DNA of 64,000 nucleotides from Terriglobia bacterium (lineage in GTDB: Bacteria > Acidobacteriota > Terriglobia > Bryobacterales > Bryobacteraceae), in the NCBI GenBank assembly GCA_020073345.1, contig JAIQFI010000005.1, forward strand, positions 1-64,000, given 5' to 3'. The translations under genes and the position numbers were made by a program. Positions within the stretch are counted from its first letter, which is position 1. Each line of letters opens with the position of its first letter. This document shows, piece after piece, positions 1 through 64,000 of the stretch. The notes under the pieces are model-generated. The model searched no databases. It saw only the letters and a list, made by a program, of their open reading frames with translations, and had not been told where the DNA came from.

Positions 1-609
1 CTCGGCGCATACGACGCCGCCAATAATTCAGCGATCATCGCGACGCTGGGAAGCGCGTCGGCGTCCGCGCTATTCGTGACTCCGCCCGTGACCGTGGCCG
101 CTACGGGTGCCGGTCCGCTGGCGTATCTCCTGGGGGTCGATTTCGATCGCGACGCCGCCAAGCTCTACGCCAAGTCCGGAGAATTAACGGAAGCCGTCTG
201 GGATTTTATGATGGCCAGCTCGACGGATCTCTCGGCGTTCAAGAATCACGGCGGCAAGCTGCTGATCGTGCACGGCGTCAGCGATCCGGTCTTCTCGATC
301 AACGACACCATCTCCTGGTGGAACGATGTGAACCGGGCGAACAACGGAGCAGCGTCTGACTTCACCCGTCTGTTCGCGGTTCCAGGGATGAACCACTGCG
401 GCGGCGGCCCGGCTACCGATCGGTTCGATGCATTCACAGCGCTGGTGAACTGGGTGGAAAAGGGCACAGCGCCAGGGAGCATCGTCGCCACGGCAGGACA
501 GAACTCGCCCTGGCCGGGGCGGACGCGGCCGCTGTGCGCCTATCCCAAGCAGGCTCGCTATAAGGGCTCGGGCAGCATCGAAGACGCAAACAACTTCGTT
601 TGCCAGTAG
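1..609 (+). CDS. tannase/feruloyl esterase family protein, C-terminal part
   Basis: The gene enters the window already in frame; the visible 202 residues are the C-terminal part of a tannase/feruloyl-esterase-family serine hydrolase, a family that cleaves ester bonds of plant phenolics. Visible landmarks are the acid in GVSDPVF, the His-Cys pair in GMNHCGGG (the HC half of the family CS-D-HC motif, where the two Cys normally form a disulfide next to the catalytic Ser and His), and the typical tail RTRPLCAYP followed by a G-S-I-E-D-A-N-N-F-x-C ending. The complete paralog at 51347-52846 has the same ending. The nucleophile and signal peptide lie upstream, outside the window. It is convergent with the hydrolase gene at 613, 3 bases away. 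The substrate cannot be told. Confidence 0.9.
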   Translation, partial: LGAYDAANNSAIIATLGSASASALFVTPPVTVAATGAGPLAYLLGVDFDRDAAKLYAKSGELTEAVWDFMMASSTDLSAFKNHGGKLLIVHGVSDPVFSINDTISWWNDVNRANNGAASDFTRLFAVPGMNHCGGGPATDRFDAFTALVNWVEKGTAPGSIVATAGQNSPWPGRTRPLCAYPKQARYKGSGSIEDANNFVCQ

Positions 610-612
610 GAG

Positions 613-1395
613 CTACTTTAAGAAACCTTCAATCAGGCGGGCGACGCGCTCCGGATGTTCCGCCGCGAACAAGTGCGCGGCCTGATCGATCAACTCCACC
701 CTGGCTCCCTTAATCCGGCTGGCGAATTCCTGCGCATAGACTACCGGAACCAGGCGATCCTGTTTGCCCCACAGCACCAAGGTAGGCGCCTGAATGCGGT
801 GGATGCGCTTCTTCAAACCCTTATCCGGGATCGGCCAGATGAATTTGCCGGTACAAGCCATCGACCAGATCATGCGGATCTGCATTTCCGCGTCGGGCGC
901 GCCGAACATCTGTTTCGCCAGAGGCCCCTCCGGATCGTGGACCAGGTACTTGGGCATGTCGCTGGCCGGAGTGATCAGCATCCAGTTCGGAATCGGCGCG
1001 TCGTCGCGCCATAGTCCGATGGGGCACATCAGCACCAGCTTGCTCACCCGCTCCGGATTGCTTGCGGCGAGCTCCGCCGCCATCATGCCGCCGAAGGAGT
1101 GCCCGATCAGCGGAGCCGATTTCAAGCCGAGAGCGTCGAACAGATCGTAATAGTACAGGACCAGATCCCACAGGTTGTCGAGATGAGAAGTCGCATCTGG
1201 TTCGCCCTCGGTAAGGCCCGGATGCTCGGGCGCATATACCGTGTGACGCGCGGCCAGCAGATCCAGGAAGGGATCCCATACCAGTCCTCCCGCGCCGTGC
1301 AGAAACACCAGCGGAGGGCCGCTCCCGGCGACCTTGACGTTGGGGTGGATCTTGTTTTGCCAAACGCTCACGCGGCGATCGGTCACGGTCGTCAT
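613..1395 (-). CDS. alpha/beta hydrolase
   Basis: A 260-residue alpha/beta-hydrolase-fold enzyme, probably an esterase or C-C hydrolase. The oxyanion motif FLHGAGG lies near residue 32, the nucleophile elbow GHSFGG has Ser100, the acid is Asp213 in WGKQDRLVP, and the base is His241 in QAAHLF. The ATG at 1395 overlaps the stop of the upstream flavoprotein gene by four bases (ATGA), which favours this start over a longer in-frame extension that would lie entirely inside that gene. No signal peptide is seen, so it is probably cytoplasmic. Coupling with an LLM monooxygenase suggests sequential oxidation and hydrolysis of one substrate, but that is inference. Confidence 0.88.
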   Translation of the reverse strand: MTTVTDRRVSVWQNKIHPNVKVAGSGPPLVFLHGAGGLVWDPFLDLLAARHTVYAPEHPGLTEGEPDATSHLDNLWDLVLYYYDLFDALGLKSAPLIGHSFGGMMAAELAASNPERVSKLVLMCPIGLWRDDAPIPNWMLITPASDMPKYLVHDPEGPLAKQMFGAPDAEMQIRMIWSMACTGKFIWPIPDKGLKKRIHRIQAPTLVLWGKQDRLVPVVYAQEFASRIKGARVELIDQAAHLFAAEHPERVARLIEGFLK

Positions 1396-2630
1396 GCGGC
1401 TGCTCCTTGCAAGGTTTTCCGACGCAGCCCCGCCGGCCACCAGCGATTCTCCCATTCGTCTTCCCACATGGGGCGGAGCGCCGGAGCTACTTCTTTGAAG
1501 AACAACTCGATATTCTTGAGCGTCAGCTCGTGCGGCATGGACCCCATGTGGAGCAGCACCATCAGATTCCCCACGCGCATTGTCTGGCAGAGTTCCTTGA
1601 GCTGATCGCGCACCGTCGCAGGGCTGCCGCACATCACGTACCCGTCCGCCAGGAAATCCTTATAGCGTTTTTGCTTGAGGGTGCTGATGTTTTGCGCCGC
1701 TGCCGGATTGCGCATTGCATTCGAAAGGCTCTTGTAATCCTGATGGCCCGGCACGCCAAACCACTCGAGCGGCACATGCAATCCTTTGTGATAGAAGTAC
1801 TCGACGTGCTTGGCGTAGTCTTTTTCAGCCTGGGCGTCCGTCTCGGAAACGCCTACCAGTTGCAGGAAACCCATCCGGTACGGATTCAGATCGCGCCCGT
1901 TCTGCTGGCACACCTCCCAATACTTGTCGCGGACCGGGCGCGAGACGCTCTTGTAGCCGAAATAGCTCAGGAAGCAGTAACAGTGGTCGTGGGACGCGGC
2001 GTAGTCGAACGTGCTGGTGCTGCCTGAGCCCGGAATCCAGATGGGTGGATGCGGCTGCTGGATCGGTCTCGGCCAGATATTCACCATCGGCAACTGAAAG
2101 TATTTCCCGTTCCACGCGAAAACATCTTTGGAGCTCCAGGCTTTGAGGATGAGGTCATGCGCCTCGCGGAAACGCTCGCGCTGCTCGATGGGCGTCACGC
2201 CGTAGCAGATGTTGATGTCCATGGGCGTGCCGAGTGGCATGCCCGCGACCAAGCGTCCGCCGCTGATCGAATCGAGCATCGCGTATTCCTCGGCGATGCG
2301 AATCGGCGGCTGCGTTCCGGGCAAGCTCGCACCCATCTGGACAATGGCGCAGTCCAGGCCCTGGGTCGCGCGGGCCAGCACGCCGCCCATGACGTTAGGA
2401 TTAGGCATGAATCCGTACGCGTTCTGATGATGCTCATTGGTGCAGATGCCGTCGGAGCCTACCTTGGCGGCGTGGATCAGCTCATCGAGCGTCCAATTGT
2501 AATACTGCCCCACGCGTTTCGCGTCGGCGAGCTCGTGAAACGGCGGCGTGACCCACACGGAAGGATAGCGCTTCTCGAAATCGTCGGGAAGCTCGCGGTG
2601 CGGCATCAGGTGAAACGTGGAAATATACAT
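1392..2630 (-). CDS. LLM-class flavin-dependent oxidoreductase
   Basis: A 412-residue luciferase-like (bacterial luciferase/alkanal monooxygenase fold) protein. These TIM-barrel enzymes use reduced FMN or F420 to oxygenate or reduce organic substrates. Family-typical segments include TNEHHQNAYG near residue 66, the Q-x-G-x-x-L-P region around residue 100, and SGGRLVAGMPLG near residue 125, where the family usually has S-x-G-R-x-x-x-G-x-G. It lacks a signal peptide. It is the first gene of a two-gene unit with the alpha/beta hydrolase, and diverges from the VOC gene at 2679 with 48 bases between starts. The substrate is unknown. Confidence 0.88.
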   Translation of the reverse strand: MYISTFHLMPHRELPDDFEKRYPSVWVTPPFHELADAKRVGQYYNWTLDELIHAAKVGSDGICTNEHHQNAYGFMPNPNVMGGVLARATQGLDCAIVQMGASLPGTQPPIRIAEEYAMLDSISGGRLVAGMPLGTPMDINICYGVTPIEQRERFREAHDLILKAWSSKDVFAWNGKYFQLPMVNIWPRPIQQPHPPIWIPGSGSTSTFDYAASHDHCYCFLSYFGYKSVSRPVRDKYWEVCQQNGRDLNPYRMGFLQLVGVSETDAQAEKDYAKHVEYFYHKGLHVPLEWFGVPGHQDYKSLSNAMRNPAAAQNISTLKQKRYKDFLADGYVMCGSPATVRDQLKELCQTMRVGNLMVLLHMGSMPHELTLKNIELFFKEVAPALRPMWEDEWENRWWPAGLRRKTLQGAAA

Positions 2631-2678
2631 CGCCTACCTCCATTCCAACTGAACTACTATATACAACGAGGAAGCCTT

Positions 2679-3161
2679 ATGAAACTCACCAAGAAGTACG
2701 TGTCCCGGCGTACGTTCGTTCAGTCCGCAGCCAGCGCTGCTGCGGCATCCAACCTCGTGGCGCAACAGACTGGAAGCGTCCGCGGCTTCGACCACGTCGC
2801 GCTGCCGATGCAGAATACCGCGGCTATGATGGCCTTCTATCGCGGGCTGGGCTTCCAGGTCACCGAGAACGCGCGCGCGTGTTCGGTGTACATCGGCGAC
2901 CAGATGATCAACTTCCACCAGCCGGCGACCTGGCAGGACGCGACGTTCACCCTTCGCGCTCCGGCTGCCAAGCCACCCTGCGGCGATCTGTGCTTCGTGT
3001 GGGACGGCACGGCGGCGGCGCTCAAGACCTGGCTCGACCGAGCCGGGGCGAAAGTGATCGAAGGTCCGGTGGCGCGCCAGGGCGGACGCAAGAAGGGCGC
3101 TTCTAGTGTTTATATACGGGATCCGGACGGAAACCTGCTCGAGTTTATGATCTACTCGTAG
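2679..3161 (+). CDS. VOC (glyoxalase/dioxygenase superfamily) protein with Tat-like leader
   Basis: A 160-residue protein with one vicinal-oxygen-chelate domain: GFDHVALPM starts the first beta-alpha-beta-beta-beta unit and IRDPDGNLLEFM closes the second. The N-terminus KKYVSRRTFVQSAAS resembles a twin-arginine leader (S-R-R-x-F), which is unusual for a VOC protein and suggests export. The ATG at 2679 follows a GAGGAAG ribosome-binding site; a much longer in-frame extension upstream runs antisense to the flavoprotein gene and was rejected. VOC domains bind a divalent metal; possible roles are glyoxalase-like isomerisation or ring-cleavage dioxygenation. It lies between the flavoprotein unit and the DUF1552 gene. 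Confidence 0.85.
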   Translation: MKLTKKYVSRRTFVQSAASAAAASNLVAQQTGSVRGFDHVALPMQNTAAMMAFYRGLGFQVTENARACSVYIGDQMINFHQPATWQDATFTLRAPAAKPPCGDLCFVWDGTAAALKTWLDRAGAKVIEGPVARQGGRKKGASSVYIRDPDGNLLEFMIYS

Positions 3162-3166
3162 ATCGT

Positions 3167-4513
3167 TTAAAGGCTCAGGTAATCGAGTTTCCCGTTGCTG
3201 TCGCCGATGTTCCAGGCGCGGACGCCCGCGATATCCAGCATGCTGAGGTACAGGTTCGTCATGGGCGTGCCCTTGGGGTAGCGTACATGCCGGCCGCCCT
3301 TGATCTTGCCCACTCCGCCGCCGATCAGCAGTGCCGGAAGATTGTCATGCAGGTGGCGATTGGAATCGCTCAAGCTGCCGCCGTACACGATCATGGAATG
3401 ATCCAGCAGCGTGCCGTCGCCATCGTGCGCGGCCTGCATCTTGCCCAGGAAGTAGGCGAGCATCTGCACATGATGCTGGTCGATTTTCTGCAGCCGGGCC
3501 ATCTTGGCCGGATCGTTCATGTGATGCGATAAGCCGTGGTGCGCATCGGGAACGCCCACTTGCGGATAAGTCCGGTTGCCACCCTCGCGGCTGTACATGA
3601 ACGTGATCACGCGGGTGAGGTCGGCCTGGAACGCCAGCGTCATCATGTCGTACATCAACTGAATATGCTCTTCAAACGTAGGCGGAACGCCGTCGGGACG
3701 GTCGAGCGCGGGCAACTCGGGATTCTTGGCGTTCTGTTCCTCGGCCCGCTGAATCCTCCGCTCGATTTCGCGCACGGAGTCGAGATAGTCGCCCATCTTG
3801 CGGCGATCTCCCGCGCCCAGATCGGCGGTGATGCGCGCGGCGTCGGCGCGGACAAAATCGAGGATGCTGCGATCCTCCCTGGCGCGCATTGCTCGCACGG
3901 CTGGATCGGTCGTCTCGCCGTCGCCGAACAGACGTTCGAACACGCTGCGCGGATTTGTTTCGTATGGCAATGGTTTGGTAGCCGAGCTCCAGGAAATCGT
4001 ATTGCTGTACGCGCAGCTATAACCTGAATCGCAATTCCCGACCATGCGGACGTCTTCGAGGCCCAGTTCGAGCGACGGCAGCGGAGTCTCCTTGCCGATC
4101 TCCCTGGCAACCATCTGGTCCACGGAAATGGCGTTGTGGATGTCGGCGCCCTCGGTCTTCTTGGGATGCGCCCCGGTGAGCCAACTGGCGCCCGCGCGGG
4201 CATGGTCGCCGGCGCCGTCTCCCAGGGATTCGCCGTTGTGCTGCTCAAGGCCGGTGAGAACCAGCAGCTTGTCGCGGAACGCCTCCACGGGCTGCAGCGT
4301 TTTCGAGAACTCGAAGCCTGCGCCTTCGGCCGCGGGCGTCCAGTCCTTCATGATGACGCCGTTGGGCGTATAAAGGAATGCCATGCGCGTTACAGCGGCG
4401 TGGCCAGGAGCGGCGAACGCGGGGGTCATCGAATCGAGCAGAGGCAGAGCGACGGTGGCCCCTAAACCGCGGAGAAATGTCCGCCGGGGAAGAGACTTCC
4501 TGGTGACAATCAC
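3167..4513 (-). CDS. DUF1552 domain-containing Tat-exported protein
   Basis: A 448-residue DUF1552 protein. The N-terminus RKSLPRRTFLRGLGATVALP is a clear twin-arginine signal (R-R-T-F-L-R), so it is exported folded, which suggests a cofactor or metal. DUF1552 proteins are common in Planctomycetes and Acidobacteria and are nearly always encoded next to a DUF1592 cytochrome-like protein, as here. The ATG overlaps the stop of the upstream DUF1592 gene by four bases, implying translational coupling. The family has no established reaction. Landmarks include FMYSREGG and the tail NIGDSNGKLDYLSL. Confidence 0.9.
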   Translation of the reverse strand: MIVTRKSLPRRTFLRGLGATVALPLLDSMTPAFAAPGHAAVTRMAFLYTPNGVIMKDWTPAAEGAGFEFSKTLQPVEAFRDKLLVLTGLEQHNGESLGDGAGDHARAGASWLTGAHPKKTEGADIHNAISVDQMVAREIGKETPLPSLELGLEDVRMVGNCDSGYSCAYSNTISWSSATKPLPYETNPRSVFERLFGDGETTDPAVRAMRAREDRSILDFVRADAARITADLGAGDRRKMGDYLDSVREIERRIQRAEEQNAKNPELPALDRPDGVPPTFEEHIQLMYDMMTLAFQADLTRVITFMYSREGGNRTYPQVGVPDAHHGLSHHMNDPAKMARLQKIDQHHVQMLAYFLGKMQAAHDGDGTLLDHSMIVYGGSLSDSNRHLHDNLPALLIGGGVGKIKGGRHVRYPKGTPMTNLYLSMLDIAGVRAWNIGDSNGKLDYLSL

Positions 4514-6759
4514 TTCTCGGGAGCCCTCCTCATTTGAAATGGTACGCTATTCACCACGCCCAGAACCAGAGAGGAAAACCGGTCGTTATCGGCCGCCATA
4601 TCGCGCCGGATTTGGCGAACCGCGGGTTGATCGTAGTATTCGAGGCCGCGTCCCAGCGCGTACGTGAGCAGCTTCCCGGCCATGACCTCTAAAAATTCGT
4701 CTTTGCGCTCCAAGATCACTTTCTTCAGGCCCGCGGGGCCGGTCACCGTGGTTCCATTCGTCATCGACCCAGACGCGTCAATCGGCGATCCGCCTTCCTC
4801 GGCGCGGTAGCGCCCCACGCCGTCGAAATTCTCGAGCGCAAATCCCAGCGGATCCAGGCGCGAGTGGCAGGAGGCGCAGGCGGTGTTGGCGCGATGCTTT
4901 TCGAGCTGCTCGCGGAGGCTCTTGGCGGAGCCCACGGCGTTTTCTTCGAGCTGCGGGACATTTGGTGGAGGTGGGGGGGGCGGCGCGCCTAGGATATTCT
5001 CCAGAATCCATTTGCCGCGCAGCACCGGGGATGTACGCGTGGGATACGACGTGACCATCAGCACGCCGCCCTGGGTGAGCACGCCGCCACGTTCCTTCCC
5101 GTTCAGAGGCACGCGGCGAAAATAGCTGCCGTGGATACCAGGGATCCCGTAAAAGCGGGCCAGACGTTCGTTGACGAAGGTGTAATCGGCGTCGATCAAT
5201 TCCAGAACGCTACGGTCTTCGCGGACGATATTCTCGAAAAACAGACTACTTTCGCGTTCGAAAGCATTGCGCAGGGCCTCATCGAACTGCGGATACTTCT
5301 CGGCGTCCGGACGCCACTCTGCGATATTCCGCAAATGCAGCCATTGTCCGGAGAAGTTGTCGAGCAGCGCCTGGGATTTCGGGTCCCTTAACAGTCGCAA
5401 TGTTTGCGTTCGCAACATTGCCGGGTCGTGCAATTTGCCGCGCTCGGCAATCTGCAGCAGCTCTTCGTCGGGGATGCTGCTCCACAAGAAGAAAGACAGG
5501 CGCGAGGCCAATTCGAGATCCGTTACGCGGCCGTTGCTGTGCTCCACGCGGAACAGGAAATCCGGAGAAACCAGGATTGCAGTGAGCGCCATTTCGATGC
5601 CCGCGTTAAAGCTCGATCCGTCCGCGCGTCCCGTAGCGAATAACTTCATCAACGGGTCGATGTCCGCTGCGGTCACGGGCCTGCGGTACGCCTGGCGCGC
5701 GAGAGACGTGAGGATTTTATGCGCGCATGCTGCTTCTTGAGACTTGCAAGAGAATATCCGCTTGCGGCTTTCAGTCTCGCCTGGACCTTTGGGATCATAC
5801 GGCCCGCCGATAGCGACGTATTCCACCGAAAGGCCATTGGCCGAGTTGGCATTGTTTCCGCCCCGTCCGCCGCCGCCTTCGAGCTTGGCGTTTTCGGCAA
5901 GAAAGGCCGCGCCGATTTCGTGCGCGCCGGCCTGGAACGCCAGACGAAGCTGGAAATTTCGAGTGCCCTGATTCGCCTCGGCGGTATCGATATCGGCATC
6001 GTAGAGCTTCACGCGCTGCCCGTCGACGCGCAGGTCGAGCTTGGCGGGCGGCATGCCGGGTCCCGGATTTCCGCGCACGCGCACCAGGATCGAGTACTCG
6101 GCGTCGAAGGGAAAATAGCGGTGGATCAGGATGCCTCCGCGTTCGTTGAGCGGCAGCGCGTCGATCGAATCGTTGGCGGCGCCGCGCGGCGGCGTGAACC
6201 GTTCGAGCGCGGAGCTGGGCTTCAGTGTGCCGATCGCCAGGCGGGCGATGCGGCGCGCATTCGCCAGGTACTTTTCCATGTGCAGCGGCGATACCGTCAG
6301 CACATCGCCGATGTTGTCGAACCCGTAGCCGGAATCGTCGGGAGGAAGGTTGGCGGAATGGTCCAGGTCGAGATCCAAAAGATCGCGGACTGCGTTGCGG
6401 TACTCGGCGCGATTCAGCCGGTGGATGGCCGGTGCGCCGGGATTCGGACGGGCCGCCGCGTTACGGTCCAGTTCGGCTTCGAGCCACGAGGTGAGCGCCG
6501 TATAGGTGGCTGCGTCGGGCTTGGGCATACCGGCGGGAGGCATCTCCCCGGCGCGGAGCTTGTGGAGCACTTTTTCCAGCGTCTCGGGTTGGAGGGTTCC
6601 GGTCAGGGAGACGCCGCCGGTCTTCAGCCGATCATTGTGGCAGCCGGTGCAGTAGCGGCCAGTGGTGCTCTCGAGCAGCGTTTGCCCTGACAAAACGAAC
6701 CCAACGAGATACAGCCCGGCGAGCGCTAACCGCCTTGAATACAGTTGTTTCCCAGGCAC
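4510..6759 (-). CDS. DUF1587/DUF1592/DUF1588/DUF1585 c-type cytochrome-like protein
   Basis: A 749-residue exported protein of the Planctomycete-type cytochrome group. After a signal peptide ending near FVLSGQ, a heme-c motif C-T-G-C-H lies at about residue 38. DUF1587 (A-I-H-R-L-N-R-A-E-Y-x-N) follows near 110, then a carbohydrate-binding-like beta region (about 190-320), DUF1592 (FLFRVEHSNG, then RLSFFLWSSIPDEELL near 420), DUF1588 (GVLMVTSYPTRTSPVLRGKW), a second C-A-S-C-H-S-R-L-D-P-L-G-F-A-L-E motif, and a C-terminal DUF1585. It probably works with the DUF1552 partner in a periplasmic redox step. Its start is 30 bases from the divergent ankyrin gene. Confidence 0.9.
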   Translation of the reverse strand: MPGKQLYSRRLALAGLYLVGFVLSGQTLLESTTGRYCTGCHNDRLKTGGVSLTGTLQPETLEKVLHKLRAGEMPPAGMPKPDAATYTALTSWLEAELDRNAAARPNPGAPAIHRLNRAEYRNAVRDLLDLDLDHSANLPPDDSGYGFDNIGDVLTVSPLHMEKYLANARRIARLAIGTLKPSSALERFTPPRGAANDSIDALPLNERGGILIHRYFPFDAEYSILVRVRGNPGPGMPPAKLDLRVDGQRVKLYDADIDTAEANQGTRNFQLRLAFQAGAHEIGAAFLAENAKLEGGGGRGGNNANSANGLSVEYVAIGGPYDPKGPGETESRKRIFSCKSQEAACAHKILTSLARQAYRRPVTAADIDPLMKLFATGRADGSSFNAGIEMALTAILVSPDFLFRVEHSNGRVTDLELASRLSFFLWSSIPDEELLQIAERGKLHDPAMLRTQTLRLLRDPKSQALLDNFSGQWLHLRNIAEWRPDAEKYPQFDEALRNAFERESSLFFENIVREDRSVLELIDADYTFVNERLARFYGIPGIHGSYFRRVPLNGKERGGVLTQGGVLMVTSYPTRTSPVLRGKWILENILGAPPPPPPPNVPQLEENAVGSAKSLREQLEKHRANTACASCHSRLDPLGFALENFDGVGRYRAEEGGSPIDASGSMTNGTTVTGPAGLKKVILERKDEFLEVMAGKLLTYALGRGLEYYDQPAVRQIRRDMAADNDRFSSLVLGVVNSVPFQMRRAPEK

Positions 6760-6789
6760 CGCAACCGGAGTATATCATGGTGGGAGTTG

Positions 6790-8100
6790 ATGCAACCGGT
6801 ACCGGCCCTCGGTGTTCTGGCCCTTTTCGCGGCGGTCACGCCGATTCCCGCGGCCGATCTCAAGCTTTTTGAAGCAGTTCAGAAGCGTGACCAGAAGGCC
6901 GTGCTGGAGCTGCTCAAAAATGGCTCGGATGTGAACGCCCGGCGGTCCGACGGCTCCACCGCCCTGACCTGGGCGGCCAGCCGCGACGATGCCGAAATCG
7001 TAACGGCCTTGCTGCGCGCCGGAGCGAACCCCAACGTAGCTGATGAGAACGGCGAAACGGCATTGCTCGCGGCATGCGCGAACGGAAACGTGGCGATCGC
7101 GCGGGCGCTTCTGGATGCCAAGGTCGAACCCGCCGTTAATCCGAATGCCGAGCTCAATACGACACGATGGAACGGCGGAACTCCGTTGCTGATGGCCGTG
7201 AATTCCGGCAACCTCGACCTGGTCAAGCTGCTGCTCGACCGCGGCGCCCGAGCCGATGTGGCTGAATCCCGCATGGGGCAGACGCCGCTGATGTGGGCCG
7301 CCGAAGCCGGCCGGGCCCAGATCGTGAATCTGCTGGTGGAACGGGGCGCCAACGTCAATGCAGTTTCGAAGAATGGATTCAGCCCGCTGCTGTTCGCGGC
7401 GCAGCGAGGCGACGTGAATAGCGCGAAAGCGCTGCTGGCAGCCAAAGCCGATCCGCAATTCAAAGCGAAAGACGGCGGCACGGCGTTTCTGATCGCGTTG
7501 GGACGCGGGAACGAAGCGGTCACGCGGCTAATGCTCGATTACGGCGCGGATGTCAACGCTCTTGATTCCAGCGGCAACATGCCGCTGCACGAGGCAATCC
7601 GCCAAGGTAAGGTCGAACTGGTGAAGGACCTGGTGGCTCGGGGCGCGGATGTGAACGCCCGCACGCAGGGCACAGGACGGGGACGGGGCGGTGGGGGCGG
7701 GATGACTGCCTTCCTGGTCGCGGCTCAAACCGGGGACGTTCCGATGATTCGGGAACTGATCACGCTGGGAGCTGATTCCAAGGTCAAGCTTCCAGATGGC
7801 ACCGGGGGGATTCTTCTGGCTGCGGGAAGCAAGAAGCTGGATGCGGTGAAGTTGATGGTGGAGTTAGGACTGGACGTGAATGACGCACCCAAGGGCCGTC
7901 CCGGCGCGCTGCACACGGCGGTTCGTCAGGGCGCCAACGACATCGTCCAATATCTGGCCGATCACGGCGCAGATTTAGGCGCGAAGGACAATTTCGGGCG
8001 GACACCGCTCGAAGAGGCCGAGTTCGAAGCTCCGGCCTCCACGATCGAATTGATGCGCAAGCTCACCGCCGAGCGGCGCGCCGCTCCGGCTAAGCCGTAA
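6790..8100 (+). CDS. secreted ankyrin repeat protein
   Basis: A 436-residue protein made almost wholly of ankyrin repeats after a signal peptide (MQPVPALGVLALFAA, cleavage near PAAD). Roughly eleven repeats are readable, with units such as G-S-T-A-L-T-W-A-A and the V-N-A hairpin ends. A glycine/arginine-rich insert (GTGRGRGGGGG) near residue 295 interrupts the array. I chose ATG 6790, preceded by GGTGGGAG, rather than an in-frame ATG at 6745 that would overlap the divergent DUF1592 gene. Ankyrin arrays mediate protein binding; export suggests a periplasmic partner, perhaps one of the neighbouring cytochrome-like proteins, though this is inference. A similar protein lies at 57156-58922. Confidence 0.9.
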   Translation: MQPVPALGVLALFAAVTPIPAADLKLFEAVQKRDQKAVLELLKNGSDVNARRSDGSTALTWAASRDDAEIVTALLRAGANPNVADENGETALLAACANGNVAIARALLDAKVEPAVNPNAELNTTRWNGGTPLLMAVNSGNLDLVKLLLDRGARADVAESRMGQTPLMWAAEAGRAQIVNLLVERGANVNAVSKNGFSPLLFAAQRGDVNSAKALLAAKADPQFKAKDGGTAFLIALGRGNEAVTRLMLDYGADVNALDSSGNMPLHEAIRQGKVELVKDLVARGADVNARTQGTGRGRGGGGGMTAFLVAAQTGDVPMIRELITLGADSKVKLPDGTGGILLAAGSKKLDAVKLMVELGLDVNDAPKGRPGALHTAVRQGANDIVQYLADHGADLGAKDNFGRTPLEEAEFEAPASTIELMRKLTAERRAAPAKP

Positions 8101-8106
8101 CGAACC

Positions 8107-11100
8107 TCAGAACGTAATACGTCCGACCAGCGTTCCGGTGCGGTAGCCCTGAGTGCCGGTGGTCGGGACCACCGTTCCGAAGCCCGAGGCCCACAATCCG
8201 ATATACGGTCCAGTGGTTTGCGGAGACGGCTTGGTGGCGAAACCCTGACCCGGTATTGTCCCGGCGTTGGGTTGCGGCAAGCGCGTGCGATTGAAGGCGT
8301 TGGAGAACTCCACGCGGACATTAAACGTCACCTTCTCTTTGATACGGAACGTCCGGCCGAAATTTGCGTTTTCCGTGGGATAGCGGAATCCGCGGTAGTT
8401 GCGGAAGCTGCTCTGGTTGCTGCTCCATTGTCCGTCCGGCACATTGGCCCACGCCGCAGGATTGAGCACGATGTTCTTGGTGGGGTCGAAACAGTGGCAA
8501 TTGAGATCGATCGGATCGGTATGGACCTTACCGTCATAGTCGACCCAGTTGTTGGAAAACAGCGGCTGGCTCGCGACGTATTCGGCAGGTCCCGGTCCAC
8601 GGCCGAGCCATTTCTGGATACCATTCAGGCCGGCTGAGGCTGGCCGGGCGATGATGGGCGCGCTCTGATACTGCGCGTACCAGCCGACGGTCCAGTCGCC
8701 AAGCAGGTAGGAAGCCAGGCCGCTCCCGAACACCTTTACCCTGGGCGTAACGTACTGCGCGGAAAACCGAAGCTGGAGCGGTAGGTCATTTACAGAAATG
8801 TTCTTCCCCAGGCTCCGGTTAAAGATGTCCGGAGAGCTCAGCAGGTCCAGGTTCTTCGACCAGGTGAAGTTTCCGTTTACGGTTAAGCCGTGGCTGAGCC
8901 GCTGCGTCAACGTAACTTGCAGCGAATCGTACCAGGTCTTGCCTAGGGGCGCAGCAGTCGGATTGATATTGCCGGTGAATTGCGGAAATGGAAGCAACGA
9001 CTGCAAAACCGTCTGGGCGACGGGGAAACTCGCATAGGGCAAGCCGACCCCCCGCGATGCCAAACCGGCGAGCTGCGGGCCCAGCGGCGTGCTGAGCGCC
9101 GTGCCGTCAGCCAGGGTGCCCACCGTGAATCCATCCTTGGTCAGCTGTCCCTGGGACATCGAATTTATCGGCGCCAAGGCTCCGGCCGACCACCAAATGC
9201 CGCGGTTGGCCACGTAGGATGCTTCCACGACCAGATTCCGGGTAACCTCGCGCTGCAAGCCGATGCTCCACTGATACTGCCGGGCAGGCCGCGCCGCGTT
9301 GGGATCCACAAACAGCGGCCCTCCCGTCACGGTGCCTTTCAACGATGGGAGGCCGCCCGGAGTCAGGACAATAGACGGATTGATTCCCGCCGGAGGCCCG
9401 TTTTGCATTTGGAATAGCGATTGGCCGAATGCGGGCACGCCCGCAAGCTGGTAGTTGAGCGGCGGACTGAAGGCGCCCGTGGAACTGGTGTTGTACACGA
9501 CGCCAAAGCCACCCCGGATGACGGTCTTGGAATTAATCTGGTACGCCACCCCGATCCTGGGCCCGATGGCGTAGGGATAGTTGTTGGCAAACTTGCAATG
9601 GCACGTGGCCTCATACTGCAGGGCGCCGGGGTGGTTGTCGGCAGTGGGATTCGGAAGAAGCGGCGCGAAGCTCGGCTGCCGGCCATATGTCTCAACCGAA
9701 TACGTTCCATAGTCCCAGCGGATGCCATAATCCAGCGTCAATTTGCGTGTGACCTTCCAGGTGTCTTGCGCGAACATGCCCCACTGTTGTCTTCCGATAT
9801 GGTAGACGGAAGGCACGCCGACACCATAGCCGGTCACCTGACCGAGCAGGAAACTCGCGTAACCAAAGCCTACGGTGCCGCCGGTGGTACCGAGTCCCTC
9901 CAGCGAAGTCTGGGTGGTAGCGGTGGACAATGCGGGGAAGGTGGGCACCTGGTCGAACGCGCCCGCGGTGGTCCATGGCGGCTGGGCGTTGCTGACCTGC
10001 GGGTTCCCTTCGATGCGCCATTCCGCGCCAATTTTGTAGGAATGGTTGCTCTTGACCCATGTCATGCTGAGATTGACGGCGGGTTTCTCCACGAACTGGT
10101 GAGTCTGGAAAAGTGGGCCCATGTTGGACATGCCGCCCGTGTTGGCGGCGGCCCCAATGGAGACGGTCGGGAACTGCCGGATGACGGTCTGGCCCTTGAG
10201 ACCGAGTTCCTTGAACGCGTCAAAATTGGTGACCGGCGTGTCATCGAATAAGTGATTTTTCTGATAGCCCAAGCCGATGTGCAAGAGCAATGTCGGCGAG
10301 AGGGTGTGATCGTAGTTCAGGCGCTCCGTATGGGAGCGATCGAAGTTCCCGATCACCGTGCTAAGGGCCGGCGGGAAGCCCTCGGGTTGGGCAGGCGAGC
10401 CCACGATGGGGTACTGGTCTGCAGTGCGAGTGCCGGACCAATAGAACGAGAGGTGTCCCTTGCTTCCGACGGTCTGGTCCAGCTTGAGGGACGGGATCTC
10501 CGTGGTCCTCTCACTATTCTGTGCATTGTTGAAGTTGTTGCCAATCAGTCCGGCGTTCGGGCCGGTGGGCGGAGGGATCAGGTTCTGGATGTTCTTCGCG
10601 ACGGTGTCGAATCGAGTGGGGTCGATCTTGTTGCCCGGGAATGGGTTCCGCACGACCTGAGTGGCCCCGCTGGCTAACGTGACGATACTGAAAGACTGCG
10701 GGTCGAAAATCTGGCCGGCCTGAATGGTTCGGCCGAGAGGATCCTTGTACGGGGCACCGCTGACATTGATCGTTTGATTGCCGGACGCGCTAATCACCTT
10801 GCTGAAATCGCCGTTCCGGTAGTCTGTGATCGGAACCGTTACGGTAGTTGTAGAAACAGTCTGACGTTCGCGATACTGCTCGAAATTCCAGAAGAAGAAA
10901 GTCTTGTTGGTGCCGTTGTAGATCTTGGGAATGCGGACGGGACCGCCCAGGCTTCCTCCGTAATCGTTTCGACGAGCCTTGTTGTGCAGTCCGGTATACG
11001 GCTGGCTGGCGTTATAAGCTTCATTGACGTTGTAGTCATACAGGCTTCCGTGATACTGGTTGGTTCCCGATCGCATGGAAGCATTGAACAACCCGCCGCC

Positions 11101-11820
11101 CACGGCGCCGTATTCCGCAGCGAAGTTGCTGGTCTGCACGGCGACTTCCTGAATCGCCTCGGCGCTTGGCTGGACTTCCATGGTGAAAACGTTCAGCGTC
11201 CCGTTGTTTCCCGCGTCCATGCCTTCGATGCGGTAGGACGCCGTATTCGCCGCGGCGCCGTTGGCGACGATGTTGGGTGTGCCGCCGAAGAACCCTCCAA
11301 CCACGTACTGGATTCCGGGAACTAGTGTGGCCAAAGCCCACGGATTCCGGACGCCCGCTGCGGAAGCCTGCTGCTCGCCGATGCTGAGCAGCGGCAGGTT
11401 ATTGATGCGGTCGCCGGTGACGGTTTGCGACACCTCGCTGCTCTCGGTCTTCATCAAAGTCGCCTCGGCCGTGATCGTGACCGACTCAGCGGACGAGCCG
11501 ACCTCAAGTGCCACGTCGATTCGCATGACCTGCGTAGGGGCTAGAGCCAGCCCTTGGCGCGTGTATTTCTTGAAACCCTGCACATTGACCGTTACCTCGT
11601 ACGAGCCGGCCGGCAATTGGGGCAGCGTGTAATTGCCCGTTTGGGTTGAAGTGGCCGTATAAGTTGCCCCGGTGGCGACGTTCTTGGCCTCAATGGCCGC
11701 GCTGGCTACGACCGCTCCGGTCGGATCAGATACGGTTCCCGTAATGGTTCCGCGGTCGGTTTGGGCGACGGCGATGAAACCCACGGCGAGCAATGAAATA
11801 GACAACTTGACTTTGCGCAT
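8107..11820 (-). CDS. TonB-dependent receptor, Oar-like, with carboxypeptidase regulatory-like domain
   Basis: A 1237-residue outer-membrane transporter. After a signal peptide (RKVKLSISLLAVGFIAVAQ) comes a carboxypeptidase-regulatory-like beta-sandwich at about 25-105 (T-I-T-G-T-V-S-D-P-T-G to the L-P-A-G-S-Y motif). A plug and a long beta-barrel with many Tyr/Phe-rich strands follow, ending in GRITF with a terminal Phe as expected for outer-membrane insertion. This architecture is heavily amplified in Solibacter-like Acidobacteria and is associated with uptake of large or complex organics; the ligand is unknown. ATG 11820 precedes the signal peptide directly; the in-frame extension upstream lacks export character. 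A sigma70-like promoter lies 70 bases upstream. Confidence 0.93.
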   Translation of the reverse strand: MRKVKLSISLLAVGFIAVAQTDRGTITGTVSDPTGAVVASAAIEAKNVATGATYTATSTQTGNYTLPQLPAGSYEVTVNVQGFKKYTRQGLALAPTQVMRIDVALEVGSSAESVTITAEATLMKTESSEVSQTVTGDRINNLPLLSIGEQQASAAGVRNPWALATLVPGIQYVVGGFFGGTPNIVANGAAANTASYRIEGMDAGNNGTLNVFTMEVQPSAEAIQEVAVQTSNFAAEYGAVGGGLFNASMRSGTNQYHGSLYDYNVNEAYNASQPYTGLHNKARRNDYGGSLGGPVRIPKIYNGTNKTFFFWNFEQYRERQTVSTTTVTVPITDYRNGDFSKVISASGNQTINVSGAPYKDPLGRTIQAGQIFDPQSFSIVTLASGATQVVRNPFPGNKIDPTRFDTVAKNIQNLIPPPTGPNAGLIGNNFNNAQNSERTTEIPSLKLDQTVGSKGHLSFYWSGTRTADQYPIVGSPAQPEGFPPALSTVIGNFDRSHTERLNYDHTLSPTLLLHIGLGYQKNHLFDDTPVTNFDAFKELGLKGQTVIRQFPTVSIGAAANTGGMSNMGPLFQTHQFVEKPAVNLSMTWVKSNHSYKIGAEWRIEGNPQVSNAQPPWTTAGAFDQVPTFPALSTATTQTSLEGLGTTGGTVGFGYASFLLGQVTGYGVGVPSVYHIGRQQWGMFAQDTWKVTRKLTLDYGIRWDYGTYSVETYGRQPSFAPLLPNPTADNHPGALQYEATCHCKFANNYPYAIGPRIGVAYQINSKTVIRGGFGVVYNTSSTGAFSPPLNYQLAGVPAFGQSLFQMQNGPPAGINPSIVLTPGGLPSLKGTVTGGPLFVDPNAARPARQYQWSIGLQREVTRNLVVEASYVANRGIWWSAGALAPINSMSQGQLTKDGFTVGTLADGTALSTPLGPQLAGLASRGVGLPYASFPVAQTVLQSLLPFPQFTGNINPTAAPLGKTWYDSLQVTLTQRLSHGLTVNGNFTWSKNLDLLSSPDIFNRSLGKNISVNDLPLQLRFSAQYVTPRVKVFGSGLASYLLGDWTVGWYAQYQSAPIIARPASAGLNGIQKWLGRGPGPAEYVASQPLFSNNWVDYDGKVHTDPIDLNCHCFDPTKNIVLNPAAWANVPDGQWSSNQSSFRNYRGFRYPTENANFGRTFRIKEKVTFNVRVEFSNAFNRTRLPQPNAGTIPGQGFATKPSPQTTGPYIGLWASGFGTVVPTTGTQGYRTGTLVGRITF

Positions 11821-11887
11821 GTATAGCCCCCTTGCTAACAACTGCCCGGCGTTCGTAACCCGAGTCCACCGGTTGAAGATCGGGAGC

Positions 11888-11916
11888 AGTATACTTCGCG
11901 CGGACGTCAAGGGCAA
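11888..11916 (-). promoter_or_regulatory. candidate sigma70 promoter of the TonB receptor gene
   Basis: On the minus strand TTGCCC (11916-11911) and TATACT (11893-11888) are separated by 17 bases, giving a leader of about 60 nt before the ATG at 11820. Just upstream, TCTCGCAG occurs twice, at 11920-11927 and 11930-11937, as a direct repeat with a 10-base period that could be a regulator site. Seen by eye only. Confidence 0.4.
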
Positions 11917-11944
11917 GGGTCTCGCAGTGTCTCGCAGGAAGCTT

Positions 11945-12436
11945 TCAGGGAGCGAGCGCTTTCAGAGTAGTCAGGTAGCTGACAACATCCATGATCTCTT
12001 GCGGGCTGAGCTTGCCCTGGTAGGACGGCATCAGACCCTTGGCAACGATGGTCACGTCGCTCCATTCGGATTTCAGAAAGGACTTCAGGTTCCCTTGGCT
12101 GTCCACAAGCTCCACGGTGAACATGTCCCGGTCGAGCAGCCTGCCGGTGACGACCGTGCCGTCTTTCTTGAGAGTCACGCGAACCCCCCGGTTTGCCCTG
12201 TCCACGTCCGCGTCGGGATCGAGCAGCGCGCGCTCGAGATACGCGCGTGTGGCGCGGCGCTGGCTGCCGATACCCGTGAGCTCGGGTCCCGACCTGGAGC
12301 CGGTCGCCTTCACGCGATGGCAGCTCAGGCAATCGCCCTTGCCTTCAAAAATCGCTTTACCTCTCGCGGCGTCGCCCTGAGGCTGCTGGGCAAACAGCAT
12401 GCCGCCTGTCAAAATCCCGATCGCAAGGTTTTTCAC
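11945..12436 (-). CDS. c-type cytochrome, Pirellula/Verrucomicrobium-type heme-binding domain
   Basis: A 163-residue exported monoheme protein. A short signal peptide is followed by G-D-A-A-R-G-K-A-I-F, the heme-c motif C-L-S-C-H near residue 37, GPELTGIG, a central beta region (VTGRLLDRD) and the axial-Met segment GLMPSY. This order matches the putative heme-binding domain first described from Pirellula and Verrucomicrobium. The start is GTG at 12436, whose GTGA overlaps the frame-corrected stop of the upstream gene (12433-12435), indicating translational coupling. It is a paralog of 15901-16476, which is likewise placed directly downstream of a GDTLVVD gene. It probably transfers electrons in the periplasm. 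Confidence 0.88.
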   Translation of the reverse strand: MKNLAIGILTGGMLFAQQPQGDAARGKAIFEGKGDCLSCHRVKATGSRSGPELTGIGSQRRATRAYLERALLDPDADVDRANRGVRVTLKKDGTVVTGRLLDRDMFTVELVDSQGNLKSFLKSEWSDVTIVAKGLMPSYQGKLSPQEIMDVVSYLTTLKALAP

Positions 12437-13415
12437 TTCAGGTGCGGGACGTCCTTCTCGTTTTCGTTACAGATGTACTCGGCGATTTCCTCACCCGGGG
12501 CCAGATCCCAAATGTCGCGGATCTTCCAGGGCTTGGTAAACGCGCCCGGATCCTCGATGGTGACTTCCTTCTCGATCTGCCCCATCCCGGCCGCCGGTAG
12601 CGCTGTACCACGTGCAGCATCTCGGTATGCGGGAAAACCCGCAGCCAGCTCCGGTCGTTGAATCCGGCCGTATCGACCACTAAAGTGTCCTTCTCCCACC
12701 GGCCAACGGAGTGCCCCATCCAACTCGGGTCGAGATTCTTCGGATGCGGGCGCCCATCGAGGAAAATCTGCGTGAAGCCCGGGACATTCCCTTCCCATAA
12801 GATGGCGATCACGGTGGGTGTCTGAATGACCTTGTACAGGAACGGCGAGACCAGTAAATTGTCGCCCGGGAGGCAGAAATCCGAAGGGTTCCCAGCGCCG
12901 CCGCGTGCGCGCCGCTGCTTGGTGATCTCTTCCGCCCAAGGCAGCATCTCTGGAGCGTCCACATCCGGGGCATTCCCGATCCAGACGCCGGAAAAATCGG
13001 GCTGGCCGTTTCGCAGGCGCGGCGCCGGACCCGTAGCGGAAGAAAATTTGGCTCGAGATATGAGCGAGAAATCGTCTCCTGGCGTACCCAGGTTTCCTCC
13101 CCAGGCCAGCCGGATATCGGCGCGCGCCGTTTTCGCCGCCTGAATCACCACGCCCTTCAACTCGTACCTGGGAAATGTAAACCCGATCGGTGGAACCGTG
13201 ATGTCGTAGGTCCCAGCTGGTAGCTTCGAAAGCGTGTAGTTGCCTTTGGCGACCGCAGCCGTCTTGTAGACGACCCCAGTCGTGACGTTCCTGGCTTGAA
13301 CGGGAGCTAGGACTCCGACGCCGTCCGGATCGGTCACTGTGCCTGTGAGCACGCCAGTTCCCGTTTGCGCCGAAGCAAGGCTTACGAGCCCGACAAACGC
13401 AGTCAGCAAACGCAT
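12433..13415 (-). CDS. GDTLVVD-family secreted protein with N-terminal carboxypeptidase regulatory-like domain (frameshifted)
   Basis: A signal peptide (MRLLTAFVGLVSLASAQ) precedes a carboxypeptidase-regulatory-like domain (G-V-L-T-G-T-V-T-D-P-D-G to L-P-A-G-T-Y-D, about 20-105). The uncharacterised GDTLVVD domain follows: NGQPDFSGVW near 135, the central Cys in FCLPG, DGRPHP, and WMGHSVGRWEKDTLVVDT. The start-proximal frame would read on to 12438 with a nonsense tail. Shifting one base at about 12586, in a GGG run, restores G-Q-I-E-K-E-V-T-I-E-D-P and the family ending EYICNENEKDV, stopping at 12433. That restored stop overlaps the next gene's GTG by four bases, supporting it as the native end. 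A one-base G deletion, real or technical, explains this. The best paralog is 53746-54771. Confidence 0.8.
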
Positions 13416-13447
13416 ACTTCATAGTACTGGAGTGATAGAATCCCGTC

Positions 13448-15415
13448 ATGCGCACTTCTATCGTCCTGGCCCTGCTCTCTTTCACGTTTGCGCTGCAAGC
13501 GGCGAACCGGACGACATCCGGAGAACTGATCGCCGAACGTCCCACGCTCATTTCCCTGGGTTTTGAATGGAAAATCGATGGCGACGATAACCACAACGCC
13601 GCGGTCTCGGTCTTCTACCGCAAGAAGGGCGACGCGCAGTGGAAAGAAGGACTGCCTCTGCTGCGGCTGGACCACGAACGGATCAACGAAAACTCGCTGC
13701 AGTACATCGTGCCGAACATGTTCGCCGGCAGCATTTTCGATCTTGAGCCCGCCACCGATTACGAGTGCCGGCTCGTCCTGGCCGATCCTGATGGCGTCGA
13801 CGGCAAGGCGGAGAATATCGTGACTGTCCACACGCGCCCCGAGCCCAAGCCGGCCGCCGGAGGCAACGTGTATCACGTGTATCCGCCCGGCTTCAACGGC
13901 CAGAAGCAGCAGCCGGCGTTTACCGGCCTGCAAGCCGCGTACTACACCGGCGGCAACGGCGCCGATTACTTCAATAGCTACCCGGCTCGCGTGCAGCCTG
14001 GCGATGTGATTCTGGTGCATGCCGGTGTTTACAAAGACGACCGCTACAAGTATGGAGGCCAGTTGGGCACCCTTTCGAGCGGGACATATTTCCTGACCCA
14101 GAGCGGGACCGCCGACAAACCCATCGTCATTAAAGGCGCTGGCGACGGCGAGGCTATTTTCGACGGCGATGGCGCGTTCAACCTGTTCAACCTGATGGCC
14201 GCGAACTATAACTACTTCGAGGGCCTGACGATTCGCAACACCGAACTGGCTTTCTGGGCGGGATACAAGAACATTACGGGCGCCAGCGGCATCACCATCA
14301 AGAACTGCAAGCTCGAGAATATCGGTCGGGGCGTTTATTCGGATTGGTCGGGGTCAAAAGATTTCTATATTGCCGATAACACGTTCATTGGCAAGTTCCG
14401 GCCCGATATCCTGGTGGGCTTCACCGGGCGCACGTGGCAGAATCTGCCGGAGTTCGGGGCCAAACTTGTGTCCGAATACGCAGTAAAGGTCTACGGACAA
14501 GGACACGTGGTCGCCTATAACAATATCAAGCAATTCCACGACGGCATCGACATCGCGACCTATGGGAACCCGGATGGCGCTCCGAATGCGATCCAGGACC
14601 GGTTGCCGGTTTCGATCGACTTCTACAACAATGACGTCTCGAACGTGGAAGACAACTGCATCGAATCCGACGGTGGCGCCCACAACATTCGCATCTTGCG
14701 AAATCGCTGCTTCAACCAGGGCCATCGCGCCCTGAGCGTGCAGCCCATGTTCGGCGGGCCAGTGTACTTCATCCGCAACATCGTGTATCACGCGCCGGAG
14801 GGCGGGGCTGTGAAGTTCACGGCGTCGTCGGCCGGCATCGTGGTCTATCACAACACGTTCCTCGCGCCGATCAAGCCCATGCTGCTGGCGGTTTCGAACG
14901 TGCACTATCGCAACAACCTGGTGCTGGGAAAGAGCGAGACCCTGGAGACCTTCTCAGTCGAATCCAATACCAACTACTCGGATTCCGATTACAACGGCTT
15001 CCGCGCGAACGAGGGCGCCGAATTTTCGTTCGAATGGAGCACGCCGCCCTTGTCAACCCGAGGCAGCTTTCCGGGAGAGATGGGGAAGCTCGCCATGCAG
15101 CAGCAGAATCAGCTCGAAGCGAAATCGCGGGAGCAGAGGCGTTTTAAAACCCTCAAAGAGTACAGCGAGGCCACCGGGCAGGATCGGCACAGCGTGATGG
15201 TGGACTACGATGTGTTCCAGAAGGTGTCGCCTCCGGGTCCCGACCCGCGGACGCTTTACAAACCAGACGATTTCGATTTCCAGCTTCGCCCGGGATCGTC
15301 GCCCGTGGACGCCGGGGTTCGGATCACCGGGGTGAACGACGATTTCGCCGGGCGTGCGCCAGACTTAGGGGCTCTGGAGGCCGGTCGTCCGGTCCCGCAC
15401 TATGGGCCGAGGTAG
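13448..15415 (+). CDS. secreted right-handed parallel beta-helix protein
   Basis: A 655-residue exported protein. A signal peptide (RTSIVLALLSFTFALQA) is followed by a fibronectin-III-like region at about 25-135 (L-E-P-A-T-D-Y-E-C-R-L). A right-handed beta-helix follows from about 175 to 500, with the coil rungs seen in N-Y-F-E-G-L-T-I-R-N, G-I-T-I-K-N-C-K-L-E-N and N-I-R-I-L-R-N-R. Such folds occur in polysaccharide lyases, epimerases and glycosidases, and GDVILVHAGVY is a typical cap entry. I cannot name catalytic residues, so lyase or glycoside hydrolase activity remains a guess. The start is 32 bases from the divergent gene at 13415. Confidence 0.88.
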   Translation: MRTSIVLALLSFTFALQAANRTTSGELIAERPTLISLGFEWKIDGDDNHNAAVSVFYRKKGDAQWKEGLPLLRLDHERINENSLQYIVPNMFAGSIFDLEPATDYECRLVLADPDGVDGKAENIVTVHTRPEPKPAAGGNVYHVYPPGFNGQKQQPAFTGLQAAYYTGGNGADYFNSYPARVQPGDVILVHAGVYKDDRYKYGGQLGTLSSGTYFLTQSGTADKPIVIKGAGDGEAIFDGDGAFNLFNLMAANYNYFEGLTIRNTELAFWAGYKNITGASGITIKNCKLENIGRGVYSDWSGSKDFYIADNTFIGKFRPDILVGFTGRTWQNLPEFGAKLVSEYAVKVYGQGHVVAYNNIKQFHDGIDIATYGNPDGAPNAIQDRLPVSIDFYNNDVSNVEDNCIESDGGAHNIRILRNRCFNQGHRALSVQPMFGGPVYFIRNIVYHAPEGGAVKFTASSAGIVVYHNTFLAPIKPMLLAVSNVHYRNNLVLGKSETLETFSVESNTNYSDSDYNGFRANEGAEFSFEWSTPPLSTRGSFPGEMGKLAMQQQNQLEAKSREQRRFKTLKEYSEATGQDRHSVMVDYDVFQKVSPPGPDPRTLYKPDDFDFQLRPGSSPVDAGVRITGVNDDFAGRAPDLGALEAGRPVPHYGPR

Positions 15416-15451
15416 TGAGATTTTCTTGCCCCACCAGGCACGTATTTTTCG

Positions 15452-15703
15452 GTGGGCGAGTCTCTTTTGTCGCGAGTGCTGCGAGGCGGCTCTGACGCGA
15501 ATATTCGCTTTAGCGATTTGCGTGGCGCTCTTCTGCGACTCGGTTTCGTCGAGCGCGTTAGAGGAAGCCACCACATTTTCACGCGCGATGGAGTGGAGGA
15601 GATTCTAAATCTCCAGCCGCGAGGTTCACTGGCTAAGCCATATCAGGTCAAACAGGTCCGTAAGGTGCTCATTCCATATAAACTAGGTGCAGGAGCCGAA
15701 TGA
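15452..15703 (+). CDS. hicA: type II toxin HicA family mRNA interferase
   Basis: An 83-residue HicA-fold toxin (double-stranded-RNA-binding-like mRNA interferase). The catalytic His lies in RGSHHIF (His40/His41), after D-L-R-G-A-L-L-R-L-G-F; the C-terminal K-P-Y-Q-V-K-Q-V-R-K-V is typical of the subfamily whose N-terminus reads x-L-R-G-G-S-D-A-N-I-R-F. The start is GTG at 15452; no ATG fits. Its stop overlaps the antitoxin ATG by four bases, giving toxin-first order as usual for hicAB. CCCACC at 15430-15435 could pair with GGTGGG at 15451-15456 over the start codon. Confidence 0.85.
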   Translation: MGESLLSRVLRGGSDANIRFSDLRGALLRLGFVERVRGSHHIFTRDGVEEILNLQPRGSLAKPYQVKQVRKVLIPYKLGAGAE

Positions 15704-15909
15704 CGAAGTACGAGATCATTCTCTACTGGAGCGAAGAGGACCAGGCCTTTATCGCGGAGGTGCCGGAATTGGCTGGTTGCGCTGCTGACGGGTCTACGCG
15801 CCAGGAGGCTCTTGCGAATGCTGAAACGGTGATCGCCGAATGGCTCGAAACCGCCAAGGAGCTTGGTCGTCCGATCCCTGAACCCAAAGGCCGCTTGCTG
15901 TCAGCGTAG
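15700..15909 (+). CDS. hicB: type II antitoxin HicB family protein
   Basis: A 69-residue HicB antitoxin consisting only of the partial RNase-H-like domain: K-Y-E-I-I-L-Y-W-S-E-E-D, then the hallmark VPELAGCAADG, then the helix E-A-L-A-N-A-E-T-V-I. Many HicB proteins add a C-terminal helix-turn-helix or ribbon-helix-helix for operator binding; here the protein ends after KELGRPIPEP, so autoregulation would need another partner. The start ATG overlaps hicA. Its last 9 bases overlap the convergent cytochrome gene at 15901. Confidence 0.88.
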   Translation: MTKYEIILYWSEEDQAFIAEVPELAGCAADGSTRQEALANAETVIAEWLETAKELGRPIPEPKGRLLSA

Positions 15910-16476
15910 CGAGGCGGGCGATCCTTTGAGCGTGGCGAGATAAGCCACTACATCCGTCACTTCCTGCGAGCTGAGGCGGTCCTTGTAGGAAGGCATCAGA
16001 CCCTTGGTCAAGACCGTGGATTCCTTCAGGTCCGCTTTCATGTACGACCGCAGCTTACCGTCGGGTTCCATGAACTGGACGGTGAAGTTGTCGTGATTGA
16101 GCAGCCGGCCGGTGACGCTCTTTCCATCCTTGGTCACCACACGGACCAGGCGATTGGCGGGCGTGACATCCGCATCCGGATCCACAATCGAGGTCTCGAG
16201 CGCCGTCAGGTTCAAGGTGGGCGCGGGAGCCGGAGCGGCTTGCTTTCCGCCTCCACCGCCACCGCCGCGACCACCTCCGCGAGGAACGCCGATGTCGCTT
16301 AAGTCCGGGCCCAGTCGCGAGCCGGCGCCGTTAATGCGGTGGCAACTCTGGCAATTGCCCTTGCCCTCGTAGATGGCTTTGCCTCGGGCAGCGTCACCCG
16401 CAGGCTCTTGCGCCAGCAGGAGAATCCCGAACGCGCCGCAGGCGAGTGCCACCATGCCAAGTCGGATCTTAGTCAT
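15901..16476 (-). CDS. c-type cytochrome, Pirellula/Verrucomicrobium-type heme-binding domain
   Basis: A 191-residue exported monoheme protein paralogous to 11945-12436. The signal peptide covers about 1-22, then GKAIYEGKGN, heme motif C-Q-S-C-H near residue 38, GPDLSDIG, a Gly-rich low-complexity insert (RGGGRGGGGGGGK) near 60-75, VTGRLLNHD, and axial-Met segment GLMPSY. The insert is absent from the paralog. It is the last gene of a five-gene unit with DUF6152 and GDTLVVD genes, 6 bases after the preceding stop. It is likely a periplasmic electron carrier serving the products of that unit. Confidence 0.88.
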   Translation of the reverse strand: MTKIRLGMVALACGAFGILLLAQEPAGDAARGKAIYEGKGNCQSCHRINGAGSRLGPDLSDIGVPRGGGRGGGGGGGKQAAPAPAPTLNLTALETSIVDPDADVTPANRLVRVVTKDGKSVTGRLLNHDNFTVQFMEPDGKLRSYMKADLKESTVLTKGLMPSYKDRLSSQEVTDVVAYLATLKGSPASLR

Positions 16477-16482
16477 CGACGT

Positions 16483-17295
16483 TTACCGCTGCCCGTGATG
16501 ATCGTCGTTGAGCAGCCGGTGGCCGTCGTCTTCCACGCACCGCGCGGATTCTTCCAGGGGCTCGTTCGACGGCTTCACCACGCGGGGATTGAGGGTCCAG
16601 GGCTGGGTCAGTACCTTGGGATCTGCCACGGTGGCCTGCCAAACCAGATTGCCGTTATCGAGCCACAGCCGCTCGGTCACGTGCATAGCGTCGCTATGGA
16701 AGTAGCCGCCCTCACCGAACCAGGTATTGTCGTCAAAGTTCGTTACGTCCACAATCAGAGTGTCGCCTTCCCAGTGGCCGATCGAGTCGCCATAAGCGCC
16801 CGGATTGGCGTCGGCGCGATGCGGCCGGCCGTCGGTGGGAATCACGCGATAAGTGTCGCCCGACATGTCTTCATAGAAAAAGATCACCTCGCCAGGCAAC
16901 TGCACGATCTTGCGGGGCGATCCAATGCGCGGCACGCCAGGCCGGCCGCAGTAGAACACGGGATCGGTCTTGCTTTCGTGGTCGAACAGATCCTTCACCT
17001 TGGCCTGAAGCTCGGGTTTGTAGACCGGAGCCGCCGTGAACGGAAGCGCGCCTTTCACTTCGCCTTTCGGCGCTCGGCGATTGCTCAAATCCGCCTGCTT
17101 GATGGTCACCTTCCCGTTGCTTTCGCGCTTGATCCCGCCCGAAGGCAGATCCACGGCATAGGCCCAGATCCCGCTCAAATCCGGATGGTCATCGGCGGTC
17201 CGCTTTACCTTGGCGGGTGAGGATCCTTGCTGAGCGCCTGCAAGCGCCACAAGTAAGAGAGCCGCAATCGTCGCACTAAAGAAACGCAGCTTCAT
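16483..17295 (-). CDS. GDTLVVD-family secreted protein
   Basis: A 270-residue exported protein of the uncharacterised family. A signal peptide (KLRFFSATIAALLLVALAGA) is followed by D-D-H-P-D-L-S-G-I-W near 42, a central Cys in FYCGRPGVPRIG, PTDGRPH, the block YGDSIGHWEGDTLIVDVTNF, the HSDAMHVTER segment and VADPKVLTQPW. The C-terminal Cys lies in SARCVEDD, a variant of the usual E-Y-x-C. ATG 17295 begins the signal peptide; a longer in-frame start would add 41 unlikely residues. It sits between a DUF6152 gene (13 bases upstream) and a cytochrome gene. The function is unknown; secretion and redox neighbours suggest a periplasmic role. Confidence 0.82.
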   Translation of the reverse strand: MKLRFFSATIAALLLVALAGAQQGSSPAKVKRTADDHPDLSGIWAYAVDLPSGGIKRESNGKVTIKQADLSNRRAPKGEVKGALPFTAAPVYKPELQAKVKDLFDHESKTDPVFYCGRPGVPRIGSPRKIVQLPGEVIFFYEDMSGDTYRVIPTDGRPHRADANPGAYGDSIGHWEGDTLIVDVTNFDDNTWFGEGGYFHSDAMHVTERLWLDNGNLVWQATVADPKVLTQPWTLNPRVVKPSNEPLEESARCVEDDGHRLLNDDHHGQR

Positions 17296-17308
17296 GGCCT
17301 GGTTCTCC

Positions 17309-17704
17309 TTACTTCTCAGGAATCTGTCCAGCCGACACCGTCTCGAGTGAGCTTCCGTCGGCGAACGTGATCTTCTGCAGATAGCCATACAGCGTGCCGT
17401 CCTTCGCGCGGACGCCATCCACCGTAATCATCTGGCCTTGGGCCTTGGCGATATCGTTCTTGTTCACGCCGACCCGGCGGAACCAGGCCGGCGGACTTCC
17501 CTCGAAATGCCAGGCGTCCACACCGTGTTCGCCTTTAGCGTCCACGTAGATAGAGATGTGGGGGTTGATCCACTCGACCCGGTTGAGGGTTCCGGTCACC
17601 TGCACCTTCTTTCCCATGTCGAAAACGGCAGTGGTGGAATGGTGCGCCCACAGGGAGCTGGCCGCGATCAGCGCTATGACAATTGCAAAGATTCGGAACT
17701 TCAA
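17309..17704 (-). CDS. DUF6152 family secreted protein
   Basis: A 131-residue exported protein matching DUF6152. The signal peptide (KFRIFAIVIALIAASSLWA) ends just before His-His (A-H-H-S-T-T), then V-T-G-T-L-N-R-V-E-W-I-N-P-H, the most conserved segment, and M-I-T-V-D-G-V-R-A-K-D-G. The pattern suggests a small OB-like beta-barrel. I chose TTG at 17704 because a strong GGAGGA sits about 7 bases upstream and the signal peptide begins there; no ATG fits. It lies in an operon with two GDTLVVD genes. The molecular role is not established. The His pair at the predicted mature N-terminus is a possible metal site. Confidence 0.83.
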   Translation of the reverse strand: MKFRIFAIVIALIAASSLWAHHSTTAVFDMGKKVQVTGTLNRVEWINPHISIYVDAKGEHGVDAWHFEGSPPAWFRRVGVNKNDIAKAQGQMITVDGVRAKDGTLYGYLQKITFADGSSLETVSAGQIPEK

Positions 17705-17791
17705 AGACGTTCTCCTCCGCTCATGGTGTTGCGTCCCTCGATACAGCATCGGACCTGTACGGCTTGGTGTCAAGGGCACGCTTCAGAGCGC

Positions 17792-18586
17792 TTACTTTCC
17801 GACCAGACGGTCGACGTCCACGTTGAACTCGTTGCACACGTATTCATGGATCTCCCAGGTGGTGCTGAGAATGTGGGTTCGCCTGAACGTGTGCGGTTTC
17901 GTGAAGGCGCCGGGATCCTCCATGGTGATCTCGGCTTCGAGATGCCCCAGATCCGGCCGCGAGTATCGTTCGATCACGTGCAGCTTCTCGGTGTGCGGCG
18001 CGCCCCGCCCGTTGAGCCAGGTCTTGTCGTTGAAGTTCACCGTATCGACCACGAGCGTGTCGCCTTGCCAGGACGCGATGGAGTCGCCCATCCAGCTCGG
18101 ATCGAGGTCTTTGTCGTGGGCGCGATTCAGTAAGAACTGCCGGTAGCTGTGGACGTTGCCTTCAAACAGCATGACGATCACTTCGGGCGACTGTACGATC
18201 TTGAAGGGGTACGGAGTGATGCGCGGTACGCCTGCGGGCAGGCATTTCGCCTCCGGATCGTCGCGGCCTTGCGTGGCCTGGCGATCCTCCATGAGCTTTT
18301 GGGCCCAGGGCTGCAAGGGCAGCGGTCCGCCCATGTTGGCGAAGTTGTAATTTCCCGATAGCCAGACGCCGGAAAGATTGGGTTTTCCATCCGACGCGCG
18401 AGGCGTGGGACCAGCAGGCGGGGGCGGCAGGTTTTCGTCCCGTACTCCATTGACGGCGATCACGCCGCCGGGTCCGCCGAGATTATTTCCCTTGGCATTT
18501 CCTTTTTCGGCGGACTGGGCGATGGTGCGCACGGGGACCAGAGACACGATCGTCGCCAACACGATCCCAGCCAGGCGGGCGCTCAT
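17792..18586 (-). CDS. GDTLVVD-family secreted protein
   Basis: A 264-residue exported protein of the uncharacterised family. The signal peptide is about 1-23, then a Gly/Asn-rich linker and P-P-P-P-A-G-P-T-P-R, DGKPNLSGVW near 68, LQPWAQKLME, central Cys in KCLPAGVPRITPYPF, WMGDSIASWQGDTLVVDT, HTEKLHVIERYSRPD, ITMEDPGAFTKP, and the ending EYVCNEFNVDVDRLVGK. ATG 18586 overlaps the stop of the upstream DUF6152 gene by four bases (ATGA), so the two are translationally coupled. This coupling, repeated at other loci and as a fusion at 60418-61554, argues that the pair act together. No enzymatic motif is recognised. Confidence 0.85.
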   Translation of the reverse strand: MSARLAGIVLATIVSLVPVRTIAQSAEKGNAKGNNLGGPGGVIAVNGVRDENLPPPPAGPTPRASDGKPNLSGVWLSGNYNFANMGGPLPLQPWAQKLMEDRQATQGRDDPEAKCLPAGVPRITPYPFKIVQSPEVIVMLFEGNVHSYRQFLLNRAHDKDLDPSWMGDSIASWQGDTLVVDTVNFNDKTWLNGRGAPHTEKLHVIERYSRPDLGHLEAEITMEDPGAFTKPHTFRRTHILSTTWEIHEYVCNEFNVDVDRLVGK

Positions 18587-18999
18587 TTGGCCGCTCCCGG
18601 GCCGCCATCGTCGGCGGACGATCCCGCAAAGACGGTCTTGCCGCCGGCCAGCGTCACCATGCGGGCATTGCCGTGAATCGAGCCGTCGGTCAGCGGCCGG
18701 GGATCCTTGGCGAGATAGCCGTCGATGGTGACCTCGTCGCCTTCCTTGAGCGAATCGCGTTTCCAGCCGCGGCGAAGCAGCGCATTCGGACTGCTGGTTT
18801 CGAAGGCATAGCGGGAGGTTTTCCCGCCGGCATCCTTGGTATCCACGTAGATATAAGCGTGCGGATTCACCCACGCGAGCTTCGCCACCACACCCTTGAT
18901 GTTGACCGGCTTGTTGGCGTCGTACTCGGCGGAGAACGAGTGGTGTCCGAAGGCTGGAATAAGAGCGATCAACAGCAGTAGAACGGTGAAAATTCTCAT
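18583..18999 (-). CDS. DUF6152 family secreted protein
   Basis: A 138-residue exported DUF6152 protein and first gene of the five-gene unit. The signal peptide MRIFTVLLLLIALIPAFG is followed at once by His-His-Ser-Phe, then AEYDANKPVNIKGVV, A-W-V-N-P-H-A-Y-I-Y-V-D, LLRRGWKRDSLKEGDEV and D-G-Y-L-A-K-D. The ribosome-binding site is AAGGAGGT, well placed before ATG 18999; an in-frame start 16 codons upstream was not chosen because it would precede that site. It diverges from the gene at 19051 with a 51-base gap. See the 17309 entry for the family. Confidence 0.86.
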   Translation of the reverse strand: MRIFTVLLLLIALIPAFGHHSFSAEYDANKPVNIKGVVAKLAWVNPHAYIYVDTKDAGGKTSRYAFETSSPNALLRRGWKRDSLKEGDEVTIDGYLAKDPRPLTDGSIHGNARMVTLAGGKTVFAGSSADDGGPGAAK

Positions 19000-19050
19000 C
19001 GAAGCTACCTCCTTGGGGAGTGATAAACTCTTCGGGAAGGATAACATCCC

Positions 19051-19902
19051 ATGAAACCTACGTTCACGCCAGTGTTCGTTCTCGCATTAACTTTGTCGAT
19101 GTCCGCAGCCCGCGCTGCGGATTGCGACCGCGAATGTCTGCGCGGAACCATCACCCAGTACCTGAACGCGATGGTCGCTCACAACCCGGGCACTCTCACG
19201 GCCGGCGATAAAGTCAGGTTCACCGAAAATACCGTGACCATAGAGCTTGGAGAAGGGCTGTGGAAGACCGCATCGGGCATCGGGACTTATCGGCAGGACA
19301 TACTGGATGTCCGACAGGGAATGGCGGCGTCGCAGGTGATCGTGGAGGAGGCGGGAACGCCGGTCATGCTGATGCTGCGGCTGAAGGTCGCCGACAAAAA
19401 GATCACCGAGGTGGAGACCCAGGTGACCCGGCCTCAGCAAGGACGCGCTCCCTTCAGCATCAAGACCATTAACCCGGCCATGAACGTGGAACCGGAACGT
19501 GGGCAGCTGAACTCGCGCGAAGACGCGATCAAGATCGCCGAGTTTTATCCGGCGGGGCTGAAGATCGGCAGCTTCGTAGAGGTAAATGCTCCCTTCGCGC
19601 CGGACGCCTATCGGATCGAAAACGGGATGACCACTGCCGGAGCCGGCTGCGGGCGCGCGGGCTGCGAGAACATCAAGACGCAAACCATCATGAAGCATCC
19701 GGCGATTACGACGCGCGTGGTGGGCGTGGACGAAGAGATGGGAATCGTGCTGCTGCGCATGAATTTCGGAGACACGGGTTCGTACGGACCGGGGAACGCG
19801 CTGATCGTGTGGGAGGCATTCAAGGTCTACAGCGGCCAGATCCACGCCGTGGAAGCATTCATGCTGGTGATGCCCGCGACCACCCCATCAGGCTGGGATT
19901 AG
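19051..19902 (+). CDS. secreted protein of unknown function
   Basis: A 283-residue protein with a signal peptide (KPTFTPVFVLALTLSMSAARA) and an N-terminal motif D-C-D-R-E-C-L-R that may form a small disulfide loop. The segment L-R-G-T-I-T-Q-Y-L-N-A-M-V-A-H followed by T-A-G-D-K-V-R-F-T-E-N is reminiscent of SnoaL/NTF2-like domains, in which a helix packs on a curved sheet, and a second similar half may start near residue 150 (R-E-D-A-I-K-I-A-E-F-Y). A second Cys pair occurs in G-A-G-C-G-R-A-G-C-E. No catalytic motif is recognised. The start ATG follows GGAAGG. It stands alone between two minus-strand clusters. Confidence 0.75.
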   Translation: MKPTFTPVFVLALTLSMSAARAADCDRECLRGTITQYLNAMVAHNPGTLTAGDKVRFTENTVTIELGEGLWKTASGIGTYRQDILDVRQGMAASQVIVEEAGTPVMLMLRLKVADKKITEVETQVTRPQQGRAPFSIKTINPAMNVEPERGQLNSREDAIKIAEFYPAGLKIGSFVEVNAPFAPDAYRIENGMTTAGAGCGRAGCENIKTQTIMKHPAITTRVVGVDEEMGIVLLRMNFGDTGSYGPGNALIVWEAFKVYSGQIHAVEAFMLVMPATTPSGWD

Positions 19903-19906
19903 AAAT

Positions 19907-21145
19907 TCATAACGAGAAGGTCCGGCCGCGATGCAATCCGAGCAGGATCTGGACCAGGCGGTGCGCAATCAGCTCGTGCAGCGTGAGTAGCTCGCGATTC
20001 GACGCGAAGATTGCATCGGCGTCGCGCGGATCGACCGGCGGCCCCCCGGCTTTGAGCGCGTCGGTGGCTTCTTTGATGATCGGGTCCGTCATCACTTCAC
20101 CGGCCATTTCCCAAAGCGTGATAAAGCGGTCGACCGCGGTGGGGAAGCTGACCTCGAAGACGCCGAACTGGCTGGTGGTACGCGGCGGCTTGTAATCCAG
20201 GTTGAACGGCCCATGGTACCCGTGACTCCGCAATAGGACGAGCACGTTCAGCCAATCGAGAGGATTCACCAGCCCGACGCCGATATCGACATCGTGCTTG
20301 AGCCGGTAGCCGTCGTTGATGTCGAAGTGAAAGAGCTTACCGGCCACCAGGGCGCGAGCCAGAGCTGCGCGCGGAGCTCCGCCCCACATGAGCTCGTGCA
20401 GGTATTCCGGGTTCAGTCCGACCATCTCGGGGTGCGTCAGCAATCCAGAAGCGATGAACGCCAGCATCGCGTCGCTGGTGGGCAGAAGAATCTCGGCTTG
20501 CGGCTCGAAGGGCTTCGCTTCCAGGCAGTGCTTCAGCGTCTGGCGGTCGTTTTTGTTCGCGATCTCGATATCGCGGTCGCAGGCCGCGTTCAGCGCCTCG
20601 GCGTACCAGCGGAGTGTTTGGGTTTCATCGATCGCGCCCTGCACGTAGTAGCCGAGCGATCCAGGCCAGTACACGGCGAAGCTTGCGCCTAATTCGTGAC
20701 CAATGTCGACGGTGTTGCGGACGCGGAACTTGGCGTATTCGCGAACCTGCGGAGCTTCCGCGGCGGGACTCGCTGCCCACACGGCGTGGTGAAATGTCTC
20801 GGTGGTGACCATCGAGCACTTGAGGCCGTTCTCGCGGAGAACTTTCTGAATGTCGGCGACGATCTCGCTCTGGCGGTCCGTGCCCATGGCCTCGGTCGGG
20901 ATCACATCGCTGTCGTGTGTGGCCCAATAGCCGATGCCGATCTCGGCGTATTTCCGGATGATTTCCTTGAATCCGATCTCGGGACGAGTGGGCGCGTGAA
21001 ATAAGGCTTGGCCCTGATAGGCGGCCGCCCATTGCGGGCCGGAGATAAAGTATTTTCGGCGAACATCCGGACTATAGGTGCCGCCGCACACTTTCATCAG
21101 ACGCGAAACAAGAGCTTGCTGCTGGCCTTCGGGAATGGGGTTCAT
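19907..21145 (-). CDS. xylA: xylose isomerase (class I-like), TIM-barrel sugar isomerase
   Basis: A 412-residue TIM-barrel aldose isomerase resembling the Streptomyces-type xylose isomerases (about 390 residues). The catalytic-His region is W-A-T-H-D-S-D-V-I-P, the substrate-loop counterpart is MVTTETFHH, and the metal/Lys motif is E-A-K-P-F-E-P-Q (K-P-x-E-P in the family). MVGLNPEYLHELM and KLFHFDINDG give the later metal ligands. Some positions differ from classic XylA (for example YWPGSLG where W-G-G-R-E-G is usual), so a different aldose is possible. The ATG at 21145 overlaps the stop of the UxaC-like gene by four bases; a longer in-frame start would lie inside that gene. It probably converts aldopentose to ketopentose ahead of the kinase at 22348. 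Confidence 0.82.
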   Translation of the reverse strand: MNPIPEGQQQALVSRLMKVCGGTYSPDVRRKYFISGPQWAAAYQGQALFHAPTRPEIGFKEIIRKYAEIGIGYWATHDSDVIPTEAMGTDRQSEIVADIQKVLRENGLKCSMVTTETFHHAVWAASPAAEAPQVREYAKFRVRNTVDIGHELGASFAVYWPGSLGYYVQGAIDETQTLRWYAEALNAACDRDIEIANKNDRQTLKHCLEAKPFEPQAEILLPTSDAMLAFIASGLLTHPEMVGLNPEYLHELMWGGAPRAALARALVAGKLFHFDINDGYRLKHDVDIGVGLVNPLDWLNVLVLLRSHGYHGPFNLDYKPPRTTSQFGVFEVSFPTAVDRFITLWEMAGEVMTDPIIKEATDALKAGGPPVDPRDADAIFASNRELLTLHELIAHRLVQILLGLHRGRTFSL

Positions 21146-22320
21146 CGTGATGTCCAATTTTGGAAATTCGTCCGGAACAATCGCTGTACATCTCGTTCGA
21201 TGTCTGCGCGGGTGACCGCGCGGCCATCTTCGGCGAGCAGCCGGTAAGACTTCGCCAATATGGGGGCCAGGGTCCGTCGCGTATTGCGCCATTTGTAGAT
21301 CACTTGCTCCAGAATTCGGGCGTCGGAATGTTGCGGGATGAAGCTCGTCCCGAGCATCTCCAGGCGCTCCCGCGTGATTTCCTCCACCACGGACGGATTA
21401 TTCAGGAACCACCAGCAGTCGAACGGCATGAGATTGGCGAACTTGCGGGCATACACGCACAGCTCGTGCTGATTTTCGCGGCTGAGCACGCTCACCAGGA
21501 ATCGGTTATCGGGAAACTCGCGGCAGAGAGTTTCAATCGAACGCAGATCGGCGCGGCCCGAAGCATCGCCCGCCAGGCGGATCGCGGGGTTGACCTGGCG
21601 ACGTACGCCGATCATCAATGACAGCGGGATGTTCAGATCGCGGCAGGCGGGCAATACGGCCTCTGTCAGGAACTGATTGCGACGGTCATTGGCTGGGAAC
21701 TGGAACGAATCCGGCAGCGAAACCGCCATATAGACGGCGCGCATGCGGGTGACCCAGCCTTCGAGAAAGTCGCGGGTTTTCGCCGGCGTGAGGGTTGTCT
21801 CCTGGTTGAGTAAACGATCGAGGCGAAGTGCGGCTCGAAAGCGTGTGTCGGAGACGAGATCGTTCCATAGCGGAGACTCTTCGGGATCGAGAGGATCATT
21901 CGTCATGACCACGGACTCGATTCCGGCCAGCTTGAAGACGCGTCCGATGTGATCTGGCAGATTCTGTTCGCGAAAAAAGTGGCGATACGGCTGGAGCGTT
22001 CGCGCCGAGGGATCCAGCCCGAGAGCATCCAAAACGGCGATCACGCCACGGGTGGCCTCGGAGATCGGATTGTTCACAACAAATAACGTCTTCCAAATGA
22101 GGTCGGCGCGCTGTGCCAAGCTGAGCGTCCAGTACTCTTCGGGGCGAGTGGGCGCCGAACGAAATAACTCAGCCTCCAAGTAGTGATAGGTGAGGAGATG
22201 ATCGATGCCCCAGAGTCCCAGGCTCCCGAAGCCCGGCGCGAACAGATGGGTATGAATGTCGATGACTTGGGTGGACGCGAGCACGTCCGCGACCACAGCC
22301 TCCACGACTGTCTCAATCAT
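21142..22320 (-). CDS. glucuronate isomerase-like (UxaC superfamily) metal-dependent protein
   Basis: A 392-residue amidohydrolase-superfamily barrel resembling uronate isomerase UxaC. Metal ligands are visible in VIDIHTHLF near residue 20. The segment G-I-D-H-L-L-T-Y-H-Y matches the D-x-L-x-x-x-H-Y region of UxaC, and W-K-T-L-F-V-V and CWWFLNNPS correspond to later family blocks. It is shorter than typical UxaC (about 470), so its substrate may differ. It is coupled to xylA by an ATGA overlap and diverges from xylB with only 27 bases between start codons. With the MFS carrier this suggests catabolism of a uronate or unusual pentose. Confidence 0.72.
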   Translation of the reverse strand: MIETVVEAVVADVLASTQVIDIHTHLFAPGFGSLGLWGIDHLLTYHYLEAELFRSAPTRPEEYWTLSLAQRADLIWKTLFVVNNPISEATRGVIAVLDALGLDPSARTLQPYRHFFREQNLPDHIGRVFKLAGIESVVMTNDPLDPEESPLWNDLVSDTRFRAALRLDRLLNQETTLTPAKTRDFLEGWVTRMRAVYMAVSLPDSFQFPANDRRNQFLTEAVLPACRDLNIPLSLMIGVRRQVNPAIRLAGDASGRADLRSIETLCREFPDNRFLVSVLSRENQHELCVYARKFANLMPFDCWWFLNNPSVVEEITRERLEMLGTSFIPQHSDARILEQVIYKWRNTRRTLAPILAKSYRLLAEDGRAVTRADIERDVQRLFRTNFQNWTSR

Positions 22321-22347
22321 TAGATTAATGGTAGTCTGCCAAAAGCT

Positions 22348-23838
22348 ATGTATTGGATGGGAGTCGATGTTGGCACGGGTGGAACCCGCGCACTATTGGT
22401 TGACGCGAGCGGCAAAGAGATCGCTGCCGTGACCGCCCCGCACCAAGAGATGCGAATGGAGCAGCCCCTGTGGGCGGAGCAGAAACCGGAGGACTGGGCG
22501 CAGGCGGCCATACAGGCGATTCGCGGCGTTCTAGCGAAAGCCGGAGCGAGCGGCGATGACGTGAATGGAGTCGGATTATCCGGACAGATGCACGGCCTGG
22601 TGATTCTAGATTCCGACAACGCCGTGATTCGCCCCGCGCTGATCTGGTGCGATCAGCGCAGCCAGCCTCAAGTCGATTTCATCAACGCGAAGCTCGGTAA
22701 GGATAAGGTTCTGGAGTACATCGCGAATCCGGTCCTGACAGGATTCACATTGCCCAAGCTGTTGTGGGTTCGCGATCACGAGCCGCGGCACTTTGAGCGC
22801 GTGCGCAAAATGCTTCTGCCCAAGGATTACGTTCGATTCTCGCTCACAGGCGAGTTTGCGTCGGAAGTCTCCGATGCCTCCGGCACCGCGATGTTCGATG
22901 TGATCCGGCGGCGGTGGTCGTTCGAAATGATGGACGGGCTCGGCCTGGATCGCGGCATTTTACCCACGTGCAAGGAATCCTCCGAGCTGAGTGGCGAGAT
23001 CTCGGCGCAGGCCGCGGCTCTCACAGGGCTCAGGGTAGGTACTCCTGTGGTCGGCGGAGGCGGCGATCAGGCGGCCAGCGCGGTCGGCAACGGAATCGTC
23101 GAGCCGGGCGTGGTCTCCTGCACGCTGGGAACGTCCGGCGTGGTGTTCGCGCATATGGAAAAAGTTGCCTACGATCCGCAGGGCCGGGTGCACACGTTCT
23201 GCCACGCGGTTCGCAACAAGTGGCACGTCATGGGCGTGACGCAGGGCGCGGGACTGAGTCTGCAGTGGCTCCGCAACCAGCTCGCGCCAGACGCCACGTA
23301 CGATGCGCTCACGCAAGAGGCTGCGACCGCGCCCGCAGGATCGCAAGGGCTGTTCTGGTTGCCGTATCTGATGGGCGAGCGTACGCCGCATCTCGACGCG
23401 CAGGCGCGAGGCGGCTGGATCGGTATCACTGCCAAACACACGCGCGCGGACCTGATCCGGTCCGTGATCGAAGGCGTGTGCTACAGCCAGAAAGATTGTC
23501 TCGACGTGGTCGAGCAGTTGGGTGTTGCGGCCGATACCGTGCGCGCTTCCGGAGGCGGCGCCCGCAGCCTGTTCTGGCGGCAGATCCTGGCGGACGTCTT
23601 CGGCAAAAGAGTCGCGCGCCTGGAAACGCAGGAAGGCTCGGCTTACGGCGCGGCATTGCTGGCGATGGTCGGGACCGGCGAGTATGCTTCTGTTCCCGAA
23701 GCCTGCGCAGCGACTATTCGGGAAGCAGATTCGATGGAACCTCGCCCTGCCGAGTCCGCTTTGTATGCGCGGGCGCATGAGGTGTATCGCGCGCTGTATC
23801 CGGCGCTGCGGCCCCTGTACTCACAGATGGCATACTGA
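22348..23838 (+). CDS. xylB: xylulokinase, FGGY family carbohydrate kinase
   Basis: A 496-residue FGGY sugar kinase of XylB type; it phosphorylates a ketopentose (D-xylulose in the best-studied case) with ATP, feeding the pentose phosphate pathway. Visible are the phosphate-1 loop M-G-V-D-V-G-T-G-G-T-R near residue 4, GLSGQMHGLV near 77 (the QMHG signature of xylulokinases), GGGGDQAASAVGNG near 232, and the adenosine-binding R-A-S-G-G-G-A-R-S near 398. Length matches the family. It starts 27 bases from the divergent uxaC-like/xylA pair and is followed 6 bases later by the MFS transporter. Confidence 0.93.
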   Translation: MYWMGVDVGTGGTRALLVDASGKEIAAVTAPHQEMRMEQPLWAEQKPEDWAQAAIQAIRGVLAKAGASGDDVNGVGLSGQMHGLVILDSDNAVIRPALIWCDQRSQPQVDFINAKLGKDKVLEYIANPVLTGFTLPKLLWVRDHEPRHFERVRKMLLPKDYVRFSLTGEFASEVSDASGTAMFDVIRRRWSFEMMDGLGLDRGILPTCKESSELSGEISAQAAALTGLRVGTPVVGGGGDQAASAVGNGIVEPGVVSCTLGTSGVVFAHMEKVAYDPQGRVHTFCHAVRNKWHVMGVTQGAGLSLQWLRNQLAPDATYDALTQEAATAPAGSQGLFWLPYLMGERTPHLDAQARGGWIGITAKHTRADLIRSVIEGVCYSQKDCLDVVEQLGVAADTVRASGGGARSLFWRQILADVFGKRVARLETQEGSAYGAALLAMVGTGEYASVPEACAATIREADSMEPRPAESALYARAHEVYRALYPALRPLYSQMAY

Positions 23839-23843
23839 ATCAC

Positions 23844-25082
23844 GTGCTGGTTAAAGCAGGGAAGCCGGTCCAAGTGACATATCGCTGGCGAATCTGCGCT
23901 CTGCTGTTTTTCGCAACCACGATCAACTACATCGACCGCCAGGTGCTGGGCGTTCTTGCACCGTACCTGCAACCGATTATCGGCTGGAACGAGCTTCAGT
24001 ACGGCTACATCGTGACGTCGTTCCAGGCGGCCTACGCCGTGGGACTGTTGATAGCCGGGGGCGTGATCGACCGTCTCGGCACGCGGATCGGATACGCCAT
24101 CTCGATCGCGGTCTGGAGCCTGGCGGCGATGAGTCATGCGCTGGTGCGATCGGTCATCGGATTCGCACTCGCGCGTTTCGCGCTCGGCCTGGGCGAGGCG
24201 GGCAATTTCCCAGCCGCGATCAAGACCGTTGCCGAGTGGTTCCCGCGCAAGGAGCGCGCGCTGGCGACCGGCATCTTCAATTCGGGATCGAACGTGGGCG
24301 CGATCGTCGCACCGCTCACCGTGCCCTGGATCACCCTGCGGCTCGGCTGGCACTGGGCATTTGTGTTCACGGGTTTCTTGAGCGCGGCCTGGCTGATTGC
24401 GTGGTTGACGGTCTATCGTCATGGATTGACACCGATCCAAGACGATGAAGCGGAAGCCGCGTCGAGGATCCCCTGGGCGCATCTACTGACCCATCGGCAG
24501 ACGTGGGCGTTCCTGCTCGGCAAGTTTATCACCGACCCGGTGTGGTGGTTCCTGACATTCTGGCTGCCCAAATTCCTGTACAGCGAACATGGGCTGACGC
24601 TGACGGATATAGGCCCGCCACTGGTCGCCGTTTGCCTTATGGCAGACGTCGGAAGTATAGGCGGTGGATGGATCGGGTCTGCCTTCCTCAAACGTGGCTG
24701 GAGTGCGAATCGCGCCCGCAAATCCGTCATGCTGATTTGCGCGTCCTTGGTCGTCCCGATCGTGTTTGCGGTCAAGGCGCGGAGTTTATGGGTCGCGGTG
24801 GCGCTGATTGGTCTGGCGGCCGCCTCGCATCAGGGCTGGTCGGCCAACTTGTACACAATGGTCTCGGATACGTTTCCGCGGCGCGCGGTCGCCTCCGTGG
24901 TGGGAATCGGCGGGTTTGGAGGCGCAGTGGCGGGCATGTTGATCGCCACCTTCACCGGATTCCTGCTGCAGTTCACCGGCAGTTACGTGCCTCTGTTTGT
25001 GATGGCCGGCTCGGCGTACCTGCTCGCGCTCCTGGTGATTCAGGTCCTGGTTCCGAAGCTGGAACCGGCTCATGTCGGCTGA
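23844..25082 (+). CDS. MFS transporter, hexuronate/anion-cation symporter type
   Basis: A 412-residue major facilitator protein with about twelve hydrophobic segments, beginning at R-I-C-A-L-L-F-F-A-T-T-I-N-Y-I-D-R-Q, the N-Y-x-D-R signature of the ACS subfamily (ExuT, GudP, NanT relatives). The loop motif G-G-V-I-D-R-L-G-T-R lies near residue 77, and LGLGEAGNFPAAIKTVAEWF is strongly characteristic of hexuronate and phthalate carriers. The start is GTG 23844, 6 bases after xylB; a second GTG ten codons on is also possible. It likely imports the sugar acid handled by the adjacent isomerases and kinase. The 3' end overlaps a convergent small gene by 13 bases. Confidence 0.88.
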   Translation: MLVKAGKPVQVTYRWRICALLFFATTINYIDRQVLGVLAPYLQPIIGWNELQYGYIVTSFQAAYAVGLLIAGGVIDRLGTRIGYAISIAVWSLAAMSHALVRSVIGFALARFALGLGEAGNFPAAIKTVAEWFPRKERALATGIFNSGSNVGAIVAPLTVPWITLRLGWHWAFVFTGFLSAAWLIAWLTVYRHGLTPIQDDEAEAASRIPWAHLLTHRQTWAFLLGKFITDPVWWFLTFWLPKFLYSEHGLTLTDIGPPLVAVCLMADVGSIGGGWIGSAFLKRGWSANRARKSVMLICASLVVPIVFAVKARSLWVAVALIGLAAASHQGWSANLYTMVSDTFPRRAVASVVGIGGFGGAVAGMLIATFTGFLLQFTGSYVPLFVMAGSAYLLALLVIQVLVPKLEPAHVG

Positions 25083-25312
25083 TCGTCAGCCGGTTTCCGT
25101 TGATAGCCTGGACAGCTCAGCACCGGCAGACGAGGGTACTTCGCAAAACGCGAATCCGTCGCCGACAGCCGGCACAGATAAAAGATGCTTCCCCGGTCGG
25201 AGCGAATGATCCGCGCGTGCCCGCAATCGGAGCAGAGCCCCACCGATTCTGAGTTTGGATGTTCGGCGATGGTGTTTAAGCCGCTTGCGAGCTGGTCTTT
25301 CGGGACGCCCAT
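25070..25312 (-). CDS. small Cys-rich protein, possible zinc ribbon
   Basis: An 80-residue protein with four spaced cysteines: C-S-D-C near residue 27, then Y-L-C-R-L-S, and a last Cys in P-V-L-S-C-P-G-Y. The segment SDRGSIFYLC and YPRLPVL looks like a small conserved acidobacterial family, but I do not know a function. The start is uncertain: ATG 25312 lies 37 bases inside the preceding gene, while GTG 25243 would give 57 residues and retain all cysteines. It overlaps the end of the convergent MFS gene by 13 bases. Confidence 0.6.
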   Translation of the reverse strand: MGVPKDQLASGLNTIAEHPNSESVGLCSDCGHARIIRSDRGSIFYLCRLSATDSRFAKYPRLPVLSCPGYQRKPADDQPT

Positions 25313-25536
25313 CGCTTGCGCTGCGCTTCCGCCATGCGTTTCCGCGTCGCTGCACTGAACTTACGTTTCTTCTTGGGCAGCGAAGCAACGGCCTCTCTCG
25401 CGCCAGCCATCCATTTGGGGGGGCGGCCGCGGCGTTTGCCGAGGCTGCCAGCGGCAAGCCTCTCGATCGTCAGAATCGCCTCCTCCAGGCGTTCCTTCTC
25501 GGAACGCAGCTCCGAAAGCATCCGGTTAATATCCAT
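25276..25536 (-). CDS. small basic protein with coiled coil and AT-hook-like motif
   Basis: An 86-residue, highly basic protein. The first 30 residues (L-R-S-E-K-E-R-L-E-E-A-I-L) form a probable coiled coil, followed by K-R-R-G-R-P-P-K, an AT-hook-like R-G-R-P core, and a C-terminal basic helix R-K-R-M-A-E-A-Q-R-K-R-W. This combination suggests a small nucleoid or DNA-binding protein, and I recall similar short genes in Acidobacteria without assigned function. Start ATG 25536. It overlaps the next minus-strand gene, so the two may be co-expressed. Confidence 0.68.
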   Translation of the reverse strand: MDINRMLSELRSEKERLEEAILTIERLAAGSLGKRRGRPPKWMAGAREAVASLPKKKRKFSAATRKRMAEAQRKRWASRKTSSQAA

Positions 25537-25635
25537 GGCGAACCAGTATTACACGATTTTGTCCCGCCGGGTGCAGGGGCCGAAACTTGCGATTGGATGT
25601 GTCAACATTGAAGGTTGTAAAATTCCGGGACCCCC

Positions 25636-27726
25636 ATGAAAAATCGATCACTTGGTTGTTGATCCTCGCCGCCCACGCGCCTCTTGCTCAACCCAGCTTT
25701 GCTCAAACAATTCAGCAAGCCGAAACCGGACGAGCTCTCTTCCAGGCGCGCTGCTCCAGTTGTCACGCGACGGATTTGCGCGGCGGCGAAGGCCCGCAGC
25801 TCGCCGGAACTAATTTCATCGCGGGATGGGGAACGCGCACCGCGCGTGAACTGGTCAACACCATCCGCACCAGCATGCCTCCCGCGAATCCAGGCAGCCT
25901 GGATGAGGCAGCGCCTGTAAACCTCGCGGCGTTCATCCTCGCGGCGAATGGAGCCGCTCCGAGCGATCGGGCGCTTACAGCGGCGTCGACACTCACGATT
26001 CGCTCCGTGGCCACCGGGCGCCGGCGATCGCTTTACAAGCCGGTGGGCAGCCCGCCGCGGCGTCTAGCGGACCGAAGGGCATCACCGTCACCGGTGAAGT
26101 GAAGAACTATGTTCCGGTGACCGACGCGATGCTGCGCGATCCCGATCCGGGCGACTGGCTGATGATTCGCCGCAACTACCAGGCCTGGAGCCACAGCCCT
26201 CTCACTCAGATCAACACCAACAACGTGAAGCAGCTCCAGTTGGTCTGGTCGTGGGCCATGAATGACAGCACCGCGGCGAACGAACCCACGCCCATCGTGC
26301 ACAACGGCGTGATGTTCCTGGCCAACATCGGGAACATCGTCCAGGCGCTGGACGCGCGCACCGGCGAACTGATCTGGGAAAACCGTGTCGGGCCGGATCT
26401 CTCCAACGGCCAGGGCGCCATCCGCAGCCTCGCCCTTTATCAGGACAAGGTGTACCTCGCGACCACGGACGTGCGGCTGCTGGCACTTGACGCGCGCAAT
26501 GGGAGGATCGTCTGGGAAACGCGCATCGCCGATCCGTCAAAGAGTACGGCAACACCAGCGGACCGCTGATCGTCCAAGGCAAGGTCATCCAAGGCATGGG
26601 AGGTTGCGATCGCTACAAGGAAACCGGCTGCTTCATCAGCGCCTACGACGCGCAAACCGGCAAGCAGCTTTGGAAATTCGAAACCGTCGCGCGCGAGGGA
26701 ACTCCCGGGGGCGACACCTGGGGCAAGCTGACGAACCTGCTACGGGCTGGCGGCGATACCTGGATCACCGGCAGTTACGATCCCGTGCTCGATCTGGTTT
26801 ACTGGGGCGTCGCGCAGGCCAAGCCGTGGATGCGCGCCATCCGCAACACCAATGGCAACGCGCTCTACACCAGCTCGACGCTGGCGCTCAGGCCAGGCGA
26901 TGGATCGCTGGCGTGGTATTTCCAGCACGTTCCCGGCGAATCGCTGGACCTCGACAGTGTCTATGAGCGGGTGCTGGTCGATTCCGCCGGGCAGAGTCTC
27001 GTGTTTACCATCGGCAAGGACGGCATCCTGTGGAAGCTCGACCGCAAGACCGGCAAGTTTCTCGACTACAAGGAAACCGTCTATCAGAACGTCTTCGACA
27101 GTATCGATAAGAAAACCGGCGAGGTTCACTAACGCAACGACATTGTCGAGCAGAGCCCGGAAACATGGGTGTCGTCGTGTCCTTCCACCGAAGGCGGGCA
27201 CAACTGGCAGGCCATGAGTTATCACCCGGGTACTGCTCAGCTCATCATTCCTCTCAGCCAGACTTGCATGGAGATGTTCGGGCGCAAGACGGATTTTCAG
27301 GAAGGCGCAGGCGGCACGTCGGCCAACCGGCGCTTCTTCGAGATGCCCGGGTCGGGCGGCAACGTCGGTAAGCTGGCTGCGTATGACGTGAGCACGATGA
27401 AGGAAGTCTGGAAGGTGACGCAGCGCGCTCCGTTTCTTACGGCAGTGCTGTCGACTGGCGGCGGCGTGGCCTTCGTGGGCGATCTGGATCGCGTATTCCA
27501 CGCGGTTGACGTGAAAACTGGTGCCGAATTGTGGCGGACACGCCTACCCACCTCGGTGCAGGGCTTTCCGGTATCGTTTACCGCAGGCGGCAAGCAGTAC
27601 ATCGCGGTCACAACGGGATTGAATGGCGGCAGCCCGCGGCAGGTGCCGGCCGTCGTCGCTCCGGATGTTCATCATCCCGCGAACGGGAACGCGCTGTACG
27701 TCTTCGCGCTGCCGGAAACAAGGTAG
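25636..27726 (+). pseudogene. cytochrome c-PQQ-dependent dehydrogenase, degraded
   Basis: The remains of a quinoprotein dehydrogenase with an N-terminal cytochrome c domain, spread over three frames. ATG 25636 is followed by five A; a sixth would give M-K-K-S-I-T-W-L-L-I-L and an intact signal peptide into heme motif C-S-S-C-H. Near 26023-26025 a GGG run needs one more G to join the cytochrome to G-E-V-K-N-Y-V-P-V-T. Near 26539-26541 one more A joins I-A-D-P-S-K to E-Y-G-N-T-S-G. At 27130-27132 an in-frame TAA replaces what is probably Tyr before R-N-D-I. The rest, to [10 protein letters not shown], is a readable beta-propeller. Two intact PQQ genes lie at 45197 and 47861. Three deletions plus a nonsense codon suggest true decay, though the indels are all in short runs. 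Confidence 0.82.
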
Positions 27727-27735
27727 CCCGCGCCG

Positions 27736-28197
27736 CTACTTGCGCTGGAAGACGAGGGTAATCGGCGTGTGCTCCGGCCTGGCGACGCTGACCAGCATCG
27801 TGCCATCCGCGGCCAGGCTGTAGCTTTCGAGAGTCACCGCGCCGGATTGCGTGGTGGTCACCTTCAGAACGTCGTCATCCCATTTGGTCTTGGTCGTGAG
27901 GTCCTTGCCGGTGTGAATGGTAGGACTGTTTCGGCTGTTGCCGGTGCTGTCGCTGTAAAAGAACGTCTCCGTGGCGCCTTCATAGACGAAACTGCGCGAG
28001 ACGATGGTGACGCCCTGGTGGTCGCTGATCGTCACGGTGCCCGTTTGAACCACGGGCTGCCCGGCAAAATCACTTTTAGCGGGCACCAGCGTCCAGGTGC
28101 CGTTCAGGGCGCTGTGATCGCGCGCGAAGGCCGGGAACGCGAAAAGGCAGGTCGCCAAGACGGCTCCTGCGATTCTACGAGCGGGATGTGTCTTCAC
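27736..28197 (-). CDS. secreted beta-rich protein of unknown function
   Basis: A 153-residue protein with a signal peptide (about 1-25, ending F-P-A-F-A). The remainder is rich in predicted beta strands: LNGTWTLVPAKSDF, V-T-I-S-D-H-Q-G-V-T-I, and repeated T/S/V stretches up to TPITLVFQRK. The opening L-N-G-T-W-x-L recalls lipocalin-like small barrels, and the protein at 60045-60425 begins its mature part with L-T-G-T-W. No catalytic residues are recognised. It is convergent with the degraded PQQ gene, 9 bases away. Confidence 0.72.
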   Translation of the reverse strand: MKTHPARRIAGAVLATCLFAFPAFARDHSALNGTWTLVPAKSDFAGQPVVQTGTVTISDHQGVTIVSRSFVYEGATETFFYSDSTGNSRNSPTIHTGKDLTTKTKWDDDVLKVTTTQSGAVTLESYSLAADGTMLVSVARPEHTPITLVFQRK

Positions 28198-28287
28198 GGT
28201 TTCCTCCAGGGGCCACGGCTTTCCACGGAATTGGATGTAGCACTGGGGGTGTTAGAGCATGCGCGGTGCCATCTAGGGTGAACTCTA

Positions 28288-29016
28288 TCAATGAGCGCCG
28301 GCAGTTTCTGATCGAGGACGTTGCAGAATATCGGGCAGAAACTCTCGGACGATATTCAGTAACGCGGTCGAGCCAAAGGAGATGCCGGCGTTGTGCGCGA
28401 TATTGCCAGCGCCATGCCAACTTTCCGGACCCCAGATGCTGGCGATCGCACTTGCCCCGATGACTCCGCTCACACTGGAGACCGAAAAGCTTTGCCGGCC
28501 ATCCGGACGCCTGGCGGTGAACGTGCTGAGAATCGCGTAACCGGTCCGCCCCCAAACTCCATGCTTGCCTGAGGCGAAATACCGGGTGTCTTCGTGAAAC
28601 GCGATGGAGGCACTGTAAGTAATGGTCTGCCGCACGCCGTTATACGCGAGATTGCTTCCGTAGCGTTCGCCGAATGCACCCCACCCCTGGCCCCATTCGG
28701 GAGGGGTGTTATGCCATTGACCAATGCCCGCGGCGGCAGCTTCGCCGAGCAACGGCACGGGACCTCCGACGCTCAGGAGATATATCTGAAAACGGTCCTT
28801 CTCCGTCAAATGCGTATGTTCGGACGGTCCCACCATGCCCAAAACTTTATCGACGATATCCATCTCTTCTGGCGTGCCAGCCGTCGGTTTGACGGTTGCA
28901 GGAGCCGCAGGTTTGACGAAGGTTTCCGAAGCCTGCGAAAACGCCGGCAAGCAAGCGACCGTCAAGAATGCCAAGGATAGCTTGCGTGCCCAGTCCAACC
29001 GTTGTGTTTCGTGCAC
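28288..29016 (-). CDS. exported protein of unknown function
   Basis: A 242-residue protein with an N-terminal signal (K-L-S-L-A-F-L-T-V-A-C-L-P-A-F-S). A Pro/Ala-rich linker leads to E-K-D-R-F-Q-I-Y-L-L-S, then a Gly-rich section with G-Q-W-H-N-T-P-P-E-W-G-Q-G-W, the notable SIAFHEDTRYFASG, and a hydrophobic small-residue stretch S-G-V-I-G-A-S-A-I-A-S-I-W-G. GTG 29016 was chosen over an upstream ATG because GGAGGA lies 5 bases before it. Function is unknown; an outer-membrane or membrane-associated role is possible. It diverges from the cupin gene across a 196-base region carrying three inverted repeats. Confidence 0.72.
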   Translation of the reverse strand: MHETQRLDWARKLSLAFLTVACLPAFSQASETFVKPAAPATVKPTAGTPEEMDIVDKVLGMVGPSEHTHLTEKDRFQIYLLSVGGPVPLLGEAAAAGIGQWHNTPPEWGQGWGAFGERYGSNLAYNGVRQTITYSASIAFHEDTRYFASGKHGVWGRTGYAILSTFTARRPDGRQSFSVSSVSGVIGASAIASIWGPESWHGAGNIAHNAGISFGSTALLNIVREFLPDILQRPRSETAGAH

Positions 29017-29071
29017 GATATTCCTCCGTTCGGGCGCCGCCATCATCCTTCGTAGATGCACAAAGCCTGCC

Positions 29072-29091
29072 AACTGTTTCCGTGAACAGTT
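29072..29091. promoter_or_regulatory. inverted repeat AACTGTT-N6-AACAGTT upstream of 28288-29016
   Basis: Two perfect 7-base arms (29072-29078 and 29085-29091) separated by six bases lie about 55 bases upstream of the GTG start on the minus strand. The position and symmetry suit a repressor or activator site. Confidence 0.4.
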
Positions 29092-29117
29092 TGCCCCGGC
29101 ATGAATGATTATTCTAG

Positions 29118-29136
29118 CGCTGGGCGTAAGCCAGCG
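29118..29136. promoter_or_regulatory. inverted repeat CGCTGG-N7-CCAGCG in the divergent intergenic region
   Basis: Perfect 6-base arms at 29118-29123 and 29131-29136, in the middle of the 29017-29212 region. It could form a hairpin in either leader transcript or bind a dimeric regulator. Confidence 0.3.
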
Positions 29137-29163
29137 TATACCCTATGGGCGCTTTCGTAACGG

Positions 29164-29186
29164 TATGTGGTCACCATGACCGCATA
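29164..29186. promoter_or_regulatory. near-perfect 23-base inverted repeat, candidate operator of the cupin gene
   Basis: The arms TATGTGGTCA (29164-29173) and TGACCGCATA (29177-29186) pair at 9 of 10 positions around a 3-base spacer. The right arm contains ATGACC (29176-29181), which lies 17 bases before TATACT (29199-29204), so the repeat overlaps the apparent -35 element. The -10 is only 8 bases from the ATG at 29213, implying a very short leader or none. This is classical operator geometry. Confidence 0.5.
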
Positions 29187-29212
29187 TAGTCAAAGCACTA
29201 TACTGGGAAGCC

Positions 29213-29671
29213 ATGAAGATCGCATTCTCCATTAGAACTCGCGCACAACGCAGCCGGGGGCGAGCCTTGCTCGGTTCCAGTGGGCGCGGCCGACGCTATG
29301 CTCTCAGAATATCCACTCTGATCGTGGTCTGTCTAACAGCCGCCTGGATCGCCTTGCCGCAAGCGGCGGACGACCCGCTCGATTCCCTGAAGGTTTGCAA
29401 GGATACGCAGCACCTGATTCTCGAAAACCAATTCGTGCGCGTGATCGACGATCAAATTCCGATTGGCGCCACGGAACCCCTGCATCGGCACCGCCACGGC
29501 GTCGTCGTTTACGTGAACACCTACACCAACGAACAAATATCCCAGGACGGCAAGAGAACCGTCGGGGAGCGCAAGGCCGGCACGGCCTCCTGGTCAGATG
29601 AAACCGTGCACACCGTCAAGAATATCGGCACAACTCCGTCACACGCGATCCGGATCGAACTCAAATACTGA
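29213..29671 (+). CDS. cupin-domain exported protein
   Basis: A 152-residue protein with a long positively charged N-terminus (R-T-R-A-Q-R-S-R-G-R) before a hydrophobic segment (L-R-I-S-T-L-I-V-V-C-L-T-A-A-W-I-A-L), so it is probably anchored or exported. The body is a small cupin: NQFVRVIDDQIPIG starts the fold, and T-E-P-L-H-R-H-R-H-G-V-V-V-Y supplies a His-rich metal motif. The later part G-T-A-S-W-S-D-E-T-V-H-T-V-K-N gives another His. Metal binding is likely; the reaction is unknown. It is followed 10 bases later by the metallo-hydrolase gene, and preceded by a candidate operator. Confidence 0.8.
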   Translation: MKIAFSIRTRAQRSRGRALLGSSGRGRRYALRISTLIVVCLTAAWIALPQAADDPLDSLKVCKDTQHLILENQFVRVIDDQIPIGATEPLHRHRHGVVVYVNTYTNEQISQDGKRTVGERKAGTASWSDETVHTVKNIGTTPSHAIRIELKY

Positions 29672-29681
29672 GAGGACATCT

Positions 29682-30725
29682 ATGAGACTACCCACGATTG
29701 CATTGGCTGGCGCGATCTTACTTGCGACGGTAGTCGGAGCCCAGACGTATCCCGTCACGCAAGGCAAGACCTACAAGTTTGAAAAGATCGCGGACGGCGT
29801 TTACTACGCCACCGGCGGCTTCGGCAGCAACAATGTCGTGATCGTCAACGATCAGGACGTGCTGGTGGTGGACGATGGCACGACCCCTGCCGCAGCCCGC
29901 GCGTTTCTTGATGACATCAAGAAGATCACCGACAAACCGGTCCGGTATGTGGTAAACACGCATTTTCATTACGACCATACTGACGGCAACTCGGTCTTCG
30001 GACCCGAGGTGCAGATCATCGCCCACGATTACGTCCGGACGGCCATCGCGACGTTTGACGTGCTCAATCGCGAACCGTTCATCACCTCCCAAAAGACGGC
30101 TGTGCCCGCGCGCATCGACACGCTGACGAAGCAGATCGCCGCGGAAAAGGATACGCAGAAGAAAGCGGCGCTCCAAAAGGACCTGGCCGCGGCTCAAACC
30201 ACACTGAATCAGCTGAAGGAGATCAAGCCGACGCCGCCCAACGTTACGTATTCCTCGAAGATGATTTTGCATAAAGGTGCGCGCGAAATCCAGCTTCTGT
30301 TCCTTGGACGCGGCCACACCGGCGGCGACACAGTGGTGTTCCTGCCGCGCGATCGTATTGTCTGCACCGGTGATTTGATGGAGAGCCGGCTCGCCTACAT
30401 GGGCGATGCGTTTTTCGATGAATGGGTCACGACATTGGGCGCGCTCAAGAATCTGGACTTCGCTCTAGTGCTGCCCGGGCATGGCGCTCCGTTTGGAGAT
30501 AAGGGCCTGATCACGGCGTTTCAGGGTTATCTCACTGATATCACGAAAAAGGTCGCCGACCTGCGTGCGCAGGGAGTGACGGCGGAGGAGGCCGCACGCC
30601 GCGTCGATCTCACGTCCCATGCGAAGGATTTTCCGCAGATCACCGGCCCCGGCGCCGATGTGCGAGGCGTCCGCAGGATTTACGCATGGATGGACGAACG
30701 CGCGGCCGGTTCCAGGAACAAGTGA
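29682..30725 (+). CDS. MBL-fold metallo-hydrolase, exported
   Basis: A 347-residue metallo-beta-lactamase-fold hydrolase with a signal peptide (RLPTIALAGAILLATVVGA). The dinuclear metal motif NTHFHYDHTDG gives His94, His96, Asp98 and His99; LGRGHTGGDTVV carries the third His, CTGDLM the bridging Asp, and LPGHGAP the last His. An insert of about residues 140-185, rich in Lys/Gln/Ala (I-D-T-L-T-K-Q-I-A-A-E-K), is a probable helical coiled coil and is unusual for the fold. ATG 29682 follows AGAGGA; the longer frame inside the cupin gene was rejected. The substrate may be a lactone, ester or beta-lactam and cannot be decided. Confidence 0.88.
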   Translation: MRLPTIALAGAILLATVVGAQTYPVTQGKTYKFEKIADGVYYATGGFGSNNVVIVNDQDVLVVDDGTTPAAARAFLDDIKKITDKPVRYVVNTHFHYDHTDGNSVFGPEVQIIAHDYVRTAIATFDVLNREPFITSQKTAVPARIDTLTKQIAAEKDTQKKAALQKDLAAAQTTLNQLKEIKPTPPNVTYSSKMILHKGAREIQLLFLGRGHTGGDTVVFLPRDRIVCTGDLMESRLAYMGDAFFDEWVTTLGALKNLDFALVLPGHGAPFGDKGLITAFQGYLTDITKKVADLRAQGVTAEEAARRVDLTSHAKDFPQITGPGADVRGVRRIYAWMDERAAGSRNK

Positions 30726-30732
30726 GTTTGCC

Positions 30733-30761
30733 TTGACTCGGCGCGTCGTCCAGAGTACGTT
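30733..30761 (+). promoter_or_regulatory. candidate sigma70 promoter for 30788-31567
   Basis: TTGACT (30733-30738) and TACGTT (30756-30761) are separated by 17 bases, about 20 bases before a GGGAG ribosome-binding site and the ATG at 30788. It suggests the GDTLVVD gene is transcribed separately from the metallo-hydrolase gene. Confidence 0.45.
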
Positions 30762-30787
30762 GTGAGAGCACGGGGAGTTTTAAAACT

Positions 30788-31567
30788 ATGACCATTCGGT
30801 TTATCGGTTCGATTTCGGCGGCGGCTGCCATGACGGCGCTTCTCTCACTGGCTCCGGCGGCGGGCCAATCCGGCGTGCCGAAAGCCGGCGACATACCGCG
30901 CCTCGCCGACGGGAAACCTGACTTTAGCGGAGTCTGGGACCACCCGCGCGTCGGCGACGTCACCAAGGACGGGAAAGGGTGCGGCAGCCAGAACAAAGGA
31001 TGCACCCAGAAGGGAAACGGCGAGTTGTCGTTCACCGCCGCTGGCCTGGCTCAATGGAAAGACGAAAACCGATTTGATTACTCCGCCTACTGCCAGCCGT
31101 GGGGTTACACGCGAGCGACGCAGACGGAATATCCGGTGGAATTCCTCCAGACTCCCAAACGTCTGGCCATACTATGGGAATCGAATAACGTGTTTCATGT
31201 GGTCCCCACGGACGGGCGCGAGCGTCCCAAGGACGTTGAGCCGAGCTGGATGGGAACCTCGGTTGGCAAGTTCGATGGAGACACGCTCATCATCGATACC
31301 GCCGGCTTCAACGGCAAGACCTGGATCGATACAGCGGAGCATCCCTCGAGTGACGCGTTGCACGTGGTCGAGCGCATCCATTACATCGATCCCCAGCATC
31401 TTTCCTACGAGGTGACCTGGGAGGATCCCAAGAGTTATACCAAGCCGATCACCAACACGCGGGTCTTCACGCGCATGCCTCCCGGTACCGAGCTTATGGA
31501 ATGGTGGTGCATGGAGAACAACAAGGATCTTCTGGGTGGCCACCTGGTGAGCAAGGGCCCGCGCTAG
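30788..31567 (+). CDS. GDTLVVD-family secreted protein
   Basis: A 259-residue exported member of the uncharacterised family. A signal peptide ends near A-P-A-A-G-Q, then ADGKPDFSGVWDHP near 39, an extra Cys pair in K-G-C-G-S-Q-N-K-G-C-T, central Cys in A-Y-C-Q-P-W-G, PTDGRER (Glu where the family has His), WMGTSVGKFDGDTLIIDTAG, SSDALHVVERIH, TWEDPKSYTKP and ending L-M-E-W-W-C-M-E-N-N. It has its own promoter-like element and ends exactly one base before the convergent DUF6152 gene's stop. Function unknown. Confidence 0.82.
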   Translation: MTIRFIGSISAAAAMTALLSLAPAAGQSGVPKAGDIPRLADGKPDFSGVWDHPRVGDVTKDGKGCGSQNKGCTQKGNGELSFTAAGLAQWKDENRFDYSAYCQPWGYTRATQTEYPVEFLQTPKRLAILWESNNVFHVVPTDGRERPKDVEPSWMGTSVGKFDGDTLIIDTAGFNGKTWIDTAEHPSSDALHVVERIHYIDPQHLSYEVTWEDPKSYTKPITNTRVFTRMPPGTELMEWWCMENNKDLLGGHLVSKGPR

Positions 31568-31966
31568 TTACTGTTTGTTCTCACCGGGACCCGAGCCGCC
31601 GGAGAATAGCTCACGGCCATCGGGCAGCGTGATCGAGCGGCCGTTCGCCACTGCCTCGCCGCTCTTGGCACGAAAGCCCGAAATATCGACCTCGGTGCCG
31701 TTCGGAACCGCATCCTTCTTCCAGCCCAGCCGGAACAGCGCGTTCGGGGGACCCAGCTCGAAGTGCCAGTTGACCACCTTGCCGTCGGCTCCTTTCACGT
31801 CGACATAAATCCATGCGTGCGGGTTCACGAACTCGACCTTGGTCACGGTTCCGTGCACCTTCACCGGCTGGTTGACGTCGAACTCCGCCGCGAAGGCATG
31901 ATGCGCCGCGAGTTGCGCCACCGCCAGCGTTAACGTAATCGCGACTAACGCAAGCATCTTACGCAT
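31568..31966 (-). CDS. DUF6152 family secreted protein
   Basis: A 132-residue exported DUF6152 protein. The signal peptide (RKMLALVAITLTLAVAQLAA) ends directly before His-His-Ala-Phe, then AEFDVNQPVKVHGTV, V-E-F-V-N-P-H-A-W-I-Y-V-D-V-K, LFRLGWKKD and I-S-G-F-R-A-K-S-G-E. It is the last gene of a five-gene minus-strand unit (35054 to 31568), 3 bases after the stop of a GDTLVVD gene. Together with the other loci, this shows the recurrent pairing of the two families. Confidence 0.87.
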   Translation of the reverse strand: MRKMLALVAITLTLAVAQLAAHHAFAAEFDVNQPVKVHGTVTKVEFVNPHAWIYVDVKGADGKVVNWHFELGPPNALFRLGWKKDAVPNGTEVDISGFRAKSGEAVANGRSITLPDGRELFSGGSGPGENKQ

Positions 31967-31969
31967 GAA

Positions 31970-32845
31970 TTACCTCCCCCGCTCCGGCGGCTTGCCGAAA
32001 ATGTTCACCAGCGTCTGGCTCCCCTCGGCGCAGGCGAATTCCAGCGACTCGACTCCCTTGGGAACCCTGGTGAAGTAGCCGGCAACTTTCCAGGGCTTAG
32101 TGAACAGCGCGGGATCGTCGATGGTGACCTCGTAATCGATGGTGTTGGCATCGGCGATGGTGAACCGCTCCACCGTATGCAACTGATCGCTCAAGTAAGG
32201 TATCTCGCGCGAGTATGCGATTCGTCCATTGAAGTTGGTGGTGTCGACGATCAGCGTGTTGCCGTCCCAATGACCGATGGAATCGCCCATGAACAGCCGG
32301 ATGTCCGGGCCCACGTGGGGGCGGCCGTCGAGATGGATCACCCGGCTGGTGTGGTTGTAGTCGTACAGAATCACGACCGCTCCGGGAGGCTGCAGGAACT
32401 GATAGGGATTGTTGCCGTCCTCGCCCTGGAATAATCCGGGCAGCGCGCAACGCGCATTCAGCTCCACGTGACGAAGGTCAGCCGCGGGATTCATATGCAG
32501 CAGAAAGTCGCGGCGCTTGGCGTCCTCCTCGGGTTTCCACGGAAGGTTCCGGTCGGCCGGATCCACGATGCCGGTGCGCCGCTGCTGGCGAGCTTGCCCG
32601 GAGCGCAACACCGTCCCGCCTTGTCCGAAGATTCCCGGATAGGGCCCCAGGCCGTCGCCCCGATTCGAAACCGACAAGGGATTCTTCCCGCTGGGATCGA
32701 TCGGATTCTCAGGCGGCTTGGCTTCCAGGCCGACCACTCCATTGCGAGTGTACATGCCTTGCAAATCGGGCTGGGTTTGACCACGAGCCGCCACGACGGC
32801 TGCGAACAAGACAGCGGCCACTCGGGCACTACTTGAAAGGAGCAT
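31970..32845 (-). CDS. GDTLVVD-family secreted protein
   Basis: A 291-residue exported member. The signal peptide LLSSSARVAAVLFAAVVAARG is followed by a degenerate N-motif (TQPDLQGMY), a long Pro/Asn-rich segment, central Cys in N-A-R-C-A-L-P-G-L-F, HLDGRPHVG, FMGDSIGHWDGNTLIVDTTN, LSDQLHTVERFT, VTIDDPALFTKPW, and the ending L-E-F-A-C-A-E-G. ATG 32845 overlaps the end of the upstream paralog by 17 bases, so the two are probably translated together. It is the most divergent copy in this operon, suggesting specialised rather than redundant roles. Confidence 0.8.
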   Translation of the reverse strand: MLLSSSARVAAVLFAAVVAARGQTQPDLQGMYTRNGVVGLEAKPPENPIDPSGKNPLSVSNRGDGLGPYPGIFGQGGTVLRSGQARQQRRTGIVDPADRNLPWKPEEDAKRRDFLLHMNPAADLRHVELNARCALPGLFQGEDGNNPYQFLQPPGAVVILYDYNHTSRVIHLDGRPHVGPDIRLFMGDSIGHWDGNTLIVDTTNFNGRIAYSREIPYLSDQLHTVERFTIADANTIDYEVTIDDPALFTKPWKVAGYFTRVPKGVESLEFACAEGSQTLVNIFGKPPERGR

Positions 32846-33581
32846 TCTTGAACTTCTCCTCCTGCTGGTAGAAGACGCACTCGTATTCCAGCAGCTTGGC
32901 ATTCTTGTCTATGCGGCGATACAGCGGCATGCCCATCTTCCACGGCCGCGTGAAGACCTTGGGATCCTCTACGGTGGCCTCGTAGGAAATGTGATCCGGA
33001 TTGGTGAGCGTGTAGCGTTCCACCACGTGGAGCGCATCGCTGTGGAAGTTGCCGGCGTGATCGAACCAGGTCTGATCGTTGAAGCTGTTGACGTCCACCA
33101 CCAGAGTGTCGCCATCCCAACGGCCGCACGAATCACCCATCCAGGTGTCCGGTAACCCATCAGGATGTGGGCTGCCGTCCATCGGGATATTTCGAAGAGC
33201 GTGCGCGAACTCATACATGATCGCGATGTCTTTGGGAGTTTGCGCAATCTGGAATGGAAACGGCATGTAAGTAGCGCGCGGCACGCCCGGCAGGAAGCAG
33301 TTGGCTTCGGTCTGATCTGCGGTCGCCCGATTAGCGAAGTTCACTTTCTTCTTGGCCGCCGCTGACGGCTGATACGGAATCGCATTGCCTTCGACGACGC
33401 CTTGGCCCGGAGGCATGCCCAATTGCCCGGTGTGATCCTGAATATCCCAGGCCGCAGTGTTCAAGGCCTGCCAGATACCGTTGAGGTCGGGTTTCCCATC
33501 CGCGGTCCGGCGAACCGTCTGCGGAACCGCCACCGTCGATAGCAGCACTCCGCAGACGAGGATCGATCGGACTCGGTTCAT
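32829..33581 (-). CDS. GDTLVVD-family secreted protein
   Basis: A 250-residue exported member. The signal peptide MNRVRSILVCGVLLSTVAVP is followed by RTADGKPDLNGIWQ near 25, central Cys in N-C-F-L-P-G-V-P-R, P-M-D-G-S-P-H-P, TWMGDSCGRWDGDTLVVDVN, HSDALHVVERYT, ATVEDPKVFTRPW and L-E-Y-E-C-V-F-Y near the end. A third Cys lies inside the G-D-S-C-G block, a position that is Ile or Val elsewhere. It lies 12 bases downstream of the cupin gene and overlaps the next paralog. No activity can be assigned. Confidence 0.83.
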   Translation of the reverse strand: MNRVRSILVCGVLLSTVAVPQTVRRTADGKPDLNGIWQALNTAAWDIQDHTGQLGMPPGQGVVEGNAIPYQPSAAAKKKVNFANRATADQTEANCFLPGVPRATYMPFPFQIAQTPKDIAIMYEFAHALRNIPMDGSPHPDGLPDTWMGDSCGRWDGDTLVVDVNSFNDQTWFDHAGNFHSDALHVVERYTLTNPDHISYEATVEDPKVFTRPWKMGMPLYRRIDKNAKLLEYECVFYQQEEKFKNAPFK

Positions 33582-33593
33582 GAAGACCCGGAA

Positions 33594-34055
33594 CTACTTG
33601 GTATCGACTTTCACCACTTCGAAGGTCAGCGCCTTGGGCACCAGCATCTGGTGAGGAATCTTGGCGGGAACGTGAATGACGTCGCCGGCCGCCATCTTCT
33701 TGCTGATGCCGCCCTTGATGGATTTCCCGCGGATCTCCCCGGGCGCAGTCGTCCGCGGTTCCACGACGGTTCCGCCGAGGATCAGTGTGCCTTCGCCCGA
33801 CTTTACGAAAATCACGTCCACCTGGGTGTCGTGCACCTCAGCCTCGCCGTCAGCTTCGCGGCGGATCGCAAGCAGAGAATGATTTCCCCAATTCGCCACG
33901 CGGTTCATGCGGACCTGGTGATCATCGGGCTTGGCTGCATCCACGCGGGTTTTCAGATCGGCAGCGCTGTACTGCGAGAACCCCTCGGGGTCGGCGGCGA
34001 CTAGAACAATCGCGAACAACATGGTCAGAGCGAAAAGAACAGACAAGAGTTTCAT
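33594..34055 (-). CDS. exported cupin-like protein
   Basis: A 153-residue exported protein with a signal peptide (KLLSVLFALTMLFAIVLVAA). The remainder resembles a small cupin: W-G-N-H-S-L-L-A-I-R, H-D-T-Q-V-D-V-I-F-V-K-S-G-E-G-T-L-I-L-G-G (strand plus E-G typical of cupin motif 1), then GDVIHVPAKIPHQMLV, the motif-2 counterpart with two His. It probably binds a divalent metal in the periplasm. It lies between two GDTLVVD genes with 12-base gaps on each side, so it belongs to the same operon and may act on the same compound. The related cupin at 29213 is not closely similar. Confidence 0.82.
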   Translation of the reverse strand: MKLLSVLFALTMLFAIVLVAADPEGFSQYSAADLKTRVDAAKPDDHQVRMNRVANWGNHSLLAIRREADGEAEVHDTQVDVIFVKSGEGTLILGGTVVEPRTTAPGEIRGKSIKGGISKKMAAGDVIHVPAKIPHQMLVPKALTFEVVKVDTK

Positions 34056-34067
34056 ACCGGGATCTTA

Positions 34068-35054
34068 TCACTTCTTGTCGAACAGTTTGTCGTAGTCCTT
34101 GGATGTTTCGCATACGAACTCGTCCACTCTTTCAAGCTCCGGCCGGAAGGGAAGAGTTCGGGTCGGCAAAACCCAGGGTTGGGCGAAGACGTTGGGATCT
34201 TCCACCGTGACGTCGTATTGGAGCGAGCCGTTCTCGATGCGCCGGAACCGCTCGACCACGTGCAGGGCTTCCGTGTGCATATAGCCGCTGACCTCGGTCT
34301 TGTCGTTAAAGCCGATGGTGTCCACCACCAGCGTGTCTCCTTCCCAGTGTGCGACCGAATCGCCCATCCAGGTTGGATCCGGGTCCACCGGATGCGCGCG
34401 GCCGTCGGTAGGAATGAAGCGGATCGCATTGGGGTACTCGAACACCATCAGAATGAGTTTCGGGGTTTGAACGATCTGGAACGGGTACGGAGTCACGAAG
34501 GATTGCGGCACGCCCAGCGGCTTGCAATCGGTGCCCAGCGTAGTGGTGCCGCGAACGTCGTTGGGCCCCCGGACGATCTTGAATTTTTCAGCGCCGGGTT
34601 TCAGGACTGGCGGCTCCGCGCCACGCACGCCGGCGAAGCCGTACACCCCATTCAGATCGATCGCAGGCGCTTCCGACGCCGACGCCGTGGCTTTGGCGCC
34701 GGATACAGTCACTGTCACCGCGCTGGTCAAAGTTGCATTGTTCGGTCCGGTGACGGTCAGCGTGTAGCTGGTGGTAGTGGTTGGAAAGACCTGACGGCTG
34801 CCGCGGGCGGTCACGCGGCCGATACCCTGGTCGATCGTGGTGGCGTTGGGATTTTCCGCCGCCCAGACCAATGTGACGGGCTGTCCCGGCTGGATCGAGG
34901 CCGGTTGGGCGGTGAAAGTGACGATCCGGGCAGGCGGCACTATTCGTGCAGCACCACCTCTTCCGGTTGGAGCGGGCGCCGGAGTCTGGGCGGCCGCGGA
35001 CCAAGTCAACACGCCCGCAAGCAGCAGGAGGCTGTAGTTCATTGGACTTCGCAT
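34068..35054 (-). CDS. GDTLVVD-family secreted protein with Ig-like domain
   Basis: A 328-residue exported protein. After the signal peptide (Y-S-L-L-L-L-A-G-V-L-T-W-S-A-A) comes a bacterial Ig-like beta-sandwich at about 42-115: ASIQPGQPVTLVW, TTTTSYTLTVTGPNNAT and V-T-V-T-V-S-G. The GDTLVVD domain follows with I-D-L-N-G-V-Y-G-F, central Cys in D-C-K-P-L-G-V-P, PTDGRAHP, TWMGDSVAHWEGDTLVVDT, HTEALHVVERFR, VTVEDPNVFAQPW and E-F-V-C-E-T-S. The start may be ATG 35054 or four codons later. It is the first gene of the unit. The extra domain probably serves adhesion or positioning. Confidence 0.82.
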   Translation of the reverse strand: MRSPMNYSLLLLAGVLTWSAAAQTPAPAPTGRGGAARIVPPARIVTFTAQPASIQPGQPVTLVWAAENPNATTIDQGIGRVTARGSRQVFPTTTTSYTLTVTGPNNATLTSAVTVTVSGAKATASASEAPAIDLNGVYGFAGVRGAEPPVLKPGAEKFKIVRGPNDVRGTTTLGTDCKPLGVPQSFVTPYPFQIVQTPKLILMVFEYPNAIRFIPTDGRAHPVDPDPTWMGDSVAHWEGDTLVVDTIGFNDKTEVSGYMHTEALHVVERFRRIENGSLQYDVTVEDPNVFAQPWVLPTRTLPFRPELERVDEFVCETSKDYDKLFDKK

Positions 35055-35104
35055 GAGCGTAATAATACCGAAGCGAGGGGCGCGGCGAAAGCGCAGGCGC
35101 CCTT

Positions 35105-36133
35105 TCAGGACGGGAAAAAGCGTTTCGGATCCGAATCGAATTGCTCCAGGAACAGGGCGTAGGACACACGGCTGCCGCGATAATGCGCCACTATCTCATC
35201 GAGCAGCGTTGAGAAGAAGCGATCGCCGGTCTGTTCGAGGAGCTGAGCCAGGACTTGCGCGGAACAGTCCGGCAAGCCGTAAATTTCAAACAGACACGCC
35301 AGCCTGACTTTCTTCGCCAGTCCCGCGGCGTACGCATGCATCTGCTCGTAGTCCGGACGCGCCAGGTCGCGGAAGTACACCGCCTCGCCCCACTGCACCT
35401 GGCCGGTCTCGGTCTGCGCCGGGATCTTGTAATAGAACTTGTCCGGGAGGCTCCGCCGGCTATACCGCCATAAATCCAGATCGAACAACGTGAAGCCCCA
35501 TTCTCTCAGCAGCCTGTCGATATTGGCAAACGTGTTGCTGTAGGGATGGCACGCGCCGTGCATCTGCGACTCGATGCAAACGCCCAGGACCTCCTGGGTT
35601 CGGAGCATTTGCCTGGCTCCCAGGAGCACCTCGATGTCGTGGCCATCCGTATCGATCTTGACGAAATCCACACTGCGGATGCCCGCCTCCAGGACGTAAT
35701 CGTCCAGGGCAACATGCCGGTCCGTCATCCGGACCTCCGAGCCCGCGTTATAGACTTCCTTGACATAATTCATTCGCATCGCTTCGGAGGCGCGAACAGC
35801 GCTGGTCCCGGGGAAAGAGGAGTTGTCCTTGCTGGCGACGGGGTCGTGTCTGAGAGACGGCGGGAACAGGGTGTCGTAGTCGGGGCACCCGACGAACGCC
35901 GCTTCGTAGCGAATCCCTCCGTAGCCGCGGGTCTTGTTCAAACGGTCGACTTCCGCAATCAGAGGATCGAATCCCACCGCCTTCAGCTTGGCGCCAAAAC
36001 ACTCCCCCCAGAAGCCGTCGATCCCGCCGCTGGCGCCCACGTCGATCAGCATCAATTCTCCTATCGAGTATTGGGACGATCTCGCGAATTTCCCCGGGAG
36101 AATAGGGTTCTGGTTAATCTGACGTGTGGCCAT
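35105..36133 (-). CDS. FkbM family methyltransferase
   Basis: A 342-residue SAM-dependent methyltransferase of the FkbM family, which O-methylates sugars or polyketides. The SAM motif I begins at LIDVGASGGIDG near residue 29, V-G-F-D-P-L is motif II, and the family-defining segment S-V-D-F-V-K-I-D-T-D-G-H-D near 178 carries the K-x-D-x-x-G signature. The C-terminal third (about 225-340) has no obvious family. There is no signal peptide. It is the distal gene of a glycan-modifying group and lies 33 bases downstream of the glycosyltransferase-FkbM fusion. Confidence 0.88.
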   Translation of the reverse strand: MATRQINQNPILPGKFARSSQYSIGELMLIDVGASGGIDGFWGECFGAKLKAVGFDPLIAEVDRLNKTRGYGGIRYEAAFVGCPDYDTLFPPSLRHDPVASKDNSSFPGTSAVRASEAMRMNYVKEVYNAGSEVRMTDRHVALDDYVLEAGIRSVDFVKIDTDGHDIEVLLGARQMLRTQEVLGVCIESQMHGACHPYSNTFANIDRLLREWGFTLFDLDLWRYSRRSLPDKFYYKIPAQTETGQVQWGEAVYFRDLARPDYEQMHAYAAGLAKKVRLACLFEIYGLPDCSAQVLAQLLEQTGDRFFSTLLDEIVAHYRGSRVSYALFLEQFDSDPKRFFPS

Positions 36134-36166
36134 TGTGACTCAGGTTTGAAATTGGATGTGTCCGCT

Positions 36167-38827
36167 TCAGAGCGCTGGTTTCTCCAACGGGATGGCGATC
36201 ATGTTATCGCTGCGAGTCTCACCATCCGCCGGGATGGGCGTTCCCGTGCGGTCGCTGAACGCGTAGAGCTTGTAATCCTGGGAGCGCAAGAACTCGAGCA
36301 GATCCGACAGACGGCTCCCTTGACCTGTGAGGGCGTCGTCGGATGCCTCGAAAAGAATCATCGGACGCATCTGGCGCAGCACTCGGCGCGATCCCTCCAG
36401 TACGCGGACCTCCGCGCCTTCTACATCCAATTTCACAAAGTCCAGACGCGTAAGGCCGGTGTCCATCGCAAAGCCGTCGAGAGTCTGCGTGGAAACGCTT
36501 TCGTTCCGCAAAAGGGGTACCGGATGGGCGAACTTGCCCAAAGTGTTATGGCCCGAGTGATGAGAACAGGCGATGTGGAGTTCTGTCTCACCGGTTGCAT
36601 CGGAGAGAGCGGCCGGAATGGCTTGTACATTCTTTAGGTTGTTGAGCCGGATGTTACAGTCCAGCCGATGAAACTCGCGCTGGCTCGGCTCGAACGAGAA
36701 CACACGGCCGGAAGGGCCGACGCACCGAGCAGCGAACAGCGAGTACAGGCCTTCGTTGGCGCCCCCATCGACGAACACCATTCCTTCCTTCAAAACGGAG
36801 TCCAGGAACGCGAACTCATTCGGTTCGACGCATCCGCCAATGAACAGCGGCAGGCTGGAGTCGTTGCCAAGATAGATCTGAACGGTAAGTCCCTTGTGCC
36901 AATCCATTCGGAGGGGAATGTCCCGCGTCTGGTTGTGGAAGTAGGTCCAGATGAACCGCCGCATCCGGCATTCGGTATCAGGGTTGTCCCAGGCGGAACC
37001 GAAAATCCATCCCGGGTACGGAGAAAGTGGCCGGGTATACGCCAAGGTTCTGGCGGCGGAGAGAAGGCCCGCCTCGATCTCGGATCCGGCCTGGTGCGCT
37101 TGGGTGTACGCGGACAATTCCGGCACGAGGGCACGCAGGGAAGGAATGATAGCGGCATCGAGATCGATCCGGCTGTTAGGCTCGGGCACAGTTTCCGCGA
37201 GGCTAAGCTTTCCCAGGCCCCAGTCTTCATGATTGAAAATCATGGGCGAGTTCAGCCGCCGCATCTGCGCCCCCCAGCGAAGAACATCTTCATTATCGAG
37301 GACCGGAATGCCTTTGACGGCGAGACGGGCGTACAGCTTCTGCTGCCCGTCCGGGGTCCAGCCCGATCCACTCCCGTGTTCGATGTGATAGATGCGCATG
37401 GGATCGGGCAGAAACTCTTCCAGGGCGCCGCCATATTGAGCGGCGAAACAGAACGCGGAGTCTATGTTCATCGAGTACATATCGAACTCCGGGTATCCGC
37501 GCAGATTAAACCAGTGCTCACGGGCCGTGAGCTGAAAATCGCCGCTTGCATTGGTATGGAGACGATCCGCACTCAGGGGGGAAACGCCCGCGGAACGGTC
37601 AGGGGTTCCCGTCGGGGCATGCGGTGCGCTGCGAAAGGGATGCAGGAGCATCCCGATCAGTCCGCCCCGGTCGATATAGAACCTGAGGATGCGGCGAAGG
37701 CGCGGCGACACCGGCACGGTGAGCGAGACCAACGGTCCACCGTTGGCAAGTTTGGCGATGACATACTGCATGTTCCGCCACAGGGCGAGAATCCGATTGG
37801 TCCGCGGTGAGTGATCGAGCTCCGAGGGAGCGGACAGCTGTCCGCGCTCCCAGCCGAATCGGAATGCCCGGAAAACCAAAGTTTTCGTACTGAAATTAAG
37901 CGGGAAGAACTCTCCCGCCGCCCGGAACCACAAGCGTTCCGGCGCCGGGGAGGGAAGTTGCAGGCGCAACCGGCTGCGATCGTCCAGCGTGAGGCGAACC
38001 AGGACTTGCCCCGAGTCCGTCGCCACTTCCAGCTTCACCGGCTTGCCCAGGGATCCCGGTCCAGGCTCAAGATCCGCCACCAGCGCCGAGCCAGGTTCGG
38101 CCGCTTTGGCCAGCAGCACCTCGGCTTTTTCCTGAGCCCAGCGGAAAGGCTCTTGCGGACCCGAACCTTCCGGGGTGAACCAACCCCGGCCGAGCAGAAT
38201 GCCCGACTCGGGCGACGCGATATCTTCGGAGCTCAGCGCGGGACCGCCATCGGGAGTCACGTCAAATGTCCCGTCACGCCGGTTGACGCGGATCAAGTGG
38301 GTGCGGCAATAGGCCAGCTGTTCGTCCAGAGGAGCATTGGGCGGAACGTCACTCAACGCGTCATAGCGGTCGACGCGGTACAGCCGGTTCGCCTCGAGCC
38401 GCCGTTCACCCAGGAACGCCGCCAGCTCATTCGAAAAAAGGATATCGATGTTCGTGGCCAGAACGAACTTTCCGCGCGCCCGGCGGATTCCAACGTTCTT
38501 CCCGATCATCTGATACAGCGGCAATCCCGCCGCATGCCGGTAACGCTGGTGCACTTCAGCTGGAACTTCGATGAAGCGCACCGTGCACGGGCCGAAGTCC
38601 TCGGGCCACCGCAGCGCCTCAGCCAGAGGAAGACGGTCCGCGGGCGGATTCCATTCGACGAAAATCAGCTCCGAAGAAATGTTATACCGCCGCGCTTGAG
38701 CGAGCCAGCCGTCCAGGAAAATCTGCGTGCGGCCTAAAAGGTTTCCACCGTGATCGTCGTTGCGCGTGGCGACCACCAGAGAGAGGTACGGCTCGCTCGG
38801 GTTGGTCGCTGTAGTGGGCATGAGCAT
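36167..38827 (-). CDS. bifunctional glycosyltransferase-like / FkbM methyltransferase fusion
   Basis: An 886-residue protein. The N-terminal part (about 14-180) has a GT-A-like fold: L-S-L-V-V-A-T-R-N-D near 16, KNVGIRRARGKFVLATNID near 110-128 and the N-I-D-I-L-F acidic motif. The middle (about 215-400) has a beta-rich stretch. Residues 440-545 (H-W-F-N-L-R-G-Y-P-E-F, then I-Y-H-I-E-H) resemble the second half of glycosyltransferase-type proteins. Residues 640-880 form an FkbM methyltransferase: VFVDGGANEGLYSL at 684-697, FSFEPS, and FVKLDVEGAE near 798. Addition and methylation of a sugar in one polypeptide is plausible. A stand-alone FkbM gene follows directly. Confidence 0.85.
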   Translation of the reverse strand: MLMPTTATNPSEPYLSLVVATRNDDHGGNLLGRTQIFLDGWLAQARRYNISSELIFVEWNPPADRLPLAEALRWPEDFGPCTVRFIEVPAEVHQRYRHAAGLPLYQMIGKNVGIRRARGKFVLATNIDILFSNELAAFLGERRLEANRLYRVDRYDALSDVPPNAPLDEQLAYCRTHLIRVNRRDGTFDVTPDGGPALSSEDIASPESGILLGRGWFTPEGSGPQEPFRWAQEKAEVLLAKAAEPGSALVADLEPGPGSLGKPVKLEVATDSGQVLVRLTLDDRSRLRLQLPSPAPERLWFRAAGEFFPLNFSTKTLVFRAFRFGWERGQLSAPSELDHSPRTNRILALWRNMQYVIAKLANGGPLVSLTVPVSPRLRRILRFYIDRGGLIGMLLHPFRSAPHAPTGTPDRSAGVSPLSADRLHTNASGDFQLTAREHWFNLRGYPEFDMYSMNIDSAFCFAAQYGGALEEFLPDPMRIYHIEHGSGSGWTPDGQQKLYARLAVKGIPVLDNEDVLRWGAQMRRLNSPMIFNHEDWGLGKLSLAETVPEPNSRIDLDAAIIPSLRALVPELSAYTQAHQAGSEIEAGLLSAARTLAYTRPLSPYPGWIFGSAWDNPDTECRMRRFIWTYFHNQTRDIPLRMDWHKGLTVQIYLGNDSSLPLFIGGCVEPNEFAFLDSVLKEGMVFVDGGANEGLYSLFAARCVGPSGRVFSFEPSQREFHRLDCNIRLNNLKNVQAIPAALSDATGETELHIACSHHSGHNTLGKFAHPVPLLRNESVSTQTLDGFAMDTGLTRLDFVKLDVEGAEVRVLEGSRRVLRQMRPMILFEASDDALTGQGSRLSDLLEFLRSQDYKLYAFSDRTGTPIPADGETRSDNMIAIPLEKPAL

Positions 38828-38842
38828 TGCGCCCGCGCTACT

Positions 38843-40225
38843 TTAATCCGTGCCAACCGAAAACAGCCGGGCACGGCCCGAGCTGGGTGGGTCGGCCGCG
38901 GCGCTGCTGTCTCGGCCCCCATATCCCAGCCGCACGTATTCCGTGCGATCCGCGAACAGATCCGCCGGCAGGATGCGCCAGCAATCCACAATTGCCGGCG
39001 GCCGTTTACCGGGTTTCAGGTCCGCGGGTGTCAGGCGCTTGAATTCGGGCCATGCTGTGGTGATGACGAGCACATCGGCCTGCTGCGCACAGTCCGCCGC
39101 GGATGAGGCATAGTTAGCGGCGCCGCCGAGCTGCCGCTTCGCATTCTCCATCGCGGCCGGATCGTAAACTACGACCTTGAATCCGGCCGACGCCAGATAC
39201 TTCGCCAGTTCCAGACCTTGCGATTCTTCGATGACCTCGGTGTCCGGCTTGTAGGAGAGTCCCAGAACACCTACGGTGCCGCCCTGCGGCAGGCGGGAAC
39301 GGACGATCTCGGCCAGCCGCGGGACCTGTCTTCGGTTGAGCTGATCGGTAGCCTCAGCCAGGAGCGCCGGTGCTCCGGTGGCCCTCGCCAGGGCCGAAAA
39401 TGCGACGTTATCGCGCGGGAAGCAAGGGCCGCCGTAACCCAGCGCGCCTTTCAGATACTTCTGTCCGATCCGGCTGTCGCATCCAATGGCCGAGGTGACC
39501 ACGTCCGCGTCGGCTCCCGGCAAGCGTTCGCATACTTGCGCCAGCATGTTCGCGTAGGAAATCTTGGTCGTCACGAAGGTGTTGACGGAAAGCTTAGTGA
39601 GCTCGGCGTTCACGTAGTTCATGCGCTGGATGCGCGGATTGCTGTCGCAGACGCCTTTATAAAGCTCTTCCAGGAGCTCGCCCGAACGCGGGTCCGATTC
39701 CCCGATCAGGATCATATCCGGATTCAGCATGTCCCGGATCACGCTGCCGAGCGCGATGAACTCGGGGTTGTAACACAAGCCGAAGTCGCGGCCGCATTTC
39801 TTTCCCGAATGCGCTTCGAGCGCTGGCAATAACGTTCCTCCCGTCGATCCCGGCATGACCGTGCTCGATAGCACCACGAGATGCCAGCTCGGTTTGTTCC
39901 GCAGCGCCACGCCGATCTGCTGCGCCGCGCTGAGGACATACTTCATGGAGAATCCGCCATCGGATTCGGACGGCGTCGGAACCATGATGAATGTCGCGTC
40001 GGTGGCCAGCACCGCGGCAGCGCAATCCACGGTCGCGGAGAAACGCTCCCGGTTCGCCTGGATCATCGCGGCAAGGTCCGGTTCATTGACCGGCGCCCGC
40101 CCCTCTTGAATGGCGGCCACGTACGCCGGATTCACGTCGACGCCGATGACGGTGTGTCCTTTGTGAATCATCACCGCTGCCATGGGTGACCCCAGTTTCC
40201 CTAAGCCGATAATGGAGAGTTTCAT
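38843..40225 (-). CDS. nucleotide-sugar dehydrogenase (UDP-glucose/GDP-mannose dehydrogenase family)
   Basis: A 460-residue dehydrogenase of the UDP-glucose 6-dehydrogenase / GDP-mannose dehydrogenase family, which oxidises a sugar nucleotide twice with NAD+ to the uronic acid. Visible are the NAD-binding G-L-G-K-L-G-S-P near residue 7, S-T-V-M-P-G-S-T-G near 118, Y-N-P-E-F-I-A-L-G near 150, and the catalytic Cys in GYGGPCFPRDN near 265. The C-terminal UDP-binding domain begins near 320 (G-L-S-Y-K-P-D-T). Start ATG 40225 places the Rossmann strand at the N-terminus; ATG 40234, three codons upstream, is equally possible. Substrate specificity is unresolved. It follows nadE closely. Confidence 0.88.
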   Translation of the reverse strand: MKLSIIGLGKLGSPMAAVMIHKGHTVIGVDVNPAYVAAIQEGRAPVNEPDLAAMIQANRERFSATVDCAAAVLATDATFIMVPTPSESDGGFSMKYVLSAAQQIGVALRNKPSWHLVVLSSTVMPGSTGGTLLPALEAHSGKKCGRDFGLCYNPEFIALGSVIRDMLNPDMILIGESDPRSGELLEELYKGVCDSNPRIQRMNYVNAELTKLSVNTFVTTKISYANMLAQVCERLPGADADVVTSAIGCDSRIGQKYLKGALGYGGPCFPRDNVAFSALARATGAPALLAEATDQLNRRQVPRLAEIVRSRLPQGGTVGVLGLSYKPDTEVIEESQGLELAKYLASAGFKVVVYDPAAMENAKRQLGGAANYASSAADCAQQADVLVITTAWPEFKRLTPADLKPGKRPPAIVDCWRILPADLFADRTEYVRLGYGGRDSSAAADPPSSGRARLFSVGTD

Positions 40226-40244
40226 CGGTTCCATTCGCTTCTCT

Positions 40245-41879
40245 TTATTCCCCTCGGGCAATGGGCATTCGCCACCCGGTACCGAAAGCGCGTGATGTCA
40301 CTTTCAGCACCGGCGCAGCCTGTTTCCTCTTGAACTCCGCGTTCCGAACCAGCCGGAGGACCTTGCGCACCGTCTCTTCGTCAAAACCTTGTGTGACGAT
40401 TTCCTCCGCGGATTGGCATCCTTCAATATGCAATTCCAAGATCCGATCGAGCACTTCGTAAGGCGGCAAGCTGTCCTGATCGGTCTGATCCGGACGCAGC
40501 TCGGCCGAGGGAGCCTTGGTCAACGTCGATTCCGGGATGTCGGCCTTTCTCTTGTTCCGGTACCGCGCGACCCGATACACCATCATCTTCGGCAGGTCCG
40601 CGATCACCGCCAATCCGCCGTTCATGTCTCCATACAAAGTACAATATCCGACCGCCAGCTCGGATTTGTTCCCGGTGGTGAGCAACAACGCGCCGTATTT
40701 GTTGGACAACGCCATCAGCAGGTTGCCACGAATACGGGACTGGATGTTTTCCTCTGTCACGTCGGGCTTGAATCCCTGGAAAGCCCCGGCGAGCGTCTTT
40801 TCGTAGGTGTCCATGATCGGCGAAATCGGCAGCGATAAAACCTGGATACCCAGATTGCGCGCTAGCGCCACCGAATCATCCACACTACCTTGGCTTGAAT
40901 AGACGGATGGCATCATGACGCCCAGGACGTTCTCCGGACCCAGTGCATCGACCGCAATGGCCGCTGTGAGTGCTGAGTCGATGCCGCCGGAAAGTCCCAG
41001 CAGCACTTTCTTGAAGTGAGTCTTGCGCGCGTAATCCCGCACTCCCAGCACCAGCGCGCTCCAGATTTCAGCCTCGGGCGTGAAATCGTCTTGCGCGATG
41101 CTGCCGGTTTCAGCCGCCAGGTCGACGACCAGCAAATCCTCTGCAAAACCCTTGGCTCGCGCGAACAGGCCGCCCCGCTTGTTGAAAGCGCCGCTGCGTC
41201 CGTCGAAGATGAGGTCGTCGTTGCCGCCCACCTGGTTCACCCACGCGAGGGGAAGGCCGTGCTTGTGGGTCATCTGGCCCAACATTTTTTCGCGCAACTG
41301 CTCCTTGCCCACGGTGAAGGGAGACGCGGAAAGGTTGACGATGGCTTGCGCGCCGGCCTGCGCCAGGGCTTGAATGGGATCCTGATGATAACGGGGACGC
41401 TTCCAAAAATCCCGGTCGTTCCAGACGTCCTCGCAGATACTGATGCCCAGGCGGAAGCCGTTCAGTTCCAGAATCCCCGGCGCGCGTCCCGGTTCGAAAT
41501 AGCGATCTTCATCGAAAACATCGTAGGTGGGCAGCAGGGTCTTATGAAACATTGGCCCCATGACGCCATCGCGCAGCAGGACGGCGCTATTGAAGAGTGG
41601 CCGCCCGATTTCGGCGGGGTTGGGAGTCGCTGCGCCGACCAGCACCGCGGGAGCGTTTTTGAGTTCCGCGGCCAGGCACGAAAGCATCTGGCAGCTTCGT
41701 TGCACGAAGCCACTGCTCATCAGAAGATCTCGCGGAAGGTAGCCCATCAGCGCGAGTTCCGGCGTCACCACCAGATCCACGTCATGAGCCTGTGCGGAAC
41801 GGACGCCGTGACTAATCTGCGCGGCGTTCCCTTTCAGGTCCCCCGCGATCGGATTTATCTGGAGAAGAGCTACTCGCAA
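40245..41879 (-). CDS. nadE: glutamine-hydrolysing NAD+ synthase
   Basis: A 544-residue two-domain NAD+ synthetase, which amidates deamido-NAD+ using ammonia from glutamine. The N-terminal nitrilase-type amidase has its triad at Glu41 (T-P-E-L-A-L), Lys113 (F-H-K-T-L-L-P) and Cys149 (S-I-C-E-D-V-W). The synthase domain carries the PP-loop L-S-G-G-I-D-S-A near 285 and TTGNKSELAVGY near 400. No ATG lies near the expected N-terminus; TTG 41879, immediately before R-V-A-L-L-Q-I-N, gives the family's usual start, while the longer open frame overlaps the divergent promoter region. It lies just upstream of the NAD-using dehydrogenase gene. Confidence 0.9.
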   Translation of the reverse strand: MRVALLQINPIAGDLKGNAAQISHGVRSAQAHDVDLVVTPELALMGYLPRDLLMSSGFVQRSCQMLSCLAAELKNAPAVLVGAATPNPAEIGRPLFNSAVLLRDGVMGPMFHKTLLPTYDVFDEDRYFEPGRAPGILELNGFRLGISICEDVWNDRDFWKRPRYHQDPIQALAQAGAQAIVNLSASPFTVGKEQLREKMLGQMTHKHGLPLAWVNQVGGNDDLIFDGRSGAFNKRGGLFARAKGFAEDLLVVDLAAETGSIAQDDFTPEAEIWSALVLGVRDYARKTHFKKVLLGLSGGIDSALTAAIAVDALGPENVLGVMMPSVYSSQGSVDDSVALARNLGIQVLSLPISPIMDTYEKTLAGAFQGFKPDVTEENIQSRIRGNLLMALSNKYGALLLTTGNKSELAVGYCTLYGDMNGGLAVIADLPKMMVYRVARYRNKRKADIPESTLTKAPSAELRPDQTDQDSLPPYEVLDRILELHIEGCQSAEEIVTQGFDEETVRKVLRLVRNAEFKRKQAAPVLKVTSRAFGTGWRMPIARGE

Positions 41880-41979
41880 TCGGATGATCCCGCCCAACCG
41901 GACTGAGTAACTCCTTAGTTTAGCAGTGACCGGAAACGAAACAAAACCGGAGCGCGCCGTGCTACATTGACCCTTGACG

Positions 41980-42984
41980 ATGACAGAAAACTTGATCCTG
42001 GTAACTGGTGCGGGCGGGTTCATCGGCGGCGCCATGGTGGCCGATCTGCGCCGTCAGGGCTACAAGCGAATTCGCGCCGTCGACATCAAGCCTCTGGCGG
42101 AGTGGTATCAGGTGTTCGACGATGCCGACAACCTGGTTCTCGACTTGAACCTGAGAGAGAACTGCGAGCGGGCCGCCAGAGGCGCCAGCGAGGTCTACAA
42201 TTTCGCGGCGAATATGGGTGGCATGGGATTTATCGAGGCCAACAAAGCTCTGTGCATGCTGTCGGTCCTGATCAATACCCACATGCTCCAGGCGGCCCAG
42301 AAATTCGGCGTCAAGCGGTTCTTCTATTCTTCCTCCGCGTGCGTCTATAACGGCGAGAAGCAGACGGATCCCAACAATCCGGGCTTGAAGGAAGAAGATG
42401 CCTACCCGGCGCTGGCCGAGGATGGATACGGCTGGGAGAAGCTGTTCAGCGAGCGCATGTGCCGGCATTTCTCCGAAGACTACGGGATGTACGTTCGCGT
42501 CGCGCGCTTCCACAATGTCTACGGACCTCACGGCACCTGGGATGGCGGACGCGAAAAGGCGCCCGCTGCCATCTGCCGGAAGGTGATTCAAGCCAAAGTC
42601 GGCGGCAAGCACGAAATCATTATCTGGGGCGACGGCACCCGCACCCGCAGCTTCATGTACATCGACGACTGCATCCAAGGCGTGCAGAAGATCATGGATT
42701 CCGGCATCCTGGAGCCGATCAATCTTGGGTCTTCCGAAATGGTCTCCATCAATCAGTTAGTGGACATTGTGGAGGATATCGCCAACATCAAACTGAAACG
42801 CATCTACGACCTGGATGCGCCCAAGGGTGTAATGGGCCGGAACAGCGATAATACGCTCATCAAGAAATACCTGGGGTGGGAACCCAACATTCCATTGCGG
42901 CAGGGAATGGAGAAGACCTACGCCTGGATTTACGACCAATACATGCTCAGCCAGAATCAAACTCACTCCGCAGTGGTTCGATAG
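41980..42984 (+). CDS. GDP-mannose 3,5-epimerase-like NAD-dependent sugar epimerase
   Basis: A 334-residue short-chain dehydrogenase/reductase of the extended sugar-epimerase type. The NAD loop is V-T-G-A-G-G-F-I-G-G near residue 8, the catalytic Y-x-x-x-K is in Y-G-W-E-K near 151, and the substrate serine region is FFYSSSACVY near 112. The run RFHNVYGPHGTWDGGREKAP and the G-R-N-S-D-N motif match GDP-mannose 3,5-epimerases, well known from plants and also found in bacteria. It starts at ATG 41980; a TTG two codons upstream is possible. It diverges from nadE by about 100 bases and precedes a GT2 gene by 6 bases. Confidence 0.87.
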   Translation: MTENLILVTGAGGFIGGAMVADLRRQGYKRIRAVDIKPLAEWYQVFDDADNLVLDLNLRENCERAARGASEVYNFAANMGGMGFIEANKALCMLSVLINTHMLQAAQKFGVKRFFYSSSACVYNGEKQTDPNNPGLKEEDAYPALAEDGYGWEKLFSERMCRHFSEDYGMYVRVARFHNVYGPHGTWDGGREKAPAAICRKVIQAKVGGKHEIIIWGDGTRTRSFMYIDDCIQGVQKIMDSGILEPINLGSSEMVSINQLVDIVEDIANIKLKRIYDLDAPKGVMGRNSDNTLIKKYLGWEPNIPLRQGMEKTYAWIYDQYMLSQNQTHSAVVR

Positions 42985-42990
42985 TAGTTT

Positions 42991-43878
42991 GTGGACTCGC
43001 CGGGTCTGCCGCTGGTCAGCATCGTAACGCCCTCCTTCAATATGGATCGGTATATCATCCGGACCATTGAGAGCGTTCTGTCTCAGGACTATCCGCACAT
43101 CGAGTACATCGTAATGGACGGCGGGTCGACCGACGACACGCTAAAAATTCTGCAGGGCTACGGAGACCGGCTGCAGTACTTCAGCGAACCTGATAAAGGT
43201 CCCTCAGATGCGGTTCACAAGGGGTTTCAGCGCGCGCGCGGCGACATCTTCGCCTGGATCGGCGCCGATGACACTTATCTTCCCGGTGCGGTGCGTACAG
43301 CCGTGGAAGCTCTGATGGCTCGTCCCGAGATCGACGTGATCTACGGCGAGGGGAACTGGATCGACGAGCACGGAGCGGTCATCAGCCGCTATCCGACGCT
43401 GCCTTTCGATCCCAAGATTCTTGAGCGGGACTGCTTCATTTGCCAGCCGGCGTCGTTCTTTCGCGCGTCTGCGTACCGGCGTTGCGGCCTCGATCCGGAC
43501 GTGAACATGTCCTTCGATTACGACCTGTGGATTCGCATGGCCCAACAGGGCATTCGCTTCCAGATGATGCCGCAATACCTGGCCGGTTCCCGCATGCACC
43601 ACGACGCCTTGACCCTCAACCAGCGGGACACCGTCTTTCGGGCGTCCATAGGGCTGCTGCGCCGGCATTATGGCTACGTTCCGTTTTCCTGGGCATTCGG
43701 CTATGCTGCGTTCCTTCACGACGGCCGGGATCAGTTCTTTCAGCCCGTGAAATACTCTCTGCGCAACTACCTGGCGAGCCTGCCCACGGGGCTGCGATTG
43801 AATCCTACAAAACGCCTGCGCTTTCTGAAGGACTGGCTGGCTGCGCCGCTGGGTGCGATCCGGCGCCGGCTGCGCTAG
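42991..43878 (+). CDS. family 2 glycosyltransferase
   Basis: A 295-residue GT-A glycosyltransferase. The opening L-P-L-V-S-I-V-T-P-S-F-N and E-Y-I-V-M-D-G-G-S-T-D-D-T near 43 are diagnostic for GT2; the metal-binding acidic motif is G-A-D-D-T-Y near 92, and the acceptor-side motif is F-D-Y-D-L-W-I-R near 174 (the E/D-D-x-D-L-W-x-R of this group). The start is GTG 42991, 6 bases after the epimerase stop. It lacks transmembrane segments, so it probably acts at the cytoplasmic face in exopolysaccharide or lipid-linked glycan assembly. Confidence 0.9.
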   Translation: MDSPGLPLVSIVTPSFNMDRYIIRTIESVLSQDYPHIEYIVMDGGSTDDTLKILQGYGDRLQYFSEPDKGPSDAVHKGFQRARGDIFAWIGADDTYLPGAVRTAVEALMARPEIDVIYGEGNWIDEHGAVISRYPTLPFDPKILERDCFICQPASFFRASAYRRCGLDPDVNMSFDYDLWIRMAQQGIRFQMMPQYLAGSRMHHDALTLNQRDTVFRASIGLLRRHYGYVPFSWAFGYAAFLHDGRDQFFQPVKYSLRNYLASLPTGLRLNPTKRLRFLKDWLAAPLGAIRRRLR

Positions 43879-43884
43879 CGATAC

Positions 43885-44514
43885 TCACTTCGGAAACGAG
43901 GCAAGCGGCGGCTTGACGCCGGCCGGCAGAGGCGAGCGGGCCGTGTTCATGACCATGGAGAGGTAGGTGTAGTAACCCTCCAGGCTGGCTGCCTCCACGA
44001 TTCCCGCCTCGCCGAATTTCCCCAGCGCGCGGGCGTACGTCGGATCGCTGACGCTCTTGTTGTGCAGTAGCTCGTTGCAGAAGTCCCAGATGATCTCTTC
44101 GTCCTCGGCCAAGCGCTCGGGACGGCGTCCGTCGGCAACGGCCGCGATAATCGCAGCACTCAGCCCCGCGGTCGCGGCCGCTCGGGCATGCGCGTTCCAT
44201 TCGAAGTTGTTGGTCCACTCGCGCGCGGCGATCAGGATCGCGAACTCGGTGAGCTTCGGGCCGAGGGGATTGCTGGCCGTCTGATTGTGCAGCCGCAGTT
44301 GCAGCGAAGGGACGACGAGATCCGGAACCCGCAGCAGGACGGTCCACGGCGGTCCCGTGAGATCGGCCTTGCGGAGATCTTTGTAATCGGCGATGGCCTT
44401 TTTCTGCGCGGGGGTCTGCTTGTCTGCCGGGATAGGTGGCATGCGATCCTGGGCCTTCACGCTCACGATCAACAGGGATGCCAGGGCCACGAGCAAGAAG
44501 TTCCGTGCCATCAT
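43885..44514 (-). CDS. carboxymuconolactone decarboxylase-family exported protein
   Basis: A 209-residue protein with a signal peptide (ARNFLLVALASLLIVSVKA) and a carboxymuconolactone-decarboxylase-like all-helical domain. The family core is clear: L-T-E-F-A-I-L-I-A-A-R-E-W-T-N-N-F-E-W-N then A-H, matching E-x-A-I-L-x-x-x-(8)-E-W-x-x-H. The usual catalytic C-x-x-C of the AhpD branch is absent, so peroxidase activity is unlikely. Export is unusual for ring-cleavage enzymes but common in Acidobacteria. The start is ATG 44514 or the next codon. It is convergent with the GT2 gene. Confidence 0.85.
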   Translation of the reverse strand: MMARNFLLVALASLLIVSVKAQDRMPPIPADKQTPAQKKAIADYKDLRKADLTGPPWTVLLRVPDLVVPSLQLRLHNQTASNPLGPKLTEFAILIAAREWTNNFEWNAHARAAATAGLSAAIIAAVADGRRPERLAEDEEIIWDFCNELLHNKSVSDPTYARALGKFGEAGIVEAASLEGYYTYLSMVMNTARSPLPAGVKPPLASFPK

Positions 44515-44535
44515 TGTTTCCTCCTTCTCAACTGG

Positions 44536-44916
44536 TTACAGCTTCTGAGTTCCTTCCACTTTCCCGAGATCCCGATCGAACGTACCGAGTGGCAGATGGC
44601 CAGCTTTCCGGGCTAGCTCCAGCATCAAGCAGTCGGAGAATCCCAGCACAGGCCGTTCGCGAAAAAGGTCGAGCGCCCCTGCCACCACCTCGGGATCCTG
44701 CATTGTCAGATCTTTGTGGTCGAGGAGCATTGCAATCGCCGCGGCAAGATCGGTCGCGCTCCGTTCATACACGCTCTCAAGAACCCAGCTCGCTTCGGCC
44801 AGTGCCAGAATCGAAACCCAGGCCCCTCGCCCCACGAAGCTGTCTGCCGCGGTGGCCTGCCGGGCATCGTCTCGCGTAATGAGCCGGACCAGAACATTCG
44901 TGTCAACGGCGCGCAC
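44536..44916 (-). CDS. vapC: type II toxin VapC, PIN-domain ribonuclease
   Basis: A 126-residue PIN-domain endoribonuclease toxin. The acidic metal site is complete: Asp5 (V-D-T-N-V-L), Glu41 (L-A-E-A-S-W), Asp95 (F-S-D-C-L-M) and Asp114 with Asp116 (T-F-D-R-D-L). Such toxins cut tRNA or rRNA when freed from antitoxin. It starts inside the 3' end of the AbrB-type antitoxin gene (14-base overlap), the usual VapB-first order. A palindrome before the antitoxin probably serves autoregulation. Stop is at 44536. Confidence 0.92.
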   Translation of the reverse strand: MRAVDTNVLVRLITRDDARQATAADSFVGRGAWVSILALAEASWVLESVYERSATDLAAAIAMLLDHKDLTMQDPEVVAGALDLFRERPVLGFSDCLMLELARKAGHLPLGTFDRDLGKVEGTQKL

Positions 44917-45166
44917 GACGCTCCCTTGTCCGACGCCGGATGGCCTCTTTCATTTCTTCAATGGTGCGCCGCGCCGGGGCTTTTTTCGGGAAAAGCGCCC
45001 GGTGAACGTCTTCGGAGGTGAACCGTCCCGATCGCCGCACCACCATCTTTTCACCGTCCTCTTCCCATTCCAAGATCGAACCTGGTCCAATGCCAAGTTT
45101 TTTCCGAACCTCTGCAGGAACAGAGATTTGCCCTTGTGCGGTGATCTTGGAATGAGCGAGTGCCAT
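44903..45166 (-). CDS. vapB: AbrB/MazE-family antitoxin (VapB)
   Basis: An 87-residue antitoxin with an N-terminal swapped-hairpin AbrB domain: SKITAQGQISVPAEVRKKLG is the diagnostic strand-turn-helix, and W-E-E-D-G-E-K-M-V-V-R follows. The C-terminal half (D-V-H-R-A-L-F-P, then R-R-T-I-E-E-M-K-E-A-I-R) is the basic, flexible toxin-binding tail. It is predicted to neutralise VapC and to repress its own promoter. A 14-base palindrome lies 8 bases upstream of ATG 45166 and overlaps a possible -10 (TAATAT). Confidence 0.9.
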   Translation of the reverse strand: MALAHSKITAQGQISVPAEVRKKLGIGPGSILEWEEDGEKMVVRRSGRFTSEDVHRALFPKKAPARRTIEEMKEAIRRRTRERRARR

Positions 45167-45173
45167 GCCTTAT

Positions 45174-45187
45174 ATTACCACGGTAAT
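45174..45187. promoter_or_regulatory. palindrome ATTACC-N2-GGTAAT, candidate VapB operator
   Basis: A perfect 6-base inverted repeat with a 2-base centre, ending 8 bases upstream of the antitoxin start. TAATAT on the minus strand (45177-45172) overlaps it and could be the -10 of a leaderless transcript. AbrB-type antitoxins bind such dyads to repress their operon. Confidence 0.5.
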
Positions 45188-45196
45188 GCAAAACGC

Positions 45197-46963
45197 CTAT
45201 TGGTCCGCGGCGCGGTTGGGAGCCGACTCTGTCGTCACGATCGGCTTCGGGGTGGGTGGGCCATTTAGCGGATTCAGGCGGCCGCCCAGCTTGAAACTCC
45301 ACACCAGATCGCCGCGAGCAGCCACATACCCGTCGCGGCTCCCTCCGGCGGCGATGGCGACATATTGCTCGCCGTCGATTTCGTATGTCGCGGCGGGCGC
45401 GTCGGCTCCGAAGCCCGTCTGGAAGCGCCACAACTCCTCGCCGGTCTTGGAATCGAAAGCGCGGAAGAATCCGTCCGAGCCTCCGTGGAACAAGAGCCCG
45501 CCCGCCGTAGCCAGCACGCCGCTGCCGAACCCTGCCAGATACGGCACTTCCTTCTGCCAGACCTGCTTATTGGTTCGCGCATCGAGCGCGGTGATCAGTC
45601 CATACTCGCGCGTCCCCGGCACCGACACGCGGCCCGTGATGCTGAACTTGCGCGTCGATACTCCGGTGGTGAAAAACAGCAGTCCTGACCGCGGATCGTA
45701 TGCGCCCGGAGCCCAATCGGCCGAAGCCGACGGCTGCGCGATCTTCGAATCCGTCCAGACCGGCGTGAACATGCAGCCGCGCTCGTAGTCTTTCACCGGC
45801 TCGGCGCACTGCGGCGCGGTCGGATCGCCCACAGGAATCGGCTGCGTCGGGGCCGTCTTCTGCCGCGCTTCTTGCGGAAAGGGTTTCTCCATCACCGGAA
45901 CGATAGGCTTGCCCGTAACGCGATCCAGGATGTACACCCACCCCTGTTTGGTGTGCGCGGCCAGCGCCTGCCGCATCTGGCCGTTGTATACCTGATCGAA
46001 GAGAATCAAGGGAGTCGGCACATCGAAGTCCCAGAGATCGTGATGGACGGTCTGATAATGCCACTTGTATTTGCCCGTCATCGCATCCAGTGCCACCACA
46101 GAATCGGTGAACAGGTTGTCCCCGCCGCGAGACGAGCCGTTGTAATCGGGCCACGGGTTCCCCGTGTTCACGTAGATCAAGCCGAGATCGGGATCGACAG
46201 CGGGCTGCACCCACATCGCTCCGCCGCCGGTTTTCCAGGAATCGCCTTCCCAAGTATCGTGGCCGAACTCGCCGGGACCCGGCACGGCGTACCAGCGCCA
46301 GACCTCTTTGCCGGTTTTGGCGTCGTGCGCCGTGAGGCGACCCCGCAAACCGCCATCGCCGCCCGAAATGCTCATGTACACCAGGCCCTTGTAGTACAGC
46401 GGCGGGATCGCCACGTACTGGCGCAATTCTTTCGGGATGTCCGCGCCGAGCTCGACTTTCCACACCGTCTTTCCCGTTTTCTGGTCCAGCGCGAACATGC
46501 GGGTCAGCGGCTCAGCCCGCCCCTTGGCGGGCGCAGGCTGCCGGATGTCCGACTCGACGCCGAACACCATCCCTTCGCCCAGTGCGACCCCGCGCTTGGC
46601 TTTGTTGTCGCCGGTCTTGGGATCCGTCGGCGTCCGGTACTCCCAGATCAGATCGCCGGTCTTTGCATTGAGGGCGAAAATTTCCTGCTCGCCTGTGGTG
46701 ATGTACATCACACCGTCCTTGACCACAGGCGTGCCTTGCTGTGAGAACCCCGCTCCGAATCCGGACTGCAGGCGAGCCATCCACGCGCCTTTAAGCGTTT
46801 TCACATTGGATGGGTTGATTCGCGCGAGCGTCGAATATCGCGTGTTTCCCCAATCGCCGCCGACCAGCGGCCAATCGGTCGAGGGAGGCTTTCGATAGTC
46901 CTGCGCGATCGCAGAAAGTGCCAATAGCCCGAAGGTCAAGAATGCGCGCATGCTGTTACTCAT
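45197..46963 (-). CDS. PQQ-dependent dehydrogenase, exported
   Basis: A 588-residue quinoprotein of the alcohol/glucose dehydrogenase propeller superfamily. After a signal peptide (M-R-A-F-L-T-F-G-L-L-A-L-S) come repeated propeller blades with W-docking motifs, e.g. L-N-A-K-T-G-D-L-I-W, LDQKTGKTVWKV, A-H-D-A-K-T-G-K-E-V-W and L-D-A-M-T-G-K-Y-K-W. The active-site region NTGNPWPDYNG and WDFDVPTPLILFD are characteristic. No cytochrome domain is present, so an external electron acceptor is needed. ATG 46963 overlaps the upstream stop by 8 bases; ATG 46951 (M-R-A-F) is an alternative 5 bases after it. It is likely periplasmic; the alcohol substrate is unknown. Confidence 0.9.
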   Translation of the reverse strand: MSNSMRAFLTFGLLALSAIAQDYRKPPSTDWPLVGGDWGNTRYSTLARINPSNVKTLKGAWMARLQSGFGAGFSQQGTPVVKDGVMYITTGEQEIFALNAKTGDLIWEYRTPTDPKTGDNKAKRGVALGEGMVFGVESDIRQPAPAKGRAEPLTRMFALDQKTGKTVWKVELGADIPKELRQYVAIPPLYYKGLVYMSISGGDGGLRGRLTAHDAKTGKEVWRWYAVPGPGEFGHDTWEGDSWKTGGGAMWVQPAVDPDLGLIYVNTGNPWPDYNGSSRGGDNLFTDSVVALDAMTGKYKWHYQTVHHDLWDFDVPTPLILFDQVYNGQMRQALAAHTKQGWVYILDRVTGKPIVPVMEKPFPQEARQKTAPTQPIPVGDPTAPQCAEPVKDYERGCMFTPVWTDSKIAQPSASADWAPGAYDPRSGLLFFTTGVSTRKFSITGRVSVPGTREYGLITALDARTNKQVWQKEVPYLAGFGSGVLATAGGLLFHGGSDGFFRAFDSKTGEELWRFQTGFGADAPAATYEIDGEQYVAIAAGGSRDGYVAARGDLVWSFKLGGRLNPLNGPPTPKPIVTTESAPNRAADQ

Positions 46964-47777
46964 AATATGCCGGCGATTTTTTGAGCTTGCGGTTGCCAAT
47001 CGTATCGTGTTGAATCCAAAGCTGCGCCCCTGTTTGCTTCACCAGTGTCTCAAGCTTCTCCCGCGATGCGGGTGTCTGCTTTGACTTCTCGCCGTCAGGC
47101 ATAGTGTGGAACGTGCGCTCTCCCGGGAAATGATAGAGATCGCCGGTGAGTATCACAGGTCCGGTCTTGGGCAGTTTGACAAGCAAGCTCTGATGGCCGG
47201 GAGTGTGGCCGGGAGTAAAGATTAGCATGACCGAGCCGTCGCCGAAGACATCATAGTCTCCCGTGATCAGCTTGGTTTTGGCGTTTTTCAATGCCGCGTA
47301 CTCATCGGGATGAATGTTCGCGGGCAGGCCCTCGCTGAACATATAATCGCGGTCTGCCTTCTGCGCGATCCACGTGGAGCCGGCGTAGTCATTGGCGTTC
47401 CCGGAATGATCGCCGTGTAGGTGGGAGATCGCCAGATAGGTGATGTCCTTGGGCTGATAGCCGACTGCGGCTAACTGGCTCTTGAGCGATTTGTCGATCT
47501 TGTCGTGCTTGGCGCCGCCACCTTCCGGACGATTGTAGACGGCATCGTTCAGTCCGGTTTCCCACAGAAGTGTCCCGCGCGGATGCACGATCAGGAAGCA
47601 GGGATCGGACATGTCGACTGATTCCACCTGCTGCCGCGTCAGACCATAGGTAGCCGGGTCACGATCCTTCAGCGTGGCGCAGTCGAACACATACATTCGC
47701 ATCGATTTCGGGGGAGTCGCGCCGAGTGCGGCGGCGACGATGAGGACAAGGCCAAGGATGGTTTTGATGGGTCGCAT
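46956..47777 (-). CDS. N-acyl homoserine lactonase-like MBL-fold hydrolase, exported
   Basis: A 273-residue metallo-beta-lactamase-fold protein with a signal peptide (RPIKTILGLVLIVAAALGA). The metal motif ISHLHGDHSGN gives His119, His121, Asp123 and His124, and TPGHTPGHQS, L-T-G-D-L-Y and the final I-Q-H-D-T complete the site. The opening M-R-M-Y-V-F-D-C-A-T-L and FLIVHPRGTLLWETG resemble the AiiA-like lactonase branch. Quorum quenching is possible, but lactone or ester hydrolysis in carbon metabolism is equally so, especially since it is coupled to the PQQ dehydrogenase: oxidised sugars yield lactones. A sigma70-like promoter lies directly upstream. Confidence 0.87.
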   Translation of the reverse strand: MRPIKTILGLVLIVAAALGATPPKSMRMYVFDCATLKDRDPATYGLTRQQVESVDMSDPCFLIVHPRGTLLWETGLNDAVYNRPEGGGAKHDKIDKSLKSQLAAVGYQPKDITYLAISHLHGDHSGNANDYAGSTWIAQKADRDYMFSEGLPANIHPDEYAALKNAKTKLITGDYDVFGDGSVMLIFTPGHTPGHQSLLVKLPKTGPVILTGDLYHFPGERTFHTMPDGEKSKQTPASREKLETLVKQTGAQLWIQHDTIGNRKLKKSPAYYE

Positions 47778-47790
47778 AGGTGCTCTAGCA

Positions 47791-47819
47791 GGTATATGCG
47801 GTTTCCCGGCGTGAGTCAA
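47791..47819 (-). promoter_or_regulatory. candidate sigma70 promoter of the lactonase-PQQ dehydrogenase pair
   Basis: On the minus strand TTGACT (47819-47814) and TATACC (47796-47791) are exactly 17 bases apart, the best promoter match I found in the window. The predicted start of transcription is about 7 bases before ATG 47777, so the leader is very short. Confidence 0.55.
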
Positions 47820-47860
47820 GGTAGTCTATTCTAGAGGCCGCAAATCCAGGAGGTTGGTTC

Positions 47861-49669
47861 ATGCTCAAATCCCGTGGATGGTTTGTTGCTGTTCTGATCG
47901 GCGCGGTGGTTCCAGCGTTTTTTCTCGCGACGGTTTCCGGCCAGGAAAAAGGAGCCGGCAAAGGTGGCGGCAAGCAGAAAGGGAATCAGGGGCCACCGCC
48001 GCCGATGCCCGCCATCCTGCAAAAGTACCAGCCCGTGACAGCCGAACGACTGCTGAAGCCGGAAGACGGCAACTGGCCCATGATCCGGCGGACCTATGAC
48101 GGCTGGGGCTACAGCCCGCTCGACCAAATCACGCCTGCGAATGTGGCCCGGCTGAAGCTGGTCTGGTCATCCACGACTGGAGAAGGGCGCGCCCACGAGG
48201 CTGCTCCCGTGGTGAACAACGGAGTCGTGTTCATCACCACGCCCTTCAACCAGGTGATCGCCTTCGATGGCACCAACGGCACCATACTCTGGCGCTATCG
48301 CCGGCCGCGTCCCCAAGGCGCGAACGTTCCGCACGAAGTGGATCGCGGCGTGGCCCTCTACGGCGACAAGGTATACGTCTGCGCCGGCGAAGCGGTCCTC
48401 GTCGCGCTGGACGCCAGGACCGGCACGGAAGTATGGAGTACCACCATCGCCGACAACAAATCCGGTTACTACACCACACTCGCGCCTCTGATCGCGGATG
48501 GAAAAGTCCTGGTGGGATCGTCCGGGGGCGAATTCGGTATCCGCGGTTTTGTGGCGGCCTTCGATGCCGAGACGGGCAAGGAGCTGTGGCGCACGTTCAC
48601 CGTGCCCGCGCCCGGCGAACCAGGCAGCGAGACTTGGCCCGCGGGCGGTGACCAATGGAAGACCGGCGGCGCCCCGGTGTGGGTCACCGGGAACTACGAT
48701 CCGGAGACCAAGCTGGCGTTTTTCGGCACCGGCAACGGCGGCCCCACCATCGGCGACAACCGGCCCGGCGACAATCTCTACACCGCGTCCACCATCGCGT
48801 TCGACGTCGCCACGGGCGCGATCAAGGGTTATCACCAATACCATCCGAACGATTCGTGGGATTACGACGAAGTGTCGCCGCCCATTTTGGTCGACTACCA
48901 GCGCAATGGACGGACGATTAAGGGCCTGATCGACGTGGCGCGCGACGGCTACCTGTGGTTTCTGGAGCGCAGCGCGGGACCGATCAAGTTCATCGAAGGC
49001 AAGCCGTATGTCTTCAACAACGTGATCCGCGGCCTCGATCCCGTCACGGGCCGCCCCGATATCGACCCGGCGCACAAGCCCGGCACCAACGCACCGGCCG
49101 AATTCTGCCCGGGCGTCCACGGCGGCAAGACCTGGCCGCCGATTTCCTATAGTCCCAAGACGCGCATGATCTACGTCCCGGCCAACAACAACATCTGCGG
49201 GCATAACGGAGGCGCTCCGAATGTCACGTATACGCCGGGGAGGGGATTCGTCGGCATCGTGGGTGGCTTTCCTCCCTTGATCGTGCCGGGCGCCGATCAC
49301 TTCGGCGAAGTGCAGGCGTGGAACGTCGACACCGGGCAGAAGGTGTGGACTCACAACTACGCGCGATCTCCGAACTGGGGCTCGATGCTTGCCACGGGCG
49401 GAGGGCTGGTGTTCAGCGGAGGAACTGCCGACCGCAAGTTCCATGCCTTCGACGCGGCCACGGGCAAGCTTCTGTGGGAGTTTCCGATGACCTCCGGCGT
49501 CGAGGCGCCACCGACTTCGTTCTCAGTGAACGGGAAGCAATACATCGCCGTGTTGGCAGGCTGGGGCCAAGATGCCGGCGGCGAGGTCAATACGATGGCC
49601 CGATTGTTCCCAGGCGAAGTTCCTCCGATGCCTGATGGCGGATCGATGTGGGTGTTCGCGCTGGAGTAA
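47861..49669 (+). CDS. PQQ-dependent alcohol dehydrogenase, exported
   Basis: A 602-residue quinoprotein with an 8-bladed propeller typical of methanol/ethanol dehydrogenases. The signal peptide (about 1-28) precedes a Lys/Gly-rich linker (K-G-A-G-K-G-G-G-K), then NWPMIRRTYDGWGYSPLDQI, the usual N-terminal entry motif, and tryptophan-docking repeats such as D-G-T-N-G-T-I-L-W and L-D-A-R-T-G-T-E-V-W. WDYDEVSPPILVD and YIAVLAGWGQDAGG correspond to late blades. The ATG follows a strong AGGAGGT. Length matches the family; no cytochrome domain. It is similar to the body of the degraded gene at 25636-27726. The substrate is unresolved. Confidence 0.92.
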   Translation: MLKSRGWFVAVLIGAVVPAFFLATVSGQEKGAGKGGGKQKGNQGPPPPMPAILQKYQPVTAERLLKPEDGNWPMIRRTYDGWGYSPLDQITPANVARLKLVWSSTTGEGRAHEAAPVVNNGVVFITTPFNQVIAFDGTNGTILWRYRRPRPQGANVPHEVDRGVALYGDKVYVCAGEAVLVALDARTGTEVWSTTIADNKSGYYTTLAPLIADGKVLVGSSGGEFGIRGFVAAFDAETGKELWRTFTVPAPGEPGSETWPAGGDQWKTGGAPVWVTGNYDPETKLAFFGTGNGGPTIGDNRPGDNLYTASTIAFDVATGAIKGYHQYHPNDSWDYDEVSPPILVDYQRNGRTIKGLIDVARDGYLWFLERSAGPIKFIEGKPYVFNNVIRGLDPVTGRPDIDPAHKPGTNAPAEFCPGVHGGKTWPPISYSPKTRMIYVPANNNICGHNGGAPNVTYTPGRGFVGIVGGFPPLIVPGADHFGEVQAWNVDTGQKVWTHNYARSPNWGSMLATGGGLVFSGGTADRKFHAFDAATGKLLWEFPMTSGVEAPPTSFSVNGKQYIAVLAGWGQDAGGEVNTMARLFPGEVPPMPDGGSMWVFALE

Positions 49670-50462
49670 CACTCTGACCACACCGATTAATCCTGCCTCA
49701 CTTGCCCTGCTACTGCTCACCACTTCATCAGCTCTGCTGGGCCAAGTCCCCGACCCGCCTCCCGCAGATTTGCAGCCGGGACCTGAACGGACAGCTTTCT
49801 GGACGAAGCTGGTGCCCAACACCCTCAGCGATCAAAAACAGATCTGGACGTTTCCGCTGAAACTCGGACGAGGAAAACATTGGATTCCCGCGGCCGCCAT
49901 TGTCGGTGCGACGGCGGGACTGGTGGCGCTGGACCCCAAGACGGCCCCCTATTTTCGCCGCACGTCGTCCTTCGATGGATTCAATCATGCATTTTCCGGC
50001 AAGGCTACATCGATTGGAATGATCGTGGCCCCGGTGTCGTTCTATGCCGCGGGACTGATCCGGAAAGATTCAAGAATGCAGTCTACGGCGCTTCTGGCGG
50101 GAGAAGCGGTGGTCAACGCCGAAATCCTGACGACCGTGATGAAGGACATTGACCGGCGGCTACGGCCCGCCGTCATAGACCCGCATGGAGATTTTTCGGA
50201 CACGTGGTTTCAGGACCACACCCGCAATTTTCGTTCAAACGGAAGTTTCCCGTCGGGTCACACCATCGCGGCGTTCTCAGTGGCGACCGTCTTTGCGCGA
50301 CGTTACGGGCGTCAGCATCGCTGGGTCCCTTACGTGGCCTACGGTAGCGCCGCGCTGATCGGGTTGTCCAGGGTCACGGTATCGTCGCACTTCGTCTCCG
50401 ATGTCTTTATGGGGGGCGCTCTGGGGTATTCCATCAGCCGATTCGTCGTCCTGCGACAATGA
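49635..50462 (+). CDS. PAP2-family membrane phosphatase
   Basis: A type 2 phosphatidic-acid-phosphatase-like protein, 275 residues from ATG 49635. The three catalytic motifs are clear: K-D-I-D-R-R-L-R-P, F-P-S-G-H-T, and S-R-V-T-V-S-S-H-F-V-S-D, giving the two His and the Arg/Asp of the phosphotransfer site. Hydrophobic segments around A-A-A-I-V-G-A-T-A-G-L-V-A-L and G-S-A-A-L-I-G-L suggest a membrane or periplasmic location. The start is uncertain because ATG 49635 overlaps the PQQ gene by 35 bases, while a non-standard CTG 49674 would begin just before a good signal-like helix. Substrates of the family are lipid phosphates such as undecaprenyl diphosphate. Confidence 0.85.
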   Translation: MADRCGCSRWSNTLTTPINPASLALLLLTTSSALLGQVPDPPPADLQPGPERTAFWTKLVPNTLSDQKQIWTFPLKLGRGKHWIPAAAIVGATAGLVALDPKTAPYFRRTSSFDGFNHAFSGKATSIGMIVAPVSFYAAGLIRKDSRMQSTALLAGEAVVNAEILTTVMKDIDRRLRPAVIDPHGDFSDTWFQDHTRNFRSNGSFPSGHTIAAFSVATVFARRYGRQHRWVPYVAYGSAALIGLSRVTVSSHFVSDVFMGGALGYSISRFVVLRQ

Positions 50463-50468
50463 GGTTAC

Positions 50469-51340
50469 ATGACGCGTCACAATCTCTGTCTAGCAGGGTT
50501 AGCAGCAACGCTGTGCACTTTGTTTCTCGGAGGTTATATGGTGGCGGCCCCACCAGCGGGCGGTTATCACCTGCTGAAGACCATTCCCCTCGGAGCAGCC
50601 GAAAGTGGAGGTGAGTATTTCGACTACATCACCGTCGATGCGGCCGCGCGCCGAGCCTACCTATCGCATGGCACGGAGATCATCGTACTCAATGCCGACA
50701 GCGGCGCCGTGCTGGGGAAAATCACCGGCTTTCGGCGGGATCACGGAGTGGCTTTAGTTCCCGAGCTTGACCGCGGCTTTATCAGCGACGGAAGCTCGGG
50801 GCAAACCGTCATCTTCGATCTGAAGACGCTGAAAAAGATCGGCCAGGTAAAGGCCGAAGAGGACGCGGACTCCATCATTTACGATCCAGCCTCGAAGCAC
50901 ATATTTGTCTTCAACGGCCGGCCTGGCAGCGCGACGGTGATCGATCCAGCGAAGGGCACGGTCCTCGCGACCGTTCCCCTGGGCGGCGCTCCGGAGCAAG
51001 CCGTCGCCGACGGCAAGGGAACGATCTTCAACAATCTGGAAGACAAGAATGAGGTGATCGCGATCGACTCCCGCATGCTCAAGATAAAGGCGCGGTGGCC
51101 GGTGGCGCCCGCGGGACAGCCCGTATCGATCGCCGTGGACCGCAAACAACGGCGCCTGTTCATCGCGGGCCGCAACCCCAAGCTCCTAGTGACAAGACGA
51201 TGGGGCTCGACTCAAAAACTCACAACCTGCTGGTCGATACAGCGGACTTTGATCCGCCTGGGGCGCCCACCGCTAAGCAGCCCAATCCGCAACGCACGCC
51301 AAAGCCCGGGACGTTCCATTTGCTGATTTACGGGCGCTAA
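50469..51340 (+). pseudogene. YncE-like beta-propeller protein with internal deletion
   Basis: The first 240 codons encode an exported YncE-family 40-residue-repeat propeller: a signal peptide, then F-D-Y-I-T-V-D-A-A-A-R-R-A-Y-L-S-H-G, repeated S-G-x-V-L-G-K-I and A-K-G-T-V-L-A-T-V blade ends. After IAGRNPKLLV at about 51188 the frame continues only as nonsense to 51326. One base over, the family's C-terminus is intact: KTMGLDSKTHNLLVDTAD to G-T-F-H-L-L-I-Y-G-R, ending at 51340. From memory of the family some 50-75 residues normally lie between the two parts, so an internal deletion of about 200 bases, not in multiples of three, is the simplest explanation. The product is probably non-functional. 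Confidence 0.78.
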
Positions 51341-51346
51341 CGATGC

Positions 51347-52846
51347 CTATGGTAGCTGGCAGGCGAAGTTCGACGCTTCGTCAATGCTCCCGGTGCCTTT
51401 GTACTTCGCCACCTGAGGATAAGGGCACAGCGGACGCGTGCGGTCCACCTTGCCGGCAGTGCTGTGTGACGCGATGATCTTCTCCGGAGCGTTGCCCTGT
51501 TCCACCCACTGCTCGAGCGTGCCGACTTTGTCGAACACATTCGGCCCTTCGCCGCCGCCGCAGTGTCCCATGCCGGGCTCCATGAACAGGCGCACACTGT
51601 TCGAGGTCTTCGCAGCGCCGCCCAGCGTATCCACCACGCTCTTGTAGTACTTGATGGTGTTGAGCGGAGAGACGTTCGAATCAGCCCAGCCGTGATAGAT
51701 GAGCAGCTTTCCGTTGTGCGAGAAGAAAGGCTTGAGGTTCGGATCGGTGGCGTTCATCACCGCGTTTTCCGGCTGCTCCTCGAGCGCAATACCCTTGTCG
51801 AAATCGAAAGTCTTCCAGTCCCAGGCCGGATTCTTAAAGACGACGTATTTGAAGTGGTCGAAAATGTTGGCGGAAGGATCGGGGCCGGCGGCCTGGATGC
51901 CCCAGTTCAGCTCGCTTCCGGGCGCCAACGACGGAAACAGCACCTGCCCCGTACGAGGATTGATCGCGGCGCTGTAGATTTTCTTCGCGGCGTCCACTTG
52001 CGGGGCAGTGAGGCACGATGGACCGTCGCCGTTCTTGCACAGCAGCGCCTTGGGATCGAACTTGCACCGGGTGGGATCTTCGATCAGACCGTCCTTGACG
52101 CCGTCGCGGAGGTCGCAGGCGGCGAGCGCAGCCTGGTGGATCACCGGATACTTGGCGGGCGGAATATAACTAGCCGGATCTTTTAGCACGGCAAAAGCGA
52201 TCCACAAAGAGATCGCCGTCCGATTCGCGGGTGCGCCGGTGATGATGCCATCGTAATCGTCGGGAAACTTCTGCGCCTCTTTTAGCCCCTGGCGGCCGCC
52301 GGTGGAGCAACCGTTCCAGTAGGACAAGCGCGGAGCGCTGCCATAGAACGCCTGGATCACGGCCTTGGCCTTGAGCGTCATCTCGTGTTCGGAGCGCCAT
52401 CCGAAATCGATCAACTTTTCGGGATGCTCCAGGGCGAAGCTTCCGCTGCCGCCCACGTGCCCGGTGTCGGTCGACGCGCTCGCGTAGCCTGCTTTGACCG
52501 CATCGGCCAGGGCGGAATAACTGATGACTCCGGCCCAGCCTCCGTTCCCGACCGACTGCAGCTTGCGGTTCCAGTTGGAGGTCGGGAGCCAGAATTCGAC
52601 TTTGATATCGGAATCGCTGGAGGGTTTGAGCGTCGCCGCCACGCGGCAGAATTCAGGGACGTCCTTGTAAGCGTTGGCAGCCTTGCCTTTTCCAGGCGCA
52701 CCTGGCTGCGAGAACTGCCCAGCTGCGACGATCTGGGCCGCGGTTATGGTCGCGTCGGGCAAGGCCAGCGACGCGAGACTTTCGCACGAGGCTGCAAATG
52801 CGGGAGAAGCAATGGCACACGCTAGAACGGGTAGCAGTTTTTGCAT
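51347..52846 (-). CDS. tannase/feruloyl esterase family protein, exported
   Basis: A 499-residue exported serine esterase. The signal peptide (QKLLPVLACAIASPAFA) precedes the catalytic domain. The nucleophile is Ser181 in N-G-C-S-T-G-G-R, the acid lies in H-G-W-A-D-S-N-V-S-P, and the base in G-M-G-H-C-G-G-G; the Cys residues beside the Ser and His form the family's CS-D-HC disulfide. The ending RTRPLCPYPQ and Y-K-G-T-G-S-I-D-E-A-S-N-F matches the fragment at 1-609. It probably hydrolyses esters of phenolic acids such as gallate or ferulate, releasing aromatics for other enzymes here. ATG 52846 starts the signal peptide. Confidence 0.92.
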   Translation of the reverse strand: MQKLLPVLACAIASPAFAASCESLASLALPDATITAAQIVAAGQFSQPGAPGKGKAANAYKDVPEFCRVAATLKPSSDSDIKVEFWLPTSNWNRKLQSVGNGGWAGVISYSALADAVKAGYASASTDTGHVGGSGSFALEHPEKLIDFGWRSEHEMTLKAKAVIQAFYGSAPRLSYWNGCSTGGRQGLKEAQKFPDDYDGIITGAPANRTAISLWIAFAVLKDPASYIPPAKYPVIHQAALAACDLRDGVKDGLIEDPTRCKFDPKALLCKNGDGPSCLTAPQVDAAKKIYSAAINPRTGQVLFPSLAPGSELNWGIQAAGPDPSANIFDHFKYVVFKNPAWDWKTFDFDKGIALEEQPENAVMNATDPNLKPFFSHNGKLLIYHGWADSNVSPLNTIKYYKSVVDTLGGAAKTSNSVRLFMEPGMGHCGGGEGPNVFDKVGTLEQWVEQGNAPEKIIASHSTAGKVDRTRPLCPYPQVAKYKGTGSIDEASNFACQLP

Positions 52847-52916
52847 GATTCCTCCAGGCTGGGGATCAGTATACACCCGTCTCGCGCGGAACTATGATGT
52901 TCAGGAGGAGGTGGGG

Positions 52917-53714
52917 ATGAAACGTCGTCTTATTGGGATCCTTGCAGCATCTCTCTGGGTTTATATTCCTGGCACGGCCCAGGACTTTAACGGGAAGCAG
53001 GTGGCGGCCGCACTCACGCGGAAAAACATCCCGCCCGCACCGCGTTTGCCCGACGGCCATCCCGACCTGGGCAACGCGAAAGGGTCGTGGGAACCTCCTG
53101 GCGTGGGGGACATGGCCGGCACCGGAGGCGGCTTCGCCGGCAGCGCGCAGCCCGAGAAAAAGATCGATGTCCCGTTTCTGCCCTGGGCTAAGACGATTTA
53201 CGATCAACGCAACGCCAATATCACCAAGGACGATCCCGAGGGGTTCTGTCTGCCGCCGGGAATCCCGCGCATGTACGCGACCTCGTTCCCGTTTCAGATT
53301 TATCAGATGCCCAACCGCATCCTGTTCGTGTTCGAAGGCGGCGCGCACATGTGGAGAGTGGTCTACATGGATGGGCGGAAACATACACCGCCAGACAAGC
53401 TGAATCCGACCTATCTGGGTGAGGGGATCGGCCGATGGGAGGGAGACACGCTGGTGGTGGACGTCACCGGATTGAACGACCGATCCTGGATCGACGCGGC
53501 GGGGCATCCACACACCGAACAGCTCCACGTCGTCGAGCGCTTCACGCGCGTGAATGAGCTGATCATGCGCTACGAGGCAACCATCGATGACCCGGGGGCT
53601 TATTCCAAGCAGTGGACTACCAGCTGGAACATGCTGTTCCACCCCGGCATGGAACCGCTCGAGTACATCTGTCAGGAGAATAATGCGGACATGAAACATC
53701 TGGTCGGCAAGTAG
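52917..53714 (+). CDS. GDTLVVD-family secreted protein
   Basis: A 265-residue exported member. A signal peptide (KRRLIGILAASLWVYIPGTA) is followed by LPDGHPDLGNAKGSW near 44, a Gly-rich stretch, PFLPWAKTIYDQR, central Cys in G-F-C-L-P-P-G-I-P-R, MDGRKHTP, YLGEGIGRWEGDTLVVDVTG, HTEQLHVVERFT, ATIDDPGAYSKQW, and the tail E-Y-I-C-Q-E-N-N-A-D-M-K-H. It has an excellent AGGAGGAGG ribosome-binding site. It stands alone, divergent from the tannase gene by 70 bases and convergent with another paralog; a hairpin lies between the two 3' ends. Confidence 0.85.
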   Translation: MKRRLIGILAASLWVYIPGTAQDFNGKQVAAALTRKNIPPAPRLPDGHPDLGNAKGSWEPPGVGDMAGTGGGFAGSAQPEKKIDVPFLPWAKTIYDQRNANITKDDPEGFCLPPGIPRMYATSFPFQIYQMPNRILFVFEGGAHMWRVVYMDGRKHTPPDKLNPTYLGEGIGRWEGDTLVVDVTGLNDRSWIDAAGHPHTEQLHVVERFTRVNELIMRYEATIDDPGAYSKQWTTSWNMLFHPGMEPLEYICQENNADMKHLVGK

Positions 53715-53738
53715 GGGCGTCTCCTCTCGCCGACGCCC
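53715..53738. terminator. GC-rich hairpin between convergent GDTLVVD genes
   Basis: Perfect 7-base arms GGGCGTC (53715-53721) and GACGCCC (53732-53738) flank a 10-base loop. It lies between two convergent stops and may act as a bidirectional terminator or 3'-end stabiliser. No T-tract follows on either strand. Confidence 0.4.
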
Positions 53739-53745
53739 ACCGTCA

Positions 53746-54771
53746 TCACTTGCCGCGGTAGTGTTTCACGTCGTTGTTGTTCTCATTGCAGATAAATTCC
53801 ATGATCTCTTCGCCAGGGGGTGCGAGAGTCGCGGTGAAGGTTCGCTTCCAAGGGCCGGTGAACGCCTCGGAATCCTCCATGGTGATTTCGACCTCGATAT
53901 GCCCATAGTCGGGGCGGTGGATGCGTTCGACGGTGTGCAGTTTTTCCGTATGTGGAATGCCGGTGAGCGAGAGCCAGGCCTTGTCGTTGAAACCGGTGGT
54001 GTCGACCACCAACGTGTCGCCGTCCCAGCGTCCTATCGAGTGTCCCTGCCAGGTAGGATTCCAGTCCGCGGGGTGGGGGCGTCCATCCATGAAGATCTGT
54101 CGCAGGCCGGGGGTATCCGACTCGGTGATCACCACAATGAGGGAAGGCGTCTGCACGAACTTGTACGGGAACGCCCGCGTGATCGAAGATGCATTGGCCG
54201 GCAAGCAGAATCCGCCGGGGTAATCTTTCGAGTCATTCTCCATGCGCTGGCGAAGGAGCTCCGCGGCCCACGGCTGTAGCGGAGGCGGAGGCGTTTCCGG
54301 ATTGTACACGTTGATCCAGATGCCGGAAAGATCGGGCTTGCCCTCAGGGGTGCGCGGCGTGGAACCGGTGGGCACGGCGGCGCGGTCGCGGAAATCATTC
54401 AGCAGGAGGATGGGATCGTCTCCCAGCGTCCCCAGGTTGGATCCCCACGGCAGGCGGATGTTCAGGCGGCGCGACTCGCCAGCTCGAACGATGACCCCCG
54501 ATTGGGTAAAGGATCCGTACTGACAGCAAGGCATGGCGACGGCGAGATCGTAAGTTCCCGCGGGCAAGGCGAGGGTATATTCGCCCTTGGGCGAGCCAGG
54601 ACCGCGCACCACGGCGTGTGTAGCGGAGTTGGTGGCCTGAATCACGGCGTCCTTGACGATGCCCCCGTCAGGATCGCTGATGGTGCCCGTGATCGACGCC
54701 GGTTGCGCGAGGGCGACAGTTTGGATCGCAGCCGTCAAGAAGATCTGTGCGTACTTTACGCCGCGCGCCAT
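53746..54771 (-). CDS. GDTLVVD-family secreted protein with carboxypeptidase regulatory-like domain
   Basis: A 341-residue exported protein and the intact counterpart of the frameshifted 12433-13415. The signal peptide is followed by a carboxypeptidase-regulatory-like sandwich at about 25-105 (S-I-T-G-T-I-S-D-P-D-G to L-P-A-G-T-Y-D-L-A). The GDTLVVD domain has EGKPDLSGIW near 142, central Cys in F-C-L-P-A-N, DGRPHPADWNPTW, the block QGHSIGRWDGDTLVVDT, HTEKLHTVERIHRPDYG, ITMEDSEAFTGPW and the ending E-F-I-C-N-E-N-N-N-D-V. The regulatory-like domain is the type also found in the TonB receptor and may position the protein at the outer membrane or on a carbohydrate. Confidence 0.86.
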   Translation of the reverse strand: MARGVKYAQIFLTAAIQTVALAQPASITGTISDPDGGIVKDAVIQATNSATHAVVRGPGSPKGEYTLALPAGTYDLAVAMPCCQYGSFTQSGVIVRAGESRRLNIRLPWGSNLGTLGDDPILLLNDFRDRAAVPTGSTPRTPEGKPDLSGIWINVYNPETPPPPLQPWAAELLRQRMENDSKDYPGGFCLPANASSITRAFPYKFVQTPSLIVVITESDTPGLRQIFMDGRPHPADWNPTWQGHSIGRWDGDTLVVDTTGFNDKAWLSLTGIPHTEKLHTVERIHRPDYGHIEVEITMEDSEAFTGPWKRTFTATLAPPGEEIMEFICNENNNDVKHYRGK

Positions 54772-54797
54772 ATCCAGGATTTTAGCGGCTTTCTCGA

Positions 54798-55529
54798 CTA
54801 GCGGGTGCGCGCAGCAGATTGCTGCTGGGATGCTCCAATCAGCACCTGGGTGAGTTCCTCCGGAAGATCCAGCATCACGGCATGACCGCAGTCCATTTTA
54901 AGAGTCTTCCAGCCCCGGGCTTTCGCCGGTTCGAAAAACTGCGGGAACGGGGAGTCGGCGAAACCGGTGGCCAGGATGAACGTGACGTTTTTGATCCCGT
55001 GGGCTTTCCCGCTCAAATTGATGGGCTGCTGGAAGGTGGCCAAGGGCTGCATGGTGCACTGGCGGTCCACCCACGCCGCATCGTTGGCATTGACGTGGAA
55101 GACTTCGGCGGGAATAGGCGGCACCTTCCAACCCTCGCCGTGAGCCGCCGTGAGCTCCATCTGCATATTCCTTTGCTCCGGCGGCAAAGTGTCGTGCAGG
55201 CACTGGCCGTCCTTCAGAACGAACGCATCCAGGTAGACCAACGCGCCGATGCGATCCGGGATACGATCGGCCACGCCGCTGATCACGCAGCCGCCATAGG
55301 AGTGGCCACAGAGGATCACGTCTGACAGTTCCTCCCATTGAATCAGGTTGACCACGTCGTCGATATGCGTGTCGAGGTTCACCTGCGGGGACAGCAGGTG
55401 CGAGCGCTCTCCGACGCCGGTCAGAGTCGGCGTGAACACTTCGTGACCTCGTGCCTGGAGCGCCTTGCGGACGCGCTTCCAGCACCAACTGCCGCCCCAC
55501 GCTCCGTGAACCAGCACATAGGTGCTCAT
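54798..55529 (-). CDS. alpha/beta hydrolase, esterase/hydroxynitrile-lyase-like
   Basis: A 243-residue alpha/beta hydrolase of the plant-type methylesterase / hydroxynitrile-lyase-like group. It opens with Y-V-L-V-H-G-A-W-G-G-S-W-C-W, has nucleophile Ser77 in C-G-H-S-Y-G-G, and His216 in D-C-G-H-A-V-M. There is no signal peptide, in contrast with most neighbours. Such proteins hydrolyse small carboxylic esters in many soil bacteria. It stands 26 bases upstream of the GDTLVVD gene at 53746-54771 in the same orientation and might be co-transcribed with it. Confidence 0.88.
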   Translation of the reverse strand: MSTYVLVHGAWGGSWCWKRVRKALQARGHEVFTPTLTGVGERSHLLSPQVNLDTHIDDVVNLIQWEELSDVILCGHSYGGCVISGVADRIPDRIGALVYLDAFVLKDGQCLHDTLPPEQRNMQMELTAAHGEGWKVPPIPAEVFHVNANDAAWVDRQCTMQPLATFQQPINLSGKAHGIKNVTFILATGFADSPFPQFFEPAKARGWKTLKMDCGHAVMLDLPEELTQVLIGASQQQSAARTR

Positions 55530-55551
55530 GGCGTTTTCTCCTTGGACGATG

Positions 55552-56115
55552 TTAGTCGGCTCCGGTCAATTGTAGCCATTTTCCCTGATAGAAATAGAAC
55601 ACGACCGATCCCTTCTCGACAAAGGCGTCATCGATACCCTGGTGATCCAGGGGCGGCGGCTTTGTGCCACCGTACGCCTGATAATGCTGGAGGATGTAGG
55701 CGCGGTCTGCGGGCGCGATCGCCCGAGAGTAAGTTATGCCGTCGGCTCCTGAATCTTGAAGATTATCGAAGTCCTTCTTTTCCGCGATCTGCGCCGGGTT
55801 GGCCGCGGAGCCGTTCCAATAAACGAGGATCGAGGAGACACCTCCGATCGAGCAGAGGACCGCCCAGTCCGTTTGTCCGGGTTTGGCGAACTCGCCTTTG
55901 ATGACGTTGTGCGGTTCGTTCACCGGCTGTACCTGAGGAATCAGGCATCCGCGCCGTTTAAGGTCGGCGAGCACCTTTTTCGGAAGCTCCGGGAAAGCCG
56001 AGGGATTAAGGCGCAGGATCTGCCGCTCCGCCGTCTCGAATGCGCGCTGAAGATCGGGTGGAGTCTGTGCAAGGCCGGACCCAACGAGGAGCACCGCGAG
56101 CCACAGCCGACCCAT
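55552..56115 (-). CDS. exported protein of unknown function
   Basis: A 187-residue protein with a short signal peptide (GRLWLAVLLVGSGLAQ). The sequence T-P-P-D-L-Q-R-A-F-E-T-A-E-R-Q-I is helical. A mixed region with G-E-F-A-K-P-G-Q-T-D-W-A-V-L-C-S-I and S-I-L-V-Y-W-N-G-S then leads to an aromatic end, SVVFYFYQGKWLQL. Two Cys (in R-R-G-C-L-I and W-A-V-L-C-S) could pair. Nothing here is diagnostic and I assign no function. ATG 56115 was chosen because the signal peptide starts there. It diverges from the diheme cytochrome gene by 70 bases. Confidence 0.7.
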   Translation of the reverse strand: MGRLWLAVLLVGSGLAQTPPDLQRAFETAERQILRLNPSAFPELPKKVLADLKRRGCLIPQVQPVNEPHNVIKGEFAKPGQTDWAVLCSIGGVSSILVYWNGSAANPAQIAEKKDFDNLQDSGADGITYSRAIAPADRAYILQHYQAYGGTKPPPLDHQGIDDAFVEKGSVVFYFYQGKWLQLTGAD

Positions 56116-56185
56116 GCCTCTCAGTGTATCTGCCAAGCGGCCGCGACGCGTGGAATGATATAGTTCGAAATCGTCAGGAGGATTC

Positions 56186-57154
56186 ATGAAGCACTTGAGT
56201 GTGGTTCTCATTGCCTTACTGTCGTTCTATGTCGTGGTGGCTGTGCCGCAACAGCCGGGCCAAAGTCTGACGTGGGCGTATCCGGTGCCTGACAAGAATC
56301 CTCCGCCGGCCGGTGACGCAAAAGAACTGAAACGGCTGCCGGGCAGCACGAAATCCTACACGCAAGCGCAGATCGACGATCAGCTCAATCCGCCGGACTG
56401 GTATCCCCAGGAGCACGGGGCGCTACCGGATATCGTGCAACATGGGTTCCAGGTGCAGGCGTGCGGGTCCTGCCATCTCATGTCGGGACATGGCCATCCG
56501 GAATCCGCCACGCTGGCGGGTCTGCCGGTCGAGTACATGATGCGACAGATGGAGGATTTCAAGAGCGGCGTTCGAAAAGATCCCATGGTCTACGAGCCAT
56601 CCCAACGCGCCGCGCGCATGAACGGGATCGCCAAAGGACTGCCGGATGAAGACATGCGGAAGGCCGTGCAGTTTTTTGCGGCGCTGAAGCCAGCTGTCTG
56701 GTACAAGGTGGAGGAAGCGCAGACTGTGCCGAGGACCTGGATTAACGGAGGGCGCATGCGCTTTGCACTACCGGGCGGCGGAACCGAGCCACTGGGCAAT
56801 CGCATCATCACCGTGCCGCAGGATCCGGCCAGAGTCGAAAGCCGCGATCCGCATTCGGGATTCATCGCGTACGTTCCTCCGGGCAGTATCAAGAAGGGCG
56901 AGACACTGGTGAAAACCGGCGGTTCAGGCAAAACCATCGCTTGCGAAATCTGCCACGGCGAGGGGCTCAAGGGTCTGGGCGATGTGCCCCGGCTGGCGGG
57001 GATTCATCCGATCTATATCGTCCGGCAGCTTTTCAACTTTCAGACCGGCGCCAATAGCAGCACGGCGGGAGCGCAGATGAAGAAGGTCGCCGAGAAGCTG
57101 ACGGAAGACGATATGATCGCGATCGCGGCATACGCGGCCTCGCTGGCTCCGTAG
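56186..57154 (+). CDS. diheme c-type cytochrome, exported
   Basis: A 322-residue exported protein with two heme-c domains. The first motif, C-G-S-C-H, lies near residue 92 and is followed by a Met-containing stretch (EYMMRQMEDF); the second, C-E-I-C-H, lies near 253, followed by GLGDVPRLAGIHPIYIVRQL and the aromatic/Met tail. The order and the R-L-A-G-x-x-P-x-Y-I-x-x-Q-L motif resemble cytochrome c4/c553-type diheme carriers. A signal peptide covers about 1-24. It could accept electrons from the PQQ enzymes. The start follows a CAGGAGG ribosome-binding site. Confidence 0.9.
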   Translation: MKHLSVVLIALLSFYVVVAVPQQPGQSLTWAYPVPDKNPPPAGDAKELKRLPGSTKSYTQAQIDDQLNPPDWYPQEHGALPDIVQHGFQVQACGSCHLMSGHGHPESATLAGLPVEYMMRQMEDFKSGVRKDPMVYEPSQRAARMNGIAKGLPDEDMRKAVQFFAALKPAVWYKVEEAQTVPRTWINGGRMRFALPGGGTEPLGNRIITVPQDPARVESRDPHSGFIAYVPPGSIKKGETLVKTGGSGKTIACEICHGEGLKGLGDVPRLAGIHPIYIVRQLFNFQTGANSSTAGAQMKKVAEKLTEDDMIAIAAYAASLAP

Positions 57155-57155
57155 G

Positions 57156-58922
57156 CTATTGGCAGCCGTTGAGGCCTTTGGTCAGGCAGATGGAGCCGGT
57201 GATGTCCGGCGGAATCGGCAGGCCCTTATCCTTCATCAGGTTCTTGATGAAAGCCTCGGTTTCCGGATGCGCGAGCGCCGATTGCACGCCCACACGCGCC
57301 AGCCCTTGCGCGTAATGCAACGGAATCCAAGTCCAGCCTTTCATGGCGCCGTTCACCGTGTCGCGGCTGCCGTAGTCGTGCGCTTCGAGATCGGCGCCGT
57401 GATTCACCAGAAGCTGGATGGCCGCGCTTCGGCCCTTGTGAGCAGCGCCGTGGAGCGCCGCGCGTCCTTCGTCATCGGCTGCATTCACGTCGATGCCCAG
57501 GTCGAGGCACATCTGGATCGCTTCCATGTTCTGCTCCGGCGACCATTCGAACGTGACACCTTCCACCCAGCCGATTCCGGCGGCTACCGACAAGGCCGTG
57601 ACGTTATAGGACGTCTTGATCTTGGGATCCGCCCCGCGGGCCAGGAGCATCTTCATCAGCGTCACATCGCCGGACTGAGCCGCGCGGAGGAAGGGCGTCG
57701 CGCCGTCCTCGTACAGCCACTGCATGGTGAAGTTGTTGCGCGTCTCGGTGGAGTCGCCAACGCACCTATCGGGGGTCGATTGCGATCCGCAGATGCGGGC
57801 GTTCACGTTCGCGCCCTTGTCCAGAAGCAGCTGGATGATCTCCAGATGATCCATGTCCGGCTTGCGCACCGGATAATCGCCGCCCTCGATATTGCGGTTG
57901 TCGGTAGCGAGGTAGAGAGGCGTCCAGCCACCGTTGTTAGCGATATTTGGATCGGCGCCGTGTTCCAGCAGGTAAGCGCTGAGCTTGTAGTGGCGGTTCT
58001 GGATGGCCGTCAGCAACGGAGTCCAGCCATAGTGCGTGACCTGGTTCACGTTGGCGCCGGCCGCAAGCAAAAAACCCACGCAATTCAGGCAATCCTGCCG
58101 GGCTGCGAACACTAGCGGTGTTAAACCGCCGCCGTCGGTATCAGTGCCGCGACCGAAAGAAGAATCTGCGGCAGCGGCATCGGCCGCGGCCACTATGTCT
58201 TCTGGATTCGGCTTCGCGGGTGCCGCGCCGCGGCCTCCACGACCTGCCGGTGCGGTGACGCGGGCTTGCTCGCCTCCGGGAGCCAGCAAATCGCCGGGCT
58301 CCTTGCCGGCGGCTAACGCTGCTCGCAAGCGGGCTTGCACGGGCGGCGCTAAGTACGCCCGATTTCCCTTCGTGTCTGGATTCGAGGCAGCGGATACATC
58401 GGCTCCACGCTGAGCCAGCTCCCGAACCGCCTCCGCGTGCTTCTGGTCGACTGCCCACATTAGAGCCGTGGTTCCACGCAGGCTCTCTTTGGCATTTACA
58501 TCGGCCTGGTGATCGAGAAGCATCTTGATCGCGCCGACGTTCCCGCTGCGTGCCGCGAACATGAGGGGAGTCTCGCCGCGCTGATTTCTTTCATTGGGAT
58601 CCGCCCCAGCCTTCAACAGCCTTTCGATCATAGCGGAGCTGCCGTTGTTCGCCGCCAGATACAGGGGAGTCGCGCCATCGCGATTCGCGGCCTTCACATT
58701 CGCCCCGGCGGCGATCAGCAGATCCGCGAGTTGCAGGTTGTTGCTAAATGCGGCCCACTGGATTGCTGTGGCGCCATCGGGTTGAGCCGCGTTTACGTCG
58801 GCCTTCTGCCCGATGAGTCTGCGGACTGCTTGGGTGTCGCCCTTCATGGCCGCATCGCCGACGGGGCTGGGCGCAGCCGCAAAAGCTGTCAGGCAGGAGA
58901 CCAGAGCAGCGATTAGGCGCAT
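57156..58922 (-). CDS. secreted ankyrin repeat protein
   Basis: A 588-residue exported ankyrin protein. A signal peptide (RLIAALVSCLTAFAAA) precedes an array of ankyrin units, with D-G-A-T-A-I-Q-W-A-A, G-E-T-P-L-M-F-A-A-R and V-N-A hairpins throughout. An Ala/Gly/Pro-rich insert (A-P-A-G-R-G-G-R-G-A-A-P) near 220-250 breaks the array. Cys pairs are visible in R-Q-D-C-L-N-C-V and A-R-I-C-G-S-Q-S-T-P-D-R-C. It ends three bases before the frameshifted GDTLVVD gene region begins and lies in the same direction, so co-transcription is possible. The ligand is unknown; see 6790-8100 for a related secreted array. Confidence 0.9.
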   Translation of the reverse strand: MRLIAALVSCLTAFAAAPSPVGDAAMKGDTQAVRRLIGQKADVNAAQPDGATAIQWAAFSNNLQLADLLIAAGANVKAANRDGATPLYLAANNGSSAMIERLLKAGADPNERNQRGETPLMFAARSGNVGAIKMLLDHQADVNAKESLRGTTALMWAVDQKHAEAVRELAQRGADVSAASNPDTKGNRAYLAPPVQARLRAALAAGKEPGDLLAPGGEQARVTAPAGRGGRGAAPAKPNPEDIVAAADAAAADSSFGRGTDTDGGGLTPLVFAARQDCLNCVGFLLAAGANVNQVTHYGWTPLLTAIQNRHYKLSAYLLEHGADPNIANNGGWTPLYLATDNRNIEGGDYPVRKPDMDHLEIIQLLLDKGANVNARICGSQSTPDRCVGDSTETRNNFTMQWLYEDGATPFLRAAQSGDVTLMKMLLARGADPKIKTSYNVTALSVAAGIGWVEGVTFEWSPEQNMEAIQMCLDLGIDVNAADDEGRAALHGAAHKGRSAAIQLLVNHGADLEAHDYGSRDTVNGAMKGWTWIPLHYAQGLARVGVQSALAHPETEAFIKNLMKDKGLPIPPDITGSICLTKGLNGCQ

Positions 58923-58925
58923 CGA

Positions 58926-59961
58926 TTAACGCGTTCCGGGAAGCGGCCCGCCGGCCTCGCCACGGACGACTTTCGTATCCTGGCCCTGCGCTTCCAACTG
59001 CCGGGCTGCGGTGAGCGCGTCGAGCATCATATAGTTGCCTTCGTGGCAGGCGTATTCGTAGAGTCGATATTCGCGGTCCATCTTGAACGGATACCGGAGC
59101 GTGTACGGCGTGGTCCACACGTTCGGATCGTTGATAGTGGCCTCCCAGATCAGCTCATCGGGGGCCGTGCGGGTGAAGCGCTCCACGATCTTCGCGGCAT
59201 CGGTGTAGCGCCCGCCCGATCCCGATTCCGGCCTCAGGTTGGTGGTCTCGACCACCAGCGTGTTTCCTTCCCAGTGGCCGACCGAATTGCCCATGTACAT
59301 CTTGATGTCCTTGCCCACATGCTTGCGGCCGTCAATAGGAATCACGCGCTGCTCATGCACCATTTCGCTGCGGATCACGACATATCCGGGCGACTGGATG
59401 ATATCGTTGCCGAAGTTGTAGATGGTGTACAGCATGGTGGAGGGGAATCCGCGTGTGATGCAGCGGCTGTAGTAATCGAAATCTTCCCAAGAGTCGACCT
59501 TGTCTGGAAAGTGCTGCCCAGGCCCGAGCCCGCCGCGTTCCGACGCAACGGCCTTCTGCGCCTGCGGCGTCATCGGCGGGATCCTTCCATCCGGCGGATC
59601 GACCACGACGGATGTCTGCTTGGTTCTCCGGCCGCCCTCGGTCCAATACAGCGGCGGATTGATGGTGATCTGATTCTCGTACTGCTTCTGGACGTTCGCG
59701 GACTGCTGCGCCGCTTGCCGCTCAGTCTGCGCGAACTCCTCGTCGGAAAGAACCTCTTTGTCCTTCACGCCCCCCGGCGCGCTGCATGGGGATGTTGAAC
59801 TGGGCCGGCCAGTTTCCCTGCAGGTCGGGATCGCCCCAGGGAGTCTTGGGAGGCGTGTAGGCTTTCTTAGTTGCTTTGGGAGCGGCAGATGGGGTTTGCG
59901 CGGTTAGGATGAGCGATGCGGCCAGGACTCCAGCCGCGAGTGGGAGAATGCGACAAAGCAT
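58926..59961 (-). CDS. GDTLVVD-family secreted protein (frameshifted near the N-terminus)
   Basis: The N-terminal frame starts at ATG 59961 after an AGGAGG site with a signal peptide (L-P-L-A-A-G-V-L-A-A-S-L-I) and T-P-W-G-D-P-D-L-Q-G-N-W. After M-Q-R-A-G-G a run of six G (plus strand C at 59770-59775) shifts the reading frame; five would continue as V-K-D-K-E-V-L-S-D-E. The remaining 270 codons are intact: S-R-C-I-T-R-G central Cys, IDGRKHVGKD, YMGNSVGHWEGNTLVVETTN, ATINDPNVWTTPY, and E-Y-A-C-H-E-G. This copy is divergent, with an extended tail beyond the second Cys. Restored length is about 344 residues. One extra G is either an error or a true mutation. Confidence 0.78.
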
Positions 59962-60044
59962 GGGCAACCTCCTGCAGACGAATAAAGTGTATCAGGCAGG
60001 AGTCCCTTGCGCTCGGAGCATCAGTAGCGTTATATCTTGGACTC

Positions 60045-60425
60045 ATGAAACGAGCGCTACACCTAGCTTGTGTCGCGATTTGCCTAGGGGTTTTCGCGCC
60101 GGGATTCGCCCAGCAGGGCCACCCGCTGACCGGCACCTGGTCCGGCGACTGGGGCGCGACCTCGACCCAGCGCCACCAGATCACTTTCGTGATGAACTGG
60201 GACGGCAAGAACATTACGGGCCTGATCAATCCGGGTCCCGATTCCATCCCGATCGCCAGCGTTTTCGTGGATGTGACTAATTGGACCGTGCGGATCGAGG
60301 CGAACGGGAAGGACCATATCACCGCCGAGGGCAAGCTGGAGGATCTCGGTTCCTACCACCGAACTATCAAAGGTACTTGGACGCAGGGTTCCACTAAAGG
60401 CGACTTCAGGATCACGCGTGACTAG
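60045..60425 (+). CDS. small secreted beta-rich protein
   Basis: A 126-residue exported protein with a signal peptide (KRALHLACVAICLGVFAPGFA). The mature part begins H-P-L-T-G-T-W-S-G-D-W and is strand-rich (I-T-F-V-M-N-W-D-G-K-N-I, W-T-V-R-I-E-A-N-G, I-K-G-T-W-T-Q-G). Paired T-W and W-T motifs at both ends suggest a small closed barrel of lipocalin-like type, but this is only a resemblance. It is the first gene of a tight five-gene unit, overlapping the DUF6152-GDTLVVD fusion by 8 bases. A longer in-frame start lies in the promoter region and was not used. Confidence 0.78.
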   Translation: MKRALHLACVAICLGVFAPGFAQQGHPLTGTWSGDWGATSTQRHQITFVMNWDGKNITGLINPGPDSIPIASVFVDVTNWTVRIEANGKDHITAEGKLEDLGSYHRTIKGTWTQGSTKGDFRITRD

Positions 60426-61554
60426 CCGCCTCACGAATCGGTTATGGGTCGCGGTCTTCGCCGCGGCGACTGTGTTCGCACAGAGCTCTGCGACCTACGA
60501 CAGCTCGCGGACGATCAAGCTTACGGGCGTGGTCATCAAAGTCGAGTGGGCGAATCCGCATGCGTTTTTCTTTGTGAACGTGCGCGACGCAGCCGGCACG
60601 ATTACGAACTGGGCTCTGGAGTTCGGGAATCCGCTGGATCTGGAGAAGGACGGCTGGACGCGAAATTCCTTGCGCATCGGCGATTCCGTCAATGTGGAAG
60701 GAATCCCAGCGCGGGACCCGAAGAGACAAGCGTTCGCCAAATCGGTGACGCTCGCTAAAACCGGCAAGAAGCTTTTCGTAGCTGCGCCTAAGAAACCTGC
60801 TACTGCTGCCGTTCGCGAACCTACTCCTCGCTGGCCCGATGGTCAGGTTCGCCTGGGACCGCCTGCGGGGAAGAAGGGATATTGGGGCGCACCGAGCGCC
60901 TCTGTACTCGTGGAAACCACGGCCGCTAAAATCCAGATGAACGACGAAGGGCTCCTGCGGAACCTGGCGGACGTGGATCGCGTGGCGCCGTTCCAGCCCT
61001 GGGCGAAGGCCGTGTACGAGTATCGCCAGCGCAGCCTTCTGAAAGACGATCCTCTGACGCGCTGTCTTCCGCCCGGCGGACCGCGTCAGTTCCAGATGCC
61101 GCACGGGTTTCAGTTCGTCGAACAGCGCGATTTGGGGCGCATTTTGTTGCTCCTGGGCGGCGGCGACCGGAACTGGCGTGTGATCTATACGGACGGCCGC
61201 TCGCAAGGTCAGGCGGATGAGGTGGTCCGCAGCTACTACGGCAATTCGGTGGGGCGCTGGGATAAGGATACCCTGGTAGTAGATGTGATCGGCTTCAACG
61301 AGCATTTCTGGATTACCAACGGCGGGCTTCCTCACACCGAAGCCTTGCATCTGACGGAACGTTTCACCAGGCCGGATCTCGGCACGCTGAAGTACCAGGT
61401 GACCGTTGATGATCCACGGACGTATACGCGGCCGTGGACCGGCGGCTGGACCATTCCGTGGGTCCCGAACGAAGAGATTCAGGAGTATTTTTGCGAGGAG
61501 AACGTGGAATCGACACTGTCTATAAACGTGTCCGGTAAGGAGAATTACAAATGA
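60418..61554 (+). CDS. DUF6152-GDTLVVD fusion protein, secreted
   Basis: A 378-residue exported protein joining the two recurrent families. Residues about 25-120 are a DUF6152 domain: YDSSRTIKLTGVVIKVEW, A-N-P-H-A-F-F-F-V-N, KDGWTRNSLRIGD and V-E-G-I-P-A-R-D-P. The His-His start of stand-alone DUF6152 proteins is replaced by S-S-A-T. A short linker (K-K-P-A-T-A-A-V) leads to the GDTLVVD part: R-W-P-D-G-Q-V-R, central Cys in R-C-L-P-P-G-G-P-R, TDGRSQ, YYGNSVGRWDKDTLVVDVIG, HTEALHLTERFTRPDLG, VTVDDPRTYTRPW and E-Y-F-C-E-E-N. The fusion is strong evidence that the two families work together. It overlaps genes on both sides by 8 and 4 bases. Confidence 0.88.
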   Translation: MTSRLTNRLWVAVFAAATVFAQSSATYDSSRTIKLTGVVIKVEWANPHAFFFVNVRDAAGTITNWALEFGNPLDLEKDGWTRNSLRIGDSVNVEGIPARDPKRQAFAKSVTLAKTGKKLFVAAPKKPATAAVREPTPRWPDGQVRLGPPAGKKGYWGAPSASVLVETTAAKIQMNDEGLLRNLADVDRVAPFQPWAKAVYEYRQRSLLKDDPLTRCLPPGGPRQFQMPHGFQFVEQRDLGRILLLLGGGDRNWRVIYTDGRSQGQADEVVRSYYGNSVGRWDKDTLVVDVIGFNEHFWITNGGLPHTEALHLTERFTRPDLGTLKYQVTVDDPRTYTRPWTGGWTIPWVPNEEIQEYFCEENVESTLSINVSGKENYK

Positions 61555-61946
61555 GAGTCAACCGAATCGTTTCGCTGATGGGGCTCGGCCTGCTGGTGCT
61601 GGCGGTGAAACCCGCGGCGGCGCATCACTCGTTTGAAGCCGAATACGACGGCAACAAGACCGCGAATCTGACCGGGTACGTCACCAAGGTGGATTGGGTG
61701 AATCCGCACGCCTACATCTTCTTCAACGTGAAAGACGAGAGCGGCGCGACCAAGGAGCTGCGGTTCGAGCTGGGGCCGCCCTACGCCCTCACGCGCGGCG
61801 GCTGGAAGCGCGACACCGTGAAGATCGGCGACAAGATCAGCCTGGAGGGCGCGGCTGTCGCCAAAGATCCCAAGAACGCCTGGGTGGGAGCGATGCAGAC
61901 AACGACTCTGATCCTGGAAAACGGCCAGAAGCTGCCCACGAGGTAA
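61551..61946 (+). CDS. DUF6152 family secreted protein
   Basis: A 131-residue exported DUF6152 protein in the same unit as the fusion. A signal peptide (N-R-I-V-S-L-M-G-L-G-L-L-V-L-A-V) ends at P-A-A-A directly before His-His-Ser-Phe, then AEYDGNKTANLTGYVTKVDW, V-N-P-H-A-Y-I-F-F-N, L-T-R-G-G-W-K-R-D and A-V-A-K-D-P-K-N-A-W. The A-A-A site puts cleavage cleanly before the His pair. ATG 61551 overlaps the preceding stop by four bases. Only one base separates its stop from the next GDTLVVD gene, so they are certainly co-transcribed. Confidence 0.88.
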   Translation: MRVNRIVSLMGLGLLVLAVKPAAAHHSFEAEYDGNKTANLTGYVTKVDWVNPHAYIFFNVKDESGATKELRFELGPPYALTRGGWKRDTVKIGDKISLEGAAVAKDPKNAWVGAMQTTTLILENGQKLPTR

Positions 61947-61947
61947 A

Positions 61948-62715
61948 TTGACGGTGAGAATCGCGGCTGCGTTGGTAGCGGTATCGTCGCTGGCGGTGGT
62001 GTCCTTTGCACAAGGTAAACAAGGAAAACAGGCGCAAGCCAAGCAGGTAAATACTGCGCCGCCGGAGCCTGCTCCGCGCTGGCCCGACGGCCACTTGAAC
62101 CTGGGGTCAGTACCAGGCAAGAAGGGATATTGGGAAGTCCGGCCAGGCCTGGGAGGGTTTCCGCGCGCGAACGACGTCCCCTTTCAGCCGTGGGCCAAGG
62201 CGGTTTACGAATACCGGACCGCGACGTTCTCGCAAGACTCGCCGCTGGTGGACTGCAAGGCGTCGCCCGGGCCGTCGTTTCTCAACGCGCCCGGATTCGA
62301 GATCGTGGATGTCCCCGAGCTTAAGAGTATTTTCATCCTCAATATGGCCGGGCCTCATTCCTGGCGTGTGATTTACCTGGACGGCCGGATGCATCCTCAG
62401 GGCGAGGACGTCAGGCCAACTTTCCTGGGCCACTCGATCGGGCACTGGGAAGGGGACACGCTGGTGATCGATTCGGTGGGCTTCAACGAAAAAATGTGGG
62501 CCGTGGGAGCGTTTCCGAATACCTCGCAGCTCCACCTGGTGGAACGCATCTCGCGCCCGAACCTGAAATCGTTGTCATACGAGGTGACGGTGGACGATCC
62601 CGGCGCGTACACGAAATCCTGGTCCGGCAAATGGACTATCACCGAGACTACGGCTTCGAAGTGGATCGCTGACGGCGAAATGTTCGAATACATTTGCCAG
62701 GACGCGGGCAGGTAA
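61948..62715 (+). CDS. GDTLVVD-family secreted protein
   Basis: A 255-residue exported member with a signal peptide (R-I-A-A-A-L-V-A-V-S-S-L-A-V-V) and a Lys/Gln-rich linker (G-K-Q-G-K-Q-A-Q-A-K). It has A-P-R-W-P-D-G-H-L-N-L-G, the P-G-K-K-G-Y-W segment shared with the fusion protein (residues near 155 there), central Cys in D-C-K-A-S-P-G, LDGRMHPQ, FLGHSIGHWEGDTLVIDSVG, N-T-S-Q-L-H-L-V-E-R, VTVDDPGAYTKSW and E-Y-I-C-Q-D. It looks like a sister of the fusion's C-terminal half. The start is TTG 61948 with GAGGTAA just upstream, or GTG 61954. It ends 3 bases before the amidohydrolase gene. Confidence 0.84.
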   Translation: MTVRIAAALVAVSSLAVVSFAQGKQGKQAQAKQVNTAPPEPAPRWPDGHLNLGSVPGKKGYWEVRPGLGGFPRANDVPFQPWAKAVYEYRTATFSQDSPLVDCKASPGPSFLNAPGFEIVDVPELKSIFILNMAGPHSWRVIYLDGRMHPQGEDVRPTFLGHSIGHWEGDTLVIDSVGFNEKMWAVGAFPNTSQLHLVERISRPNLKSLSYEVTVDDPGAYTKSWSGKWTITETTASKWIADGEMFEYICQDAGR

Positions 62716-62718
62716 AGA

Positions 62719-64000
62719 ATGCGCCGGACCTTCGTAGCATGTCTCTTCATCGCCTCTGCGTGCTCTTTCTCGCAGTTGAAAGCCCAGGCGACATTGTTTG
62801 AAGGCGCTCGATTGATCACGGGTGACGGCAGCGCGCCTATCGAAAACTCCGCGTTCCTGGTCGAAAATACCCAATTCGCGCGGGTCGGCCGCCGCGGGCA
62901 GATCCAACTGCCGGCCGGAGGCGTGCGCGTCGACCTGACGGGGAAAACCGTGATGCCGGCGAAGGTCGACCTCCATGGGCACTTCGGATACCAGCACGAC
63001 TGGGACGGAACGATGGCCAAGGAGTATTTCACGCGCGAGAATCTCGTCGACCATCTGGAGCGCCTGGCGTATTACGGGGTCAGCGCGACGATCGGCGTCG
63101 GCGATCTGGTCGACCGTTCCGATCTGCACGGTGGCAGAACCGGTTGGGGTAACGTTCCGCTGCGCGTAAGGGACGAGATTAATCCCGGCGCGGCGCTGTT
63201 TCGCACGGTAGGTCCGGGGATCGCATCGCCGGACTCCGGAGCCCAGGGCCATCCGTCCCGGGCAGACGTCCCTTATCCCGTCACGACGGTCGCGGAAGCT
63301 CGCGCCGCGGTGCAGGATAACGCCAAAATGAAGCCCGAGTTCATCAAGATTTGGGTGGACGATCGCGGCGGTACGAGAAAGAAACTCACCCCGGAACTGT
63401 ATCTGGCCATCATCGACGAAGCGCACAAACTCAATCTTCCGGTCGGGGCGCATAACGTGACGCTGGCGGACGCCAAGTTACTGATGAAAGCGGGTGTCGA
63501 GGGATGGCTGCACCTCCCCGTCCGCGGCGGCGAAGCGCCGGATGAAGAACTGCTCGCCATCATCCGGGATCGGATCGCCAGGAAAGACCGGCCCAACATG
63601 TGGTTCCATCCAAATGTCGGCACGGCCTTCACAACCCGGGAGGACTGGAACGATCCGCTGCTGCGCGAAACCGTTCCGCCCCAGCAGATCCAGCAGCTCT
63701 GGGGCGAGCAATTGGCGCGGATTACTCCGGAATCCGTCTCGCGCGGGCGCGAGAATCTGAAACAGCTCGGGGCAACGAACGTTCTGAAGCTGCGCGACGC
63801 CGGAATGAAGATCATTCTCGGAAGCGATACCGGCCAGTCGCGCTTCTTCATCGGCTGGATGGGGCAGCTCGAGTTCGAGAGCTGGGTCTACCTGGGCCTG
63901 ACGCCCATGCAAGCGATCGTCGCGGCGACCAGGGATTCGGCCGAAGCCGCGCACATCAACACGGGAATGATTGCGTCGAGCAAGCTGGCGGATTTTATTG
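62719..64000 (+). CDS. amidohydrolase family protein, exported (3' end outside window)
   Basis: The first 427 residues of an exported amidohydrolase-superfamily enzyme; the gene runs off the window. The signal peptide (RRTFVACLFIASACSFSQ) is followed by an N-terminal beta-sandwich region (L-I-T-G-D-G-S-A-P-I), and the metal motif V-D-L-H-G-H-F-G with His86 and His88. Later come E-F-I-K-I-W-V-D-D (a Lys that could be carbamylated), PVGAHNVTL, L-H-L-P-V-R, and the Asp in GSDTGQSRFF. These hydrolases act on cyclic amides, esters or dipeptides. It is the only clear enzyme in the unit with the DUF6152 and GDTLVVD genes and may point to their substrate class. Confidence 0.88.
   Translation, partial: MRRTFVACLFIASACSFSQLKAQATLFEGARLITGDGSAPIENSAFLVENTQFARVGRRGQIQLPAGGVRVDLTGKTVMPAKVDLHGHFGYQHDWDGTMAKEYFTRENLVDHLERLAYYGVSATIGVGDLVDRSDLHGGRTGWGNVPLRVRDEINPGAALFRTVGPGIASPDSGAQGHPSRADVPYPVTTVAEARAAVQDNAKMKPEFIKIWVDDRGGTRKKLTPELYLAIIDEAHKLNLPVGAHNVTLADAKLLMKAGVEGWLHLPVRGGEAPDEELLAIIRDRIARKDRPNMWFHPNVGTAFTTREDWNDPLLRETVPPQQIQQLWGEQLARITPESVSRGRENLKQLGATNVLKLRDAGMKIILGSDTGQSRFFIGWMGQLEFESWVYLGLTPMQAIVAATRDSAEAAHINTGMIASSKLADFI

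What the first reader, a model, noticed from the sequence alone, without database searches (positions are those of the whole stretch)
12433..62715. Twelve paralogs of an undescribed secreted family (GDTLVVD family) in 64 kb
Twelve genes share one uncharacterised architecture: export signal, D-G-x-P-D-x-x-G-x-W, a central Cys, D-G-R-x-H, a block G-x-S-(I/V)-G-x-W-x-G-D-T-L-V-V-D, a (H/S)-(T/S)-(E/D)-x-L-H-V-V-E-R segment, an E/D-D-P acidic turn, and a second Cys near the end. The order is constant although the rest diverges strongly, which indicates diversified rather than redundant roles. Such local amplification next to PQQ enzymes, esterases and cytochromes suggests a substrate-specific periplasmic or surface system. 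I recognise no named family.
Basis: partly seen in the sequence, partly recalled or inferred. Interest (0 to 1): 0.85.

Follow-up and report, generated by a model that had tools for sequence, protein, structure and literature searches.

The report
Hyperexpanded unnamed secreted calycin-like protein family
Twelve related secreted proteins in this stretch belong to a very large, still unnamed protein family that some soil bacteria carry in over a hundred versions, nearly always together with one other small secreted protein of unknown function, which hints at an undescribed system outside the inner membrane.

Summary
A profile finds twelve paralogs in the window, two of them split between frames. 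No Pfam model matches any of 133 members; NCBIfam and PDB sequences give nothing for the shared domain. The amplification is not local: the genome carries at least 157 copies, and large sets recur in other acidobacterial families and in records titled Gammaproteobacteria and Caulobacteraceae. The paralogs are old and under purifying selection.

AlphaFold gives a confident beta fold (pLDDT 92.6); its weak best PDB matches are mostly calycins. Two cysteines are near-invariant.

The strongest new result is an almost obligate partner, DUF6152: within 500 bases for 51 of 73 loci here (random mean 3.9), and present in 23 of 23 sampled genomes with the family against 1 of 175 without. DUF6152 is predicted to be an exported OB fold with a conserved N-terminal His-His. 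Some loci add DUF6644 membrane pairs and cytochromes. Linkage to PQQ enzymes is at chance level. Biochemical function remains inferred.

The parts
12438..13418 (-). GDTLVVD family member with N-terminal CarboxypepD_reg domain; C-terminal part lies in another frame
   Evidence: Profile 142 bits; C-terminal part 45 bits in frame 12436-13614; PF13620
16483..17295 (-). GDTLVVD family member
   Evidence: Profile hit; signal by eye
17309..17704 (-). DUF6152 partner
   Evidence: PF19649 E 2.2e-20
17792..18586 (-). GDTLVVD family member
   Evidence: Profile hit
18583..18999 (-). DUF6152 partner, overlapping the next gene by 4 bases
   Evidence: PF19649 E 5.9e-29
30788..31567 (+). GDTLVVD family member (start codon uncertain)
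   Evidence: Profile hit; orthologue-like L080:8658-9620
31568..31966 (-). DUF6152 partner; its mature part is the first sequence of the DUF6152 model
   Evidence: PF19649 E 1.6e-29; model
31970..32845 (-). GDTLVVD family member
   Evidence: Profile hit
32829..33581 (-). GDTLVVD family member
   Evidence: Profile hit
34068..35042 (-). GDTLVVD family member with a longer N-terminal part
   Evidence: Profile hit
52917..53714 (+). GDTLVVD family member; its mature part is the first sequence of the structure model
   Evidence: Profile 360 bits; model
53746..54771 (-). GDTLVVD family member with N-terminal CarboxypepD_reg domain
58926..59768 (-). GDTLVVD family member; signal peptide and first part in another frame (59722-59961)
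60045..60425 (+). Small exported protein with a GTW motif, recurrent neighbour of the family (called P3 here); no Pfam or NCBIfam match
   Evidence: 17 of 18 frames of this kind in the held loci lie within 260 bases of, or overlap, a family frame
60418..61554 (+). Natural fusion: DUF6152 N-terminal, GDTLVVD C-terminal
   Evidence: PF19649 E 1.1e-24; profile 218 bits
61551..61946 (+). DUF6152 partner
   Evidence: PF19649 E 7e-25
61948..62715 (+). GDTLVVD family member
   Evidence: Profile hit

Best explanation
The GDTLVVD proteins are exported, disulfide-locked beta proteins of calycin type. Each offers a pocket for one small molecule, or one class of them, outside the inner membrane. They work with DUF6152, a second exported protein with a predicted OB fold and a conserved histidine site (mature N-terminal His-His, plus Asp9, the NPH histidine and Glu49) that probably binds a metal. 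Some loci add a pair of DUF6644 membrane proteins and in some cases a c-type cytochrome, so the module most likely captures or turns over small molecules in a periplasmic redox process. Copy number grew to 100 or more because each copy serves a different ligand. Shown here: the family, its scale, its age, selection on it, and the DUF6152 linkage. Predicted: both folds. Inferred: the disulfide, the pocket, the metal, the redox role and the ligand diversity.
For: Two cysteines in 133 of 133 rows; 157 of 199 domains have exactly two. Model pLDDT 92.6, pTM 0.91, mainly beta. By my reading 36 of the 50 Foldseek rows shown are FABP, retinol-binding, nitrophorin or streptavidin chains, probability up to 0.97. 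A GxW motif at residues 34-36 (that it marks calycins is recalled). DUF6152 within 500 bases for 51 of 73 loci, random mean 3.9. Co-occurrence 23 of 23 versus 1 of 175 genomes (Fisher 3.5e-29, which ignores kinship). Copy numbers rank together over 16 genomes that I chose, rho 0.98. Natural fusions of the two. DUF6152 has His-His, Ala before it in 89 of 93, in 93 of 97 copies and in 17 of 17 further ones; all 93 keep the NPH-type histidine, while of the four without His-His, all fusions, three lack it. DUF6644 pairs in 13 loci, with a CxxCH cytochrome in the same stretch in 5 of them. Purifying selection on orthologue-like pairs.
Against: No Foldseek match reached E 0.001 and the TM-score by query length was at most 0.33 for the rows shown, so the calycin assignment is weak. 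Polar residues are conserved across paralogs (E185 98%, R186 93%, R125 94%, D203 99%), more than a pure binding scaffold needs, which may point to an enzyme. No metal, ligand or redox activity was tested. Of 14 DUF6644 matches in this genome only 6 lie within 1 kb of DUF6152 (random mean 0.67) and only one within 1 kb of a family member. There are about two family members per DUF6152 here (157 to 73), and the nine-gene array has none. Ten fusions keep both histidine sites, so fusion alone does not cause the loss.
Confidence: 0.42

Rival explanations
1. The proteins are enzymes built on a calycin-like barrel, as phenolic acid decarboxylases or allene oxide cyclases are (recalled). Glu185, Arg125 and Asp203 would be catalytic, and the copies would differ in substrate.
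For: Polar residues conserved across paralogs only about 34% identical. E185, R125 and D203 fall on the same alternating face as the hydrophobic residues of their own strands, suggesting a buried position. Some neighbours are catabolic: a tannase in the window, a cluster represented by a LigB dioxygenase in 4 of 80 loci. Acyl-CoA thioesterase and dehydratase chains appear in the Foldseek list, at probability 0.28 or less.
Against: No match to any enzyme family over the domain. D203 is lost in two Sphingobium copies (by eye). The catabolic neighbours were not tested against chance.
Confidence: 0.27
2. Nutrient capture paired with TonB-type outer-membrane transporters, comparable to SusD with SusC in Bacteroidetes (recalled).
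For: A receptor cluster whose representative is OMP_b-brl_4 lies within 6 kb of the family in 16 of 80 fetched loci. TonB-type receptors are annotated in two Sphingomonad plasmid loci and one matches Pfam in L107.
Against: In the whole genome the receptors are not enriched near the family: 2 of 45 within 1 kb, random mean 5.7; 9 of 45 within 3 kb, random mean 8.5 (coordinates cover the barrel domain only, which biases the short distances low).
Confidence: 0.1
3. Surface, matrix or structural proteins, or antigen-like decoys, diversified by contact with other organisms.
For: Very high copy number, export and divergence.
Against: dN/dS 0.03 to 0.23 between orthologue-like pairs shows conservation, not rapid change, and a histidine-bearing partner is unexpected for this role.
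Confidence: 0.08
4. Accessory proteins of PQQ dehydrogenases and cytochromes.
For: PQQ genes in the window and about 66 loci in the genome; a PQQ cluster in 9 of 80 fetched loci.
Against: PQQ genes lie near the family no more than chance: 8 of 66 within 1 kb, random mean 6.3; 11 of 66 within 3 kb, random mean 11.1.
Confidence: 0.05

Closest known systems
Calycin-type proteins (FABP, cellular retinol-binding proteins, nitrophorin, streptavidin)
   Same: Predicted antiparallel beta fold, N-terminal GxW motif, best though weak Foldseek matches
   Different: No PDB sequence similarity, an extra N-terminal region before the main strands, a conserved Cys pair (residues 89 and 230), more conserved polar residues; no match at E 0.001
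TIGR03435 / DUF3738 (Soli_TIGR03435)
   Same: Also a paralog-rich family of unknown function, found near the family in 7 of 80 loci; NCBIfam classes its model as 'paralog'
   Different: No scanned family member matched TIGR03435 or DUF3738
SusD-type nutrient-binding proteins (recalled)
   Same: Secreted, many copies per genome, presumed ligand diversity
   Different: Different predicted fold; no transporter pairing detected in the genome-wide test
DUF6152 (PF19649)
   Same: Named family of unknown function to which the partner genes belong
   Different: It is the partner, not this family, although natural fusions join the two

Membership tests
Any Pfam or NCBIfam family | Match to a model over the shared domain | tested here: not met
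   Pfam: 0 of 133 members at E 0.01. NCBIfam: none over the domain in the twelve window members and one fused relative
Calycin superfamily | Up-and-down antiparallel beta barrel | tested here: inconclusive
   Confident, mainly beta model; calycins lead the Foldseek list but at E 0.04 or worse and TM-score by query of at most 0.33; no coordinates to check barrel closure
Calycin superfamily | N-terminal G-x-W motif | tested here: met
   G34 and W36 each in 92% of 133 rows, on a short strand at 34-37; that the motif marks calycins is recalled
Calycin superfamily | Conserved Arg packing on the motif Trp | not testable with these tools
   No model coordinates were returned
SusD-like partner of a TonB transporter | Gene pairing with a TonB-type receptor | tested here: not met
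   2 of 45 receptors within 1 kb, random mean 5.7; barrel-domain coordinates only, one genome
TIGR03435 / DUF3738 | Match to the family model | tested here: not met
   0 of 133 members match DUF3738; none of the twelve window members matches TIGR03435
DUF6152 (PF19649), for the partner genes | Score above the curated cut-off | tested here: met
   Five window genes, 73 to 102.3 bits against a cut-off of 27, one of them the fusion
Histidine-brace copper proteins (for DUF6152; recalled) | N-terminal His of the mature protein as metal ligand, with a second His | not testable with these tools
   His-His follows a signal-like residue in 93 of 97 and all of 17 further copies; cleavage and metal binding were not tested

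The most novel reading that the evidence does not exclude
GDTLVVD plus DUF6152 is a new periplasmic metalloenzyme system: DUF6152 is an OB-fold copper protein with an N-terminal histidine brace, the GDTLVVD barrel presents the substrate, and the DUF6644 pair with a c-type cytochrome carries electrons. Over a hundred barrels per genome would then give one cell a very wide set of substrates for oxidation outside the cytoplasm.
Probability: 0.12. Interest if true: 0.95.

Novelty: new variant of a known kind. Interest (0 to 1): 0.77.

Why it matters
With at least 157 copies of roughly 0.75 kb, the family fills about 2% of this genome (my estimate), yet no Pfam or NCBIfam model matched it. Ten of the twelve genomes that I reached through named records have 58 to 132 copies in 2.6 to 6.1 Mb (these were picked because they hold good matches). 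A protein type used this heavily by soil bacteria probably matters to how they feed or survive. The near-perfect pairing with DUF6152 gives a specific handle: two unknown families become one testable system, and genomes with few copies give a small version to work on.

Tried and rejected
PQQ association: tested genome-wide, at chance. TonB/SusD-like pairing: not enriched genome-wide. Homology with the small P3 partner: the profile comparison aligned only 13 columns around GxW, probability 10%. PDB by sequence: no match. Literature: the terms DUF6152, GDTLVVD, DUF6644, TIGR03435 and GDTLVVET each returned 0 papers, and two word combinations on expanded acidobacterial families also returned 0. 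Two other searches gave listings only, with nothing on this family visible in titles and abstract starts. The Solibacter paralog paper PMC3174227 was seen as a listing, abstract start and passages; the passages show no such family, and its tables and supplements were not read. PMC5900883 was seen in listings only. The library holds open-licence papers only, so absence from print is not shown.

Counting notes. The 157 is a floor, since scoring stopped at 150 of 265 candidates. Scoring in the 198-genome searches stopped at 14 and 23 per genome, which affects counts, and could hide a weak match in principle. That both searches drew the same 198 genomes I infer from the handles shown. In the adjacency test I merged 100 PQQ matches by hand to 66 loci and kept 45 of 57 receptor matches, dropping fragments and weak ones; contig lengths were partly guessed and sum to 4.85 Mb, so random means are if anything too high. 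Fusions count as adjacent there. In one search the script counted L039 as keeping the NPH histidine because of a later AH; the aligned check gives three of four lost. The 97 DUF6152 copies are those of 100 hits that passed a score and coverage cut. The 16 genomes of the rank test were picked by me; their family counts mix (two profiles) and stop at 150 for the largest.
Full report
What is there. Ten open frames in the window carry the GDTLVVD-type block. A profile from these ten finds two more genes; the other frames it reports are pieces of two of the twelve. Ten are clean genes. At 12438-13418 the end of the domain is in another frame, and at 58926-59768 the start is in another frame. I describe both as split and did not join them. 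Extra domains: CarboxypepD_reg in two members and DUF6152 at the N-terminus of a third.

Known families. None of 133 members from the window and from named genome records matches any of 24,736 Pfam models at E 0.01. NCBIfam gave no match over the domain for the twelve window members and one fused relative. A profile of the 133 matches no PDB sequence even at E 10.

Scale. The window lies in a 6.23 Mb genome of 98 contigs (97.5% complete). Two searches together give 157 distinct places, a floor because scoring stopped at 150 of 265 candidates. There is a nine-gene same-strand array on contig C60 and a seven-gene one on C23. Within the genus, counts run from 3 to beyond the scoring cap. With the larger profile: 150 of 150 scored in this genome, 143 and 148 of 150 in two congeners, but 8 and 4 in two others; 123 of 150 and 94 of 148 in two genomes of other families of the phylum; 22 and 49 in two genomes of one further genus, the first a single contig. 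In an even sample of 198 genomes of the phylum, 23 have the family. Names are the record titles and at least one title looks wrong. Plasmid records show the family in 8 records, all Sphingomonadales genera.

Age and selection. Seventy full-length copies from this genome have a median pairwise identity of 0.34, and 44 of the 70 are closest to a copy in another genome; some of those genomes are congeners. Members of the C60 array are 45 to 68% identical to each other, while three of them have orthologue-like copies 85 to 88% identical in another Bryobacteraceae MAG (L015). The window cluster at 30.7-33.6 kb (family +, DUF6152 -, family -, family -) has the same order in L080. Ten orthologue-like family pairs give dN/dS of 0.03 to 0.23, with dS saturated in some. 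These are old, maintained genes.

Fold. The mature part of 52917-53714, with the 133-row alignment, gives pLDDT 92.6 and pTM 0.91, with eight main strands after an N-terminal region that holds helices. Foldseek against the PDB has no match at E 0.001. The 50 rows shown run from E 0.04 to 0.2; by my reading 36 are cellular retinol-binding proteins, FABPs, nitrophorins or streptavidins, and the rest include acyl-CoA thioesterases and unrelated chains. TM-scores by query length are at most 0.33. I read this as calycin-like, weakly supported. Both cysteines are near-invariant, and 157 of 199 domains have exactly two, so a disulfide is likely. E185, R125 and D203 fall on the same alternating face as the hydrophobic residues of their own strands, which suggests buried charges; without coordinates this cannot be measured.

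Partner. Five window genes score as DUF6152, one of them the fusion. The genome has 73 DUF6152 loci. Forty-six of 73 lie within 300 bases of a family member on the same strand, and 51 of 73 within 500 bases against a random mean of 3.9 and a maximum of 10 in 200 trials. In the 198 phylum genomes, DUF6152 is found in 24 and the family in 23; all 23 are shared and only G203 has DUF6152 alone. The positives span seven family codes, though the genomes are related to one another. Over 16 genomes that I chose the copy numbers rank together with rho 0.98. All five Sphingomonad plasmid regions that I opened have a DUF6152 beside a family gene. In G211, which has one family match among 14 scored of 23 candidates, the DUF6152 gene lies in the same stretch, about 400 bases away and on the other strand.

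DUF6152 itself. The model (pLDDT 87.8, from 68 rows) shows OB-type order of strands and helix, and its top Foldseek matches are PriB, SSB and tRNA-synthetase OB domains (E from 1.4e-3, none at 1e-3). His-His directly follows a signal-like residue, Ala in 89 of 93, in 93 of 97 copies, and His-His is present in 17 of 17 further copies. H1, H2, D9, N27, H29 and E49 are at least 90% conserved and P28 is invariant in the 68 rows. All 93 copies with His-His keep the NPH-type histidine. The four copies without His-His are all fusions to the family, and three of the four also lack that histidine; ten other fusions keep both. Joint loss fits a shared metal site, though four cases are few and may not be independent. 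That N-terminal histidines form copper sites in other proteins is recalled.

Wider locus. Pairs of DUF6644 membrane proteins occur in 13 held loci of several lineages (L042, L049, L055, L061, L095, L101, L102, L104-L109). Of 29 DUF6644 hits in the held loci 19 lie within 600 bases of DUF6152; most loci were fetched for the family, so this is not an unbiased rate. Genome-wide, 6 of 14 DUF6644 matches lie within 1 kb of DUF6152, random mean 0.67, but only one within 1 kb of a family member. A small cytochrome with CxxCH sits in the same stretch in 5 of the 13 loci (L042, L101, L102, L106, L109); five further hits lie in loci without DUF6644. One matches cytochrome c' just below the cut-off and another matches nothing in Pfam. 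A small exported GTW protein (P3; 60045-60425 here) lies within 260 bases of, or overlaps, a family frame in 17 of 18 cases.

Not linked. PQQ genes: 8 of 66 within 1 kb, random 6.3. OMP_b-brl_4 receptors: 2 of 45, random 5.7.

Reading. I commit to exported calycin-type pocket proteins acting with a probable metal-binding OB-fold partner in a periplasmic small-molecule or redox process, expanded for ligand variety. The linkage and the scale are shown; the folds are predicted; ligand, metal, redox role and mechanism are inferred. An enzymatic role of the barrel itself is the main rival.

Noticed in passing
window 45197-46963, 47861-49669 and G000 genome-wide: The genome holds about 66 PQQ-dehydrogenase-type loci (100 raw matches merged by hand), a second striking expansion; the two window genes score below the cut-off of the NCBIfam group acido-empty-quinoprotein.
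   Followed up: partly
window 26156-27603, strand +: PQQ-type match broken into three frames, perhaps a decayed gene or assembly errors.
   Followed up: no
window 12436-13614 and 58926-59961, strand -: Two family members are split between frames; pseudogenes or assembly errors.
   Followed up: partly
L084:1334-3157 and L085:1855-3759: Family members with a long N-terminal part (over 300 residues before the domain) that matches no Pfam family.
   Followed up: no
L082:700-2376 and L081:1304-2773: Two family domains in tandem within a single open frame.
   Followed up: no
L020:5667-7403: Open frame holding a glyoxalase domain and a family domain.
   Followed up: no
L096:3979-5043: Family member with a weak C-terminal DUF3471 match, below that family's cut-off.
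   Followed up: no
L022 and L078 (CALQCC020000032.1, CALQCC020000053.1): The MAG titled Bordetella parapertussis has 91 family copies, and several match coordinates equal those of G014, a congener of the window genome; the title looks wrong.
   Followed up: partly
L110:5702-6690 (G203): The only genome of the 198 with DUF6152 but no family match; its DUF6152 is followed by DUF6644.
   Followed up: partly
L013:600-2210 and others: DUF3738/TIGR03435, another paralog-rich family of unknown function, lies near family members in 7 of 80 loci.
   Followed up: no
window 29682-30725 and 46956-47777: Two metallo-beta-lactamase-fold proteins, the first related, far below cut-off, to quinoprotein-relay zinc hydrolase models.
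   Followed up: no
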